From an uncultured Alphaproteobacteria bacterium (lineage in GTDB: Bacteria > Pseudomonadota > Alphaproteobacteria > RF32 > CAG-239), in the NCBI GenBank assembly GCA_947588655.1, contig CANPYS010000008.1, forward strand, positions 1 through 54,703: DNA of 54,703 nucleotides, in the 5' to 3' direction. Of the stretch, positions 1-54,703 are shown in pieces (position 1 is the first letter of the stretch; every line of letters starts with the position of its first letter). The notes beneath the pieces were generated by a model. That model made no database searches. It saw only the letters and a program-made list of their open reading frames with translations, and was not told the origin of the DNA. Made by a program: the position numbers and the translations under genes.

Positions 1-981
<981 letters not shown>

Positions 982-1030
982 ATCGTATATATAACTTCTC
1001 TGAGTGAAAAGAAATCTCGCGGATATAGAC

Positions 1031-1150
1031 GAACCGGTGGCTCTTGCAAAGGTGTCCCACCCGATCCCATTCCGAACTCGGCCGTTAAACCCTTTAGCGC
1101 CTATGGTACTTTGTCTTAAGACACGGGAGAGTCGGTCGCTGCCGGTTCTT
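1031..1150 (+). rRNA. 5S ribosomal RNA
   Basis: A ~120-base gene lies 50 bases after 23S, with the conserved core CCCGATCCCATTCCGAACTCG at about 1059-1079 and a terminal helix GAACCGG/CCGGTTC. The flanks extend the helix: GGATATAGA at 1021-1029 pairs with TCTATATCC at about 1151-1159. This gives a long processing stem with one mismatch. No tRNA lies between 23S and 5S. Confidence 0.95.
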
Positions 1151-1252
1151 CTATATCCGCTTATACACCTCATTGCTTATATCCCCTTGTCGCACTTCCC
1201 TTATATCAACTTTTACTTCTTTATTCTTATTTTGTTTCTCCTTTGTTTGTTT

Positions 1253-1286
1253 AGCACCACCCCCAATGTGGTGCTTCTTTATTCTT
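1253..1286 (+). terminator. Rho-independent terminator of the rRNA operon
   Basis: The stem AGCACCAC / GTGGTGCT with a 7-base loop is followed by a T-rich tract. It lies about 100 bases after 5S. The convergent DUF5131 gene ends at 1291, so it may serve both sides. Confidence 0.85.
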
Positions 1287-1290
1287 TACA

Positions 1291-2162
1291 TCATTCTTTA
1301 CATCCCCCGCAATCAGAACAGCCGTTGCAAATAAGCCTTGAGCCGCAAGTTTCGCAATTTTGACGCCAATGCTTTTGATACCAGCCATTATCAAAAAGCT
1401 CAATTTGCGGCTTTATGAAATGCCATTTAATCGGCTTGCCGGCAAATTGCAGGCCTGATTTAAAAGCCATTTCACTTTGCAATCTTTTGTTCGGCAGGGT
1501 ATAAATTTTGCCGTCTTTTTCAAAGCGAGAACCTGTTTCAATAAAGCAAAACATCACGTTATTTTGTTTGCATTCCTCAAAAAGCGTTTTCACCCATTCA
1601 TACTTCAAAACGCGCTGTCCGTCATAATTTTCGCCACCCGCGACAACTTGTTCAATCTGCCCTGATTTGAGCCATTTCTGCAAGCTGATAGCGCCGATAA
1701 ACGGTGCTGTCATAACGCCCTTATGTTTAAAGGGCAAATCCATTAAAATCGGCAAGCGTTCATCCGCTCGTATCTGATTTTCTGCCGTTACGGAAAAAAA
1801 CACATTATCCCAACCCTTGCCCCAATCTTTCGGCAAATGTTCCGCCACACGTTCCGGCCGTTTGGTTAAGAGATAAAAGCCGACATCGGGGCGTTGTTTA
1901 ATCAGGGCCCACGCTTCATCTCGCCACACGTCAGCCTCTTCTAAAAAGAAATCTGAAGTTAGGCACACGCGCAAGCATTCCCCGCTTTTGATTTTGTATG
2001 TTCCGTCGGCGTTTTTGTGTAAGGGATAATCAAAATTATTTTTGACGCGATAAATTTTAGAAGCATCGGCGTTTCTTTGTTTATCCAAAAATACATATAG
2101 CAATGCTGGCAACCTTCGCTTTTTTTAACGCATCCGTGCCACGGGTTCCAAATATCGTGCAT
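1291..2162 (-). pseudogene. DUF5131 family protein (phage Gp37/Gp68-like), frameshifted
   Basis: The N-terminal part, starting MHDIWNPWHGC at 2162, carries the Cys motif C-x6-C-x2-CYMY that is typical of this family. The rest lies in another frame and includes TSDFFLEEADVWRDEAW, LLTKRPERV and GGENYDGQR, ending in a Cys-rich tail (CETCGSRLICNGCSDCGGC). The two parts join if one T is added to the 5-T run near 2091-2098, restoring CYMYFLDKQRN. Only one single-base lesion is evident, so this is a very recent pseudogene, a slippage-switched gene or a sequencing error. The family is poorly characterised; its Cys pattern resembles radical-SAM-type proteins, but no function is asserted. It is convergent with the rRNA operon and has no obvious operon partners. 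Confidence 0.8.
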
Positions 2163-2231
2163 ATAGACATACCTTTTTGCAAAGCTTAGCCTCATTTTAT
2201 TTTCATATCAAGCCCTACATTCATTTAAAAC

Positions 2232-2269
2232 AAAAAACCTCCGAATACATCACGTATTCAGAGGTTTTT
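2232..2269 (-). terminator. Terminator of WG-repeat gene 1
   Basis: The hairpin AAAAACCTC-C-GAATAC / GTATTC-A-GAGGTTTTT has one mismatch and T-runs on both sides, so it could act in both directions. It lies just after the stop codon of the 2282-3325 gene. Near-identical hairpins end the other three WG-like genes. Confidence 0.85.
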
Positions 2270-2281
2270 AAGCTTAAGGCT

Positions 2282-3325
2282 CTAATAATTTTTTCCTATC
2301 GGCATACCATCGGAACGGTAAAAAACAGGACCATCTTCGGTTACTATTTCATAATTTCCATTGGCAAAGACATCGCAGTCTTTTAACTTGCCGGCAACGA
2401 GCGAGCCGTCTGCCTTATACAAAGATATGCCTTCACCTGTCCAAAGATCATACCAACCATTGTCATAAACAGAACAACTTTTGAGCTTGTCGGCAACGAG
2501 CGTTTCGTCTGCCCGAAACAAAGCCCAGCCATCTTGTGCTTTTAAGGCATACCAACCATTGCCATAAACAAGGTAGTCAGAAAAACCATCTGCGACAAGT
2601 GATTCGTCGGCACGGTATAAAGCACAGCCTTTTTCTGTTTCCAGTGCGTACCAGCCATTGTCATAAACAGTGCACCTTTCAAGGTTATCAACAACCAATG
2701 AGCCATCGGCACGGTACAAAGAAACAGACCCTTCTTGTGTCCAAATCTCAATCCAGCCGTTCTTATAAGCATAGAAGTCCCATATTTTGTCGGCGATGAG
2801 CGAGCCTGCCTCATACAAGGCCCAGTCAGTTTCTGTTTGAAGCGCATACCAACTGTTTTCAAAGACATTACAGTCTTTTAACTTGTCGGCAACGAGGGTT
2901 TCATCTGCCCGATACAAGGCCCAGCCGGCTTCTGTTTTAAGCGCATACCAATTGTTTTCAAAAACAACACAGTACTTTAACTTGTCGGCGATGAGCGAGC
3001 CATCTGCCTTATACAAAGCCCAACCGGTTTCTGTTTGAAGCGCATACCAACCGTTGTCATAAACAAGGTAGTCTTTTAACTTGTCGGCAATGAGCGTTTC
3101 ATCCGCCCGATATAAAGTATAGCCTTCTTCGGTTAAAAGAACGTACCAACCGTTGTCATAAACAATGCAGTCTTTTAACTTACCGGCAACGAGGGTTTCA
3201 TCCGCCCGATACAAGGCAACCCCTTTTTTGGTTTCAAGCTTTTGCCAGCCGTTATCATAAACATCCTGATACTTGCAGTGAAGCTTGCGCCACCACAATC
3301 TGATTTTTTTAAAAATAGTCTTCAT
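2282..3325 (-). CDS. WG-like tandem-repeat protein 1 (347 aa)
   Basis: The product is almost entirely a tandem array of a 33-residue unit with consensus LYRADETLVADKLKDC followed by VYDNGWYALQTEEGWA. There are about nine full units plus partial ends. The NGWY and G-x-x-LY-x-x-DG positions resemble the WG/KWG beta-repeat family, which forms beta-rich solenoids or propellers. A short basic amphipathic N-terminus (MKTIFKKIRLWWRKL) replaces a signal peptide, and no transmembrane segment is seen. It is the first of four tandem paralogues, each with its own promoter and terminator. There is no Shine-Dalgarno before the ATG. Function is unknown; a binding or adhesive role, inside the cell or as a secreted effector, is speculation. 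Confidence 0.8.
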   Translation of the reverse strand: MKTIFKKIRLWWRKLHCKYQDVYDNGWQKLETKKGVALYRADETLVAGKLKDCIVYDNGWYVLLTEEGYTLYRADETLIADKLKDYLVYDNGWYALQTETGWALYKADGSLIADKLKYCVVFENNWYALKTEAGWALYRADETLVADKLKDCNVFENSWYALQTETDWALYEAGSLIADKIWDFYAYKNGWIEIWTQEGSVSLYRADGSLVVDNLERCTVYDNGWYALETEKGCALYRADESLVADGFSDYLVYGNGWYALKAQDGWALFRADETLVADKLKSCSVYDNGWYDLWTGEGISLYKADGSLVAGKLKDCDVFANGNYEIVTEDGPVFYRSDGMPIGKNY

Positions 3326-3373
3326 AATTTTGATTTTTTAATGGTTAAACAAAATAATATTTTTATAAAACGA

Positions 3374-3401
3374 ATATTATCCTTTTTTTAAGAAGAGTCA
3401 A
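3374..3401 (-). promoter_or_regulatory. Promoter of WG-repeat gene 1
   Basis: Reading the minus strand, TTGACT (3396-3401), a 16-base spacer and TAATAT (3374-3379) form a sigma-70-like promoter ~50 bases before the ATG at 3325. The same arrangement precedes the other three paralogues. Confidence 0.7.
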
Positions 3402-3402
3402 T

Positions 3403-3440
3403 AAAAAACCTCTGAATACATCAAGTATTCAGAGGTTTTT
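3403..3440 (-). terminator. Terminator of WG-repeat gene 2
   Basis: A perfect stem AAAAACCTCTGAATAC / GTATTCAGAGGTTTTT with a short loop is flanked by A- and T-runs. It follows the stop of the 3455-4213 gene and sits directly upstream of the promoter of WG gene 1, insulating the two units. Confidence 0.88.
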
Positions 3441-3454
3441 GTTTCGCATAAAGC

Positions 3455-4213
3455 TTAGCCTAAAAACAAGAATAAGGAGCCGTCTGCCCGATACATATTT
3501 GTTCCCTTTTCCGTTGTCAGAGAATACATACCGCTTGAATGGACGTGGCAATCTTTCAACCTATCAGCAACCAAACTTTCGTCTGCCCGATACAAGGCAA
3601 GGTTTTCAGGTGTTTCCAAGCGGTACCAGCCGTTTTTATAAACATGGCACCAGTTGAGCTTGTTAGCAACGAGCGTTTCATTCGCGCGGTACAAAGACAG
3701 TCCTTCTTTTGTGACCAATTTGTACCAACCATTTAGATAAACATCACAATGTTTCAGTTTATCTGCCACCAATGATTTATCTTCGCGATACAAAGCAGTG
3801 CCCTTTTCTGCCGTTGACAGAAAGTACCAACCGTTCTGATAGACATAGCAATCTTTCAACTGATTGGCGACAAGTGAGCCGTCCGCCTGAAACAAAGCAA
3901 CAGTGCCGTCAGTTTTTTTCAGTTTATACCAACCGTTATGAAAAACTTGACATCTTTCCAGTTGATGAGCGACAAGAGATTCATCGGCGCGGTATAAAGA
4001 CACATCTTCCGCCGTTATCAAGCAGTACCAGCCATTCGGATAAACTCTACAAGTTAGCAAATGCTTGGCGACAAGCGAGCCATCTGCCCGATACAATGCC
4101 CAACGCTGTATAGAGCCTATTTTATACCAACCATTTTCAAAAATGTGCCTGTGTCTAAAACAAATGTGACAAAGCTTCCGCAAACGCCACTTAATTTTTT
4201 TAATAATTTTCAT
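3455..4213 (-). CDS. WG-like tandem-repeat protein 2 (252 aa)
   Basis: This paralogue of its neighbours has a basic N-terminus (MKIIKKIKWRLRKLCHICF) followed by about seven 33-residue units of the type LYRADGSLVAKHLLTC-RVYPNGWYCLITAEDVS. Units differ more from one another than in proteins 1 and 3. There is no signal peptide or membrane span. The start at 4213 is supported by alignment with the conserved MK-I-KKI-W start of proteins 1 and 3. The upstream leader is AT-rich with no Shine-Dalgarno. Function is unknown. Confidence 0.8.
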   Translation of the reverse strand: MKIIKKIKWRLRKLCHICFRHRHIFENGWYKIGSIQRWALYRADGSLVAKHLLTCRVYPNGWYCLITAEDVSLYRADESLVAHQLERCQVFHNGWYKLKKTDGTVALFQADGSLVANQLKDCYVYQNGWYFLSTAEKGTALYREDKSLVADKLKHCDVYLNGWYKLVTKEGLSLYRANETLVANKLNWCHVYKNGWYRLETPENLALYRADESLVADRLKDCHVHSSGMYSLTTEKGTNMYRADGSLFLFLG

Positions 4214-4263
4214 AACTTTTTATTTTTTTTATGTTAAACAAAATAATAATTTCCTAAAGCAAA

Positions 4264-4291
4264 ATACTATCATCTTTTTAAGAAAAGTCAA
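4264..4291 (-). promoter_or_regulatory. Promoter of WG-repeat gene 2
   Basis: On the minus strand: TTGACT (4286-4291), a 16-base spacer and TAGTAT (4264-4269). This is the same layout as the promoters of paralogues 1, 3 and 4. Confidence 0.65.
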
Positions 4292-4292
4292 C

Positions 4293-4330
4293 AAAAAACC
4301 ACTGAATACAAAAAGTATTCAGTGGTTTTT
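4293..4330 (-). terminator. Terminator of WG-repeat gene 3
   Basis: The stem AAAAACCACTGAATAC / GTATTCAGTGGTTTTT follows the 4332-5381 gene. Compared with the other copies, CCTC/GAGG has become CCAC/GTGG. This paired change keeps the helix and so supports its function. Confidence 0.88.
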
Positions 4331-4331
4331 A

Positions 4332-5381
4332 TTAAGAAGCTTTAAGGAGTTTTCCATCGGGTTCATATAAAGCAGAACCTTTTTCGGTTACTATTTCATA
4401 ATTTCCATTGGCAAAGACATCGCAGTCTTTTAACTTGTCGGCAATGAGCGAGCCATCTGCCTTGTACAAGGCCCAACCTTCTTCAGTTTGAAGGGCGTAC
4501 CAACTGTTTTGAAAAACAAGGCAATATTTTAACTTATCGGCAACGAAAGAGTTGTCTTCCCGATACAAGGCCCAGTCTTCTTGTGCTTTCAGCGCATACC
4601 AGCCATTGTCAGAGACAAGATAATCTTGTAATCCTTTTGCCACCAAAGTTTCATCTGCTAGGTAAAAAGCCCAACCTTCTTGTGTTTGAAGCGCATACAT
4701 GCCATTGTCAAAAACACAGTAGTCAGATAAACCATCGGCGACAAGTGATTCGTCGGTGCGGTATAAAGCAGCGCCTTTTTCTGTTTCCAGTGCGTACCAG
4801 CCATTGTTATAAACAGTGCACCATTTAAGGTTATCAACTACCAATGAGCCATCGGCACGGTACAAAGCAAGGGATCCTTTATGTGTAATAAGCTCAATCC
4901 AGCCATTATTATGAGTATAGAAGTCCCGTATTTTGTCGGCGATGAGCAAGCCGTCTGCCCGATATAAAGCCCAACCGATTTTTGTTTGAAGCGCATAGCT
5001 ACCATTATCAGAAACAAGATAGTCTCTTAACTTGTCGGCAACGAGCGTTTCGTCTGCCCGATACAAAGCGTAGTATTTTTCAGTTTGAAGGGCGTACCAA
5101 CCGTTATTAAAAACAACGCAGTATTTTAACTTGTCGGCAACGAGCGTTTCGTCAGTCCGATACAAGGCCCAGCCGGTTTTTGATTGAAGAGCATACCAAC
5201 CATTGTCATAAACAAGATAGTCAGATAAACCATCGGCAACGAGCGAGCCGTTTGCCCGATATAAAGCATAGCCTTCTTTGGTTACCAAGGCGTACCAATC
5301 ATTTTTTAAAATGCATCTTTGTCTCAGACAAACGTGATAAAGCTTGCGGAAATACCACATAATTTTTTTAATAGTCTTCAT
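4332..5381 (-). CDS. WG-like tandem-repeat protein 3 (349 aa)
   Basis: The product has about ten 33-residue units of the LYRADGSLVADGLSDYLVYDNGWYALQ type after a basic N-terminus (MKTIKKIMWYFRKLYHVC). It is the closest paralogue of protein 1: they share the odd unit with KNGWIEI/NNGWIEL in the middle, and both end in KLKDCDVFANGNYEIVTE. This points to duplication of a whole gene rather than independent repeat growth. No signal peptide or membrane span is seen. There is no Shine-Dalgarno before the ATG. Function is unknown. Confidence 0.8.
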   Translation of the reverse strand: MKTIKKIMWYFRKLYHVCLRQRCILKNDWYALVTKEGYALYRANGSLVADGLSDYLVYDNGWYALQSKTGWALYRTDETLVADKLKYCVVFNNGWYALQTEKYYALYRADETLVADKLRDYLVSDNGSYALQTKIGWALYRADGLLIADKIRDFYTHNNGWIELITHKGSLALYRADGSLVVDNLKWCTVYNNGWYALETEKGAALYRTDESLVADGLSDYCVFDNGMYALQTQEGWAFYLADETLVAKGLQDYLVSDNGWYALKAQEDWALYREDNSFVADKLKYCLVFQNSWYALQTEEGWALYKADGSLIADKLKDCDVFANGNYEIVTEKGSALYEPDGKLLKAS

Positions 5382-5424
5382 AATACTTATTTTAAGTTAT
5401 ACAATAATTTTGTTTCCAGAGCAA

Positions 5425-5452
5425 ATATTATCATTTTTTTTAAAGGAGTCAA
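5425..5452 (-). promoter_or_regulatory. Promoter of WG-repeat gene 3
   Basis: On the minus strand: TTGACT (5447-5452), a 16-base spacer and TAATAT (5425-5430). Immediately upstream, the block TTTTTTGTCTACGAGCTTAA (about 5465-5484) recurs before WG gene 4 at about 6157-6176. Confidence 0.7.
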
Positions 5453-5491
5453 CAAAAAAATAAATTTTTTGTCTACGAGCTTAAGACAAAC

Positions 5492-5528
5492 AAAAAACCT
5501 CCGAATACATTGCGTATTCAGAGGTTTT
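5492..5528 (-). terminator. Terminator of WG-repeat gene 4
   Basis: The stem AAAACCTC-C-GAATAC / GTATTC-A-GAGGTTTT follows the stop of the 5542-6072 gene. It belongs to the same hairpin family as those after the other three WG genes. Confidence 0.85.
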
Positions 5529-5541
5529 AAAGTTTTAGGAG

Positions 5542-6072
5542 CTAAATTTTTTCTATCAGCGTACCATCGGAACGGTATCTAAGGTATCTGAAGCCTTTTT
5601 GTCTTATTTCATAATCTCCGTTTTTATAAACGTAGCAGCGCTCCACCTTATCGGCGACGAGCGTTTCATCTGCCCGATATAAAGCGTAGCCTTCTTCGGT
5701 TTTCAGCTCATACCAGCCGTTGTCATAAACATAACAAGACCACAGCTTATCAGCTACCAGACTTCCGTCTGCCCGATATAAAGCATAGCCCTCTTCAGTT
5801 TTCAGATAATACCAGCCGTTTGCAAAGACACGGCAGGACCACAGCTTATCAGCCACAAGCGAACCGTCTACCCGATAGAGGGTCAGGTTGTCGTTGGTTT
5901 GAACCCAAAACCAACCATTTTTATAGATACCGCAGATAGCATTCTCAGCCACAAGCGTTCCGTTCGCCCGATACAAGGCCTTTTTTCCGTCAGCTAAAAC
6001 CTCATACCAACCGTTTGCAAAGACATGGCAGTCTTTCTTGTTGGCAACGTTTGTCTCTTTAATAGTTTTCAT
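5542..6072 (-). CDS. WG-like tandem-repeat protein 4 (176 aa)
   Basis: This is the shortest paralogue, with about five units, for example LYRADGSLVADKLWSCRVFANGWYYLKTEEGYA. The N-terminus (MKTIKETNVANKKDC) keeps the MKTIK start but lacks the long basic helix of the other three and goes almost straight into repeats. It may therefore be a truncated or minimal family member. Promoter and terminator are of the family type. Function is unknown. Confidence 0.78.
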   Translation of the reverse strand: MKTIKETNVANKKDCHVFANGWYEVLADGKKALYRANGTLVAENAICGIYKNGWFWVQTNDNLTLYRVDGSLVADKLWSCRVFANGWYYLKTEEGYALYRADGSLVADKLWSCYVYDNGWYELKTEEGYALYRADETLVADKVERCYVYKNGDYEIRQKGFRYLRYRSDGTLIEKI

Positions 6073-6114
6073 AATTATATTTTTATTTGTTAATAATTTT
6101 GTTTCTTAAACAAG

Positions 6115-6143
6115 ATATTATCATCTTTTTAAAGAAGAGTCAA
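6115..6143 (-). promoter_or_regulatory. Promoter of WG-repeat gene 4
   Basis: On the minus strand: TTGACT (6138-6143), a 17-base spacer and TAATAT (6115-6120), matching the promoters of the three downstream paralogues. Confidence 0.68.
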
Positions 6144-6180
6144 CAAAAAAACACATTTTTTGTCTACGAGCTTAAGGCAA

Positions 6181-6224
6181 ACAAAAAACAACAAAAGTAA
6201 TTGTTGTTTTTTAGGTGAGATAAC
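6181..6224 (+). repeat. Fragment of the ~155-bp structured repeat
   Basis: Only the 5' hairpin (ACAAC...GTTGT) and the following TTAGG-GAGATAAC are present; the rest is missing. It matches the start of the full copies at 6442, 14356, 15795 and 44961. Confidence 0.75.
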
Positions 6225-6238
6225 ATTCCAAAAAACGT

Positions 6239-6406
6239 CACTCTGAGGACTTTAGTCCGAAGAGTCCAGGACAACGATTAAATCCTTATTGTCATGCTGA
6301 ATTTATTTCAGCATCTCTTTATGAGATCCCGAAACGAGTTCGGGATGACGATTCGGAAGGTTTGGCTTTTCCTGGATTCTTCGGCGGTAAACCGCCTCAG
6401 AATGAC
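6239..6406. repeat. Cluster of short dispersed palindromic repeats
   Basis: Three repeat types lie side by side. The first runs GTCACTCTGAGGACTTTAG to GAAGAGTCCAGGA (about 6238-6271). The second runs GTCATGCTGAATTTATTTCAGCATCTC to CCCGAAACGAGTTCGGGATGACG (about 6292-6350). The third runs CCTGGATTCTTCGGCGGTAAACCGCCTCAGAATGACG (about 6370-6406). All recur at 14041-14160, 15700-15790, 44733-45219 and 54400-54575. Each has internal dyad symmetry. Confidence 0.85.
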
Positions 6407-6441
6407 GTCAGCAGGCTGTTTCATAGTTTTTGGAAAGGCGG

Positions 6442-6598
6442 TGGAGCCTATAAAAACAACAAAAGTAATTGTTGTTTTTTAGGCGATATAACGCGAGTGT
6501 TAGCTTGCAAGGCGCTGATAAGCGCCAAAGCAAGCGTTACAGAGCGGTGACCGAAGCGAGTTAGCGACTGCTCAAAGAGCAGAGCTTACGAGCAAGAA
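6442..6598 (+). repeat. ~155-bp structured dispersed repeat, copy 1
   Basis: The element runs from TGGAGCCTATAAAAACAAC to TTACGAGCAAGAA and contains three stems. These are ACAAC/GTTGT, GGCGCT/AGCGCC nested within AGCTTGC/GCAAGCG, and CTGCTC/GAGCAG. Here stems two and three differ in sequence from copies 2-4 but still pair. Short reading frames over it are not convincing as genes. Confidence 0.85.
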
Positions 6599-6601
6599 GT
6601 G

Positions 6602-6717
6602 GTGCAGATAGAGTGATTTTAAGCCCGAAAGTACCGCATTAATATTGCACCCAAGCCCGAGGAAAGGCGGATAATGTGGCGAGTAGAAGTGAGAAAAGAG
6701 GATTTGGAATTTTAGCG
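6602..6717 (+). repeat. 116-bp direct repeat, copy A
   Basis: It starts GTGCAGATAGAGTGATTTTA and ends GGAATTTTAGCG. It is almost identical (two differences seen) to 6767-6882, with 49 bases between the copies. The pair lies between the structured repeat and the tRNA-Pro gene. Confidence 0.9.
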
Positions 6718-6766
6718 CGCGAGGATAAAAGAGGTTGCACCCAAGCTACAGAAAGGCGGAGAGCGT

Positions 6767-6882
6767 GTGCAGATAGAGTGATTTTAAGCCCGAAAGTACC
6801 GCATTAATATTGCACCCAAGCCCAAGGAAAGGCGGATAATGCGGCGAGTAGAAGTGAGAAAAGAGGATTTGGAATTTTAGCG
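6767..6882 (+). repeat. 116-bp direct repeat, copy B
   Basis: Second copy of the 6602-6717 repeat. Its end merges into the palindrome at 6861-6914. The opening GTGCAGATAGAG and the GCGCGAGGATAAAA between the copies also occur, inverted, after pnp (about 54250-54310). Confidence 0.9.
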
Positions 6883-6918
6883 TACTTAAACGTACGTGAA
6901 TTTCAAATCCTCTTTTTG
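6861..6918. repeat. Long imperfect palindrome before tRNA-Pro
   Basis: AAGAGGATTTG at 6861-6871 pairs with CAAATCCTCTT at about 6904-6914, with GTAC/GTAC inside and a TTTTT run on the plus-strand side. It could act as a terminator for plus-strand transcription or be part of the repeat family. Confidence 0.6.
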
Positions 6919-6953
6919 AACGATTAATCGCCCATTAGACGCCTTTCCCTATT

Positions 6954-7030
6954 TGGTCGGGACTATAGGATTTGAACCTACGACATCTTGCTCCCAAAGC
7001 AAGCGCTCTACCAAGCTGAGCTAAGTCCCG
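6954..7030 (-). tRNA. tRNA-Pro (anticodon TGG)
   Basis: On the minus strand the 77-base gene has a 7-bp acceptor stem (CGGGACT / AGTCCCG), discriminator A and an encoded CCA. The D arm contains TTAGCTCAGCTTGGTAGAGC. The anticodon arm is CTTGC-TTTGGGA-GCAAG, with TGG in the loop. The T arm contains GGTTCAAATCC. All arms pair. It is downstream of radC on the same strand, separated by ~155 bases. Confidence 0.97.
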
Positions 7031-7185
7031 CTACTTAAAGTTCATCATAATTTCTACGGCTTGCTTTGCTCGCCCCTCGTTTTCTAAAGTTTGATTCACT
7101 CGCTTAGAACTTGCTCGCCGAGGAGTTTGCAAAACATGCTAAACTTTTTTAAGTTTTTATATCAAAAAAAAATATTTGCAAGCAT

Positions 7186-7614
7186 TTATTTTACATCTTC
7201 GGGATATTTTATCAATCCAGCGTCCCGAAAGCTGAAAAAATCTGTGCCAGCAATGATAATATGGTCATAAACTCTAATGTTCAAAGGCCTGAGGGCATCA
7301 ATAATTTGCGCTGTCACAACCCGATCAATTTTAGAGGGCTTGGCATGACCGTTGGGATGATTATGAAAAAGAACCACCGCGCCCGCGCCGTTTTCAAGCG
7401 CAATTTCAGACACCTCGCGCGGATGAACACAAACTTGCTCAGCTGTGCCGCGTTGCAAAATTTCTTCTTTAATGAGATGTAATTGGGCGTCTAAAAGCAA
7501 AATTCTAAATTCCTCAACGTCCAAATGCGCCATCGCGTGTTTGCCTAATTCCGCAAATGGATTCAAACATTTTTGCCCAGATTTAACAAAAGGCGACATT
7601 TTTCTTTCAATCAT
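7186..7614 (-). CDS. radC: RadC-like JAB-domain protein
   Basis: The product is a RadC family protein reduced to the JAB/MPN metalloprotease-like core. The signature HNHPNG-x4-S-x-x-D at about residues 92-106 supplies the JAMM zinc ligands, and RVYDHIIIAG follows as usual. The ~142 residues compare with ~220 for typical RadC: the N-terminal helix-hairpin-helix part is missing. I chose the ATG at 7614 because AAGGTGG lies a few bases upstream. This start overlaps the end of map as ATGATTGA. A longer form starting at 7647 would overlap map by 41 bases. The family's role in repair is not established; it is better regarded as a JAB-domain protein of unknown substrate. Confidence 0.88.
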   Translation of the reverse strand: MIERKMSPFVKSGQKCLNPFAELGKHAMAHLDVEEFRILLLDAQLHLIKEEILQRGTAEQVCVHPREVSEIALENGAGAVVLFHNHPNGHAKPSKIDRVVTAQIIDALRPLNIRVYDHIIIAGTDFFSFRDAGLIKYPEDVK

Positions 7615-8422
7615 CAGCGCCACCTTGTGGATACGGCGGTTTATCAAGCCCTTTGGGCGAAAATGTAAAGACTTCGCACCCGTCTTTTGTCACGCCGAGA
7701 GAGTGCTCAAACTGCGCCGAAAGGCTTCTATCGCGTGTAACGGCCGTCCAGCCGTTGCCCAAAATAGAGCCTTCTTTTTTGCCGATATTTATCATCGGTT
7801 CAATGGTAAAAAACATACCCTCTTCCATCACAGGGCCAGTGCCTTTTTGCCCGCAATGCATAACGTTTGGCTCGTCATGAAAAACTTTACCCAAGCCATG
7901 CCCGCAAAACATATCCACCACCGAATAGCCGTATTTATGGGCATATTCTTCAATAACCGCGCCAATATCTCCAAACCGCGCGCCGGGGCGCACAACGTCA
8001 ATGCCACGCATTAAGCATTCGTACGTCACATCGCAGAGTCGGCAGGCTTTAAGCTTAGGTTTGCCGGCATAATACATACGGCTTGTATCGCCAAACCAAC
8101 CGTCAACAATAACCGTCACGTCAATATTTAAAATATCGCCGTCCGCAAGTTTTCGCTCATTATCCGGAATACCGTGGCAGATAACATGATTAATAGAAAT
8201 GCAGGTAGACTTCGGATATCCGTGATAACCCAAACACGCCGGAATAGCGTTATGTTGCACAATAAAATCATGACACAACTCGTCCAACGCGCCAGTTGTT
8301 ACGCCAATTTTGACATAAGGCGTAATAAAATCCAAACACTCCGCGGCCAATTGGCCTGCTTTGCGCATGCCTTCAAAATCAGCCGGTTCATAAATTTTAA
8401 TGCCGTTTTTTTTGGTAATCAA
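7607..8422 (-). CDS. map: Methionine aminopeptidase, type I
   Basis: The enzyme removes the N-terminal Met from new proteins in the cytosol, using two metal ions. All five ligands are visible: D and D in NIDVTVIVDGWFGDTS, H in CGHGLGKVFHD, E in TIEPMI and E in QFEHSLGV. The 271 residues fit type I without a zinc-finger extension. The only plausible start is TTG at 8422 (TTG-ATT-ACC), because an in-frame TAG lies two codons upstream. AAGGC precedes it. It is followed by radC with an 8-base overlap and is divergent from secY. The map-radC pair is common in Alphaproteobacteria. Confidence 0.96.
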   Translation of the reverse strand: MITKKNGIKIYEPADFEGMRKAGQLAAECLDFITPYVKIGVTTGALDELCHDFIVQHNAIPACLGYHGYPKSTCISINHVICHGIPDNERKLADGDILNIDVTVIVDGWFGDTSRMYYAGKPKLKACRLCDVTYECLMRGIDVVRPGARFGDIGAVIEEYAHKYGYSVVDMFCGHGLGKVFHDEPNVMHCGQKGTGPVMEEGMFFTIEPMINIGKKEGSILGNGWTAVTRDRSLSAQFEHSLGVTKDGCEVFTFSPKGLDKPPYPQGGADD

Positions 8423-8652
8423 TTTCTAATGCCTTAAAATATTCTTTTTAGGTTAGCAATACCACCGGCGATTTTTACTGTCAATATAATTGTTCATCTT
8501 GGTTGCGCGAGGTTGTTCAGTGGCAAAAAATTAAATGCCTGAGGATAAGCATAATTTTGTTGCATTTCATTTTAAATTGTGTATTAGATTGTAGCACAAA
8601 GGGATATTCTGCCCTAAATTTGTGTGTAAATTTTGTTTTTAAGGATAAGAAA

Positions 8653-10005
8653 ATGGCATCATTGGCAGAAAAAATGGCGGCAAATTTAGATATGTCCGCA
8701 TTTAGCAAAGCTGAGGAACTGAAAAAGAGATTATGGTTTACAATTTTGGCGCTGATTGTGTTTCGCTTAGGCACATTTATTCCTCTTCCAGGGATTGATC
8801 CAAACGTGCTGGCGGAGGTTTTTGAACAGCACAATGGCGGCATTTTGGGTATGTTTAATATGTTTTCAGGTGGTGCTTTAGAGCGTATGACCATTTTTGC
8901 CTTAAACATTTTCCCTTACATTTCGGCGTCCATTATTATACAATTGGGGCAATCGGTTATTCCGTCATTGCAAGCGTTGAAGAAAGAGGGTGAGGCGGGG
9001 CATAGAAAAGTCACGCACTACACCAAAATTTTAACAGTCTTTATTACCATTATTCAAGGTTACGGCATTGCGGTGGGCTTGGAAAGTATGGCCTCAGGCG
9101 GTGGCGCGTCAGCGGTTGTTATCCCGAGTTTTGTGTTTAAGTTCACGACCATTGTTTCGCTTGTAGGCGGCACAATGTTTGTGGTGTGGTTGGGCGATCA
9201 AATCACCTCGCGCGGCGTGGGTAACGGTTCTTCATTAATTATTACCGTTGGTATCATTGCCAATATCCCGAGCGCTTTGGCGCGCACGTTTGAATTAGGG
9301 CGCGTTGGCTCCATGTCGGCATTAACGATTGCACTTTTGCTTGTGATGGCTTTGGGGCTGATTTATGTGATTGTGTTTGTGGAACGCGCGCAACGTAAAA
9401 TCATCATTCAATATCCCAAGCGCCAAATGGGCATGCGTATCAGCGCGGCTGAAACATCGCACTTGCCGCTCAAGATTAACCCGACAGGCGTTATTCCGCC
9501 GATTTTTGCAAGCTCTTTGCTTTTGTTGCCGATTACGGTTGCCAATTTATCCGCGCAAGGCGGCCCGTCTTGGGTGCAAAATATGAGCCAATGGCTTGGG
9601 CATGGGCAACCCTTGTATTTAGCGTTATATGCGTTTTTGATTGTGTTCTTCTCGTTTTTCTATACGGCGGTTGTTTTTAATCCCGAAGAAACGGCGGATA
9701 ACTTGAAAAAGCACGGCGGTTTTATCGCTGGCATTCGCCCTGGAAAGAACACGGCGGAATATTTAGATTATGTCATCACGCGCTTAACGGTTTTGGGCGC
9801 GGCATATTTAACGGCTTTGTGCATTTTGCCTGAAATTTTGATTTCAAAGCTTTCTGTGCCGTTTGTTTTGGGTGGCACAACACTTTTAATCGTGGTGCAG
9901 GTTACAATGGACTTTATCACGCAAGTTCAATCGCACCTTATTGCGTATCAATACGAAGGGCTGATTAAAAAGGCACAGCTCTTGCAGAGCAAAAGAAAGT
10001 TATAA
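8653..10005 (+). CDS. secY: Preprotein translocase subunit SecY
   Basis: SecY is the ten-helix pore of the Sec translocon in the inner membrane, receiving substrates from SecA (encoded here at 16079). The product has the usual start (MASLAEKMAANLDMSAFSKAEELKKRL), the plug region near FIPLPGIDP, many hydrophobic helices, and loops such as VERAQRKI-x-IQYPKRQ. The ATG at 8653 is preceded by AAGGA at 8641, giving 450 residues, the normal length; a longer frame upstream lacks conserved sequence. It is followed by adk 6 bases later. Unusually it heads its own unit: no rplO or other spc-operon gene precedes it, and map lies upstream on the other strand. Confidence 0.97.
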   Translation: MASLAEKMAANLDMSAFSKAEELKKRLWFTILALIVFRLGTFIPLPGIDPNVLAEVFEQHNGGILGMFNMFSGGALERMTIFALNIFPYISASIIIQLGQSVIPSLQALKKEGEAGHRKVTHYTKILTVFITIIQGYGIAVGLESMASGGGASAVVIPSFVFKFTTIVSLVGGTMFVVWLGDQITSRGVGNGSSLIITVGIIANIPSALARTFELGRVGSMSALTIALLLVMALGLIYVIVFVERAQRKIIIQYPKRQMGMRISAAETSHLPLKINPTGVIPPIFASSLLLLPITVANLSAQGGPSWVQNMSQWLGHGQPLYLALYAFLIVFFSFFYTAVVFNPEETADNLKKHGGFIAGIRPGKNTAEYLDYVITRLTVLGAAYLTALCILPEILISKLSVPFVLGGTTLLIVVQVTMDFITQVQSHLIAYQYEGLIKKAQLLQSKRKL

Positions 10006-10008
10006 AAA

Positions 10009-10689
10009 ATGCATACAGACGGGAGCGGTCTTCATGTGGTGCTGACCGGAGCGCCGGGGTGCGGCAAAGGAACGCAGGCGCGTATTTTAAAAGAGCGCGC
10101 GCATATTTGCCACCTCTCTACGGGCGAGATGTTGCGCGCTGAGGCGCAAAAAGACACGCCTTTAGGGCGCGATTTGAAAGCCGCGCTTGATAGGGGCGAA
10201 TTTGCCACCGATGAAATGATTATTGAAATGGTTTCCAACCGGATTGATTTGGACGATTGTCAAAACGGTTTTATTTTAGACGGTTTTCCGCGCACTTTGC
10301 CACAGGCGCAAGCTTTGGAGAAGATTTTGGTTCAAAAAGGCATAAAGCTTGACCGCGTGATTGAAATTCAAGTCCCTGACGAGATTATTATGGAGCGTAT
10401 TTTAGGGCGTTACAGTTGTATGCAGTGCGGGCAGGGTTATCATGACAAGTTTTTAAAGCCCAAGGTTTACGGTGTGTGCGATGTGTGCGGTGGCACAACG
10501 TTTGCGCGCCGCCGTGACGATAATCGCGCGACAGTCCAAAACAGGCTTGTCAATTATCGGATGTTGACATATCCGACCATACCTTATTTTGAGAAAGAGG
10601 GGCTTTTAAGTTGCGTTGACGGTACGGGGACAATAGAGTCTACGGCCGCCAAAATAGCGCTGGTGCTTGGTTTGGCTCAAAAAAGATAA
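10009..10689 (+). CDS. adk: Adenylate kinase
   Basis: The enzyme catalyses ATP + AMP to 2 ADP in the cytosol. The P-loop GAPGCGKGTQA lies at about residues 15-25, the NMP-binding part has LSTGEMLRAE, and DGFPRT is at about 91-96. The long LID domain carries a four-Cys zinc site (CMQC ... CDVC), as in many alphaproteobacterial and Gram-positive enzymes. Its 226 residues are normal. It follows secY with a 3-base gap, the classic secY-adk pair. An N-terminal extension of about 8 residues (MHTDGSGL) before the first strand is slightly longer than usual. Confidence 0.97.
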   Translation: MHTDGSGLHVVLTGAPGCGKGTQARILKERAHICHLSTGEMLRAEAQKDTPLGRDLKAALDRGEFATDEMIIEMVSNRIDLDDCQNGFILDGFPRTLPQAQALEKILVQKGIKLDRVIEIQVPDEIIMERILGRYSCMQCGQGYHDKFLKPKVYGVCDVCGGTTFARRRDDNRATVQNRLVNYRMLTYPTIPYFEKEGLLSCVDGTGTIESTAAKIALVLGLAQKR

Positions 10690-10728
10690 AAAAATTTAAA
10701 AAAAATAAATTTTTTATTAAATCTTGCT

Positions 10729-10755
10729 TGACTCTGTAATATTTTTGGATATAAT
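10729..10755 (+). promoter_or_regulatory. Promoter of rpsM-rpsK-rpoA
   Basis: TTGACT (about 10729-10734) and a perfect TATAAT (about 10750-10755) with ~15 bases between them lie in the 140-base gap after adk. They are 75 bases upstream of the rpsM start. This separates the ribosomal part from secY-adk. Confidence 0.75.
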
Positions 10756-10829
10756 CCGCTTAATTTTGAAAAATGGTGATCAAATTTTTTGAATAAAAAC
10801 GTATTAATTTTTTAAGATGGAGAGTTAAT

Positions 10830-11198
10830 TTGGCTCGTATAGCTGGCGTAAATATTCCTTCTGCCAAAAAGATAGAAATCGCGCTGACATATATCTTTGG
10901 CATAGGGAGAAGAACTGCTCAAAATATTTGTGCAAAATCAGGTGTAAACTGCGATTCGCGCGTGCAGGATTTAAGCGAGGAAGAAGTTGCGAAAATCCGT
11001 GACGTGATTGATAAAGATTATTTGGTTGAAGGTGAACTTCGTCGTGAAGTTGGGGTAAACATTAAGCGCTTAATGGACTTGGGTTGCTATCGTGGCCTGC
11101 GTCATCGTAAAGGTTTGCCTGTCCGCGGACAAAGCACCAAACAGAATGCGCGTACCCGTAAAGGCAAGCGCAAAACCGTTGCCAACAAGAAGAAGTAA
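10830..11198 (+). CDS. rpsM: 30S ribosomal protein S13
   Basis: The product binds 16S rRNA in the small-subunit head and contacts the P-site tRNA. It shows the family start ARIAGVNIP and the [15 protein letters not shown]-x-NARTRKG signature, with a Lys-rich tail, and has a normal length of 122 residues. The start codon is TTG at 10830, giving (M)ARIAGVN exactly as in homologues, with GGAG about 9 bases upstream. It is the first gene of the unit with rpsK and rpoA. Confidence 0.98.
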
Positions 11199-11210
11199 GG
11201 TGAGGTAACC

Positions 11211-11603
11211 ATGGCAAAAGCAGTTACACAACGTGTTAAGAAAAAAGAAAAGAAGAATATCACATCAGGCGTTGCCCATGTGAATTCTACGTTTAACAAT
11301 ACACGCGTGACCATTACTGACGCGCAGGGGAATACGGTTGCATGGTCAACCGCCGGCGCGCAAGGTTTTAAGGGTTCGCGCAAGTCAACCCCTTATGCCG
11401 CGCAAGTTGCCGCTGAAGAAGCCGGCAAAAAAGCGCAAGAAAACGGCATGAAGACGTTAGAGGTTGAAGTTAAAGGCCCAGGTTCAGGGCGTGAATCGGC
11501 AATCAGAGCATTGCAGGTTGTTGGTTTTACAATCACATCTATTCGTGATGTAACGCCAATTCCGCACAACGGCTGCCGTTTAAGGAAAAGACGTCGCGTC
11601 TAA
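11211..11603 (+). CDS. rpsK: 30S ribosomal protein S11
   Basis: The product is part of the 30S platform near the E site. Family motifs are visible: [37 protein letters not shown] and the C-terminal [15 protein letters not shown]. Length is normal at 130 residues. AAGGTGAGG precedes the ATG. It lies 12 bases after rpsM and 89 bases before rpoA. Confidence 0.98.
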
Positions 11604-11617
11604 AAACAATATTTTAA

Positions 11618-11641
11618 GCGGAGGTTGTACGCAATCTCCGC
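11618..11641 (+). promoter_or_regulatory. Hairpin in the rpsK-rpoA spacer
   Basis: A 10-bp stem GCGGAGGTTG / CAATCTCCGC (one G-T pair) has a TACG tetraloop, with no T-run after it. It could be an mRNA processing or stabilising hairpin between rpsK and rpoA rather than a terminator. The role is inferred. Confidence 0.45.
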
Positions 11642-11692
11642 CGTTTATGCGTTTTGCAAAATGTATATATCAACTTGGAAGAGGGTATACCG

Positions 11693-12703
11693 GTGATTCA
11701 AAAAAATTGGCAAGAACTTATTAAACCGACTAATTTAGAAGTAACATCCGGCGAAGGCGGACACAAGTCTAAAATAGTGGTAGAACCTTTGGAACGCGGC
11801 TTTGGCCTGACTTTGGGCAACGCTTTAAGACGCGTTCTGTTGTCGTCTTTACAGGGCGGCGCTGTTACCGCCATCAAAATTGACGGCGTTTTGCATGAAT
11901 TTTCCGTCATTCCGGGTGTCCGTGAAGATGTGACCGATATTGTGCTTAATGTGAAGGGTTTGGCTGTTGCTGTTCATAGCGAAGGGCAAAAGACCATGAC
12001 ATTAAAAGCCGAAGGTCCTTGCACGGTAACCGCCGCAATGATTGAAACGGGACATGATGTTGAAATCATCAACCCCGAACACGTCATTTGCAATCTGGAT
12101 GCTGGTGGCAAAATCAATATGGAATTAACGGTTGATACAGGCAAGGGCTATGTGCCGGCTTCGCAAAACAAGCCGATGGACGCCCCTATTGGCTTGATTG
12201 CCGTTGATGCGATTTATTCGCCTGTGAAAAAGGTTTCTTATAAGGTTGAAAATACGCGTGTTGGTCAAATTACAGACTATGACAAGCTCACAATGGTTGT
12301 TGAAACAAACGGCGTTGTGACGCCTGAAGATGCGGTTGCTTTTGCGGCGCGCATTTTACAAGATCAGCTTAAGCCGTTCATCAACTTTGACGAACCTGAG
12401 GCAGAAGTTGAAGACATTAAGGAAGAATTGCCTTTCAACCGCAATCTGTTAAAGAAAGTGGAAGAATTGGAGCTTTCTGTGCGTTCAGCAAACTGCTTAA
12501 AGAACGACAACATTGTTTACATTGGCGATTTGGTTCAAAAGACCGAGGCGGAAATGCTTCGTACGCCGAACTTTGGGCGCAAGTCCTTAAACGAAATCAA
12601 AGAAGTTTTGGCAAAGATGGGCATTCATCTTGGCATGGACACGCCGGGTTGGCCGCCTGAGAACATTGAGGAATTAATTAAAAAGTGCGACGAACACTTT
12701 TAA
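11693..12703 (+). CDS. rpoA: RNA polymerase alpha subunit
   Basis: The product dimerises to start RNA polymerase assembly; its C-terminal domain binds UP elements and activators. The N-terminal domain shows [20 protein letters not shown]-x-G at about residues 37-57. The C-terminal domain shows [17 protein letters not shown] and [12 protein letters not shown]. The GTG at 11693 ([19 protein letters not shown]) matches the usual start and has GAGGG ~8 bases upstream. The 336 residues are normal. It ends the unit with a strong terminator, and rplQ, which nearly always follows rpoA, is absent here. Confidence 0.98.
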
Positions 12704-12710
12704 CTAAACT

Positions 12711-12743
12711 AAAAACGGCTCCTTTTTAGGAGCCGTTTTTTTG
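12711..12743 (+). terminator. Terminator after rpoA
   Basis: The stem AAAACGGCTCC / GGAGCCGTTTT with a TTTTTA loop is followed by TTT. It ends the rpsM-rpsK-rpoA unit right after rpoA. Confidence 0.92.
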
Positions 12744-12747
12744 TACC

Positions 12748-12782
12748 AAGAAAACCACGCGTCTAACGCGAGGTTTCTTTTT
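12748..12782. terminator. Second hairpin between rpoA and the convergent gene
   Basis: AAGAAAACC-A-CGCG pairs with CGCG-A-GGTTTCTTTTT. It lies between the convergent rpoA and the 12792-13988 gene and may end minus-strand transcription. The T-run on the minus side is weak. Confidence 0.5.
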
Positions 12783-12791
12783 ATAAGTTTA

Positions 12792-13988
12792 TTATTGTAC
12801 CAATTCCCAAATTGGAGAATTTGGAATCTCTGACAACGGCGTTTTACCAACCTGTTTCGGGCGATATGTGAGGCCGTCTAAAATAAGCGTATCATAAGTA
12901 TTTGTTGCTTGAATCGTTGTTTCTCCAGAGTTTGATGCAGAACTAAGTTTTAGCACAGACGGATGTTCGCTTGTCCCTTTTAAAATAAGATTTGGGTTAG
13001 AATCTTGATGAAGTCGCTTACCTTCCAAAGTAAGGTGTGATTCTTCAATTGTAAATTCTGCATTATTACTACCCCAAAAAGGCGTATTTCCTATTAAGGT
13101 TACATCACTATTTTTAAACGTGGCATAAGTATCTTCACCCACAAAATATGAGCCGCCGATTGAGGCGTTAACCGTAGAATTTGTAAATTTCATTTTTGAA
13201 AGCCATGTAAAATCGGAAGAATTCCCCGTTGTTTTGATTGAAACTTGAGCATCTGTAAAATTATATGTACACATCCAAAAAGCAACCATGTGCTGATAAG
13301 CCTCTACATTAAGAGCAAATTTTCCCTGAATATCATAAATACCTTGGTTTATAACAGGCGTTGCATGATTATCACGATCATCTGAAGAAACAAAAATATC
13401 CAAATCCTTAAGGGATACCAAGTCATTAACTCCTAAAGCAGATAAGAGTATAAAACTTTGTTGACTATCTGTTTGTGTGTGATGAATTTTAAGATTTTCA
13501 AGACCAGTTTGGTCATTAAGATGGATTAAAATATACCCCTTATTCCCTGAAGATTGGAGAGTATATCCGCCGCCGTCAATGACGGTGTTTTGGGCAAGGG
13601 TTATGCCTTGGTTTGGTGGCAATGTGATGTCGTTTCGCATCGTCACAACTTTGCATTTTCCCGATTCGGCAAGGCTTGAAAGGGTGTCTGAATCCCAAGC
13701 TAAACATGGTGTTTGGCAAAGGGTATAACTTTTATCGCCTTTGCAGGTGGCAATATCAGCGCACCAATCTGATTTGTCTGATTGCGTAAAGCCAAGCGAT
13801 TCGCAATTAAAGTTGACGCATTTTTTATAAGAAAAATCAAACGGGCAGATTAAATAGCCATCATCTAAACAGTTTGGATTATTTTCTGTGGAATAACCCA
13901 ACTCCGCACAAGTCGGCTGCTTTTCACAATTCAGCGCTACCGCCTGACTTGAAAATAAAACCATCATTAAAAATAAAACATACTTCAT
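12792..13988 (-). CDS. Exported Cys-rich protein with beta-helix-like C-terminal part
   Basis: A signal peptide (MKYVLFLMMVLFSSQAVA, cut before LNCEK) is followed by a Cys-rich region of about 90 residues. That region has repeated motifs of the type C-x-ELGYS, Y-x-ICPFD-x-SYKKC, ESLGFT-x-S-x-KSDWC and SYTLCQ-x-PC. The rest (about residues 110-390) has the spacing of a right-handed parallel beta-helix: NTVIDGGGYTLQ, LENLKIHHT, VSLKDLDIFVSS, FTNSTVNASI, FKNSDVTLIGN, FTIEESHLTLEG. This suggests a secreted or surface adhesin-like protein with disulphides. There is no autotransporter barrel and no anchor. It is alone on its strand. The specific function is unknown. Confidence 0.8.
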   Translation of the reverse strand: MKYVLFLMMVLFSSQAVALNCEKQPTCAELGYSTENNPNCLDDGYLICPFDFSYKKCVNFNCESLGFTQSDKSDWCADIATCKGDKSYTLCQTPCLAWDSDTLSSLAESGKCKVVTMRNDITLPPNQGITLAQNTVIDGGGYTLQSSGNKGYILIHLNDQTGLENLKIHHTQTDSQQSFILLSALGVNDLVSLKDLDIFVSSDDRDNHATPVINQGIYDIQGKFALNVEAYQHMVAFWMCTYNFTDAQVSIKTTGNSSDFTWLSKMKFTNSTVNASIGGSYFVGEDTYATFKNSDVTLIGNTPFWGSNNAEFTIEESHLTLEGKRLHQDSNPNLILKGTSEHPSVLKLSSASNSGETTIQATNTYDTLILDGLTYRPKQVGKTPLSEIPNSPIWELVQ

Positions 13989-14040
13989 TCTTTCCTCCTT
14001 AAATTAAAAAGTTCTCCCATCCGAATCGTCATCCTGAAAC

Positions 14041-14160
14041 GACCCCAAATTGTCATGCTGAACTTGTTTCAGCATCTCCTCCAAAAGTCATGCTGAACTT
14101 GTTTCAGCATCTCTTTTTATGAGCTCCCAAAACGAGTTTGGAATGACGTTTGAGAGAGAT
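14041..14160. repeat. Dispersed palindromic repeats (two copies of the GTCATGCTGAAC type)
   Basis: Two copies of GTCATGCTGAACTTGTTTCAGCATCTC lie about 35 bases apart, each with the dyad TGCTGAA/TTCAGCA. They are followed by a degenerate CCCAAAACGAGTTTGGAATGACG. The same family occurs at 6292-6350, 45118-45170 and 54458-54525. Confidence 0.85.
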
Positions 14161-14179
14161 TTTTCCTCTCTCAAAAAAA

Positions 14180-14269
14180 CGTACGTTTAAATGTTCAAAT
14201 TATCTAGCGAAAAAATATTTGGAAAAACAATGCATTATTTGCTTGACAAAATGCACATTTAAAGGTACC
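14180..14269. repeat. AT-rich segment with terminal inverted repeats, copy A
   Basis: CGTACGTTTAAATGT at 14180-14194 faces ACATTTAAAGGTACC at 14255-14269 (13 of 15 complementary), enclosing AT-rich sequence. A second such segment with better ends is at 45304-45404. Confidence 0.6.
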
Positions 14270-14355
14270 TTTTTTTGAGCATATTTAGATGATAAGTCTT
14301 TGATTTTCTTGTTTCTTTTTTTGTCATTCCCAAACCACCCCAAACGTCATGCTGT

Positions 14356-14510
14356 AGAGCCTATAAAAACAATAAAAGTAATTATTGTTTTTTAGGCGAG
14401 ATAACGCGATTGTTAGCTTGCAAGGTGCCGGCAGGCGCCGATGCAAGCGTTACAGAGCGGTGACCGAAGCGAGTTAGTTTTGCGCTAAACGCAAAACTTA
14501 CGAGCAAGAA
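14356..14510 (+). repeat. ~155-bp structured dispersed repeat, copy 2
   Basis: Stem 1 is ACAAT/ATTGT, a C-G to T-A swap relative to copy 1. Stem 2 is GGTGCC/GGCGCC. Stem 3 is TTTTGCG/CGCAAAA. It is flanked by GTCATGCTG on the left and TGTTTCAGCATCTC on the right. It therefore sits inside a copy of the GTCATGCTGAACTTGTTTCAGCATCTC palindrome. A partial copy follows at 14535-14583. Confidence 0.85.
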
Positions 14511-14701
14511 TGTTTCAGCATCTCTTTTATGTGCTTCCGAAGCGAGTTAGCGATTGCTCATAGAGCAGAGCTTACGAGCAAGAAAGTCCGAAGAGTCCAG
14601 GACAATAATTTAGCTAATTATCCCCAAAAAAGTTTTTATACACTTCATAAATTTTACAAATAAAAAAACTCAAATGCCTTGCGACAGTTGACTTTTCGGG
14701 G

Positions 14702-14825
14702 TTTAAAAAACATTGAAAAAAAACGAACGTCTGAAATCAATCTATCTGAAAGCTCTATAAATGTCAATATCCTTTATTTAAAAACATTGAAATTTAACGT
14801 TCCTTTTTTGACAATGTTTTTTAAA
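14702..14825. repeat. Inverted-repeat block upstream of the outer-membrane protein gene
   Basis: TTTAAAAAACATTGAAAA and the following ACGAACGT at 14702-14730 face the complement of the same sequence at 14797-14825 (about 25 of 29 positions). A third, direct copy (TTTAAAAACATTG ... AACGTTCC) lies at 14777-14803. It ends 44 bases before the ATG, so it must overlap or flank the promoter. It could be a regulator-binding array or a small mobile element. Confidence 0.65.
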
Positions 14826-14868
14826 AAAAGAACGCTCTAAATGTTCTAACTTTATAAAGGAAACTGAT

Positions 14869-15618
14869 ATGAACAAAACATTATTGTTAGCAAGCGTTGC
14901 AACAGCTCTGTTCGCTATTAGCGCCAATGCAACAGATTTTAACCCTTATGTTTCAGCCAAAGCCGCTTGGCTTAAAACGCAAGATAACGTTAAAACGCAC
15001 ATTCTTTACACAAAAACAGACGGCAAAACAAAAGCCGCCGGGACATATGATGAAGATCATAAAGATTCGGTTTGGGGTTTGCGTTTAGCCGCTGGTGCAT
15101 CTACACCCGTTAAATATGGTAAATTAAGAACGGAATTGGAATTTGGTTGGAATGATGACGCGAAAGATTCTCATAATAGCTTTTTCAAATCAACGAGCAA
15201 TTCCTACAACTACAAGCTTGAAAACAAGCTTTCAGTATATGCGACCATGATCAATGTTTATTATGACATTGATACAGGCACGAAGTTCACACCGTATGTT
15301 GGCGCTGGTTTAGGTATTGCTCATTTGAAGAACAAGCTAAACGTTACAGCAACAACAGAGAAAGTTCCTCCAATAAACGTAAGTGACACTGAAGAAGAAA
15401 ACCACTTTGCCTGGAACATCGGTCTTGGTATGAACTATGCTTTAACCGACAATATTTCACTTGATTTAGGTTACAGATATACCAACTACGGCCGTATACA
15501 AAAGGCAAGATCTATGTCTATGGCCGCACTTGTCCCCGGAACGGGCACATTAGGCGCTATTGGTAAGGTAAAAGTGGAATCGCACGAGGCTTTGCTTGGT
15601 GTTCGTTACGCTTTCTAA
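14869..15618 (+). CDS. Outer-membrane beta-barrel protein, opacity/OmpA-barrel type
   Basis: A signal peptide (MNKTLLLASVATALFAISANA) is followed by alternating beta strands. The C-terminal strand EALLGVRYAF ends in Phe, as needed for barrel insertion. Motifs such as FTPYVGAGLGIAHL, FAWNIGLGMNYALTDNISLDLGYRYTNYG are typical of eight-stranded opacity-like surface proteins of Alphaproteobacteria. At 249 residues it fits that class. AAAGGAAACTGAT precedes the ATG. The upstream region is an unusual inverted-repeat block, and a strong terminator follows, so it is a single-gene unit. Exposed loops presumably face the outside; ligand unknown. Confidence 0.88.
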   Translation: MNKTLLLASVATALFAISANATDFNPYVSAKAAWLKTQDNVKTHILYTKTDGKTKAAGTYDEDHKDSVWGLRLAAGASTPVKYGKLRTELEFGWNDDAKDSHNSFFKSTSNSYNYKLENKLSVYATMINVYYDIDTGTKFTPYVGAGLGIAHLKNKLNVTATTEKVPPINVSDTEEENHFAWNIGLGMNYALTDNISLDLGYRYTNYGRIQKARSMSMAALVPGTGTLGAIGKVKVESHEALLGVRYAF

Positions 15619-15655
15619 GCCTAATTAATTATTAATAAAAGTTTTTTTCATGGAG

Positions 15656-15686
15656 AGGGTGCATAATTACTTATGCACCCTTTTTT
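15656..15686 (+). terminator. Terminator of the outer-membrane protein gene
   Basis: A perfect stem AGGGTGCATAA / TTATGCACCCT with a TTAC loop is followed by TTTTT. Confidence 0.93.
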
Positions 15687-15699
15687 ACTCCCCTTAACC

Positions 15700-16002
15700 G
15701 TCATTCGCGAAGAGTCCAGAACAACACTCCCGTCGTCACTCTGAGCCGAAGGCGAAGAGTCCAGAACAAACAACCTTTCCAAATTGTCATGCTGTGGAGC
15801 CTATAAAAACAACAAAAGTAATTGTTGTTTTTTAGGCGATATAACGCGTATGTTAGCTTGCTTTGGTGCCGGCAGGCGCCGATGCAAGCGTTACAGAGCG
15901 GTGACCGAAGCGAGTTAGTTTTGCGATGAACGCAATCCTTACGAGTAGGACATAAGAAGTACGTGAGGACAAGTTCAGGTTTAAAGTTGCTCTAAATACC
16001 AG
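15700..16002. repeat. Repeat-filled spacer with structured repeat copy 3
   Basis: Two copies of the CGTCACTCTGAGCCGAAG...GAAGAGTCCAGAACAA type (about 15700-15770) are followed by structured-repeat copy 3 (15795-about 15951). This copy is preceded by GTCATGCTG. Its third stem is eroded (TTTTGCG/CGCAATCC) and its right end differs from the others. No gene is seen between 15687 and 16078. Confidence 0.8.
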
Positions 16003-16078
16003 CTAGACGAGTTCCCAAAAGGCGCCCATTACACGCATTCCCCAAAAGTGCCAGCTATCCGCATTTCCGAGCAAATAT

Positions 16079-18808
16079 TCACTCAATCCGACCGTGACAA
16101 TGCTTATATTTTTTGCCACTGCCGCAAGGGCAAGGATCGTTACGCGCCACTTTGCCCCAAGTTGAGGGATCGTTCGGGTTAATTTCCGTGGCATGACGGA
16201 AAGGCGCGGGCTTTTCAGATTCTGCGCTTTGCGCGGCGGTATTTTCGCCCTGCATATTTTCATGAACTTCCTGCATTTTAATATTTTGGCGCCGTTGCTC
16301 TTGCTCGGCAACCGATTCTTCCGAGCCTTGACGAATAACCGAGCGGCAAACAACAATCGTGACTTGCTCTTTCAAAACATCTAAAAGATTTGAAAACATA
16401 TTAAACGCCTCGCGCTTATATTCATTTAAGGGATCTTTCTGCCCATAAGCGCGCAAAACAATGGTGTGACGCATCAAATCAAGCGTGGCGATGTGTTCTT
16501 TCCAGAGTTGATCAAGCGTTTGCAATAAAATGCTTTTTTCAACCATTTTCACGACCTGCTCAGGCAATCCGGCATTTTTTTCCAACAGCCGATTTTCAAC
16601 TTCCGCCAAGATTTTTTCTTGCAATTCCTGAGCGGTCATTTCCGGATTATTCGCCCAATTATTAATTGGCAAAACAAAGCCTGTCGCGCGCGCCAAATCG
16701 TCTTTGAGCTGATCTTTAAGCCATTCGGACGGCGAACTTCCCAACGGCGCATAAGCTGAAATAAGGTTGCATAAATATTCGTGCCGCATTTCTTTGATTG
16801 TTTCGGAAACATCTTCTGTTTCCATCAATTCTTTGCGCTGTTGATAAATAGCTTTGCGTTGTTCATTCATAACGTTGTCATATTTCAACAGATTTTTACG
16901 AATATCAAAGTTACGTTCTTCCACTTTTTGCTGAGCTTTTTCCAACGCCTTGCTAATCCAAGGGTGTACAAGCGCCTCGCCCTCGGGCAGACCTAACTTT
17001 TGCAAAACTGCACCCAAGCGTTCCGAGCCAAAAATCCGCATTAAATCGTCCTGCATAGAAAGGAAGAACTTAGATGTTCCGGGATCGCCTTGGCGTCCTG
17101 AACGTCCGCGGAGCTGATTATCAATGCGGCGGCTTTCGTGGCGTTCCGTACCCAAAATGTACAAACCGCCAGCGGCCAAAACCTTTTCTTTATCAGCGTC
17201 TGCCTGTTTTTTGAATTTTTCTTTCAGCGCCTCAATTTGTTCGGGCGTTTCATCGCCTTTAAGGGCGGATTTCAACATCATATCGGGGTTGCCGCCGAGC
17301 TGAATATCCGTTCCGCGACCAGCCATATTGGTGGCAATAGTTACCGCGCCCGAAACGCCGGCTTGCGCCACAATAGCCGCCTCGCGTTCGTGATGACGCG
17401 CGTTCAAAACCTCAAAATGAATATCCGGCGCGGCTTTTTGCAAAAGCGAGGCAACAATTTCAGATTTTTCAACCGATGTCGTGCCAACCAAAACAGGCTG
17501 TCCACGCCGATGACAAGCAATAATGGTGTTAATAATAGCCTTATATTTTTCCGCCTCTGTACGATAAATTTCATCATGCTCATCTTGACGAATGACGGGC
17601 TTATTGGTTGGAATTTCAACGGTTGCCAAACCATAAATTTCATTAAACTCCGCCTCTTCAGTCATAGCCGTACCGGTCATGCCGGCAAGTTTTGGATAAA
17701 GCCTGAAATAATTTTGGAAAGTGATAGAAGCCAGAGTCTGATTTTCGGACTGAATTTCAACATGCTCTTTGGCTTCCAGTGCCTGATGCAAACCGTCGCT
17801 ATAACGCCGCCCTTCCATAATGCGCCCTGTAAACTCGTCTACAATGACGACTTTGCCGTCTTTAACAATATAATCCACATCGCGGGCAAACATTTTGTGT
17901 GCGCGCAAGGCCTGATTCACATGCTGAACAAGTTGCACGTTGGCAATATCATAAAGCCCGCCCTCTTTAATGAGTCCCGCTTCTTTTAAAAGCGATTCAA
18001 TATGAGTCATACCCGATTCGGTAAGCGTGACGGTTTTGGCTTTTTCGTCCTTTTCGTAATCAGAATCCAAAAGTTTTGGAATAACCGCGTCAACGGTTTT
18101 ATAACGCTCGGACGAATCTTCCGCCGCGCCTGAAATAATGAGCGGTGTGCGCGCCTCGTCAATCAAAATGGAGTCAACTTCATCAACAATCGCAAAATTA
18201 AACGGACGCTGAACACGTTCTTCAAGGCTAAATTTCATATTATCGCGCAGATAATCAAAACCAAGTTCGTTGTTTGTGCCATAAATAATATCGGCATTAT
18301 AAGCCGCGCGGCGCTCATTATCGTTTTTGCCATGCACAATATAATCAACCGACAAGCCCAAAAACCGATAAACTTGCCCCATCCATTCGGCATCGCGCTT
18401 AGCAAGATAATCGTTGACCGTCACAATGTGGACGCCTTTGCCTTCAAGCGCGTTCAAATACGCCGCCAAAGTTGCGACAAGCGTTTTGCCTTCGCCGGTT
18501 TTCATTTCAGCAATCATACCTTTGTGCAACACAATACCGCCGACCATTTGAACATCGTAATGACGTTGCCCAAGCGTGCGTTTAGCCGCCTCGCGCACAG
18601 CGGCAAAAGCTTCGGGCAGAATATCGTCCAAAGTTTCGCCTTTTTGAAGACGAGCGCGAAATTCATCCGTTTTCGCTTTAAGCTCTGTATCAGATAACTT
18701 AACAAAATCGGGTTCTAAAGCATTAATTCTTTCAACAATTTTAAACTGTTTTTTCACAAAGCGTTCATTAGCGCTACCAAAAAGTGTGCGAGCAATTTTA
18801 TTTAACAT
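16079..18808 (-). CDS. secA: Protein translocase ATPase SecA
   Basis: SecA is the motor that pushes preproteins through SecYEG at the inner membrane. At 909 residues it is full length. It shows the nucleotide-binding fold 1 motifs ([46 protein letters not shown]), then [10 protein letters not shown] and [17 protein letters not shown], then [12 protein letters not shown]. The C-terminus [16 protein letters not shown] is the zinc-binding, SecB-interacting tail. The ATG at 18808 gives the usual [11 protein letters not shown] start. It is divergent from the parvulin-type isomerase gene at 18967, a common alphaproteobacterial arrangement. Confidence 0.98.
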
Positions 18809-18966
18809 ATACGTAACCTTTTTTATTTCAATATCCTACATTTAGTGTTTCTTAAAAATAAAGTCAATACTATCAACAGAAGTTATAAACGTCTGTGAAA
18901 AAAATGTTGGATTTTTATCAAATAAAGTTTATATTGCAATTTAGAAAAATTTTTTGGGAGGAAACT

Positions 18967-19809
18967 ATGCAAAAAAAATATATTATCAGTGCTTCGGCGG
19001 TTGTTGTTTTGGCGGTGGTTGCCGCTTTTTCGTTTAAGGCTTGCGCTGGGGCAAATACGGTTGCCGCGCGCGTCAATGGCGAAGTCATTACTGTTGATGA
19101 AATCAAAAAGGCGTATGAAGCCAACCCGCAAATTATGGAACAAGTTCCGTTTGAGGAGTTTTACACAAAGGCGGTTGATGTTTTTGTAAACGGCAAATTG
19201 CTTTATCAAGCCGCAACGCAGGCTAAAGTTGAAGATACGGAATCTTATAAAGATCAGCTCAAAAGCGCCTCAGAAGACATTGCCCGTAAAGTTTATTTAG
19301 AGCAGATTGTTGAGGGCAAAGTCAATGATGCCACCATTAAAGATTTTTATGAAAATCAGTATTTGAAGAACTTTGAAAGCAAAAAAGAAGTCAAAGCCAA
19401 ACACATTTTGGTTGATGATGAAGCAACAGCAAAAGAAGTGATTCAAAAGCTTGATAAAGGTGGCGATTTTGACAAGCTTGCCAAAGAATATTCTAAAGAT
19501 CAGGCTGATTTAGGCTACTTCACGGAAGATATTATGGTGCCAGAATTTTCTAAAGCGGCTTTTGCGATGGAAAAAGGCACTTATTCCAAAGAACCTGTCA
19601 AGACTCAATTTGGTTGGCACGTTATTTTGGTTGAAGACGCCCGTAATGCCGAGCCTTTGCCTCAAAAAGACATTGAACCGCAGATTCGCAATTTGTTGAC
19701 GCAACAAGCGATTGCCGAAACATTTGACGGTTTGTCGGGTAATGCTCAAATTGAAAAATTTGATATGCGTGGCAAAAAAATGCCGAATAAACCAGCTGAA
19801 GAAAAATAA
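18967..19809 (+). CDS. PpiC/SurA-like peptidyl-prolyl isomerase
   Basis: This is probably a periplasmic, membrane-anchored folding helper. An N-terminal hydrophobic segment (YIISASAVVVLAVVAAFSF) precedes the SurA-N-like part (VAARVNGEVITVDEIKKAY). The parvulin domain at about residues 135-225 shows VKAKHILVDDEA, GGDFDKLAKEYSKD, DLGYFTEDIMVPEFSKAAF and QFGWHVILVED. I chose the ATG at 18967 because GGGAGGAAACT is directly upstream; the frame can be extended to 18895 but without conservation. The protein has 280 residues. A Cys at about residue 22 (SFKACAG) is not a good lipobox, so an uncleaved anchor is more likely. It is divergent from secA and ends at a strong terminator. Confidence 0.93.
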   Translation: MQKKYIISASAVVVLAVVAAFSFKACAGANTVAARVNGEVITVDEIKKAYEANPQIMEQVPFEEFYTKAVDVFVNGKLLYQAATQAKVEDTESYKDQLKSASEDIARKVYLEQIVEGKVNDATIKDFYENQYLKNFESKKEVKAKHILVDDEATAKEVIQKLDKGGDFDKLAKEYSKDQADLGYFTEDIMVPEFSKAAFAMEKGTYSKEPVKTQFGWHVILVEDARNAEPLPQKDIEPQIRNLLTQQAIAETFDGLSGNAQIEKFDMRGKKMPNKPAEEK

Positions 19810-19831
19810 GCGGTTGAAAGCATAAAGCAAC

Positions 19832-19858
19832 AAAAAAGCCCCGAAAGGGGCTTTTTTT
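19832..19858. terminator. Bidirectional terminator
   Basis: AAAAAAGCCCC-GAAA-GGGGCTTTTTT is a perfect stem with a GAAA tetraloop and T-runs on both strands. It serves the isomerase gene and the convergent 19857-20327 gene. Confidence 0.93.
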
Positions 19859-20327
19859 ATGTTAATGCATAAAAAATCCTAGCTGTGATGACAAAGATAA
19901 TAAGCGCCACCACAAAGGACATCGTCCAAACTAAAGTGTTTGGCCTTTTATGCACAAAAGTCTGCAAACAGCTTGCGACCGAGGCGACAAATGGAATTAT
20001 AATCCATAAAATACCTGCTTTTGAATGAATCAAAAGCGCCACCGTCAGCAGACAAACTGAGCACAAAATCATCCGCGCATTCATGTGCGGTTTATAAAAC
20101 GGCTTTTTAGCCATTTCATTAAAGCAAAGCTGTACTGCCCCGATGAAGAAGATAATCATCATCTCAAAAAGCAGAGCAGTATTCAGGCTTTGCCTAAATT
20201 CTGTGCCGGCAGGCAGTAAAAAAATAACAAACGCCACCACAAAAATAGCAGCAGACACAACCGACACAATACCGTTAATTGTTTCCTGATGTTTCATCAA
20301 GGAATTTTCATTTTGATTTGTTTTCAT
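19857..20327 (-). CDS. Small integral membrane protein, function unknown
   Basis: The 156-residue protein has about four hydrophobic segments (VSVVSAAIFVVAFVIFLL, ALLFEMMIIFFIGAVQLCF, MILCSVCLLTVALLI, TMSFVVALIIFVITARIFY) and short charged loops. No family was recognised. The first ATG at 20327 lacks a clear Shine-Dalgarno; a second Met lies 10 codons later (MKHQETI). It is convergent with the isomerase gene and divergent from the type IV secretion operon. No link to secretion is shown by the sequence. Confidence 0.6.
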   Translation of the reverse strand: MKTNQNENSLMKHQETINGIVSVVSAAIFVVAFVIFLLPAGTEFRQSLNTALLFEMMIIFFIGAVQLCFNEMAKKPFYKPHMNARMILCSVCLLTVALLIHSKAGILWIIIPFVASVASCLQTFVHKRPNTLVWTMSFVVALIIFVITARIFYALT

Positions 20328-20513
20328 AATAATATATTTATAATTTAACTTCTGTGCATACTTTAAAAATATTTCAAAAATTTGTCAAGAAAAACTTTCA
20401 TCAGGAACAGTATTTCAAATTTAGCAATCTCCATTAACGCATTTTTCATAAAAAAAGATGTATTCTTAGAAAAAGTCCTTTTTTATGGAAAGGGGATAAA
20501 GAAAGAATAAATC

Positions 20514-20543
20514 TTGAAGAACCGCGGATAATAACATTATTAT
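20514..20543 (+). promoter_or_regulatory. Candidate promoter of the type IV secretion operon
   Basis: TTGAAG (20514-20519) and TATTAT (20538-20543) are separated by 18 bases and lie 21 bases before virB3, after a 180-base AT-rich spacer without a gene. The match is modest. It is the only candidate I see upstream of the operon. Confidence 0.4.
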
Positions 20544-20563
20544 AAAAAAGCAAAGGAAAAACG

Positions 20564-20854
20564 ATGAAGGATATGATTTTAAAAGCCGTTGCGCAACCGC
20601 CCAAAATCTTTTGGGGGCCTGTGTTGCCTGTTGCCTTGAATGCGGGGCTTCAGTTTCCTTTTATGTTTATTTTAATTGGGACAGCGGACGTCAACCCTTT
20701 GCTTTTTGTGGCGACCATTGTGCTTGTTCATGCGGCGATTGTTTTGTATGGCGTGCGCGAGCCGCATCTTTCAGCGATGATTCAGGCTTTTGGGCAGGCG
20801 AACGTGGTATCAAAGAACCTTTATCCGGAAGGGGGAAACAAATTTGAACCCTGA
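20564..20854 (+). CDS. virB3: Type IV secretion protein VirB3-like
   Basis: VirB3 is a small inner-membrane subunit that works with the VirB4 ATPase. The 96-residue product has the family features: a short N-terminus (KAVAQPPKIFWG-P), two adjacent hydrophobic segments (VLPVALNAGLQFPFMFILI, PLLFVATIVLVHAAIVLYGV) and the typical GVREPHLSAMI after the second. AAAGGAAAAACG precedes the ATG. It is the first gene of the operon, and its stop overlaps the TTG start of virB4 by 11 bases, as expected for translational coupling. Confidence 0.88.
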   Translation: MKDMILKAVAQPPKIFWGPVLPVALNAGLQFPFMFILIGTADVNPLLFVATIVLVHAAIVLYGVREPHLSAMIQAFGQANVVSKNLYPEGGNKFEP

Positions 20855-23279
20855 TTTTGATTTTTTCAACCTCTTTGTGCAGGGCTTAAGCAATATTGAG
20901 GTCATTGTTGCAACAATCGGTTTTGTTTCGGCGGCGGCGTTTGCGGTGTTGCTTTCAACCCGGTTTGGCAACTGGATTCTACCGCAACCGCGTGAATCGC
21001 GCGTGTCAGACTTTTTGCCTTTTGCGCGCCTGATGGAAGACGGCATCACGATTCGCTGTCAAAACGGCTCATACGCGCGCGTTTTTCGTGTGACGGGCGC
21101 AGATTTAGCCTCTGCCACGCCTGAAAAAAATTATTCTATGATGGAAGCCCGCAAAGCTTGGATTGACAATATGTCGGAACTTCAAGTTGTTATTCGTGTG
21201 ATAACATTGCGCGAAGCTTCGGTTTTAGAGCAATCAAAAGGCGATTTTAATAATCCGATTCTTGAAAAAGTCAATGAAGTTTGGTCTGAAAATATGGACA
21301 GACTTTATACCAACACGCATTACATTGTTCTTTCGGTTATTGATAGAAAAGACGCCCTCAAAGATTTGAACTATGCCTCGCAAAGCTTGGTGGCAACACT
21401 TGGCGAATATGGCGTGGCGCAGATGTATGAAGCGCCGGATAGTTTGGCGACCGATAGCCCGCTTTATCTGTTTAGCCGGCTTGTGAGCCCCATTTCAAAA
21501 CCAGAACCCAAAATCCGCAACGCCCAAAATGCCGAGCTTAATGAGATGTTGACGGCCGACCACATTCACTTTACGCGCGAGCAAGGCATTATCCGCTTTT
21601 TCTCGGGCGAGAGGGAAGAGTTTGAAATTGCGATGGGCATTCGCACCACGGGCGATTATATGGACGAAAGTATGGTTTTGTCGCTTTTATCCATAGATTC
21701 GGAGCTTGTGTTGCTCCACAACGTGCGCCCCATTTTTAAGCCGCAAGCGCGTATGATGCTCATTCAGCAACAACGTATGGCGGCTTTAACGAGTTTTTCA
21801 CCTGAGGTTGTTAATCAATATTCACAGGCATTGAGTACCATTGAAGATTCGGATGCCGATTATCAGGCTTTAACAGAATATGCCATGACCATTTTAATCC
21901 GTGGTAGAACAAAGGCAGAGCTTGATTTTGGCGAGTCCGAGGTGCAACGTATTTGCCGTGCTTTTGGTGTGACGCCTGTTCGTGAAGGTTGGGTGGCGCA
22001 AGCAACATTTTTCAGCCAATTTCCAACTTATGACACTTATCCCAGAACATACCGCTATTTATCGCGTATTGTGGCGCTAGCGATATGCTTTGACAAGCCG
22101 GCAGAGGGCTTTTCCAAGTCCGATTGGGGGCCGGGGGCAATTACAGTGTTCAGAACAATGTCGGGTTCGGCTTATCAATTCCAATTCCACGTTTCTTCTG
22201 AGGAGTCGGCGGTGGCGCACTGTTGTATTATCGGCCCGACCGGACAAGGTAAAACAACGTTGCTCACATTTTTAGCGGGGCAAGCGATGCGGCACGGCGA
22301 TTTGAAAGTGTTTTTCTTTGATCGTCACCGTGGTGCCGAAATTTTCACACGTTCTGTCGGTGGCGCTTATGTTGGCTTTGACGGCGACAATAAAAATGTG
22401 TCCTTAAACCCATTTGACGCAGACGATACGCCCAACAACCGCGCCTTTTTGCGCCGTTGGATGAAGGCGATAACCATGGCGGACGATGCACTTTCTGAGC
22501 GTGAAGCCGCCCGCGCAGTAACAACCGCGTTTGATTATCTGCGTCCGGAAGAACGCGTTATGAAAAACCTTTATAAAAGTTGCTTTTCGCCAACAGGGAC
22601 AATGCGCCGCGAGCTTTATCGTTGGGTTAATCCTGAGCAGTACGGCAACATCTTTAACGCCGATACCGATAGCCTAGATTTGAAAGCTAAGCGCTTTATG
22701 GCGTTTGATTTTACGCATATTTTTGAAGACGAAACCTTGGCGCCGGCGGTTATCAGCTACATCATGCACCGTATTCAATCTGAAACGGGCGAAACGGGCG
22801 TGCCGTCCCTGATTATGATTGATGAAACCGCACCGATGCTCAAACACCCGATGTTTAGAGATTACTTTATTATTGGTTTGCAGGAAGGTCGTAAAAAGCG
22901 CCAAGCATATTTATGTGCGTTTCAACAGCCAAATATCATTGATAAGCTTGGTGTTGGCGAGGTTATTCGCGGTCAATGCCAAACGGTTATTTTCTTTAGA
23001 AACCCGCAAGCTATGCCCGAAGATTACGCCACATGGAACTTAACGCAAGCGGAGCTTGACTTTGTGTTTGGTAAAAGCTACCGCGAATTTCCGTATGCCA
23101 TTTTGCTTTCGCGTCCGGCGACAGGCGAGTCGGTTATCTTAGACGTGAACTTAGGGGCTTTAGGGCCTTACCTCAAGCTTTACAACTCAGGACGTAAGAA
23201 TGTTTTGCTTGTTGAACAGCTCATTAAAGAATACGGCGAAGAAAACTTTGTTACAAAATATTTAAATATTGGCGAGTAG
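20844..23279 (+). CDS. virB4: Type IV secretion ATPase VirB4
   Basis: VirB4 is the inner-membrane ATPase that drives pilus and channel assembly. The P-loop GPTGQGKTT is at about residues 464-472 and Walker B is SLIMIDETAPML. Arg/Gln-rich motifs near ARGxxQ-type ends (CAFQQPNIIDKL, RGQCQTVIFFRNPQAM) follow. The N-terminal hydrophobic segment (VIVATIGFVSAAAFAVLLS) and the CagE/TrbE/VirB4 N-domain precede them. The start is the TTG at 20844, with GGAAGGGGG 4-13 bases upstream and an overlap with virB3. The in-frame ATG at 20790 would overlap virB3 by 65 bases and adds non-conserved residues. The length of 811 aa is normal. Confidence 0.95.
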   Translation: MNPDFDFFNLFVQGLSNIEVIVATIGFVSAAAFAVLLSTRFGNWILPQPRESRVSDFLPFARLMEDGITIRCQNGSYARVFRVTGADLASATPEKNYSMMEARKAWIDNMSELQVVIRVITLREASVLEQSKGDFNNPILEKVNEVWSENMDRLYTNTHYIVLSVIDRKDALKDLNYASQSLVATLGEYGVAQMYEAPDSLATDSPLYLFSRLVSPISKPEPKIRNAQNAELNEMLTADHIHFTREQGIIRFFSGEREEFEIAMGIRTTGDYMDESMVLSLLSIDSELVLLHNVRPIFKPQARMMLIQQQRMAALTSFSPEVVNQYSQALSTIEDSDADYQALTEYAMTILIRGRTKAELDFGESEVQRICRAFGVTPVREGWVAQATFFSQFPTYDTYPRTYRYLSRIVALAICFDKPAEGFSKSDWGPGAITVFRTMSGSAYQFQFHVSSEESAVAHCCIIGPTGQGKTTLLTFLAGQAMRHGDLKVFFFDRHRGAEIFTRSVGGAYVGFDGDNKNVSLNPFDADDTPNNRAFLRRWMKAITMADDALSEREAARAVTTAFDYLRPEERVMKNLYKSCFSPTGTMRRELYRWVNPEQYGNIFNADTDSLDLKAKRFMAFDFTHIFEDETLAPAVISYIMHRIQSETGETGVPSLIMIDETAPMLKHPMFRDYFIIGLQEGRKKRQAYLCAFQQPNIIDKLGVGEVIRGQCQTVIFFRNPQAMPEDYATWNLTQAELDFVFGKSYREFPYAILLSRPATGESVILDVNLGALGPYLKLYNSGRKNVLLVEQLIKEYGEENFVTKYLNIGE

Positions 23280-23355
23280 AACCGATTTTATTTTGTTATT
23301 AACAATTATTGTGCTACAATATATTTTATGATTAGACGTTTAGACGGAGGTCGGC

Positions 23356-25779
23356 ATGAAGAAATCTTATATTTTGACGTTTTTAACGTTATGTGCCACA
23401 GGGCTTTTAAATCCCGATTCGGTGCTTGCTCAATGGCCGACTTTTGATCCCGGAACGTTCGGACAATCGCTTGAAACCGGTATGACAAAAGTTGAAACCG
23501 GTGCTAATACGGCGCAAAACACGCTTTCTGTAACCACCATTCAACAAGCGGTGGGCGATGCTTTAGGCCCTGTGACCAAATTTAAAGATCAAGCCGAAGC
23601 TCGGCTTAAAAAAGAGGCTGAAAAAGCTGAAAGAATCCAAAAAGCCAAGCAACGCGCTGAAAAAATGAAACAGAAATATGAAAGAGCCAAAGAAATATAT
23701 GATAGGTCACAGAGTATGGCGGAAGCAGCCAAACAACAAGCGACAAAAATGTATAATCAAGCCAAAGATATGTACGAAGAAGGGACGGACTATGTTGATG
23801 AAGCCAACGGTTATTTAAATAGTGACGATGATACTTCAGAATATTATAATCAAAACAATTCTTATACAAGCGGTTATCCGTATCAAGGTGGCGGGCAATC
23901 AAATAGCGCGTCAAACAAGGCAAACACAACATCTTCATCTCAATCAAATGCGGCAAATAGCCAATCTTCATCTCAGACAAACGCGGCAAAGGCACAATCA
24001 TCATCAAACGCGACTAACAACCTTTGGGACGATGATGATTTTGATATGGACGAAGATGTTTTTGAATATGATGAAGAATTTGATATTGATGAAGATTCTT
24101 TAGATGACACAACTTTTGACGAGCTTGGCGCAGGCGCGCGTTCAAAGCTAGATTCGGATTCGGCTCAAAGCGATGAAAACGTCGCGCGCCGCCCATTCGG
24201 TAACAGTGCAAGCGAAGGCAATTCTGCCAATGCCGAACAAGGCGAAGAAGAAACCGCAACAAGAAGTAGCGCGTCAGGCGGTTTGGTCGGCAATGAAGAA
24301 AATACAAAAGGTGAGTCAAAAGGCGGTACGTCAGGCAGTTTTGTTGGTACTGAGGAAGACCGAAAAGCCTCAACCCAAGGCGGTACGTCAGGTAGTTTTG
24401 TTGGTACTGAGGAAGACCGAAAAGCTTCAACTCAAGGCGGCACGTCAGGTAGTTTTGTTGGTTCTGGAACAGATAACGAAACATCTAATTCAAACGGCGC
24501 TGGTTTAACAATCGGTGGTTCTTCAAATTCAGGCGCATCTGGTTCAACACCAGGTTCAAATGGGGCGACCTCTTTAGGAACACAAGGCGCAACAGGCGGT
24601 TCAGGTTCACGAAGCGCATCAGGCGGTGTTTCAAGTGCCGCAGGCATGACAGGCAACGGTTCTTACACGCCGAACACGGCTTCAACCTCTAGAGATGTTT
24701 CAACAATATCGGCAGGCAATTCATCGGATGCGGCAACAACGCCAATCGCGCAAGTTTTGAGCCAAACGCCAATAAGTGGCGGTTCAGAAACATCTCCTAT
24801 ATCAACAAATGCCACAACGCCTGTTTTATCAAGCAATGGTTCTGCGCGGCAAGCTTTCCGCAAGGCGTCCGATTCGCCAACCAGTGCTACCGAAACCGCG
24901 GCCTTGTCACAAGCGATGCAAAATGTGAATGTGACGGCAATATGGCTTTACAAAGCCGAGGCTGAAAAGTTTGTTTTGGTGGCGCAAATAGGCAAAGAAC
25001 TTGAGGCGGAAAAAGAAATGGTGGCTGATGACGAGCTTATCAAACAAGTCCTTGAGCAGCAGCAAACAGTCGTTGAAACAAAAGGGCAAAATAATGCGCC
25101 TTATAGCCGGATGATTGTGCCGTTAAAAGATGCTGAAAAGCCTTTGGGCATATTAGTATTTGCTGATGTAAACGAGCGCGAATTTACAGAGCAAGATATT
25201 AAAAATGCTGAAAAAAGCGCTGAAGCAATCAGCCTGATGCTTAAAGATACATTCGTTGTTTCTTATTTAGAATTTTCTAATATATCTTTTGCGCAAGAGG
25301 CGCCAAGTATGGGCGGTATGAAAACGGGTACCACCGATGAAGGGCGTTTTATTTTTCCTGATAAAATTGCTGAAAAATGTGAGTTAAATTATGACGAGGC
25401 AACAGATGAAAAAATCGCCGAGTGTATTCGTATATGGGTGTTGGATATGCACAATGAAAACGCCTCAGACGCGACTGAGGCTAAAAATCAATATTCATAC
25501 GCATTAGGGCAGCAGATGGGCAATACCATAGGCACAAGTTGGACACACAAAGCTTATGCCGCCACATTTGATACGGCAGTTGCAGACGATTTGGAAAGCA
25601 AATCATCCACCACCACAACCGAGCGTGACATCCTTACCTTAGTTGGCGAGGTCAACCGCGCGAACCAAGAAGTTTTAATCCGGCTCTTAGACAGTTATGC
25701 CAGCAAAGTGATGACAGAGGCTCTAGAAAGTGTGCCGAATTTAGACGATTCGTTCTTCCGTGAGGAAGGGGAGGAGTAG
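23356..25779 (+). CDS. Large exported protein with coiled coil, low-complexity linker and GAF-like domain
   Basis: A signal peptide (cut after SVLA-Q, residue ~26) is followed by a helical coiled coil (about 70-155) rich in Lys, Glu and Ala. A long Ser/Asn/Gly/Asp-rich linker (about 160-500) follows, with an acidic stretch and a 19-residue unit GGTSGSFVGTEEDRKASTQ repeated three times. A domain at about 515-640 has GAF-like order (TAIWLYKAEAEKFVLVAQIG ... SRMIVPLKDAEKPLGILVFADV ... FTEQDIKNAEKSAEAISLML). The C-terminal helical region contains YALGQQMGNTIGTSWTHKAYA. It lies between virB4 and virB8, where virB5/virB6 are expected, and has GGAGG before its ATG. A VirB5-like or pilus/surface part is possible; nothing in the sequence proves it. 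Confidence 0.75.
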   Translation: MKKSYILTFLTLCATGLLNPDSVLAQWPTFDPGTFGQSLETGMTKVETGANTAQNTLSVTTIQQAVGDALGPVTKFKDQAEARLKKEAEKAERIQKAKQRAEKMKQKYERAKEIYDRSQSMAEAAKQQATKMYNQAKDMYEEGTDYVDEANGYLNSDDDTSEYYNQNNSYTSGYPYQGGGQSNSASNKANTTSSSQSNAANSQSSSQTNAAKAQSSSNATNNLWDDDDFDMDEDVFEYDEEFDIDEDSLDDTTFDELGAGARSKLDSDSAQSDENVARRPFGNSASEGNSANAEQGEEETATRSSASGGLVGNEENTKGESKGGTSGSFVGTEEDRKASTQGGTSGSFVGTEEDRKASTQGGTSGSFVGSGTDNETSNSNGAGLTIGGSSNSGASGSTPGSNGATSLGTQGATGGSGSRSASGGVSSAAGMTGNGSYTPNTASTSRDVSTISAGNSSDAATTPIAQVLSQTPISGGSETSPISTNATTPVLSSNGSARQAFRKASDSPTSATETAALSQAMQNVNVTAIWLYKAEAEKFVLVAQIGKELEAEKEMVADDELIKQVLEQQQTVVETKGQNNAPYSRMIVPLKDAEKPLGILVFADVNEREFTEQDIKNAEKSAEAISLMLKDTFVVSYLEFSNISFAQEAPSMGGMKTGTTDEGRFIFPDKIAEKCELNYDEATDEKIAECIRIWVLDMHNENASDATEAKNQYSYALGQQMGNTIGTSWTHKAYAATFDTAVADDLESKSSTTTTERDILTLVGEVNRANQEVLIRLLDSYASKVMTEALESVPNLDDSFFREEGEE
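24322..24467 (+). repeat. 57-bp tandem repeat inside the 807-aa protein gene
   Basis: Units start at 24322, 24379 and 24436 (period 57 bp, 19 residues); the third is partial. They are nearly identical at the DNA level, so copy number probably varies by recombination or slippage without changing frame. Confidence 0.9.
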
Positions 25780-25781
25780 CC

Positions 25782-26447
25782 ATGAAAAAGCTCCTTTCTA
25801 TATGTTTGATTTTTGCTTTTTTTGCGGCGCCTTTGCCGGCGTACGGCATATTTGATGCCATGCGTTTGGCAATTAGAGGTACAATTGATAAAGTCCAAGC
25901 CAAATTGCAACAAGTACAAAAGTATTATGATTTAGGCAAAAAGCTTGAAGATCAAGCCACGCAAATAACCGATCAAGCAATCTCAACCGTTGGCGGAGTT
26001 GTTGATGTTGCTCAAAATCCGCAGATGTTGCAAGACGCTGTTACAGGTACGGTGATGCAATCAGCGCAAGATATGATAGGCGGCAAAAAAACAGATGAAG
26101 AAACCGAAAAAGAAGTTCGCAAACTTCGCCGCAAAAAAGGTGCTAAAACCGATACCATCGCGGTTGCTGAGCTTTTGCAAGATGCTGTCAACGAGCTTAA
26201 AGGTCAAAGCGTGGCAGAGCTTTATAACAAAGCGCTGATTTTAAGGCTTGATATTGCCGAAGAAGAATCGCCTGATGATAAAGTGGATACCATTGAGCAA
26301 GCCTTACAAGCCAACAGCAAAATGTATTTGCAATCAGCGCGCCGTTGGAACAGAATTTTGGAAATGCAAGCCTATATTTCAGACTTTGTGTTTATGAATC
26401 AGATTGTGAACTATCCGCAGGAGGATGAAGATGAAGACGAAGAATAA
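25782..26447 (+). CDS. Exported helical protein, possible VirB5-like subunit
   Basis: A signal peptide (MKKLLSICLIFAFFAAPLPAYG, residues 1-22) is followed by an almost wholly helical 200-residue protein. Its C-terminal segment has the pattern LQSARRWNRILEMQAYISDFVFMNQIVNY and ends in an acidic tail (EDEDEDEE). Size, export signal and position after virB4 fit VirB5/TraC-type pilus-tip proteins, but no diagnostic motif was recognised. GGAGGAG lies six bases before the ATG. The gene begins 2 bases after the preceding stop, and its end overlaps the next gene, so it is tightly coupled in the operon. Confidence 0.72.
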   Translation: MKKLLSICLIFAFFAAPLPAYGIFDAMRLAIRGTIDKVQAKLQQVQKYYDLGKKLEDQATQITDQAISTVGGVVDVAQNPQMLQDAVTGTVMQSAQDMIGGKKTDEETEKEVRKLRRKKGAKTDTIAVAELLQDAVNELKGQSVAELYNKALILRLDIAEEESPDDKVDTIEQALQANSKMYLQSARRWNRILEMQAYISDFVFMNQIVNYPQEDEDEDEE

Positions 26448-27750
26448 AATAATCCTAGCGGTTGTTACGTTTGCTTTCTTGGCTTGGTCGCCGATAGCTC
26501 TTTGCGGCATAGATATTGGCGCGCCTGAAATGGCATCAGGCACTTTTGATAAAATCCAAACAACAGTAGAAGATGCGGGCAAAAAGGTGAATACCGCGGC
26601 ACAAGAAGCGCAGAAAAAAATTAAAGGTAGCAAGTTTATGGTTTTTGTGGAAAAGGTAAAAGCTTTTGCCAAAAGCATTAAGGCGTCTGTTTCTGCGATT
26701 CAGGGCATGGTGGAAACAGCGCAAGGCGTTTATGACGCGACAACAGGCGATTTAAGCGCCTTACAAGATATATATGAGCAAAACGTTGCCAAAGTTAAAG
26801 ATTCTTCAGCTTATAAAGCAGGAGAATTAAGCAAAAAATCTAAGGATTATGATACCAAAATTGAGGCGCGCAAAAAAGCTATTCAAGAAGAAATTGACGG
26901 CAAAATCAGAGCTGCGCAAGAAAACCTAGATTCTTTGAACAAAATGATTGAAAGCGCAGACGAATCATCCGCAACAAGCACGATTGAAAACCAGCGCCAA
27001 AAAGCTCAAGACGAGTTAGATCAGTATAAAGAACAAAAAAAGCAAATTGAAGACGGCTCATATTTTGAGCAAGATGCCGAATATAACCGATTGGTAGAAG
27101 AAAAACGCGAAGTAGATTCTGAATTGCAGGAAATAGGTATGAATGCCACTTCAGAAACAGGCGATAAAGCCTCATCTTTGGCAAAATCAGCGGCAGGTAG
27201 TCTGCTTGAAAAAAGCGATGCTGAAAACGAGCAAGATTACTTAAAACTCATAGAACAAAACTTTTTGAAAAAAGACCAACCGGTCAATGATAAAAACATT
27301 AAGCCGATTGTAAAGTTCAGAAAAGAAACCATAAAAAAAGACATAACAAATGCAATAAAGGTTGCCTCTGAAATTAAGAATGAAATTGATTCTATGGATC
27401 AAAGCGCCGATGACAACGCCGGCAATTTGCAAGCGGCCGATTATCAGATGACAAGCGTTAGCTTTCTTATTCAACAACGCATAGAAGATATTGAAGCCTT
27501 ATATAAATATATGTCGTTACTTGTAGCAGATTTGCGGCTAAAAACATCATTAAATATGTATAATCAAGATTACAAGCTTAAAAATTATGATAAAAATCCG
27601 GCAGAGCTTGATTTTGATAATTACATTTTTACGGAAGCTGATTTCTTGGGCGAAAAAGAAAACGACCTCTTGAAACAAGCTACGGAAGCGGCCAAGGAAA
27701 AGGCAACGGAAGCAGCAAGTAATGCGGCGTCAGGTGTGCCAAACATGTGA
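26431..27750 (+). CDS. Exported coiled-coil protein of the type IV secretion operon
   Basis: A signal peptide (IILAVVTFAFLAWSPIALCG) is followed by about 400 residues of predicted coiled coil: long Lys/Glu/Gln/Ala heptads such as KAIQEEIDGKIRAAQENLD and KAQDELDQYKEQKKQIE. The end is Ala-rich (ATEAAKEKATEAASNAASG). Of two close ATGs I prefer 26431: AGGAGG at 26419-26424 touches the ATG at 26425 but is six bases from 26431. It overlaps the end of the previous gene. No family was recognised. It is likely periplasmic or secreted. It may be a structural component or a substrate of the secretion system. Confidence 0.72.
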   Translation: MKTKNKIILAVVTFAFLAWSPIALCGIDIGAPEMASGTFDKIQTTVEDAGKKVNTAAQEAQKKIKGSKFMVFVEKVKAFAKSIKASVSAIQGMVETAQGVYDATTGDLSALQDIYEQNVAKVKDSSAYKAGELSKKSKDYDTKIEARKKAIQEEIDGKIRAAQENLDSLNKMIESADESSATSTIENQRQKAQDELDQYKEQKKQIEDGSYFEQDAEYNRLVEEKREVDSELQEIGMNATSETGDKASSLAKSAAGSLLEKSDAENEQDYLKLIEQNFLKKDQPVNDKNIKPIVKFRKETIKKDITNAIKVASEIKNEIDSMDQSADDNAGNLQAADYQMTSVSFLIQQRIEDIEALYKYMSLLVADLRLKTSLNMYNQDYKLKNYDKNPAELDFDNYIFTEADFLGEKENDLLKQATEAAKEKATEAASNAASGVPNM

Positions 27751-27767
27751 TTTGAAGGAGATAAAAG

Positions 27768-30700
27768 ATGAAAAAATATGCATTAGTCAAAACATTTTTA
27801 GTTATCTCTCTTTACGCTTTGCTCCTAAAGCCAGCTTTGGCGCAAGTGCCGTCACCCTTGCCACCGACACCGCCTGAGCCTGTGCTAGATGTTCTGGCAG
27901 GCGTTGCAGATTCGTTGACAGCTGTTCAAAACCAGTTGGGGCAAATTACCGATCAATATCAATCTATTGCAAGCGATGGCATTAGTGACATCAAAAATAT
28001 GAAACCGGGGTTTAATTTTTCGGGTTTTGGGAATGCCGCCCGAGAAAAATCTGTCTTTACGAAAAAGAAAGGCAAAGGGCCTGTGCGTTCCGCCCGTAAA
28101 ATTAAAAAGAAACAAAAAGAAGAGGCAAAGCTGATTGAAAACTTTAAGGAATTGTTTTTAACGTATCCTGAAAAGATTATGAAAAAACATCCGCTTGACC
28201 ACGACATCATCAAAACCGCGTACAAGCAAAAAGGCATTGAATTTGCAAACGATACAATGATTGAGCTTTATTTAAGCGTGCGTGATATTGAAGAGCTGAT
28301 GAATAAATATAAAGAAGATATTACACCTTTAAAAGATTGTTATGTTATGGGACAAGGCGGTCAAGGCGATGCTTGTCAAGCCGCACAAGATCCTGATGAA
28401 GAAATTACCGATTGGGTTAATTTGTATCAGCTCAACCGCATTTATGATGCCATGTTAATGATGACGGAAGAATTGGTAGCGTTGCAGGCGCAATATCTCA
28501 CAGCGCAGGCGTTGCGTGAGGGCGTTGAGCCTATCACACCCGAAAGTGTCAAGCGCAAAGCCAAAAAGAGCAAAAAGACAAGCTTTAACTATATTCAAAC
28601 TGAAAATTTAGCCTTTGCGCAAATGTTCACGCCAGCTGAAACAACCGAAGAACCTGAACAAACAGAAATAACCGAAGAATCTGAAGTTATCGTGGAAGAT
28701 GAAGAGGAAGATGACCCTTATAAAGAGTTGCGCGAAAGTTTCAAGCCTGTGCGCGCCAAACCGGCAGATTTGGAGTCGCCTCTTGCGGGCACAGCCGATT
28801 CGTTTAATGCTTTGGCAGAGTTTAACAACTACTATTATCAGTTAAAAACCGCGCAAGATCTTCATAACATTAAAGCCTCAATTCCTGAGTACAGGAAGCC
28901 GTTTGTGCAGGCGCGTCGTATGCGTGAAATTCATGAGGCTTTAATAGATAAAGTTTACGATTCGGAGCAATGTATCATTCATTATTTAGGCCAATATTAC
29001 AACAATCCGACAGAGGTCTGGCTTGGGCAGGGTTGCACGTATCAAGGGCGCGAAATCCAATGCCACGACGGGCGCAAAGTAACCGAACAAACGCTTAAAA
29101 ACTTGCGCGCGGGCGATATACTTTGTGGTGAAAACAAAGATGAAATTTGCGCGCAAAATAGTATCAATATTTATGGGTCTCGCGGCGGAAAATCAGGCGA
29201 ATTAATCTCGGCTTACAAGCTTGCGAAAGCCGATTTGCTTGAAAAAGCCACCATTAAATATGATGATGAAAATTCAGATTTGTTTGTAACGACCGCCACA
29301 GATCCCAATGCTTCAACTGATTTAAAAAGCATTGAGGAAACAGATTATGATAGTAAAGTGACCGATTATCAAAACGGCAACACAGACGGTACGTTTAAAG
29401 AGCCCTCAAATGAAGAAATTGCGCAAAATGAAAACCGCGAGCAAAGCCTTTTAACATGGCAAATGGGCGCGCAGATGGCAAATGAAATCCGCGAGGATAT
29501 GTTTGCGGGCAAAACAAAAACCGGCTATCCGCTTTGGCAGGATGAAAAGAATTTTTATAGCCTTTATTGGCAAAAAAAATACGAGAATATGAAGGCTTAT
29601 ATTCAAAAACTTGATTTGCGCAATGCGGTTATCAGCATGATGCAAAAAGTTTTTGAAAACAACGGCAGACTCAAAGATCCCAAACTCCAGTACACATATT
29701 ATGTAAATGGCTCTCCAAAATATTATGGCATTGACTTAACAACAATTAAGCATAAAGGCGAAGAGGCTTTGGCGGGTTTAAAAGTCAAAGAAGAAACTTT
29801 TGTAACCGCAAGCATTCAAGCGGCTGATTTAAAAATTAAAAATATTTTGGGAAAATATATAACTGATAAGGATAATATTGAGTATTTTATAAAAATTGCG
29901 TATGATAAACTTGATGAAAACAGCGCGGCTTTAAGCGATGCCAATAAGCAATATAATAGTTTTTTGAAAGAGGCGCAGGATCAAACAGCAATGGCGGAAT
30001 ATCAAGAAACAGCCGTAGAAATGGGGCAAGATCGGCGTGAGCGTGATCCTAACGCGGTGGACGGTTTGTTAAACCAAGCGCAAGAGGAAAAAACAGTGGC
30101 TTTGGCATCAGCCGATGCTGCGCAAAAGCAAGCTGACGCGTCAAAAGCCGATTCGGCCTCTGCCCGAGAAGAAATTGGAAATCTGCGGGGATACATAAAA
30201 GGTTATAAAGAGAATTTAAAAGAAATTCAAAACAAGTATACAATAGACATTATTGAGGCTGAAAAAGAAAAATATGAGGCAGTTCAAAAATTTTATAATA
30301 ATATTCAAGCAACAGATTATACCGAAGTCCAAAATCTTATTTCAGGCAACTTAAATAACTTAGATTTTAGTGAGGTATGGACGAATTATCAGCAACAGTT
30401 TAAAAGTTATCTGAATCAAAACCTTTTAGGCGCGGTTTCAAATGTAAGTAGCGCCATGGAAAAAGCCCGTCAAATAGCGATAAACTTAATAAATGATGCT
30501 TATAATAATATCACAAAAATTTCTGATCCTTATTCGCTCGCGGGGCAACAAAACATTCAAAGGATTCATGAAAAGCTGATTGATGATTTGCAAAATCCGG
30601 CGACTTACGCTACTATTGCGCCCTCAGATTTTGTGTCGTCTCAATTTATGTTTAATGGCTTTGCGCAAATTGCGGCGAATACGTTTGTTGCAAACACTAT

Positions 30701-32141
30701 AGCAAACCTTTGTAAAACCGAAAATTGCAAGATGGCAGATAGCGAGTATTTTGTCGGCTTGCCACCGAAATCGCGCGACTTTAGAGCGCCAAAGCCCATA
30801 GCATACAGCTATACGCCGCCTTTGCGAGAAATTGTCCATTTTGATGTGATTGATTATAATAATGTCATTAAAAGCAATTCGGGCGATGTGGCAAGAACAG
30901 CTCTCCTTGATTATGGACACCCCTTACCAGATTTTTGGGAAAAGATTTTAATGTATAAGGGCTTTGTGGAGCAAGATGTGGATTTGAATGTAATTAAGCA
31001 AAATAGCGATGATTCTTTCTTTTATAACAGCGGAATTTATCCATGCCGCTATGGAAGTTATCGGGTAGATAGCTCTAAAGAGGACTTTGTTTTTAGCTTT
31101 TTAAGCAAAGCAGATATGAACAAATTGCAACAATGCAACAATATTAAGAAGGTAGAGTTTGATCTTAATGGAGGGGTGATAATGACTTTTGCTGATGCAA
31201 AGTCAGATAAAGGACAACTGAAATTAAATCTTAAGTTTGAAGATGAAGAGGAAGTATATACCTGCAATAAATTTGTTATGACAACCTATAAAGATAAAGT
31301 TGTTTTAACAAATTTAAGCGGTGACAATGAAAAGTGCAAAAAAATAACAAGCATTGAAATTGATGATAGTGGCAATTTAAAAGTCAATCGTCAACTCACA
31401 GAAAAAGAACAAAAGGCGTTGGCGAATGGTGAAACAAGCTTCAATACTTCTATTGTGCAGAATTCTAGCAAACTCAACAGCGAGTTAGGCGTGTTGCTTC
31501 AAGCGCAAAAGCTACCGAAAAGCGATTATATGGGTCTTAAGATGAACAGCACAATAACCGAAATTGCAGATAAGTTTAATGAGCAAGATGTAACAAATGA
31601 TAACGATGCGGCTGAAATTTCTCAAATGGAGGCAAGACTATTAAACCGCAACCAATTCGGCGATTATCTGCGTTATGTTGAAATGGAAGAAACTTATCAA
31701 AAAACGCTTGATGAACTTGATGTTGAACTTGATAGTGCGCGTGAAAAAATCAAAGAAAAACTCGCCAAAATCAATTATACGCCGGAAGAGGGGTTTGATT
31801 TAGCGGATGATAAAACGTATAATGACATTTTAAGCCGGCTTGATAAAGCTAAAAACGATATTGTGAATAAAGTCGCCGGAAAAATTAATGCCATGACGCC
31901 CCAAAACGAGGTTATGGAAGATAACGTCAACAAACTCAAAAATATGCTTGGCACATTGCAAACCGATAAAGACGAGGTTTTGCAACTTGATGACAACCAA
32001 AAGCCCAACAAAGATTTTGAGGAAAAAATCAAGTCTGAAACAGTTGATTCCGAGGCGCTTTCTCGTTACGATGAAGAAACCAAAAAACGTATGGAAGATG
32101 AAATCAATAATTTCGGCATACCGTACTGCGCTTCATATTAA
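27768..32141 (+). CDS. Giant exported coiled-coil protein (1457 aa) of the type IV secretion operon
   Basis: A signal peptide (ALVKTFLVISLYALLLKPALAQ) is followed by a Pro-rich stretch and then long helical, charged regions. Heptad-like segments lie around residues 740-870 and at the C-terminus (EEKIKSETVDSEALSRY). An acidic linker at about 285-325 (EEPEQTEITEESE) and several Cys pairs (CTYQGREIQC, CKTENC) suggest disulphides outside the cytosol. No membrane-spanning segment follows the signal peptide, so it is not VirB6, although it occupies the virB6 position before virB7/virB8. AAGGAG lies 8 bases before the ATG. Only 11 bases separate its stop from the first virB8. No family was recognised; it could be a scaffold, a surface fibre or a substrate. 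Confidence 0.75.
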   Translation: MKKYALVKTFLVISLYALLLKPALAQVPSPLPPTPPEPVLDVLAGVADSLTAVQNQLGQITDQYQSIASDGISDIKNMKPGFNFSGFGNAAREKSVFTKKKGKGPVRSARKIKKKQKEEAKLIENFKELFLTYPEKIMKKHPLDHDIIKTAYKQKGIEFANDTMIELYLSVRDIEELMNKYKEDITPLKDCYVMGQGGQGDACQAAQDPDEEITDWVNLYQLNRIYDAMLMMTEELVALQAQYLTAQALREGVEPITPESVKRKAKKSKKTSFNYIQTENLAFAQMFTPAETTEEPEQTEITEESEVIVEDEEEDDPYKELRESFKPVRAKPADLESPLAGTADSFNALAEFNNYYYQLKTAQDLHNIKASIPEYRKPFVQARRMREIHEALIDKVYDSEQCIIHYLGQYYNNPTEVWLGQGCTYQGREIQCHDGRKVTEQTLKNLRAGDILCGENKDEICAQNSINIYGSRGGKSGELISAYKLAKADLLEKATIKYDDENSDLFVTTATDPNASTDLKSIEETDYDSKVTDYQNGNTDGTFKEPSNEEIAQNENREQSLLTWQMGAQMANEIREDMFAGKTKTGYPLWQDEKNFYSLYWQKKYENMKAYIQKLDLRNAVISMMQKVFENNGRLKDPKLQYTYYVNGSPKYYGIDLTTIKHKGEEALAGLKVKEETFVTASIQAADLKIKNILGKYITDKDNIEYFIKIAYDKLDENSAALSDANKQYNSFLKEAQDQTAMAEYQETAVEMGQDRRERDPNAVDGLLNQAQEEKTVALASADAAQKQADASKADSASAREEIGNLRGYIKGYKENLKEIQNKYTIDIIEAEKEKYEAVQKFYNNIQATDYTEVQNLISGNLNNLDFSEVWTNYQQQFKSYLNQNLLGAVSNVSSAMEKARQIAINLINDAYNNITKISDPYSLAGQQNIQRIHEKLIDDLQNPATYATIAPSDFVSSQFMFNGFAQIAANTFVANTIANLCKTENCKMADSEYFVGLPPKSRDFRAPKPIAYSYTPPLREIVHFDVIDYNNVIKSNSGDVARTALLDYGHPLPDFWEKILMYKGFVEQDVDLNVIKQNSDDSFFYNSGIYPCRYGSYRVDSSKEDFVFSFLSKADMNKLQQCNNIKKVEFDLNGGVIMTFADAKSDKGQLKLNLKFEDEEEVYTCNKFVMTTYKDKVVLTNLSGDNEKCKKITSIEIDDSGNLKVNRQLTEKEQKALANGETSFNTSIVQNSSKLNSELGVLLQAQKLPKSDYMGLKMNSTITEIADKFNEQDVTNDNDAAEISQMEARLLNRNQFGDYLRYVEMEETYQKTLDELDVELDSAREKIKEKLAKINYTPEEGFDLADDKTYNDILSRLDKAKNDIVNKVAGKINAMTPQNEVMEDNVNKLKNMLGTLQTDKDEVLQLDDNQKPNKDFEEKIKSETVDSEALSRYDEETKKRMEDEINNFGIPYCASY

Positions 32142-32152
32142 AAAGGGATAAA

Positions 32153-32911
32153 ATGGCAGAAGAATTACAAAATAACTCCAAAACCTTGTTCATAACCGAT
32201 GCGAACAGTCCAATAGCGCACATGGATTATATAACGCAAGAAGAAAAGGAAGTCCGCACCCTCAAAGAGGTTTATTATTGTTGGCTTTCAAGGCTTGTGA
32301 TGTTACTAGCCGTCATTTCTTTGGGCTTTTTTGCAAGCGCTTCTTTGGTGTTGTTTAAGCTTGCGCCTGAAGTGACCGTTGAGCCTTTTTTGATTATTCC
32401 ACAGGATAATTCCGAATCAATGGTGCGCTATGAGGTTATTGCGCCGAATATGCCGTCATCCAAACAATTAATGGAAAACTTTGTCCGCCAGTATGTGACC
32501 ATACGCAACGTTATTGTGAACGACGAGCGCGAGATGCAATCGCGTTGGCTCAACGGTGGCATTGTGAGTTATTTATCCTCGCTTCAGGTTTTTGATGCTT
32601 TTAACAAGGGCTTGCAAGATCAAATTCGTCAATACATGAGCAGTGGCATTGTTCGTGATGTGGAAATTATTTCGGTTGATAAAGTCGGTGGCGAAAAAAG
32701 CCCTGTATGGAAAGTTGATTTTCGCACCTATGATCTTTCGCTTAAGAATCATAACGAAACCACAGGCGGCTTAATTTTACAAACACGTTATTGGACAGCT
32801 TCCGTAACGGCGTTTTTTATCCCCGAGCGTATGTTTATGGCGCGCCGTCTGTTTAATCCGTTGGGTTTTACGGTCACGCGTTATTCGCAGACAGAGGTTG
32901 AAATCCTTTAA
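32153..32911 (+). CDS. virB8: Type IV secretion protein VirB8, paralogue 1
   Basis: VirB8 is the bitopic inner-membrane assembly factor. A cytosolic N-terminus of ~45 residues and one membrane segment (LVMLLAVISLGFFASASLVLF) precede the periplasmic NTF2-like domain. That domain has VEPFLIIPQ, FVRQYVTIRNVI, SRWLNGGIVSYLSS, WKVDFRTYD and RYWTASVTAFF, ending PLGFTVTRYSQTEVE. Its length is 252 aa, and AAAGGGATAAA precedes the ATG. A second VirB8 lies 350 bases downstream, with a lipoprotein between them. The order VirB8-VirB7-VirB8 recalls the duplicated virB8 genes of rickettsial secretion systems (known for those systems; orthology is not tested). Confidence 0.92.
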   Translation: MAEELQNNSKTLFITDANSPIAHMDYITQEEKEVRTLKEVYYCWLSRLVMLLAVISLGFFASASLVLFKLAPEVTVEPFLIIPQDNSESMVRYEVIAPNMPSSKQLMENFVRQYVTIRNVIVNDEREMQSRWLNGGIVSYLSSLQVFDAFNKGLQDQIRQYMSSGIVRDVEIISVDKVGGEKSPVWKVDFRTYDLSLKNHNETTGGLILQTRYWTASVTAFFIPERMFMARRLFNPLGFTVTRYSQTEVEIL

Positions 32912-32975
32912 TTTTAGACTTTTGCATATATATTATCATCAAAATATAATCTTCAAGTTGTTGATAAGTTGGGGA

Positions 32976-33003
32976 TTGATACACTTCGTGTTAGACATAT
33001 AAA
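32976..33003 (+). promoter_or_regulatory. Candidate internal promoter before the VirB7-like gene
   Basis: TTGATA (32976-32981), 16 bases and TATAAA (32998-33003) lie in the 151-base gap after the first virB8. This is the widest gap in the operon and a plausible entry point for transcription of virB7-virB11. A short dyad AGAGTGTCTAGAC is nearby. Confidence 0.45.
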
Positions 33004-33062
33004 AATAAAAAGTTTAATGTAAGAGTGTCTAGACGTATATTATTGATGAGGAAAACATTGCA

Positions 33063-33251
33063 ATGTATAAAAAAATCATAGGCTTTTTGGCCGTTCTTTT
33101 GTTATCGGCGTGCGGGCTTTTTGGCTCTTATTACGAGCCTGAGCCGGTAGGTATCGGTAAAGATGTCAATGAACTCAAGCTTTCGCCGTGCGCATGTTTG
33201 CAAGTTGAACTTCCTAAAACATTGCCGGATTGGTTTGTCGCATCTATTTAA
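33063..33251 (+). CDS. virB7: Small lipoprotein, VirB7-like
   Basis: The 62-residue protein has a lipoprotein signal (MYKKIIGFLAVLLLSAC-G, lipobox LSAC) and a short mature part containing SPCACLQVELPKTLPDWFV. VirB7 proteins are small outer-membrane lipoproteins that clamp VirB9, usually encoded next to virB8 and virB9. Size, lipobox and position fit, but the family is too short and variable for certainty by sequence alone. GAGGAAAACA lies upstream, 9 bases from the ATG. Confidence 0.78.
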   Translation: MYKKIIGFLAVLLLSACGLFGSYYEPEPVGIGKDVNELKLSPCACLQVELPKTLPDWFVASI

Positions 33252-33260
33252 GAGGAACAA

Positions 33261-33998
33261 ATGGCTGAACAGTTAGGTACAGATAACACAAATCAAAGGC
33301 TTTTAGGCAACAACCGTATGCCGCCGCGGCAAAGACCGCCTCGCCCCAAACAGGCAGACGTTGAAATTGTCAACGCGGCGGAAAAGCGCTATTTGTGGAC
33401 AGCGCGCGCTTTTGCGGTTGTGGTAGCAATTAGCTTGTGTTGCAATTTTGTTTTGTTTTTAGCAATTATGCAGCTTGTGCCGTTGTACCGGATTGAGCCG
33501 TTTTTGCTTTCTTTTGAGAACAAATCAGAGCAGGTTTATGACATTCGTCCAGTTCAGAACATGGAAGATGAAAAGGACATTACGGAAGTTTTTGTGCGTG
33601 AATATGTTTTAATGCGCAGTGCTTTCAGCAGTGACATTGACGAGATGGAATCTCGTTGGATGCCAGGCGGCGCTTTGCAGGAAATGTCATCATCGGCGGT
33701 GTATCAGTCTTTTGTTGAGAAGACGGCGCAACCCGCGCTTGAGCTTATGCGTACAAAAGGCTTGGTGCGTGTGGTGCGCATTATGACTGTCAACGAGCTT
33801 GGACGCGGTTTGTGGCAAGTTGAGTATGAAACAAGGGATATGTATCCCGATTCGGCGGCGCCTGAAATCAATTATTGGACGGCGTCACTGCAAATTACCT
33901 ACCGTCGTAAAAACGTTAAATATGGCGAGCGCCTGAATAACCCGATTGGCTTTACAGTCACGCGTTATTCGCTTTCGCATAACAATCAGGCGCAATAA
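33261..33998 (+). CDS. virB8: Type IV secretion protein VirB8, paralogue 2
   Basis: This 245-residue homologue of the product at 32153 has an N-terminal Pro/Arg-rich cytosolic stretch (RMPPRQRPPRPKQ), one membrane segment (AFAVVVAISLCCNFVLFLAI) and an NTF2-like periplasmic domain. Matching blocks are YRIEPFLLSFENK, FVREYVLMRSAFSSD, SRWMPGGALQEMSSS, WQVEYETRD and NYWTASLQITYRR, ending NPIGFTVTRYS. The two share layout but are clearly diverged, so the duplication is old and both copies are probably needed. AGAGGAACAA precedes the ATG. It is followed after 16 bases by virB9. Confidence 0.92.
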   Translation: MAEQLGTDNTNQRLLGNNRMPPRQRPPRPKQADVEIVNAAEKRYLWTARAFAVVVAISLCCNFVLFLAIMQLVPLYRIEPFLLSFENKSEQVYDIRPVQNMEDEKDITEVFVREYVLMRSAFSSDIDEMESRWMPGGALQEMSSSAVYQSFVEKTAQPALELMRTKGLVRVVRIMTVNELGRGLWQVEYETRDMYPDSAAPEINYWTASLQITYRRKNVKYGERLNNPIGFTVTRYSLSHNNQAQ

Positions 33999-34014
33999 AT
34001 AAAGGTGTAGAAAA

Positions 34015-35685
34015 ATGAAAAGTTTTTTGAATAAATTGGTTTTGATAAAAGCTTTGGTACTTTTGCCGTTGGTGGCAAATGCGCAAGCCACAATTGATAG
34101 CTTGAACCAAAATGCCGACCAAAGTCAAGGCATGTATCAGCCGATGAACATTGGTTATACGGGCATTTCTTCTTTGGGTATGACGCAAAGCGCATGGCTT
34201 GACCCGCTCCAAAACTTGGGCGAAGGGCAAAGCAAGCCGGCATATTCCAAATATTATTGGTCGCCTGATTTAGTTCTGCCGATTCGCCTGCGCGAAGGGA
34301 TGATTACACTTCTTAATTTTCCTGATTGGGAGTTGGTTGAAGATGTTTATATTGGCGATTCTAAAACTTTTGACGGCCGCATTTCAGGGCCAAGCACCTT
34401 GCTTTTATACCCCAAATCGGGCGCGATGGTTGGTGTTGATACAAACATTATCGTGTTTGGTCGTTCGGGCAACAAATATGTGTTTTATGCCAGAAGTGAG
34501 GGCATTAACACCGAGCGTTTAACAAACTCTATCATTGATATTGAGGTTATTGATGCCGAAGATCCAAAAGCGACGACGGGCTTTATTGGTGGCTCGCGCA
34601 GTGGTTCAAGCGCTGTTCGCGGCACAAATCCTCATTCAGTAGCGTCCACGCATACAAAGCGCTTCCAAAAGGAAGACTGGATTCAAAGCATTCCGCTTGA
34701 TCCCACAAAATTCCGCTTTGATATGGAAATTTATGTGCCAAATCCTGATGATGTTGTTATTGCGCCTGAACGCGTATGGCGTGACGATATTTTCACATAC
34801 ATTGACTTAGGCGAAAAAGCGCTCAATATGGTTCAGCGCCCAATTGTGACCTTGATTGTGGAGCGTGTTGAAACACCGGTTGGTTTCCGCACAGCTGGTC
34901 CGAACAATCGCTTAATTATTGTTGAGGGTATTGGCGATATGGTGTTAAGAAACGGCAAACGTATTGTTTGCCTCAAGCTCCGTCGCGCTGATGATATTGA
35001 CATTTTGCCTGATTATTATGATGACGGTAATGAATGGGATGTTGGCGCCGCTATTCCGCCAGTTAATGCCAAGGCTAATGCGAAGGGAACAAATCCTTAC
35101 GCCAAAGATGTTGAAGACGATTCGTTTGATGAAGACGAAGAAGAGAAAGACACATCTTTCTGGTCATATATCACAAAGCCTTTCAAAAAATCTACCGAGG
35201 AATCCGCCACGCCAAAACGGCAAAATACGGCTCTTGTCGGCGAGAAAAACTATAAAGTTGGCAATGAGGGCGAGCTTTTGGTGCCAGAGTATATGAAAAA
35301 TGCGCCCGAAGGCATAGATTATAGCAAAATGCACCGCTTGCCACACTTAAAGAGCAATTCAGGGCAGAATATGAGCGATGTTTTATCCGCTTACAAGTTT
35401 GGCAGTGGCTTTAAGGATTCAAATGTTAGCAACATTTCTGTGGAGCTTGGCACAGATGCCGATGTTTCCAACCTTGAAAATCTATGGGCGAATTTAACCG
35501 CCAAGTACGGCAAGCTTTTAAAACCGTATCAGCCGTTTTATTCGGTTGACGCGCCGGCTGACGGTCAAGGGCGAGAGCTTTTCCACTTAAGGATAGGCCC
35601 GATGTCGTCTATTGATACGGGCGATGAAATTTGCTCTCAATTGGGGCGTAACGGAGTCTTTTGTAGTGTTGTCAGGATACAATGA
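34015..35685 (+). CDS. virB9: VirB9 with C-terminal SPOR domain
   Basis: VirB9 is the periplasmic/outer-membrane core subunit. A signal peptide (VLLPLVANAQ) precedes the VirB9/CagX N-domain (VLPIRLREGMITLLNFPDW ... ISGPSTLLLYPKSGA ... VDTNIIVFGRSGNKYVFYARSEG, about residues 90-175). The C-domain (FRFDMEIYVPNPDDVVIAPERVWRDDIFTYIDLG, about 230-335) follows. After a linker (about 340-455), the last ~97 residues look like a SPOR domain: ISVELGTDADVSNLENLWANL, then FHLRIGPMSSIDTGDEICSQL and CSVVRIQ. SPOR domains bind denuded peptidoglycan. At 556 aa it is about twice normal length. Its stop overlaps the next start (ATGA). Confidence 0.92.
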   Translation: MKSFLNKLVLIKALVLLPLVANAQATIDSLNQNADQSQGMYQPMNIGYTGISSLGMTQSAWLDPLQNLGEGQSKPAYSKYYWSPDLVLPIRLREGMITLLNFPDWELVEDVYIGDSKTFDGRISGPSTLLLYPKSGAMVGVDTNIIVFGRSGNKYVFYARSEGINTERLTNSIIDIEVIDAEDPKATTGFIGGSRSGSSAVRGTNPHSVASTHTKRFQKEDWIQSIPLDPTKFRFDMEIYVPNPDDVVIAPERVWRDDIFTYIDLGEKALNMVQRPIVTLIVERVETPVGFRTAGPNNRLIIVEGIGDMVLRNGKRIVCLKLRRADDIDILPDYYDDGNEWDVGAAIPPVNAKANAKGTNPYAKDVEDDSFDEDEEEKDTSFWSYITKPFKKSTEESATPKRQNTALVGEKNYKVGNEGELLVPEYMKNAPEGIDYSKMHRLPHLKSNSGQNMSDVLSAYKFGSGFKDSNVSNISVELGTDADVSNLENLWANLTAKYGKLLKPYQPFYSVDAPADGQGRELFHLRIGPMSSIDTGDEICSQLGRNGVFCSVVRIQ

Positions 35686-38600
35686 GTAAAGAGCCTTTAA
35701 CAAACTCGGAGCAATATGTCCGCAAAACAAACCGCGTTATCTTAATGGTGGGCGTGGTTTCGTTTGTTATATTTCTGATGGGTTTGTTATTGCTTTTTTC
35801 AGGCGGTGAAAATCAAAACGAGTATGAAGCGCCTGTTTTTACTGATGATGACAGCGCCATTGATTTTGGGAGCAACACAAATCCCTTAATGGATAACATT
35901 GAGTTTGAGGGCATTTCCGATAAAGAAGATCCCATTACAACAACCCCTGATCCTGTTCACATGGGTATTGTGGTGCTTGGCACAGATGCCAAAAACGTTT
36001 TAACAGTTGGCACAAACGGCAGAGGAGCGATTCGGATTGTTTCTGTTAAGCTTGCCGAGCCACCCTTTGACGGTTTTACCTATAATGACGGTTGCACCAG
36101 CGCCGAGTTGCGTGGCAATCAAACTTGCAACATTACCATGAATTGGGCGCCTGTTGTTTCAGGCAATGTGCAGAATAATTTTATTATTTCATGGCATGAA
36201 ACAAACGTGAGCGCGCAAAATGCCAAAGCGCAAAAAGTTTCGTTTGACGGCAAAGCCGTAACAGAAGAAGAAAGCAGGCAAATAGCGCAAAGCGCCTCAG
36301 CTGATAATCGCCGAGCAATTTATGATGAAAACGGCAATATCGTCGGTTATGTCGGTGCGGACGGCACAGTTTATGACGCAAACGGTAATGTCGTTGGACG
36401 TATGCTTGAAGACGGCACAATAGTTGATAAAGACGGTAATGTCGTTGGTAAGATTATGCCTGACGGCACATATTTAGATAAAGACGGCAACGTTATTGGC
36501 AAGGTGTCCAGTTATGTCGGCGCGGACGGCACAGTTTATGACGCAAGAGGTAATGTTGTTGGACGTATGCTTGAAGACGGCACAATAATTGATAAAGGCG
36601 GTAATGTTGTTGGCAAAATTATGCCTGACGGCACATATTTAGATAAAGACGGCAACGTTATTGGCAAAGTTTCAGGAAAAGAGGTAGGGCGTCGCTTAGC
36701 TTACGGACCAAATGGCGAAGTGATTGGCTATATTGATGAAAACGGCAACGTTTATGATGAAAACGGCAACATTATCGGACATGTAGATGATAACGGTATG
36801 ATTGTTGATTCAAACGGCAATATCATCGGTGTGGCGGGTAACGATAAGTTGGTTTATGACGAGAATGGCAATGTTATCGGTTATGTCGGTGCGGACGGCA
36901 AAGTTTATGACAACAATGGCAATGTTATCGGTAAAGTGCTCCCGGACGGAACAGTTGTTGATTTAAATGGTGTGCCGATTGGCAAGGCTGTTGACGCGGG
37001 TTTTGTTTATGATGAAAACGGCAATATTATCGGGCGTGTTTTGCCTGACGGAACAGTGGTGGATATGGACGGCAACGTGATTGGTCGCCTAAATGAAAAT
37101 GGTGAAGTTATGGATATGAATGGCAATGTCATTGGTCATGTCAGCAAGCCCGGTCGCACAGCTGTTGATGAAAATGGCAATGTTTTAGGCGTGGTGTTGC
37201 CCGATAACACCGTGGTGGATGAAAACGGCAATGTTGTTGGTTATGTGGATTCTGAAGGCAATGTTTATAAAAACAGTGGCGAAAAAATTGGCAAAGCGGG
37301 ATCTTCACGCCGCCTATATTATGATGAAAACGGTAATCCGATAGGCTACATTGATGAAAACGGCAATATTATCGGTTTTGACGGCAAAACAATTGGTAAA
37401 GTTTTGGAAGACGGCACAGTTTTAGACGCCAACGGCAATGTTATTGGACGTATGCTTGAAGACGGCACAATTGTTGATAAAGACGGCAGGGTTATCGCCC
37501 GTGCCGGCGAATATGTAAATTTAGCGCTAGATGAAAATGGTAATGTGATAGGTTATGTTGATGCCAACGGCAATGTGATTAATGCGCAAGGCAATGAAAT
37601 TGGTCATGTTGATAAAGATGGCAACATCATCAGCAACAAAGCCGTCAAAATAGGAGCAATTGTGACGCAGAACAGAATTGCGCTTTCACCTTCAGGTGTA
37701 TTCTTGGGCAAAATCAACTTTAGGGGCGAGGTTGTCGGCGAAAAAGACGCCGTTTTAGGACGTGTTTTGCCCAATGGTTTGGTGAAAGATTTGAGTGGTA
37801 AAGAAATTATTGGCAAAACGGTTTCATCAGGAACAATTATCGGTTGGGGATGCCAAAACATCGGCTTTTTAGGCGAGGACGGCGTGGTTGTTAAAGACGG
37901 CGAGCCGCAAGATTATAAGGTTTATCCAGACGGCGGCGTGTATAATGCCGAGGGCAAATACTTAGGTGATGTGGCAAAACAAGGTCGCGTTTATGATAGC
38001 CAATGCACTTATTTAGGAACAGCCAACACGGAAGGCGTTGTTTTAAGCGATTCGCGCAAATATGTCGGTTGTGTTAATCCAGATGGTACGGTTTTAAATG
38101 CTGACGGCGATATTATCGGACGTGTGGCGGCATATAAAGAGGTTGTTTCGCCAAGTGGTTTATCGGTTGGTTTTCAAAATGTGAAAGGCGCGGTTATGCG
38201 TGGCGCTAACACAATCGGTTGCGTAGATTCAAACGGTGAAGTTTATGCTATAAATAACTCTTATTTGGGGCAAATGGTAGATAAATATTATGCATTTGAT
38301 TTATCGGGCAAACTTTTGAATTTGTTTGATAATCATGGCGAATTAAATGTTGCGGCGACACCAGGCGCAAAGCTGTTTTTGAATCATTACATTGCGGATA
38401 GCAACAACAAAATTTTAGGCATTGCCTTGCCTGAAAAAAATCTGATTTTAAAGGCAGACGGAAGCATTTTAGGGCGCGTTTTTGCCAATGGCGAAGTTTA
38501 TGACGCCGCGGGCGCGTCTTTGGGACGGATTTTTGGAAACGGCGTGTCGTTTTATCAACAAATTCCGGCAGGTTTAATGCCTTTGGGCGCGGTGGCTGAT

Positions 38601-39512
38601 TTGTTGGGTCAAAATGTTGGCTTTGTCAACTATGACGGACGAGTTGTCAATCGGTTTGGGGAAGAGTTAGGTAAAATTGACGTGCGCGGTCGGTGGTTTG
38701 ATGCTGAAGGCAAGCTTTCAGGCGGCATTATCAAACAAGGCGCGGCGATAGGTTATGACGGTTCTTATCTAGGCTTTGTAAATAGAGAGGGCAAAGTGAT
38801 TGGGACGCAAGGGAGCGCGCTTACCGAAAACGGTTTCGGGCTGATTTTAGACGCTGATAAAAATGTTATGGGCGAGGTTGTCCCCATGACTTTGGTTACA
38901 GATGTTTTTGGCGATTATAAAGGCTACATTGATAATTTGGGCAATGTGCGCAATCTATCCGCGCAAATTATCACGGGCGTTTTACCCGGTGGTTCAACTG
39001 ATAAAAACGTGAGCGCCCTGCGCGAAGGCTTGGTTGTTGATTTCAGCGGAAAACCGCTTGGTGCAGTCACCCCGCAAAGCCGTTGGTTAGATAACAAAAA
39101 CACCTTAAACGGCAAAGTTTATCCTGACGGCAAAGCACTTGATTTAGAGGGGCATCTGGTTGGCGAAGTTGTTGATGCTGATATTGTGATTGATAATCAA
39201 GACAAAGTGGTTGGTTATGTGGCATTTGACGGAAAAGTCACAGATTTTGGTGGCACGACAATCGGGCATGTTTTATCAGGCGGCTTGGCGGTTAATAATC
39301 AAGGCGATGTTATTGGCTCGGCATTTAAGGTTGGTACGGGCGTTGTTTCAAGTGACGGCAAATATTTAGGCTATCTTCAACCGGACGGAACAGTTGCTGG
39401 TAAAAACGGACAAAACATCGGTTTTATTAAAAGCAACGGTTCTTTTGTGAATATAGATAAAAAAGTGGCGGGCTATGTTTTGGAAGAAATTGCCCAAAAT
39501 CGGAGAAATTAG
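35682..39512 (+). CDS. Inner-membrane-anchored solenoid protein; likely N-terminal half of a split VirB10
   Basis: A short cytosolic tail and one membrane segment (VILMVGVVSFVIFLMGLLLLF, about residues 18-40) precede an Ig-like beta domain (about 90-185: GIVVLGTDAKNVLTVGTNGRGAIRIVSV ... CTSAELRGNQTCNITMNWAP). About 1080 residues of tandem 17-19-residue units follow, of the type DGTVYDANGNVVGRMLE, probably a beta-solenoid. The unit resembles DUF3659-type GNVVG-x-V repeats. No TrbI/VirB10 outer-membrane domain is present; that domain is in the next gene, which carries the same repeats. It overlaps virB9 by 4 bases. The TAG stop, GCG and the next ATG are all in one frame. The membrane anchor and position match the N-terminal part of VirB10/DotG-type proteins. 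Confidence 0.82.
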   Translation: MSKEPLTNSEQYVRKTNRVILMVGVVSFVIFLMGLLLLFSGGENQNEYEAPVFTDDDSAIDFGSNTNPLMDNIEFEGISDKEDPITTTPDPVHMGIVVLGTDAKNVLTVGTNGRGAIRIVSVKLAEPPFDGFTYNDGCTSAELRGNQTCNITMNWAPVVSGNVQNNFIISWHETNVSAQNAKAQKVSFDGKAVTEEESRQIAQSASADNRRAIYDENGNIVGYVGADGTVYDANGNVVGRMLEDGTIVDKDGNVVGKIMPDGTYLDKDGNVIGKVSSYVGADGTVYDARGNVVGRMLEDGTIIDKGGNVVGKIMPDGTYLDKDGNVIGKVSGKEVGRRLAYGPNGEVIGYIDENGNVYDENGNIIGHVDDNGMIVDSNGNIIGVAGNDKLVYDENGNVIGYVGADGKVYDNNGNVIGKVLPDGTVVDLNGVPIGKAVDAGFVYDENGNIIGRVLPDGTVVDMDGNVIGRLNENGEVMDMNGNVIGHVSKPGRTAVDENGNVLGVVLPDNTVVDENGNVVGYVDSEGNVYKNSGEKIGKAGSSRRLYYDENGNPIGYIDENGNIIGFDGKTIGKVLEDGTVLDANGNVIGRMLEDGTIVDKDGRVIARAGEYVNLALDENGNVIGYVDANGNVINAQGNEIGHVDKDGNIISNKAVKIGAIVTQNRIALSPSGVFLGKINFRGEVVGEKDAVLGRVLPNGLVKDLSGKEIIGKTVSSGTIIGWGCQNIGFLGEDGVVVKDGEPQDYKVYPDGGVYNAEGKYLGDVAKQGRVYDSQCTYLGTANTEGVVLSDSRKYVGCVNPDGTVLNADGDIIGRVAAYKEVVSPSGLSVGFQNVKGAVMRGANTIGCVDSNGEVYAINNSYLGQMVDKYYAFDLSGKLLNLFDNHGELNVAATPGAKLFLNHYIADSNNKILGIALPEKNLILKADGSILGRVFANGEVYDAAGASLGRIFGNGVSFYQQIPAGLMPLGAVADLLGQNVGFVNYDGRVVNRFGEELGKIDVRGRWFDAEGKLSGGIIKQGAAIGYDGSYLGFVNREGKVIGTQGSALTENGFGLILDADKNVMGEVVPMTLVTDVFGDYKGYIDNLGNVRNLSAQIITGVLPGGSTDKNVSALREGLVVDFSGKPLGAVTPQSRWLDNKNTLNGKVYPDGKALDLEGHLVGEVVDADIVIDNQDKVVGYVAFDGKVTDFGGTTIGHVLSGGLAVNNQGDVIGSAFKVGTGVVSSDGKYLGYLQPDGTVAGKNGQNIGFIKSNGSFVNIDKKVAGYVLEEIAQNRRN
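36346..36675 (+). repeat. 165-bp tandem duplication within the solenoid gene
   Basis: Copies at 36346-36510 and 36511-36675 (55 residues each, three solenoid units) are nearly identical in DNA, whereas neighbouring units have diverged. This points to a recent in-frame duplication that lengthens the solenoid. Confidence 0.88.
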
Positions 39513-39515
39513 GCG

Positions 39516-42500
39516 ATGATAAAAAAGACATTTAAAATATTGGCGTTTATTGCTCTGTTGGCAGGTTTTCAGAATGTGGCTTTGGCAGACGAAATCACGG
39601 CGGTTGATTTTAATGGCAATCTGCTTGGCAAAGTTATTCCAGATGGTACGGTTATCAGCTTTGATAATGAAATTATCGGCACAATCACGGCCGATAGCTT
39701 GATTATAAATGCTCAAGGCGATTTGATTGGTGGTGTCATTCCGCAAGGCGTGGCAATCGGCAACGATAACAAGCTTTTAGGCAAAGTCAATAACGACGGC
39801 ACGGTGCGTCTGCCTTCAGGCGCGGTTATTGGCAAGGTTCTGCCCAATGCTTTGGTCATTAATGATAATTTTGATATTTTGGGTGCAGTTTTATATCCGG
39901 GCTTAATTTATAACGATTCGGGTGTTTCGGTCGGGCGTTTGGCAGGCGACGGAACGTATGTTAATTTTGAGGGGCAGAATATCGGTTTTGTTTCGGCGCA
40001 AGGGTACGCCTATCGCAAAAGTGGCGAAAATTATATTTTAGACGGTCGCCTTATTCCTTCTAAAATGGTTACCGCGCTTGACGGCACGTTTTTAGGCAGT
40101 GTTTCTCCCGGAGGACAGGTGGCTGATTTTGAAGGCGTTGTGATTGGTAAAATTCATGCTAACGGCTATGTTTATGATGCCGATTCTCAAATAATTGGTA
40201 CGGTTGTTTCGGGCGGTTATGCTTTTGATAATGCGGGCAATTACTTAGGCTTGGTTACTTATAACGGCGAAGTGGTTCAAAAAGCGCAGACAATCGGACG
40301 CCTGCGCGGCGATGATGTGGTTATAGATTTAAAAGGCGAGCCGATAGGTTTTCGTGTAGATGTTTCAGCAACGGCAACAGATTTAGACGGGCGCTATTTA
40401 GGACGCGTTTTGCCAAATGGCATTGTGGCTAAAGCGCAAGCGGCAGTTGGCAAAATTGGGCCACGTCAAACGGTTTTAAACGATTCGGGCGCGGTTATCG
40501 GTGAGCTTATAAAAGCAGGCCCAATGTTTGATGACTTGGGCGATTTAAAAGGTCAGATTTTACGAAACGGCCGTGTGATAAGTCCGCAAGGAACGCCTTT
40601 GGGTTATGCGCAAAATCGGTTGGCATACAACAACATTCATCAGCTGATGGGCGCAAGCTTGGAAAAAGCGATTGTTTTGGATAATAATAACAAAATTTTA
40701 GGCTTAACGGGCGTTTCTTCAACTTTTGATGATAACGGTGTGATGCGCAAAATTTCGCCTTTAGGCTTTGTTTTTGCCGAAGACGGAACGCTTGTCGGAC
40801 AAACTGTTTCGCTCCAGCCTTTTTATACAGAGCAAGGCGCGGTTCAAGCCTATTTAGGCGCTGATGGCACATTACAGGGCATCCCGTCTGAAAGCGGTGT
40901 GCGCTTAACAGGCTATGCGCAAACCATTAACGCCCAAAATGAAATTACAGGTTTTGGCATTAACGCTTCTTTTGCGGTTTCAAATACGGCGGAATTAATG
41001 GGCGTTTTAATGCAAAACAATCAGATTATGAATGCTGAGAAAGAGCCTATTGCAAAAGTTTTGCCACAAGGCAATGTGGTTGGTTTTAATTTAACAACCC
41101 CCGATTCGCTGATGCCTGTTTTAGGACAAGCGGAAACAGGTGGCGCGGTTTTAGGCTTTAATGGCATTAATTTAGGCTATGCTGATGTCAACGGCAATGT
41201 GCGTGACGCTTCAAATAATTTAATTGGACGCGTTGTACCTCAAAATTGGGTCGTTGGCACGCAAAAAGCCCTCATTGGTTATGTTGCCAAACCGCAAAGT
41301 GTTGTGAGTGAAACATGCTCTTATATGGGTACAGTCGGTTATAAAGGCGATGTGCGTAACGCGCGCAACGTGGTGTTGGGGCGTTATCTTTCCAATGGGC
41401 AGATTGTTTCGGAAACAGGCGGACGAATTGGGCATGCCGTCAAGCCCGGCGCTGTTTATGATGTTAATGGTAAGCCACTTGGAACAGTCAACGTTTTGGG
41501 TTATTTAACAGATTATAATGCTCAAACACTTGGTTGCTTAACTTGGGACGGACGTTTTTATAACAATGAAAAAGTCTTTTCAGGAAAAGTTGTTTCGGGC
41601 GCGCCAGTCATGAGTTTTGATAATCAAATTTTAGGGCGCGCGCTGAACAATGCGCAAGTTGTTGACTTTGAAAGCGCCGAGATTGGTTTTGTGCAACCAG
41701 ACGGCACCTTTATTTCAGAAGACGGCATTGAGGGCTTGCTTTTTGAATATGCCTTTGCTTTTGATAATCAAAACAAATTTTTAGGACGAGTTTCCGCTGA
41801 AGGCAAAGTTTTAAGTGATGATTATGAAGAACTTGGCACGGTTAAATATGACGGCGAAGTCGTTTCTGCTGACGGCAATTCTATCGGTTATGCTTTGTAT
41901 GATATGTATGCTTACGATTCGCAAAACAATGTGATTGGTTACATTGGCACAAACGGCAAAGTTTATAATTTCTTGGGCAATTCTGTTGGCAATATCAATA
42001 AAGGCTTTTTGGTAGGTCCCGATAAAAAGCTGATTGCCCGCGGTTGGCGCGATTATTTTGTGCGTGGCGCTGAAAATCGCGTTATTGGCGAAATAATGCT
42101 CAATGGCGAAGTTCAAAACACAAAAGGCGAAGTGATTGGCACAGTCACGGGCAGTGGTGAGGTTCGTTCAGAAGAGGGCGATGTTTTAGGTAATGCGCGT
42201 CCGTTGCAGTTTTATATTGTATCGGCAGAAAAAGAGCCTCGTCCGGCAGATTGGTCAGGCACGCCAAAAGTTGGCTCTATGGAAGGACAAGTCTTAGATG
42301 AAAATGAGTACGGTTCAAAGGTTGTTGGAATAGCCTTAACCCCTGACGGCAATTATTTAGGCGATATTTTAGAAGATAACAGCGTGGTTGATAAATTGGG
42401 TAACGTGCTTGGGCAAATGTCTGACGGACTGGTTGTGGATTCGGACGGCAATTTAATCGGCATGGAAGAAAAAGATAAAGAAGAGAAAGAACAACAAATG

Positions 42501-43733
42501 TTCGTACCCGCTGGCACTTTTGGCGATGGTGGCGCTTATGGTTTGGGCAATACGCCTACAAACTTAGGCCCTGGAGGCGGCTTTGGCCCTGGCGAACGTT
42601 ATGATCCCATACGTTCGGCGGCTTTGGCGGCGGCACAAGCTCAGCGCCGTTCAGAAATAACCGTTGGGCAATTAACGAGCAATGTTGATCGCAACAGTTT
42701 TGACGGCATGCAAGATAATTGGGACGGTGTGGCGCAACAACTTTCGTCTTGGCGAGTGGATATGAGCGAGATGATTTTGGCTGACAAGCCAATTCCGGCG
42801 GTTTTGGCGCGGACAATTATGTCATCTGATGGAGCAGACGATGTGCCGGTCACGGCGATTGTGGAACGCAATGTTTATGCCGAAACAGGACGCAACATTG
42901 TTATCCCCGCGGGAAGCCGTGTGATGGGCACATCATCGGGTGGTGGCGGAAGTGGTCAAAGCGGTGGTGCGGTACGCACAAACATCACATGGACGCGGCT
43001 TATTCGCCCCGATGGATCAGCGTTTGAATTTTCGGCTGCAAAAACAGGCGATGCGCAGGGTCGTGGTGGCGCTTTGGCATATTTGGATGAGCAACTCTTG
43101 AAAAAATACACCTTGCCTGTCGTGACAAGCTTATTGACAAATGCTTTGGCTTATGTAACAGCCACCAATGAAACGGGTTCTACATCAGGTGAGAGCACAC
43201 TTGAAAGTTCGCGCCAACAAGCGGCAAATGATGCGCGTCAACAATTTTTGCAGAATATGGATCAGATTTTTAACCAGATTTTAGAAGATAAGACGAACAT
43301 TCAAGCCGTAACATATGTGCCGGCTGGAACGCGGTTAATTATTTTCCCGAAAGAAGATTTATGGATTCGGACAATTGATCGTAAAGAAAATAATAATAAG
43401 AATCTTGAAAAAGGACCGTTAATTGACGGGAATGAAATGGAAGATGTTAATAAAAACGCTTCAACAGGTGGTGGTTCGTCATCAGCAAATAGCGATAGTC
43501 CGAGTTCTAGAGGCGTCGTTTACTTAGATGAAGGTGTTGATGCAAAACCCTCAAGTGGTGGCTTGATAGATGATAAATCTTTGCAGGATGCTAAAAAGAA
43601 AAAGCAACAAACACAAAACATTCCGAATGTAACCGTTTCGGGCGCAACGCCACCACCGCCGTCATCTTCGGCAACGGGAATGCCTCCGTCAACAAATGCA
43701 AATCGCAATGATAATTCGGGACAATTATTTTAA
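39516..43733 (+). CDS. virB10: Exported solenoid protein with C-terminal VirB10/TrbI domain
   Basis: Instead of the usual membrane anchor there is a cleavable signal peptide (MIKKTFKILAFIALLAGFQNVALA-D). About 950 residues of 17-20-residue solenoid units follow (FNGNLLGKVIPDGTVIS type; more degenerate than in the preceding gene), then a Gly/Pro linker. The TrbI/VirB10 core is at about residues 1060-1310: PIPAVLARTIMSSDG, VTAIVERNVYAETGRNIVIPAGSRVMG, TNITWTRLIRPDGSAFEF. An outer-membrane-crossing hydrophobic helix (YTLPVVTSLLTNALAYV) is followed by TYVPAGTRLIIFPKEDLWI. The tail is Ser/Pro/Asn-rich. VirB10 normally has ~380-480 residues and spans both membranes; here the outer-membrane part is a separate exported protein. 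GGAGAAATTAGGCG precedes the ATG. Confidence 0.9.
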   Translation: MIKKTFKILAFIALLAGFQNVALADEITAVDFNGNLLGKVIPDGTVISFDNEIIGTITADSLIINAQGDLIGGVIPQGVAIGNDNKLLGKVNNDGTVRLPSGAVIGKVLPNALVINDNFDILGAVLYPGLIYNDSGVSVGRLAGDGTYVNFEGQNIGFVSAQGYAYRKSGENYILDGRLIPSKMVTALDGTFLGSVSPGGQVADFEGVVIGKIHANGYVYDADSQIIGTVVSGGYAFDNAGNYLGLVTYNGEVVQKAQTIGRLRGDDVVIDLKGEPIGFRVDVSATATDLDGRYLGRVLPNGIVAKAQAAVGKIGPRQTVLNDSGAVIGELIKAGPMFDDLGDLKGQILRNGRVISPQGTPLGYAQNRLAYNNIHQLMGASLEKAIVLDNNNKILGLTGVSSTFDDNGVMRKISPLGFVFAEDGTLVGQTVSLQPFYTEQGAVQAYLGADGTLQGIPSESGVRLTGYAQTINAQNEITGFGINASFAVSNTAELMGVLMQNNQIMNAEKEPIAKVLPQGNVVGFNLTTPDSLMPVLGQAETGGAVLGFNGINLGYADVNGNVRDASNNLIGRVVPQNWVVGTQKALIGYVAKPQSVVSETCSYMGTVGYKGDVRNARNVVLGRYLSNGQIVSETGGRIGHAVKPGAVYDVNGKPLGTVNVLGYLTDYNAQTLGCLTWDGRFYNNEKVFSGKVVSGAPVMSFDNQILGRALNNAQVVDFESAEIGFVQPDGTFISEDGIEGLLFEYAFAFDNQNKFLGRVSAEGKVLSDDYEELGTVKYDGEVVSADGNSIGYALYDMYAYDSQNNVIGYIGTNGKVYNFLGNSVGNINKGFLVGPDKKLIARGWRDYFVRGAENRVIGEIMLNGEVQNTKGEVIGTVTGSGEVRSEEGDVLGNARPLQFYIVSAEKEPRPADWSGTPKVGSMEGQVLDENEYGSKVVGIALTPDGNYLGDILEDNSVVDKLGNVLGQMSDGLVVDSDGNLIGMEEKDKEEKEQQMFVPAGTFGDGGAYGLGNTPTNLGPGGGFGPGERYDPIRSAALAAAQAQRRSEITVGQLTSNVDRNSFDGMQDNWDGVAQQLSSWRVDMSEMILADKPIPAVLARTIMSSDGADDVPVTAIVERNVYAETGRNIVIPAGSRVMGTSSGGGGSGQSGGAVRTNITWTRLIRPDGSAFEFSAAKTGDAQGRGGALAYLDEQLLKKYTLPVVTSLLTNALAYVTATNETGSTSGESTLESSRQQAANDARQQFLQNMDQIFNQILEDKTNIQAVTYVPAGTRLIIFPKEDLWIRTIDRKENNNKNLEKGPLIDGNEMEDVNKNASTGGGSSSANSDSPSSRGVVYLDEGVDAKPSSGGLIDDKSLQDAKKKKQQTQNIPNVTVSGATPPPPSSSATGMPPSTNANRNDNSGQLF

Positions 43734-43744
43734 GGAATAAAGTC

Positions 43745-44716
43745 ATGAGTACATTTACGGTTTTGGAATCAGTTTTACGCCCCTTGGCTTATTGGTACAA
43801 TCAGGAAAACATTGAGGAAGTAGCGATTAATCGCTCGGGGCAGATATGGCTTCGGTTGCGTGGCAAGAGGGCTTATCCTTGGGTGATGTACAAAGATGAA
43901 AAATTAACCAAAGAATATTTGACGGATTTATTATATATTGTGGCAAACACTTACGAGTTGCCGTTTGACCCCATTTCAGGTTCGCCGGTGGTGTATGCGA
44001 CAATCCCTGGAGATCATCGTTTTTCGGCGATTGCAGGGCGCAACATTATGTATGATCAAGATGACCTCACAGGCGGTGTGGCGTTAACCATTCGTGTCCA
44101 TGCCGATGACGTGGCTTTTGGTCTTGAAGATTACGGCTTAACGCAAGGTAAGGGCTTGCATAAAATTAACCCCTTAAAAAACATCAAAGATCCTGAAGAT
44201 CCTTATGAGCGGTTGCTTTTAAGCATTAAGCGTGGCGATCATATTTTGGTTAGCGGGGCGACATCAACAGGTAAAACAACGTTTTTGAATAACTTATTAA
44301 AAATTTTGGATATTCATAAGCGGATTGTGACCATTGAAGATACGCGCGAACTTTTAGTGCCACACCCGAACCGCGTGCATTTAGTGCTTTCGCGTACGGA
44401 GCAAACCAACCAAATGGATTATGCCAAAATCATTGACTTGGTGGTGCGTTTTACGCCAGATGCAATTATCGGTGGCGAGATTTCAACATCAAATGCCGGC
44501 GCGCTTTGGGAGCTGATGGGTTCTGGTCACGATAACTGCTTAGCAACCATACACGCCGAAAGTTCCGAGGCAGCTTATCAAGCGTTTACGGATCGTATTT
44601 TACACACTTATCCGAGCATTGACAGAGCCAAAACCATTGAGGAAATGCGGCACAAATTGCGTGTGGTGCAAATTAACCGTGACGGCAACCTCCGCGCCAT
44701 TACAGAAGTCACATAA
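43745..44716 (+). CDS. virB11: Type IV secretion ATPase VirB11
   Basis: VirB11 is the hexameric cytosolic ATPase at the base of the channel. It has an N-terminal domain (VLRPLAYWYNQENIEEVAINRSGQIWL) and the P-loop SGATSTGKTTFLNN at about residues 170-183. The Asp box is IEDTRELLVPH, Walker B is RFTPDAIIGGEI, and the His box is GSGHDNCLATIHAES. The length of 323 aa is normal. TAAGGAATAAAGTC lies before the ATG, 11 bases after the VirB10 stop. It is the last gene of the operon; virD4, the coupling protein that normally follows, is absent from the window. Confidence 0.97.
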   Translation: MSTFTVLESVLRPLAYWYNQENIEEVAINRSGQIWLRLRGKRAYPWVMYKDEKLTKEYLTDLLYIVANTYELPFDPISGSPVVYATIPGDHRFSAIAGRNIMYDQDDLTGGVALTIRVHADDVAFGLEDYGLTQGKGLHKINPLKNIKDPEDPYERLLLSIKRGDHILVSGATSTGKTTFLNNLLKILDIHKRIVTIEDTRELLVPHPNRVHLVLSRTEQTNQMDYAKIIDLVVRFTPDAIIGGEISTSNAGALWELMGSGHDNCLATIHAESSEAAYQAFTDRILHTYPSIDRAKTIEEMRHKLRVVQINRDGNLRAITEVT

Positions 44717-44960
44717 AATAAAATTAAACAACATTGTCATTCCAAAACGACCCCAAAGCAAGCGTTACAGAGCGGTGACCCTCTCATAATGTCACTCTGA
44801 GGACTTTAGTCCGAAGAGTCCAGGAAAACCCACTCTCGTCACTCTGACACCCGCAGAGTGGAAGAGTCCAGAACACCTCTCCCGTCGTCACTCTGAGCGT
44901 CAGCGAAGAGTCCAGGAAAAACGAATCAAATTGTCATGCTGAACGCCCCGTCCGTCATGC

Positions 44961-45119
44961 TGTGGAGCCTATAAAAACAACAAAAGTAATTGTTGTTTTT
45001 TAGGCGATATAACGCGTATGTTAGCTTGCTTTGGTGCCGGCAGGCGCCGATGCAAGCGTTACAGAGCGGTGACCGAAGCGAGTTAGTTTTGCGACGAACG
45101 CAAAACTTACGAGCAAGAA
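44961..45119 (+). repeat. ~155-bp structured dispersed repeat, copy 4
   Basis: Stems are ACAAC/GTTGT, GGTGCC/GGCGCC and TTTTGCG/CGCAAAA. Like copy 2 it is flanked by GTCATGCTG and TGTTTCAGCATCT, meaning it interrupts the GTCATGCTGAACTTGTTTCAGCATCTC palindrome at the same point. Confidence 0.87.
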
Positions 45120-45303
45120 TGTTTCAGCATCTTTTTATAAGAGATCCCGAAACGAGTTCGGGATGACGATTCGGATGTTTTTCCTGGATTCTTCGGCGGT
45201 AAACCGCCTCAAAATGACAATTTTTGAGTTTTGGATTTCTTTAAAAAACAGCATAAAAATATCAAGTAAAATCAATTAATTATATGGAAACATCTCAAGA
45301 AAA

Positions 45304-45404
45304 CGTACGTTTAAATGTGAAAAATGTCAAGTATTTTTTTTTCAAAAAAATCAAATACTTAATTTTTTAAAAATACCTGAAAAAAATGCACATTTAAACG
45401 TACA
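45304..45404. repeat. AT-rich segment with terminal inverted repeats, copy B
   Basis: CGTACGTTTAAATGT at 45304-45318 faces ACATTTAAACGTAC at 45390-45403 as a perfect 14-base inverted repeat. The AT-rich interior has an internal hairpin (AAGTATTTTT ... AAATACTT). It shares its ends with 14180-14269 and lies 120 bases before the small ORF at 45528. Confidence 0.65.
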
Positions 45405-45527
45405 ATAAAATTGTAAAAACTATTATTATGGATATTATAAGTAAATCTTGCAGATGGCAGGTTTTCATATGTATTTTAAGTAATAGTTTTTTTAATAAAA
45501 TTATTAATAAAAAAATACAATCATATT

Positions 45528-45782
45528 ATGAAAACAACGAAAAACTTAAACTTCCTCAATTGCATTTCTGCAAAATCAATAATTATAATAAGTTTTATAA
45601 TTTTGATTATAGGATCAATTTTTATAAAGAGTATGACAGTTTTCGTAGTGCTCTACGGCGCTGTCTTCGGCACCATTTTTATTATTGGGTGCCTGAAAGG
45701 AGGAAGAAGGTTTATACTCTCCTTCCTATACTTTTACGCGAGCATATCGCTCGCGGGGCTTATAAAAATGCTTCTCAGTTAG
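45528..45782 (+). CDS. Possible small membrane protein (84 aa)
   Basis: Three hydrophobic stretches (IIIISFIILIIGSIFI, VFVVLYGAVFGTIFIIGCL, FILSFLYFYASISLAGLI) separated by short charged turns suggest a real membrane protein. A competing longer frame over the same bases looks like random low-complexity sequence. There is no Shine-Dalgarno before the ATG. A strong hairpin terminator follows 20 bases after the stop, supporting a transcribed gene. Family and function are unknown. It is very AT-rich, suggesting it may be acquired or fast-evolving. Confidence 0.45.
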   Translation: MKTTKNLNFLNCISAKSIIIISFIILIIGSIFIKSMTVFVVLYGAVFGTIFIIGCLKGGRRFILSFLYFYASISLAGLIKMLLS

Positions 45783-45803
45783 AGGGGGTACTGTAAGATT
45801 TAT

Positions 45804-45841
45804 GAACCCCCGAATACTTTATTGTATGCGGGGGTTCTTTC
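45804..45841. terminator. Terminator between the small membrane ORF and the convergent gene
   Basis: GAACCCCCG-A-ATAC pairs with GTAT-G-CGGGGGTTC (one mismatch) and is followed by TTTC. It recalls the GAATAC/GTATTC loop-proximal stem of the WG-gene terminators. Confidence 0.8.
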
Positions 45842-45882
45842 TTGGGCTCTATGTCACGCTCAAAAGTATTTACTCATTTAGC

Positions 45883-46176
45883 TTAATCCAACACGTCGGC
45901 TTCATAGGCATAAACAATTTGGCTTTCGTTTTCGTCCTCAGTGTTTGAGAGTTCGCAAACCATTAATTTGTCGGCATCTTCCAAGCTATCAAAAATTTCG
46001 TCAGAAATAGATTCCAGCAAAACAACCTCATCAGCGTTGCGAAAAAGTTCAGCTGAGCTGTCTTCGGGGTGTAAAATAATTTTAGCATTATCCGGTTGTG
46101 TTTCCGAGGCATAAAGCAAGAGCAAAACCTCGTCTTCATCATTAACCACAAAATCATAAGTAGAATTTTCTGCCAT
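45883..46176 (-). CDS. Small acidic protein, function unknown
   Basis: This 97-residue, strongly acidic protein (many Asp/Glu, few basic residues) has no signal peptide or membrane segment. Alternating hydrophobic and acidic stretches (YDFVVNDEDEVLLLLYASE, EVVLLESISDEIFDSLEDADKL) suggest a small alpha/beta fold. AAAGGATACGGCT precedes the ATG, giving good start support. It is divergent from the membrane protein at 46309. No family was recognised. Confidence 0.7.
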   Translation of the reverse strand: MAENSTYDFVVNDEDEVLLLLYASETQPDNAKIILHPEDSSAELFRNADEVVLLESISDEIFDSLEDADKLMVCELSNTEDENESQIVYAYEADVLD

Positions 46177-46308
46177 AGCCGTATCCTTTGCGTTATTTTT
46201 GAATAAGCCTATAAAAAAATTCTTAAAAAATGATTAGTGTTAATATTTTTGTAAAAACAGATGCGCCACCTCTCTAAATTTTATATTATTTAGCTGAAAG
46301 GAAGAAAA

Positions 46309-46971
46309 ATGTCGGCGCTTTTAGATCGTGTGGTGGAGTTTTGGAAATGGCCTTTTGCGCTGTATATGTTTGTGTCTTTGCCGTCATTTTTTGATTCATT
46401 AGATTTCTTTTCATTTGCAAACTACAAGTTTTTAGCGATGTTTGCGGGTTTTGGGTTGTTTTATTTTGGGCGGACGGTTTCAGATGCCTCGGTCAGAACA
46501 TCTATGCAGGTCATTGCGCACGAACTCACGCACTCGTTTTTTGCGCTTTTAACCTTGCACAAAGTCAAGCACATCAGGCTTAACCCTGATGACACGGGCG
46601 GCGAAATGGGCTTTGAGGGCAAGGGCAACTGGCTGATTGTGATTGCGCCTTATTTCTTTCCGCTTTTCGGACTTTGCTATATGGTTGTTATGACCTTTAT
46701 GCCTGAAAGCCTAATTTTTAACGGCATTTTGGGTTATTTTTTAGGTTATCATACCGATACGGTTTGCTCGCAAATTCACCCCAAACAGACGGATTTACCC
46801 AAAGTCGGTTACACCTTTTGTTGGCTATTTTTGCCAGGGGCAAACTTTTGGATTATCGGGAGCTTTTTAGCTTTTAATAGCCGCGGTTGGGAGGGCATAA
46901 AAGTCTATTTTGACTTGATTAACCGCTTAAATTATCAACACCTTGAAACAGTCATTAAGCTTATATTTTAA
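46309..46971 (+). CDS. Membrane protein with HExxH motif, M50-like
   Basis: The 220-residue polytopic protein has hydrophobic segments at about residues 40-60, 115-150 and 170-190. The motif HELTHSFFALL (about residues 71-81) sits at the start of a hydrophobic stretch, as in the HExxH zinc site of membrane-embedded M50-type peptidases. A later DTV/HPKQTDLPKVG region might supply the third ligand but does not match the usual motif, so activity is uncertain. GAAAGGAAGAAAA precedes the ATG. Its end overlaps the convergent LD-carboxypeptidase gene by 11 bases. Confidence 0.72.
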   Translation: MSALLDRVVEFWKWPFALYMFVSLPSFFDSLDFFSFANYKFLAMFAGFGLFYFGRTVSDASVRTSMQVIAHELTHSFFALLTLHKVKHIRLNPDDTGGEMGFEGKGNWLIVIAPYFFPLFGLCYMVVMTFMPESLIFNGILGYFLGYHTDTVCSQIHPKQTDLPKVGYTFCWLFLPGANFWIIGSFLAFNSRGWEGIKVYFDLINRLNYQHLETVIKLIF

Positions 46972-47842
46972 GCTCTTTTTTATCAGCATCTAACACCACG
47001 CGCGCGCCAATCGGCAACACATAGCGGCTTTTAATATGCCCATACGGAAAGTTCTCAAGCGCGGGAACATTGTGCTTAAGGGCAAATTCCTTGATAATCT
47101 GATGCACGGTGCCATCGCCAGAATCAGCTTCTGTGCAGTCTAAAAATTGCCCGAAAACAAGTCCTTTAATTTTGCTGAAATTTTTTTCAAGCGAAAGCCT
47201 GTTAAGCATTAAATCTAGCTTATAAGTATGCTCGCCGACATCTTCAATAAGCAAAATTTTATCTTTCAAATCAGGCAAATATTTTGTGCCAACAAGATAA
47301 TGCAAAACCGAAAGACAACCCCCGACTAAAACGCCCTCTGCCTTGCCGTTTACAAGTGTTTTGCCACCTTTTAAAACTTGCGGCTGACCACCCAAAACAG
47401 CGCGCATAGATTTTTCAATCCGCTTATCTAACGGACCGTTTTTAAAATCAAAAATTGGCAAAAAACCTGTCCAAGAAACATTTTGGCTCAAGGCATAGGC
47501 CGCGTTTTGCAAAGCCGTTGAGTCAGAAAGCCCAAAAACAGGCTTGGGGTTTTTCTTAATGATTTTCCAATCAACATAGGGCAAAACGCGCGTGCAACCT
47601 GCGCCACCCCGAATACAAAACACGGCCTTTATCGCGTGCTCGGCAAAAGCCGCGTTAATATCCGCCGCGCGCGCCTCATCAGAGCCAGCCATATAAAAAT
47701 GTCTTTGAAAAACATGCGGCATTAAAACAGGTTTTAAGCCTTGCTTTTCAAGCCAAGTCAAGCCGTCTTTTAAACGCGATTTTTCAACCCAACCCGACGG
47801 CGCGATAAGCGCAACTTGATCTCCTTTTTTCAAAAGCGCCAT
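46961..47842 (-). CDS. ldcA: LD-carboxypeptidase (peptidase S66, LdcA-like)
   Basis: The enzyme cleaves the terminal D-Ala from murein tetrapeptides in the cytosol, yielding tripeptide for recycling. Family marks are VALIAPSGWV at the start, FCIRGGAGCTRVLPYVDW, the nucleophile Ser at about residue 106 in FGLSDSTAL, Glu in LLIEDVGEHTYKLDLML, and the C-terminal GHIKSRYVLPIGARV with the catalytic His. Length (293 aa) is normal. The ATG at 47842 directly abuts the TAA of the upstream Mur-ligase gene, so the two are co-translated. That pairing supports a shared recycling role. Confidence 0.92.
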   Translation of the reverse strand: MALLKKGDQVALIAPSGWVEKSRLKDGLTWLEKQGLKPVLMPHVFQRHFYMAGSDEARAADINAAFAEHAIKAVFCIRGGAGCTRVLPYVDWKIIKKNPKPVFGLSDSTALQNAAYALSQNVSWTGFLPIFDFKNGPLDKRIEKSMRAVLGGQPQVLKGGKTLVNGKAEGVLVGGCLSVLHYLVGTKYLPDLKDKILLIEDVGEHTYKLDLMLNRLSLEKNFSKIKGLVFGQFLDCTEADSGDGTVHQIIKEFALKHNVPALENFPYGHIKSRYVLPIGARVVLDADKKELKI

Positions 47843-49204
47843 TTATAAGCCCTCCAAAATTTCTTTACAAAACAGGGGCAACGTGTTATCGCGCGCGCCC
47901 ATAATAATGATACGATCGCCTTTTTGCGCTAAGGCAATCAGCCGATTCTTTATTTCATCACGCGTTTGATAAAATTCGGCGCAAACACCCAATGACACGG
48001 CAAAGTCAATAAAGTCTTTAGAAGAAATATCGCGCGTGACTGTGCCACCGGCATAAAAAATTTCGGGCATAAAAAGCATGTCGCCTTTTTGAAGTGTTTG
48101 CGCAAAGCTTTGCATAATCTCGCGCCCCATCATGCGCATGGGCGAAAATCCGTGCGGCTGAAACATCACAAGCAAGCGCCCCGCATAATCGCGCAAGGCG
48201 GAAACCGAGGCGCGGACTTTATCGGGATTGTGCGCAAAGTCATCAATGACAGTCACGCCCTTTTGAACGCCAATCACATCTAAGCGCCGTTTGGCACCTG
48301 AAAAAGTTTCTAAAGCTTTGGCAGCCTCGCTATAAGATATACCCAAAAACGAACACGCGGCAATCGCGGCGGCGGCGTTGGCGGCATTAAAAGCCCCAAT
48401 AAGTTTTAAGCTGAAAGTCTGCCCCAAAAGCTTATAAGACAAGCCGTTTGGCAAGGGTTTAATGTCAGAAATATAAACATCGGCTTTGGCGTTTTGAAGC
48501 GAAAATGTCCGGATGTTTTGATTGGCTTTCAAAAGCGGTTCGCAATAAGACGAGTCCAAATTAACAACCGCGCCGAGCCGCGCTCTTTGCACAAAATCTG
48601 AAAAAAGTTTTTGAAGCTCGTCAAGGCTTTTATGATCAAGCCCGATGTTGGTCACAACCGAAACAGCAGGGTTATATTTTTCAATAGAACCGTCGCTTTC
48701 ATCAGCTTCCACAACCAAAATTTTTTCATCGCCCAAAATAACGTTCGGAATGCCTTTTTGATTTTCATAATTTTTCAAAAGCCCGCCATTAATGACAGTT
48801 GGCTTTATATGAAGAACGTCTAATATATAACCAATCATCGCGGTAACGGTTGTTTTGCCGCTTGTGCCGCCAACCGCCACCCCATAAGGCGCGGCATTAA
48901 AAAGTTGCGCCAAAAGATCAGAGCGTTTTTGAACTTTAACACCTCGCTCAAGGGCGGCCTTCACATCGGGGATAGTGTCTTCAACTGCGGTGGAAACATA
49001 AAGGCAATCTAAATCAGGGCTAACGGCCGAGCCGTCTTGCTTAAAAATCTTAATACCCAAGCTTTCAAGCGCCTTTTTTTGTTCTTGATCTTTGCCCTGG
49101 TCAAAACTTCTGTCTGAGCCACGCACCTCAAAGCCGCGCGCTTTCATAACCTGCGCCAAAGCGCTCATGCCACTGCCGGAAATGCCGCAAAAGCTGATTT
49201 TCAT
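47843..49204 (-). CDS. Mur ligase family protein, Mpl- or MurC-like
   Basis: This is an ATP-dependent ligase joining UDP-MurNAc to an amino acid or peptide. It shows the Rossmann start KISFCGISGSGMSALAQVMKARG, the ATP loop GGTSGKTTVTAMIG, NIGLDHKSLDELQ and DDFAHNPDKVRASVSAL. Both MurC (adds L-Ala) and Mpl (re-attaches tripeptide) fit these motifs. The neighbouring LD-carboxypeptidase, which makes tripeptide, argues for Mpl, but a MurC with unusual loops cannot be excluded. I chose the ATG at 49204 (MKISF) because AGGA is six bases upstream; 49207 is also possible. Length is 453 aa. Confidence 0.88.
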   Translation of the reverse strand: MKISFCGISGSGMSALAQVMKARGFEVRGSDRSFDQGKDQEQKKALESLGIKIFKQDGSAVSPDLDCLYVSTAVEDTIPDVKAALERGVKVQKRSDLLAQLFNAAPYGVAVGGTSGKTTVTAMIGYILDVLHIKPTVINGGLLKNYENQKGIPNVILGDEKILVVEADESDGSIEKYNPAVSVVTNIGLDHKSLDELQKLFSDFVQRARLGAVVNLDSSYCEPLLKANQNIRTFSLQNAKADVYISDIKPLPNGLSYKLLGQTFSLKLIGAFNAANAAAAIAACSFLGISYSEAAKALETFSGAKRRLDVIGVQKGVTVIDDFAHNPDKVRASVSALRDYAGRLLVMFQPHGFSPMRMMGREIMQSFAQTLQKGDMLFMPEIFYAGGTVTRDISSKDFIDFAVSLGVCAEFYQTRDEIKNRLIALAQKGDRIIIMGARDNTLPLFCKEILEGL

Positions 49205-49224
49205 CATTCGTCCTTTCAAAAAGA

Positions 49225-50046
49225 TTATAAGGCATCGTACAAATCTTCGTCTTCACGCTCGGCGGCTTGGAGGCTTTTATAATCAATAATGATGTAAGTT
49301 TGCCCGTCGCCGTCTGCCAAAAGCGCTAACGTTACGCCAATCCCGTCGCCCTCAAAAGTAGCATAAAGTGTGGATTCGCCACTGATAAGTTTTTGCAAAA
49401 AGCCTGTTGAGCCAATTTCTTGCGCCGTTTGTTTTAAAGACGTTGTGGTTGTGCCGTCATCGTTAGGGATTGTTTCTTCCACATTTTCAATAGCAGGGCT
49501 AAAAAACTCTTGCGCATTGCCATATTTCTTTTCCAAAATTTTATAATATTTCCGATATTCGGCAACGCCTTTTGAGGCGGAAGCGTCATCTTTCAAATAA
49601 CGCCCGTAGGCGGCAATGCGCCACAAGGCGTTGTTATTGCCGAAACTACCTAAAACATCACGAAAAGCGTCAACAGGCTTGGGCAAATGATATAAGGCGT
49701 ATGTGTTTGGCGAATCTTTAACTTCAACCTTTTGCATACGCACGCCCAAAGCCTTAATTTCCTCAAGACCTGCCGACCATTTAAGCCCGAACGGCGCGTT
49801 TTTATAAATTACCTGATTTATTTTGTTTTGAGAAACAGTGCTCATTGTCGGACGACGTTTATCAATTTGCAATTTTTTAGGGGCGGCTTGCAAAATTTCA
49901 ACCGCGTTCATTTGACCGCTTTGCCCCTCTTTTTGTTGTTTCATTTCTTCTGAAACCATAATATCGTCAAAAAAAGCCTCTTCGGCATAAGCCGCGCCTG
50001 AAACCAAAATTAACCCCAAAACAAAAAAGAAATTAAATTTTTTCAT
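49225..50046 (-). CDS. Exported protein of unknown function upstream of mpl-ldcA
   Basis: A signal peptide (MKKFNFFFVLGLILVSGAAYA) is followed by a 250-residue mature part. Its segments are FGLKWSAGLEEIKALGV (about residues 93-109), WRIAAYGRYLKDDASASKGVAEYRKYYKILEKKYG and VTLALLADGDGQTYIIIDYKSL. The start of the conserved part resembles small periplasmic proteins in which an aromatic-Gly motif precedes an amphipathic helix. No family is claimed. It lies 20 bases before the Mur-ligase gene on the same strand, probably in one operon. Confidence 0.72.
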   Translation of the reverse strand: MKKFNFFFVLGLILVSGAAYAEEAFFDDIMVSEEMKQQKEGQSGQMNAVEILQAAPKKLQIDKRRPTMSTVSQNKINQVIYKNAPFGLKWSAGLEEIKALGVRMQKVEVKDSPNTYALYHLPKPVDAFRDVLGSFGNNNALWRIAAYGRYLKDDASASKGVAEYRKYYKILEKKYGNAQEFFSPAIENVEETIPNDDGTTTTSLKQTAQEIGSTGFLQKLISGESTLYATFEGDGIGVTLALLADGDGQTYIIIDYKSLQAAEREDEDLYDAL

Positions 50047-50150
50047 AAGTGCCTCGCATATCAGATAAAAAAAGATTGAACGCCGTTTTATTTTGTTTTA
50101 TGTTAGCAAATATACAACTTAATTTGTTAATTTAAATATAAGATTTACAC

Positions 50151-50744
50151 ATGGACAAGGATAATATTCAAGAAAATTTAGTCAACAAAGGCCGTGAGCT
50201 GATTAGCCGCAACGGTGCCGAGGGCTTGACGGCGCGCAAACTTTCTGATGCGTCTGGTTATTCGGTTGGCACAATTTATAATCAGTTTGGGAATATGGAT
50301 AATTTTATTTTAATTCAAAATTATCTAACTTTGGACAGTCTTTATAACAGGCTTTCGGGCTTGCAAGCATCAGGCACGGCTTATCAGCGGCTTAATCTTT
50401 ATGTACATGAGTTTATCAACTTTGTTTTAGAAAACAAAAATCTTTGGTATTTGGTTCATTCATTTCATTTGCGCAACAATAACAGGCATTTTTCAAAGGT
50501 TTATTTACGCCGCGTGGTGCGCATTACACAATTGGTGGAGAGCGCTTTCAAAACGCTTTACCCTGAAATTGAAGTGCCGGAGCGGATTTTAATGTTACAA
50601 GTGATGTGGTTGTCGCTGTTTTCATTAAGTTCATTTTTAACGACTGACGCGCTAGATAAGTTTAGCAAAATCAACAAGACAACATTGTGCGAGCTATTTT
50701 TAAACACATATTTGGCTGGTTTAAAGGTTTTGGAAAAGGCATAA
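50151..50744 (+). CDS. TetR-family transcriptional regulator
   Basis: The N-terminal helix-turn-helix at about residues 12-50 (GRELISRNGAEGLTARKLSDASGYSVGTIYNQFGNMDNFI) is the typical TetR DNA-binding part. The helical remainder (197 aa in total) is the ligand-binding/dimerisation part, with aromatic residues (NLWYLVHSFHLRNNNRHF). It is divergent from the exported-protein gene at 50046, a usual place for an operator. Its TAA directly touches the truB ATG, so it is co-transcribed with truB-rpsO-pnp. The ligand is unknown. Confidence 0.9.
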   Translation: MDKDNIQENLVNKGRELISRNGAEGLTARKLSDASGYSVGTIYNQFGNMDNFILIQNYLTLDSLYNRLSGLQASGTAYQRLNLYVHEFINFVLENKNLWYLVHSFHLRNNNRHFSKVYLRRVVRITQLVESAFKTLYPEIEVPERILMLQVMWLSLFSLSSFLTTDALDKFSKINKTTLCELFLNTYLAGLKVLEKA

Positions 50745-51650
50745 ATGAAGCGCACCAAGCACAAGGACATCAACGGCTGGCTTATTGTGGACAAGCCGCG
50801 CGGTATGAGTTCAACCGAAGTTGTGAATATAACGCGGCGGCTTTTTGATGCCAACAAAAACGGCCACGCCGGCACGTTAGACCCTTTTGCAACGGGCGTT
50901 TTACCAATTGCCTTTGGCGAGGCGACAAAGCTTATACCTTATGTTATGGACGGCGTGAAGGAATATGAGTTTATTCTAATATTCGGAACAATGACAGATT
51001 CCGGCGATTCGGAGGGTAAAATCATACATTCTGGCGGCGCAATTCCAACTTTGGCGCAAATTCAAGATATTTTGCCTTCGTTTTTAGGGGTACAGGAGCA
51101 AATTCCGCCGGCGTATTCGGCAATCAAAATCAACGGCGAGCGCGCTTATAATTTGGCGCGGCGCGGTCTTGCGCCCGAAATGCCCGCACGCGAGATTAAA
51201 ATTTTTGATTTAAAGCTTTTAGGGCAGGTCGCCGCCGATTCGTTTTCGTTTAGGGTGCGTTGCTCCAAAGGAACATACGTTCGGACGCTCGGAATGGACA
51301 TTGCTCGCAAACTCAAGACCATCGGGCATTTGAGCGAACTCAGACGAACAAAATGTTCAATTTTTTCGCTTTCAGATACGATTTTACTGGAAAATTTAAA
51401 AAATATAGTGTATGAAGATAAGCGACAAGGTTTTCTTTTGCCGGTTAAGACGTCACTGCGCGACATCGCGGTGATTGCCGTTTCGGTTGAAGAAGCTACC
51501 AAATTAAAGCAAGGTCAAAGCCTTTCTCCAAGAGGGCGTGAACAACTTCAAGGGTTGGCGGCAGCTTTGTGTCATGATTGTTTGGTCGCACTTGTCCGGA
51601 TTGACGAACGTAAAATTTCGCCGATTCGTGTTTTTAACCTCCTAACATAA
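50745..51650 (+). CDS. truB: tRNA pseudouridine-55 synthase TruB
   Basis: The enzyme makes the universal pseudouridine 55 in the tRNA T loop. It shows GWLIVDKPRGMSS, the catalytic-Asp motif GHAGTLDPFATGVLPI (Asp at about residue 46), EYEFILIFGTMTDSGDSEG, QIPPAYSAIKINGERAYNLAR and RVRCSKGTYVRTLGMDIA. At 301 residues it is normal length. The start has no spacer after tetR, indicating coupled translation. The truB-rpsO-pnp order is widely conserved. Confidence 0.96.
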   Translation: MKRTKHKDINGWLIVDKPRGMSSTEVVNITRRLFDANKNGHAGTLDPFATGVLPIAFGEATKLIPYVMDGVKEYEFILIFGTMTDSGDSEGKIIHSGGAIPTLAQIQDILPSFLGVQEQIPPAYSAIKINGERAYNLARRGLAPEMPAREIKIFDLKLLGQVAADSFSFRVRCSKGTYVRTLGMDIARKLKTIGHLSELRRTKCSIFSLSDTILLENLKNIVYEDKRQGFLLPVKTSLRDIAVIAVSVEEATKLKQGQSLSPRGREQLQGLAAALCHDCLVALVRIDERKISPIRVFNLLT

Positions 51651-51658
51651 AGGAAAAT

Positions 51659-51931
51659 ATGATGTCGCTTACAAATGAAAAAAAACAGGAAATTGTTGCT
51701 AAATATGGCACAAAACCTGGTGACACAGGTTCGCCGGAAGTCCAAATTGCGATATGGACGTACCGGATAAACGCTTTGATTGAACATTTTAATGTTCATC
51801 AAAAGGACCTACATTCTCGTCAAGGCTTGATGAAAATGGTCAGTCGGCGTCGTCACTTGTTGGATCACTTAAAGAAGACGAGTGAAGAACGTTATCAGGC
51901 CATTATTCAAAAGTTAGATTTGAGGAAGTAA
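51659..51931 (+). CDS. rpsO: 30S ribosomal protein S15
   Basis: The product is a primary binder of 16S rRNA helices 20-22. It shows KYGTKPGDTGSPEVQIAIWTYRI, HSRQGLMKMVSRRRHLLDHLKK and RYQAIIQKLDLRK, the whole family pattern, in about 89-90 residues. Two adjacent ATGs exist (51659 and 51662). The second has better spacing from AGGA (7 bases) and gives the usual MSLT start, so the true start may be 51662. It lies 8 bases after truB. Confidence 0.97.
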   Translation: MMSLTNEKKQEIVAKYGTKPGDTGSPEVQIAIWTYRINALIEHFNVHQKDLHSRQGLMKMVSRRRHLLDHLKKTSEERYQAIIQKLDLRK

Positions 51932-51948
51932 TTGCCAATAACGGTGAT

Positions 51949-51976
51949 AACTGCGGGACATCTTTGTTCCGCAGTT
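51949..51976 (+). promoter_or_regulatory. rpsO-pnp intercistronic hairpin (likely RNase processing site)
   Basis: AACTGCGGGAC pairs with GTTCCGCAGTT (11 bp, one G-T) around an ATCTTT loop, with no T-run after it. In Escherichia coli a hairpin in the pnp leader is cut by RNase III and mediates PNPase self-control; position and shape suggest the same here (inference). Confidence 0.6.
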
Positions 51977-52034
51977 GTCATAAAATCCTGATGACATTTA
52001 TCAGGTGAGGTTTATAGATAGAAAGGTAGAAAAG

Positions 52035-54149
52035 ATGATTGAATTTAAACAATGCCGCCAAGAGATGGATTGGGGCGGCCGTAAGTTAATATTAGAAACA
52101 GGTAAAATTGCCCGCCAGGCAGAAGGGGCAGTAGTTGCAACGTATGGTAAGACAGTGGTGGTTGCAACAGTTTGCGCCGCAAAAGAAGTGAGCGCTGATC
52201 AAGACTTTTTTCCATTAACAGTTAATTATCAAGAAAAATATTATGCCACAGGCAAAATTCCAGGTGGCTTTATGAAACGCGAGGGCAAGCCTTCTGAACG
52301 CGAAGTGCTGATTTCAAGGCTCATTGATCGCCCGATTCGCCCGCTTTTCCCCGATGCTTTCAAAAACGAAGTACAGATTGTTTGCACCACGGTTGCGCAT
52401 GATCAAGAAAATGACTCTGATGTTGTGGCAATGATTGCGGCGTCCGCGGCTTTGGCCGTTTCGGGCATTCCGTTTATGGGCCCGATTGGCGCGGCAAAAA
52501 TTGGCTACAAAGACGGACAATATATTTTAAACCCGACTTTGGAGCAAAGAAAATCGTCTGATTTGGAATTGGCGGTTGCTGGTACATCCGAGGGCGTGCT
52601 GATGGTTGAATCTGAGGCAAACGAACTTTCCGAAGAAACAATGCTTAACGCCGTGATGTTTGGTTTTGAGAGTTTTCAGCCTGTTATTCAGATGATTAAC
52701 GAACTCAAAAAGCAAGCAGGCAAGCCCGATTGGGAAGCGCCCGCTTTTCCGCCTGAGTTTGAGACACTTTTTGCCCGCATTGAAAAAGATTTCGGCAAAA
52801 AGTATGAAGAAGCCTTTACAGAAACCGACAAACTCAAACGTGGCGAGATTTTAAGCAAGCTTGCCGAAGAAGTGAAAGCCACAATTGACGAGGAAAATGA
52901 GGTTGAAACACGCTTGGCGCCTGACGTGATTGAAAAGTTAATGCACAAGACCATGCGCGAAAAGGTTTTGACAACAGGTCGTCGCATTGACGGGCGCGAT
53001 ACCAAAACCGTCCGCCCAATTAGTTGCGAAGTAGATGTTTTGCCCACCACCCACGGTTCGGCACTCTTTACGCGTGGCGAAACGCAGGCTTTGGTTGTAA
53101 CAACGCTTGGCACGGAAGACGACGCGCAAATTGTTGACGGCTTAATGAACGAATATAAGCAAGACTTTATGCTTTATTACAACTTCCCGCCGTTTTCAGT
53201 TGGCGAATGTGGTCGTTTAGGCACGCCGGGACGTCGTGAAATCGGTCACGGCAAACTTGCTTGGCGCGCTATTCATCCGATGATGCCCTCTGACAAGGAA
53301 AAATTCCCTTATTCTATCCGTGTTGTTTCGGATATTATGGAATCTAACGGTTCTTCTTCCATGGCAACGGTTTGCGGCACAACGCTTTCATTAGAAGCCG
53401 CCGGCGTCCCGATGAAAAAGCCTGTCGCGGGCATTGCTATGGGCTTAATCAAGGAAGATGACGGCCGTGTGGCGATTTTGACCGATATTTTAGGCGATGA
53501 AGACCACCTCGGCGACATGGACTTTAAGGTTGCCGGTACTTCTGACGGTGTGACAGCCTTGCAAATGGACATCAAAATCACATCTATCACCAAAGAGATT
53601 ATGAAAAACGCCTTGGCGCAAGCGCATGAAGGGCGCATTCACATCTTGGGCGAAATGGCAAAAGCGATTGCCGCGCCGCGTGAAAAAGTGTCTGATTTAG
53701 CGCCGCGTATTATCTCGCTTAAAATTCCGGTTGATAAAATCCGCGAAGTGATTGGCACAGGCGGCAAAGTTATTCGCGAAATCATTGAAAAGACAAACAC
53801 CAAGATTGACATTTCCGATGACGGCATTGTCAAAATTGCCTCTGTCAAGAAAGAAGACGGCGAGGCGGCTCTGAAGTTGGTGTTAGATATTGTTGCCGAG
53901 CCTGAACCGGGGGCAATTTACAAAGGCGTTATTACCAAGATTATGGACTTTGGCGCATTTGTCCGCTTTGTTGGCTCTACCGAAGGCTTAGTGCATATTT
54001 CTGAAGTGAAAGACGAGCGCATCGCCTCTGTTTCTGACTTCTACAAAGAAGGCGATTCCATTTGGGTGAAGTGCCTTGGCGTGGATAACCGTGGCAAGTG
54101 GAAACTTTCAGCTAAGAGGGTTAACCAAGAAACCGGCGAAGAACGATAA
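52035..54149 (+). CDS. pnp: Polynucleotide phosphorylase
   Basis: The 3'-5' exoribonuclease uses phosphate and is a trimer in RNA decay. Two RNase PH domains (about residues 10-220 and 310-540) are visible through [22 protein letters not shown] and [21 protein letters not shown] domain ([21 protein letters not shown]) and a C-terminal S1 domain ([29 protein letters not shown]) follow. The ATG at 52035 has AAAGGTAGAAAAG before it and gives the usual start [18 protein letters not shown]; a longer frame from 52005 adds non-conserved residues. Length (704 aa) is normal. Confidence 0.97.
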
Positions 54150-54167
54150 AGGAAAGGCGTATAGCAG

Positions 54168-54260
54168 CACATCTAGAGGCGTTTTTGCGGGTCTCGCAAA
54201 ATTCATGTACTATTTTTGTACACTAGAATTTTGCTCGCCCTGAAAACGCCTCTATCTGCA
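54168..54260. repeat. Large palindrome downstream of pnp
   Basis: AGAGGCGTTTT (54175-54185) pairs with AAAACGCCTCT (54243-54253). GCAAAATTC (54196-54204) pairs with GAATTTTGC (54226-54234), and GTAC pairs with GTAC around a TATTTTT loop. It could end pnp transcription or stabilise its mRNA. Its outer end GTGCAGATAGAG (minus strand) is shared with the 116-bp repeats near tRNA-Pro. Confidence 0.7.
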
Positions 54261-54399
54261 CACGCTATCTGCGTTTCCTTGGGGTTGTTTTATCCTCGCG
54301 CACCCTGAAAACGCCTCTATCTGTACTACTCTCCGCCTTTCCGAGGACTAAGAGAAAATAAGGATTTATTTGTTGTTTTCTAAACGTGCGGCCGCCCCG

Positions 54400-54575
54400 T
54401 GAGGTCATTCTGAGGCAATTTATTGCCGAAGAGTCCAGGACAACCAACCTTTCCGAATTGTCATGCTGAATTTATTTCAGCATCTCATTAATAAGATCCC
54501 GAAACGAGTTCGGGATGACGATTCGGATGGTTTTTCCACCTGGATTCTTCGGCGGTAAACCGCCTCAGAATTGTT
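54400..54575. repeat. Cluster of dispersed palindromic repeats
   Basis: The three families seen at 6239-6406 recur in similar order: the CATTCTGAGG...GAAGAGTCCAGGACAAC type (about 54404-54442), GTCATGCTGAATTTATTTCAGCATCTC with CCCGAAACGAGTTCGGGATGACG (about 54460-54523), and CCTGGATTCTTCGGCGGTAAACCGCCTCAGAA (about 54539-54570). Confidence 0.85.
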
Positions 54576-54703
54576 AGAAAGAAAAGGACTATACAAAAGG
54601 AATAAAAAGGAGTAAAAAAGAAAAAGGCGGAAGAACGTCTCAGAATAGGGTGACCCCCGTTGTCATCTTGTTCTCCGCCCCTTAATTAAGATACTTGATG
54701 GGT

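What the first reader, a model, noticed from the sequence alone, without database searches (positions are those of the whole stretch)
20564..44716. A 24-kb VirB-type secretion operon with an unusually enlarged, exported middle part
virB3, virB4, virB8 (twice), virB7-like, virB9, virB10 and virB11 are recognisable by motifs, all on one strand with tight spacing. About 9 kb between virB4 and virB8, where virB5/virB6 normally lie, encodes four signal-peptide proteins dominated by coiled coil and low-complexity sequence. No VirB6-like polytopic protein, VirB2 pilin or VirD4 is seen in the window. Together with the giant split VirB10 this suggests a variant system with an extended periplasmic or surface structure. 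That last step is inference.
Basis: partly seen in the sequence, partly recalled or inferred. Interest (0 to 1): 0.78.

Follow-up and report, generated by a model that had tools for sequence, protein, structure and literature searches.

The report
Type IV secretion machine, split VirB10
An uncultured gut bacterium and nearly all of its order carry an unusual injection-type secretion machine in which the usual single envelope-spanning scaffold protein is cut into two giant repeat-built halves and the usual single pilus-tip protein has become an array of exported proteins; no description of it was found in the papers searched.

Summary
Window 20564-44716 is one strand-consistent operon, virB3-virB4-M1-M2-M3-M4-virB8a-virB7-virB8b-virB9-virB10N-virB10C-virB11, on one contig of a 1.55-Mb alphaproteobacterial MAG from a gut-associated order (relatives include 'Azospirillum sp. 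CAG:239'). VirB4 is present in 129 of 153 genomes of the order and the gene order recurs in 14 genera, so the locus is neither decayed nor chance.

The 'missing' parts lie on other contigs: VirD4 (C38), three VirB2 pilins (C40) and a VirB6 cluster (C2). No relaxase of two tested families was found.

The middle is not VirB6. M1-M3 and the N-terminus of M4 look like diverged VirB5-family modules (weak but controlled profile evidence); the rest of M4 is a new family with compact homologues outside the order.

The main novelty is VirB10. Outside the order it is one protein, up to 2,521 residues (membrane anchor, Ig-like domain, 17-residue beta-flower repeats, TrbI barrel). Throughout this order it is cut at a conserved point into a membrane-anchored half and a Sec-exported half. 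VirB9 carries a SPOR domain.

Best reading: a vertically inherited VirB/VirD4-type system, probably protein-secreting; substrate and target are unknown.

The parts
20564..20854 (+). VirB3-like (96 aa)
   Evidence: position before VirB4, length, hydrophobic segments; 51-83% identical in relatives; no Pfam hit
20790..23279 (+). VirB4 ATPase (true start probably about 20844)
   Evidence: TIGR00929 E 3e-111, PF03135 E 9e-15; Walker A GPTGQGKT invariant in 18 genomes; only PF03135 match in the genome
23356..25779 (+). M1 (807 aa): VirB5-like ends, variable low-complexity middle, GAF domain insertion
   Evidence: weak DUF4141 at N-terminus and GAF_3 E 4e-9; C-terminus matches M2 (E 6e-5, reversed control 1e-2) and VirB5 (E 4e-3, reversed 0.4)
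25782..26447 (+). M2 (221 aa): VirB5-like
   Evidence: profile match to plasmid VirB5 over 186 columns, E 9e-4 (reversed 0.16)
26425..27750 (+). M3 (441 aa): VirB5-like C-terminal domain after a coiled coil
   Evidence: profile match to VirB5, 125 columns, E 1.2e-5 (reversed 0.21)
27768..32141 (+). M4 (1457 aa): small VirB5-like N-terminal module plus a new core domain, with a coiled-coil insertion
   Evidence: N-terminus matches separate small protein S4 of outgroups (E 5e-5); rest matches compact 545-811-aa core proteins (E 8e-32); orthologue model pLDDT 77, no meaningful PDB match
32153..32911 (+). VirB8a
   Evidence: PF04335 E 2e-18
33063..33251 (+). VirB7-like lipoprotein (62 aa)
   Evidence: lipobox plus ELKLSPCAC and LPDWF motifs conserved in 19 of 19 loci, with minor variation
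33261..33998 (+). VirB8b
   Evidence: PF04335 E 1e-23
34015..35685 (+). VirB9 with C-terminal SPOR-like domain
   Evidence: PF03524 E 7e-11; SPOR in 18 of 19 members, best E 8e-6
35682..39512 (+). VirB10N: inner-membrane anchor, Ig/ASH-like domain, about 60 repeats of 17 aa (beta-flower)
   Evidence: PF21785 E 2e-95; 17-residue period; aligns to the N-terminal half of unsplit giant VirB10 of outgroups
39516..43733 (+). VirB10C: signal peptide, about 57 repeats of 17 aa, TrbI/VirB10 barrel domain
   Evidence: PF21785 E 2e-56, PF03743 E 9e-31; ComB10, CagY and TrwE hits among PDB sequences
43745..44716 (+). VirB11 ATPase
   Evidence: TIGR02788 E 2e-42; 76-96% identical in the order
36333..36662 (+). 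in-frame 165-nt tandem duplication (91% identical) within the VirB10N repeats

Best explanation
This is the main operon of a chromosomal, vertically inherited VirB/VirD4-type (T4A) secretion system, related to conjugation systems on Microvirga and sphingomonad plasmids. VirB3, VirB4, VirB11, VirD4, two VirB8 and a VirB6 cluster form the inner-membrane motor; VirB7, VirB9 and VirB10 form the outer-membrane core. The envelope-spanning VirB10 is made of two polypeptides: VirB10N is held in the inner membrane and VirB10C is exported by Sec and ends in the outer-membrane barrel. Each carries about 1,000 residues of beta-flower repeats, and the two most likely join in the periplasm through these repeats, while the VirB9 SPOR domain grips peptidoglycan. 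M1, M2, M3 and the M4 N-terminus are exported VirB5-type proteins that, with three VirB2 pilins, most likely build a fast-evolving pilus or surface tip that touches target cells. Protein export is more likely than DNA transfer. Shown: gene content, conservation, the split and its relation to unsplit homologues, homologies as scored. Inferred: assembly, surface location, substrate type and target.
For: Profile identities. VirB4 in 129 of 153 genomes and 16 of 17 genera; VirD4 in 144 of 153 and 17 of 17 genera; VirB6 in 137 of 153. Loss of VirB4 and loss of VirB6 coincide (9 shared, Fisher p 7e-5). In relative G031 the VirB6 cluster lies about 7 kb after virB11. Same operon in 14 genera with slow core (VirB4 64-91%, VirB11 76-96%) and fast middle (21-38%). 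Unsplit VirB10 of up to 2,521 aa in outgroups, with VirB10N aligning to its first part and VirB10C to its last; all 17 order members with both genes end VirB10N in a conserved NRRN tail, and VirB10C begins with a signal peptide, usually followed by EITAIDFNG. Plasmid relatives with VirB4 35-38% identical and a Pfam-recognised VirB5 after VirB4. VirB5 profile matches with reversed controls. No MobA/MobL or Relaxase match in the genome.
Against: VirB5 assignments of M1-M4 are weak by sequence: no member had a VirB5 Pfam hit among those listed, nor did ten outgroup proteins. Signal peptides and coiled coils were judged by eye. Other relaxase families were not searched and the genome is a draft MAG. 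VirD4 persists in 23 of 24 genomes without VirB4, so it may have another role there. The beta-flower model was low confidence (pLDDT 60). No substrate was identified.
Confidence: 0.66

Rival explanations
1. M1-M4 are secreted substrates or free surface adhesins merely encoded inside the operon, not parts of the machine.
For: All look Sec-exported, evolve fast (21-38% identity), vary in number (4-6) and length, and one has gained a GAF domain.
Against: Always at the VirB5 position and never lost in the loci read, with profile similarity to VirB5; a comparable block of small exported proteins plus a compact M4 core sits at the same place in outgroups.
Confidence: 0.2
2. The system moves DNA (conjugation or uptake), like its plasmid relatives.
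For: The nearest plasmid VirB4 proteins lie in conjugation-type operons with MobA/MobL relaxases; VirD4 has the TraG/TrwB domains.
Against: No MobA/MobL or Relaxase-family protein in the genome; chromosomal, dispersed, order-wide conservation.
Confidence: 0.2
3. It is simply the Rickettsiales rvh system in another order.
For: Both have dispersed islets, several VirB6 and two VirB8.
Against: rvh lacks VirB5 and duplicates VirB4 and VirB9 (PMC2653234); here there is one VirB4, one VirB9 in the operon, four VirB5-like modules and a split giant VirB10. A tree with rvhB4 was not built.
Confidence: 0.08
4. A decayed second copy of a complete virB locus elsewhere.
For: The VirB10 gene is in two pieces and virB6, virB2 and virD4 are not in the operon.
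Against: Only one VirB4 in the genome; the same 'pieces' are intact ORFs in 17 genomes; ATPase motifs are invariant.
Confidence: 0.01

Closest known systems
VirB/VirD4-type conjugation-like systems on plasmids of Microvirga sp. VF16, Sphingosinicella sp. BN140058 and Erythrobacter aureus
   Same: gene order VirB3-B4-VirB5-second exported coiled coil-VirB8-VirB9-VirB10-VirB11-VirD4; VirB4 35-38% identical to the window; Microvirga VirB9 34% and VirB10 C-terminus 33%
   Different: one VirB5 of about 250 aa, one VirB8, VirB10 of about 530-590 aa in one piece without the repeats, MobA/MobL relaxase present
Rickettsiales rvh T4SS (PMC2653234)
   Same: dispersed islets, multiple VirB6, duplicated VirB8, vertical inheritance
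   Different: rvh lacks VirB5 and duplicates VirB4 and VirB9
Helicobacter Cag T4SS, CagY (PMC5954226)
   Same: giant VirB10 with a long middle repeat region and DNA direct repeats
   Different: CagY is one polypeptide; the repeats here are 17-residue beta-flower repeats and the protein is split in two
Bartonella Trw T4SS (PMC3406051)
   Same: tandem copies of VirB5 (TrwJ) and VirB2 (TrwL), considered variant surface-exposed pilus components
   Different: here the VirB5-like proteins are strongly diverged and enlarged, and VirD4 is present (that Trw lacks VirD4 is own knowledge)
Beta-flower proteins PF21784/PF21785 (PMC10584680)
   Same: repeat family; highly significant Pfam match
   Different: described as small domains of unknown function; here they are arrays of about 60 repeats inside a secretion scaffold

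Membership tests
VirB/VirD4-type (T4A) secretion system | VirB4, VirB11 and VirD4 ATPases | tested here: met
VirB/VirD4-type (T4A) secretion system | VirB7-VirB9-VirB10 outer-membrane core | tested here: met
   VirB9 and VirB10 profiles; VirB7 by lipobox, position and conservation
VirB/VirD4-type (T4A) secretion system | VirB6 and VirB8 inner-membrane parts | tested here: met
   PF04610 on contig C2, PF04335 twice in the window
VirB/VirD4-type (T4A) secretion system | VirB2 pilin | tested here: met
   three PF04956 hits on contig C40
VirB/VirD4-type (T4A) secretion system | VirB5 minor pilin | tested here: inconclusive
   M1-M3 by profile-profile match above reversed controls; no VirB5 Pfam hit listed
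VirB/VirD4-type (T4A) secretion system | VirB3 | tested here: inconclusive
   position and topology only, no Pfam hit
VirB/VirD4-type (T4A) secretion system | VirB1 transglycosylase | not tested
   no search made
VirB/VirD4-type (T4A) secretion system | VirB10 as one polypeptide spanning both membranes | tested here: not met
   two ORFs in all 17 order members with both genes; one ORF in outgroups. This is why it is called a variant, not an ordinary member
Rickettsiales rvh T4SS | duplicated VirB4 | tested here: not met
   one PF03135 match in the genome
Rickettsiales rvh T4SS | no VirB5 | tested here: inconclusive
   a VirB5-like array is present, but the VirB5 assignment is weak
Rickettsiales rvh T4SS | several VirB6 and two VirB8 | tested here: met
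Conjugation system | associated relaxase | tested here: not met
   PF03389 and PF03432 absent from the genome; other relaxase families not tested
Beta-flower fold | sequence family match | tested here: met
   PF21785 E 2e-95 and 2e-56
Beta-flower fold | closed shallow beta-barrel with 4-, 5- or 6-fold symmetry | tested here: inconclusive
   repeating strand pairs predicted, but pLDDT 60 and pTM 0.27
Bartonella Trw-like adhesive T4SS | VirD4 absent (own knowledge) | tested here: not met
   VirD4 present

The most novel reading that the evidence does not exclude
A type IV secretion lineage in which the VirB10 scaffold grew to about 2,500 residues, mostly beta-flower repeats, and then underwent gene fission, so that an inner-membrane half and a separately Sec-exported outer half must rejoin through repeat arrays to couple the two membranes. 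This would be a working two-piece VirB10 and a first structural role for beta-flower repeats.
Probability: 0.6. Interest if true: 0.78.

Novelty: new variant of a known kind. Interest (0 to 1): 0.68.

Why it matters
VirB10 is held to relay inner-membrane energy to the outer-membrane gate as one continuous protein (established view, own knowledge). An order-wide natural two-piece version makes that continuity testable. It also gives the beta-flower fold, known only as a predicted orphan fold, a concrete machine to sit in, and points to an apparently undescribed secretion system in common, uncultured gut and rumen bacteria.

Tried and rejected
Considered and rejected: decayed locus (one VirB4 only; intact in 14 genera); sequencing error behind the split VirB10 (same junction in 17 genomes); M1-M4 as VirB6 (no PF04610 hit; VirB6 found on C2). 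Pfam on all members of M1-M4 gave mostly coiled-coil noise apart from weak DUF4141; PDB sequence searches with M1 and M2 profiles gave mostly coiled-coil and helical-bundle matches, no VirB5. A match of M3 to the M4 coiled coil was discarded because the reversed control scored nearly as well. In that call one column-shuffled control gave an odd high score, so reversed controls were used instead. The second exported protein of the plasmid loci does not match M4. The N-terminal Ig-like domain of VirB10N against plasmid VirB10 is only suggestive (E 4e-3 after trimming the membrane segment). The self-aligned repeat alignment was of little use and the repeat model was low confidence. Foldseek of the M4 model gave only coiled-coil noise (TM about 0.1 or less on the query). 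Losses of VirB4 and VirD4 are not correlated (p 1.0). Literature searches on this order with secretion systems, and on VirB10 with SPOR, found nothing relevant.
Full report
OBSERVATION. The window is the whole of contig C8 (54,703 bases) of a draft genome of 1.55 Mb, listed as 100% complete. From 20564 to 44716 twelve large ORFs and one small one lie on the + strand with overlaps or short gaps. Profiles identify VirB4, two VirB8, VirB9, the VirB10 C-terminal domain and VirB11. Between VirB8a and VirB8b lies a 62-aa lipoprotein conserved in all 19 loci examined. VirB3 is assigned by position and topology only.

THE ORGANISM AND CONSERVATION. A scan of named genomes with a VirB4 profile returned 80 loci, nearly all alphaproteobacterial or proteobacterial MAGs, many named for gut, rumen or faeces, including Azospirillum sp. 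CAG:239. That this is the order GTDB calls RF32 is own knowledge. VirB4 was found in 129 of 153 genomes of the order, 16 of 17 genera. In the 19 relatives read in detail the gene order is the same wherever the contig or fetched stretch allows, except one rearranged genome (G103). The core is slow (VirB4 64-91%, VirB11 76-96%, VirB9 51-73% over the aligned length) and the middle fast (M1-M4 21-38% in matched parts).

THE MISSING PARTS. VirD4 (745 aa) is on contig C38, with PF02534 and TraG-D_C domains. Three VirB2 pilins, one with a long C-terminal tail, are on C40. A cluster of VirB6-like polytopic proteins (3-8 hydrophobic segments each; the third gene of relatives is two ORFs here) is on C2. 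In G031 the same VirB6 cluster lies about 7 kb downstream of virB11 on one contig, so its absence from the window reflects rearrangement or contig breaks. Genomes lacking VirB4 tend to lack VirB6 (9 shared, p 7e-5), but VirD4 is kept in 23 of 24 of them, which is unexplained. Only one VirB4 exists in the genome. Relaxases of the MobA/MobL and Relaxase families are absent.

THE ENLARGED MIDDLE. No Pfam family covers M1-M4 beyond a weak DUF4141 at the M1 N-terminus (3 of 20 members) and, in the window's M1 alone, a GAF domain. The nearest VirB4 proteins on plasmids (35-38% identity: Microvirga, Sphingosinicella, Erythrobacter) sit in compact conjugation-type operons where the gene after virB4 is a VirB5, reaching PF07996 above cut-off in one case. 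With signal peptides removed, profile comparison gives M3-VirB5 E 1.2e-5 (reversed 0.21), M2-VirB5 E 9e-4 (reversed 0.16), M1-VirB5 E 4e-3 (reversed 0.4), M1-M2 E 6e-5 (reversed 1e-2), M2-M3 E 1e-5 (reversed 3e-3). M4 as a whole does not match VirB5. A class-wide search with the M4 profile found matches in nine genomes outside the order, the better ones to compact proteins of roughly 545-811 aa. In the more complete loci the compact protein is preceded by several separate VirB5-sized exported proteins. The M4 of this order is best described as the last of these (S4, E 5e-5) fused to the compact core (E 8e-32), with a coiled-coil insertion; in several genomes of the order an N-terminal piece is again a separate ORF. 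M4 ends in a CxxY tail in most members and has several conserved cysteines. The model of an M4 orthologue is a long helical protein with a small beta domain (pLDDT 77) and no meaningful PDB match. The middle is therefore best read as a VirB5-like array plus one new family; the VirB5 link is suggestive, not proven.

VIRB10. VirB10N (1276 aa) has a membrane anchor, an Ig/ASH-like domain and about 1,030 residues of 17-residue repeats; VirB10C (1405 aa) has a signal peptide, about 975 residues of the same repeats and the TrbI domain. The repeats match the beta-flower families (PF21785 E 2e-95 and 2e-56), a fold described in 2023 from AlphaFold models without known function (PMC10584680). In other families of the class VirB10 is a single ORF, 1273 aa in G154 and 2149-2521 aa in G340, G434, G224 and G442, with anchor, repeats and TrbI; in G224, VirB10N aligns to residues 8-1325 and VirB10C to 948-2329 of one 2348-aa protein, the overlap being expected of repeats. 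In all 17 members of the order with both genes, VirB10N ends in a conserved tail (..VAxNRRN or close) and VirB10C starts with a signal-peptide-like segment, usually followed by EITAIDFNG; the second family of the order (G152) also has a separate signal-peptide VirB10C. G201, of another family, has its VirB10 region in several ORFs, which was not resolved. The split is thus an old, maintained gene fission. In the window the two genes are 3 bases apart. A 165-nt in-frame tandem duplication, 91% identical, and the wide length range of VirB10N (1099-2419 aa) suggest continuing repeat gain and loss.

VIRB9. All 19 members carry CagX, and 18 a C-terminal SPOR match (best E 8e-6; below cut-off in the window copy, E 0.003). 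SPOR domains bind peptidoglycan (own knowledge), so this may anchor the core.

MECHANISM. The parts make a complete VirB/VirD4-type machine. Shown: gene content, conservation, co-loss of VirB4 and VirB6, relation of the split to unsplit homologues. Inferred: the two VirB10 halves join in the periplasm through the repeats; M1-M4 with VirB2 form a fast-evolving pilus or surface tip, as proposed for the tandem VirB5/VirB2 copies of Bartonella Trw (PMC3406051); protein is the likelier substrate because two major relaxase families are missing and the system is chromosomal and order-wide. The target (other bacteria, host or protists) is not known.

COMPARISON. CagY shows that a giant VirB10 with a repeat region is a known kind (PMC5954226); the repeat type and the split are different. 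rvh of Rickettsiales shares dispersed islets, multiple VirB6 and two VirB8, but lacks VirB5 and duplicates VirB4 and VirB9 (PMC2653234). No paper describing this system was found, within the limits of the open library.

VERDICT. A real, conserved, complete and apparently undescribed variant of the VirB/VirD4 system.

Noticed in passing
G044, G045, G046, G048, G055 and others: VirD4 is retained in 23 of 24 genomes of the order that lack VirB4, and several genera carry a second VirD4 paralogue of about 32% identity.
   Followed up: partly
L005 (G000:C38) 2277-6317: Four uncharacterised genes directly upstream of virD4, one with N-terminal hydrophobic segments and a weak NERD nuclease-like match; possible coupling-complex partners.
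   Followed up: partly
L011 (G000:C40) 1093-3879: A 928-aa alanine-rich coiled-coil protein follows the three VirB2 genes.
   Followed up: no
L006 (G000:C2) 5764-6753: A regulator with two HTH (XRE-type) domains beside the VirB6 cluster is kept at 58-67% identity in relatives; a possible regulator of the system.
   Followed up: partly
window 23356-25779 (residues 515-629 of M1): A GAF domain, normally cytoplasmic, inside a protein with a signal peptide; matched in 1 of 20 orthologues only.
   Followed up: partly
G103 (L070/L071): The operon is interrupted after virB8a in one genome of genus g13.
   Followed up: no
L104 (JAISVX010000001.1): A MAG titled 'Lactobacillaceae bacterium' carries this alphaproteobacterial operon; the record is probably mislabelled.
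   Followed up: no
window 46964-49219: An LD-carboxypeptidase (S66) and a Mur ligase, possibly peptidoglycan recycling, lie just downstream of the operon.
   Followed up: partly
L005 10677-11393 (-): A type IV pilin-like protein with an N-terminal hydrophobic pilin motif lies on the VirD4 contig.
   Followed up: no
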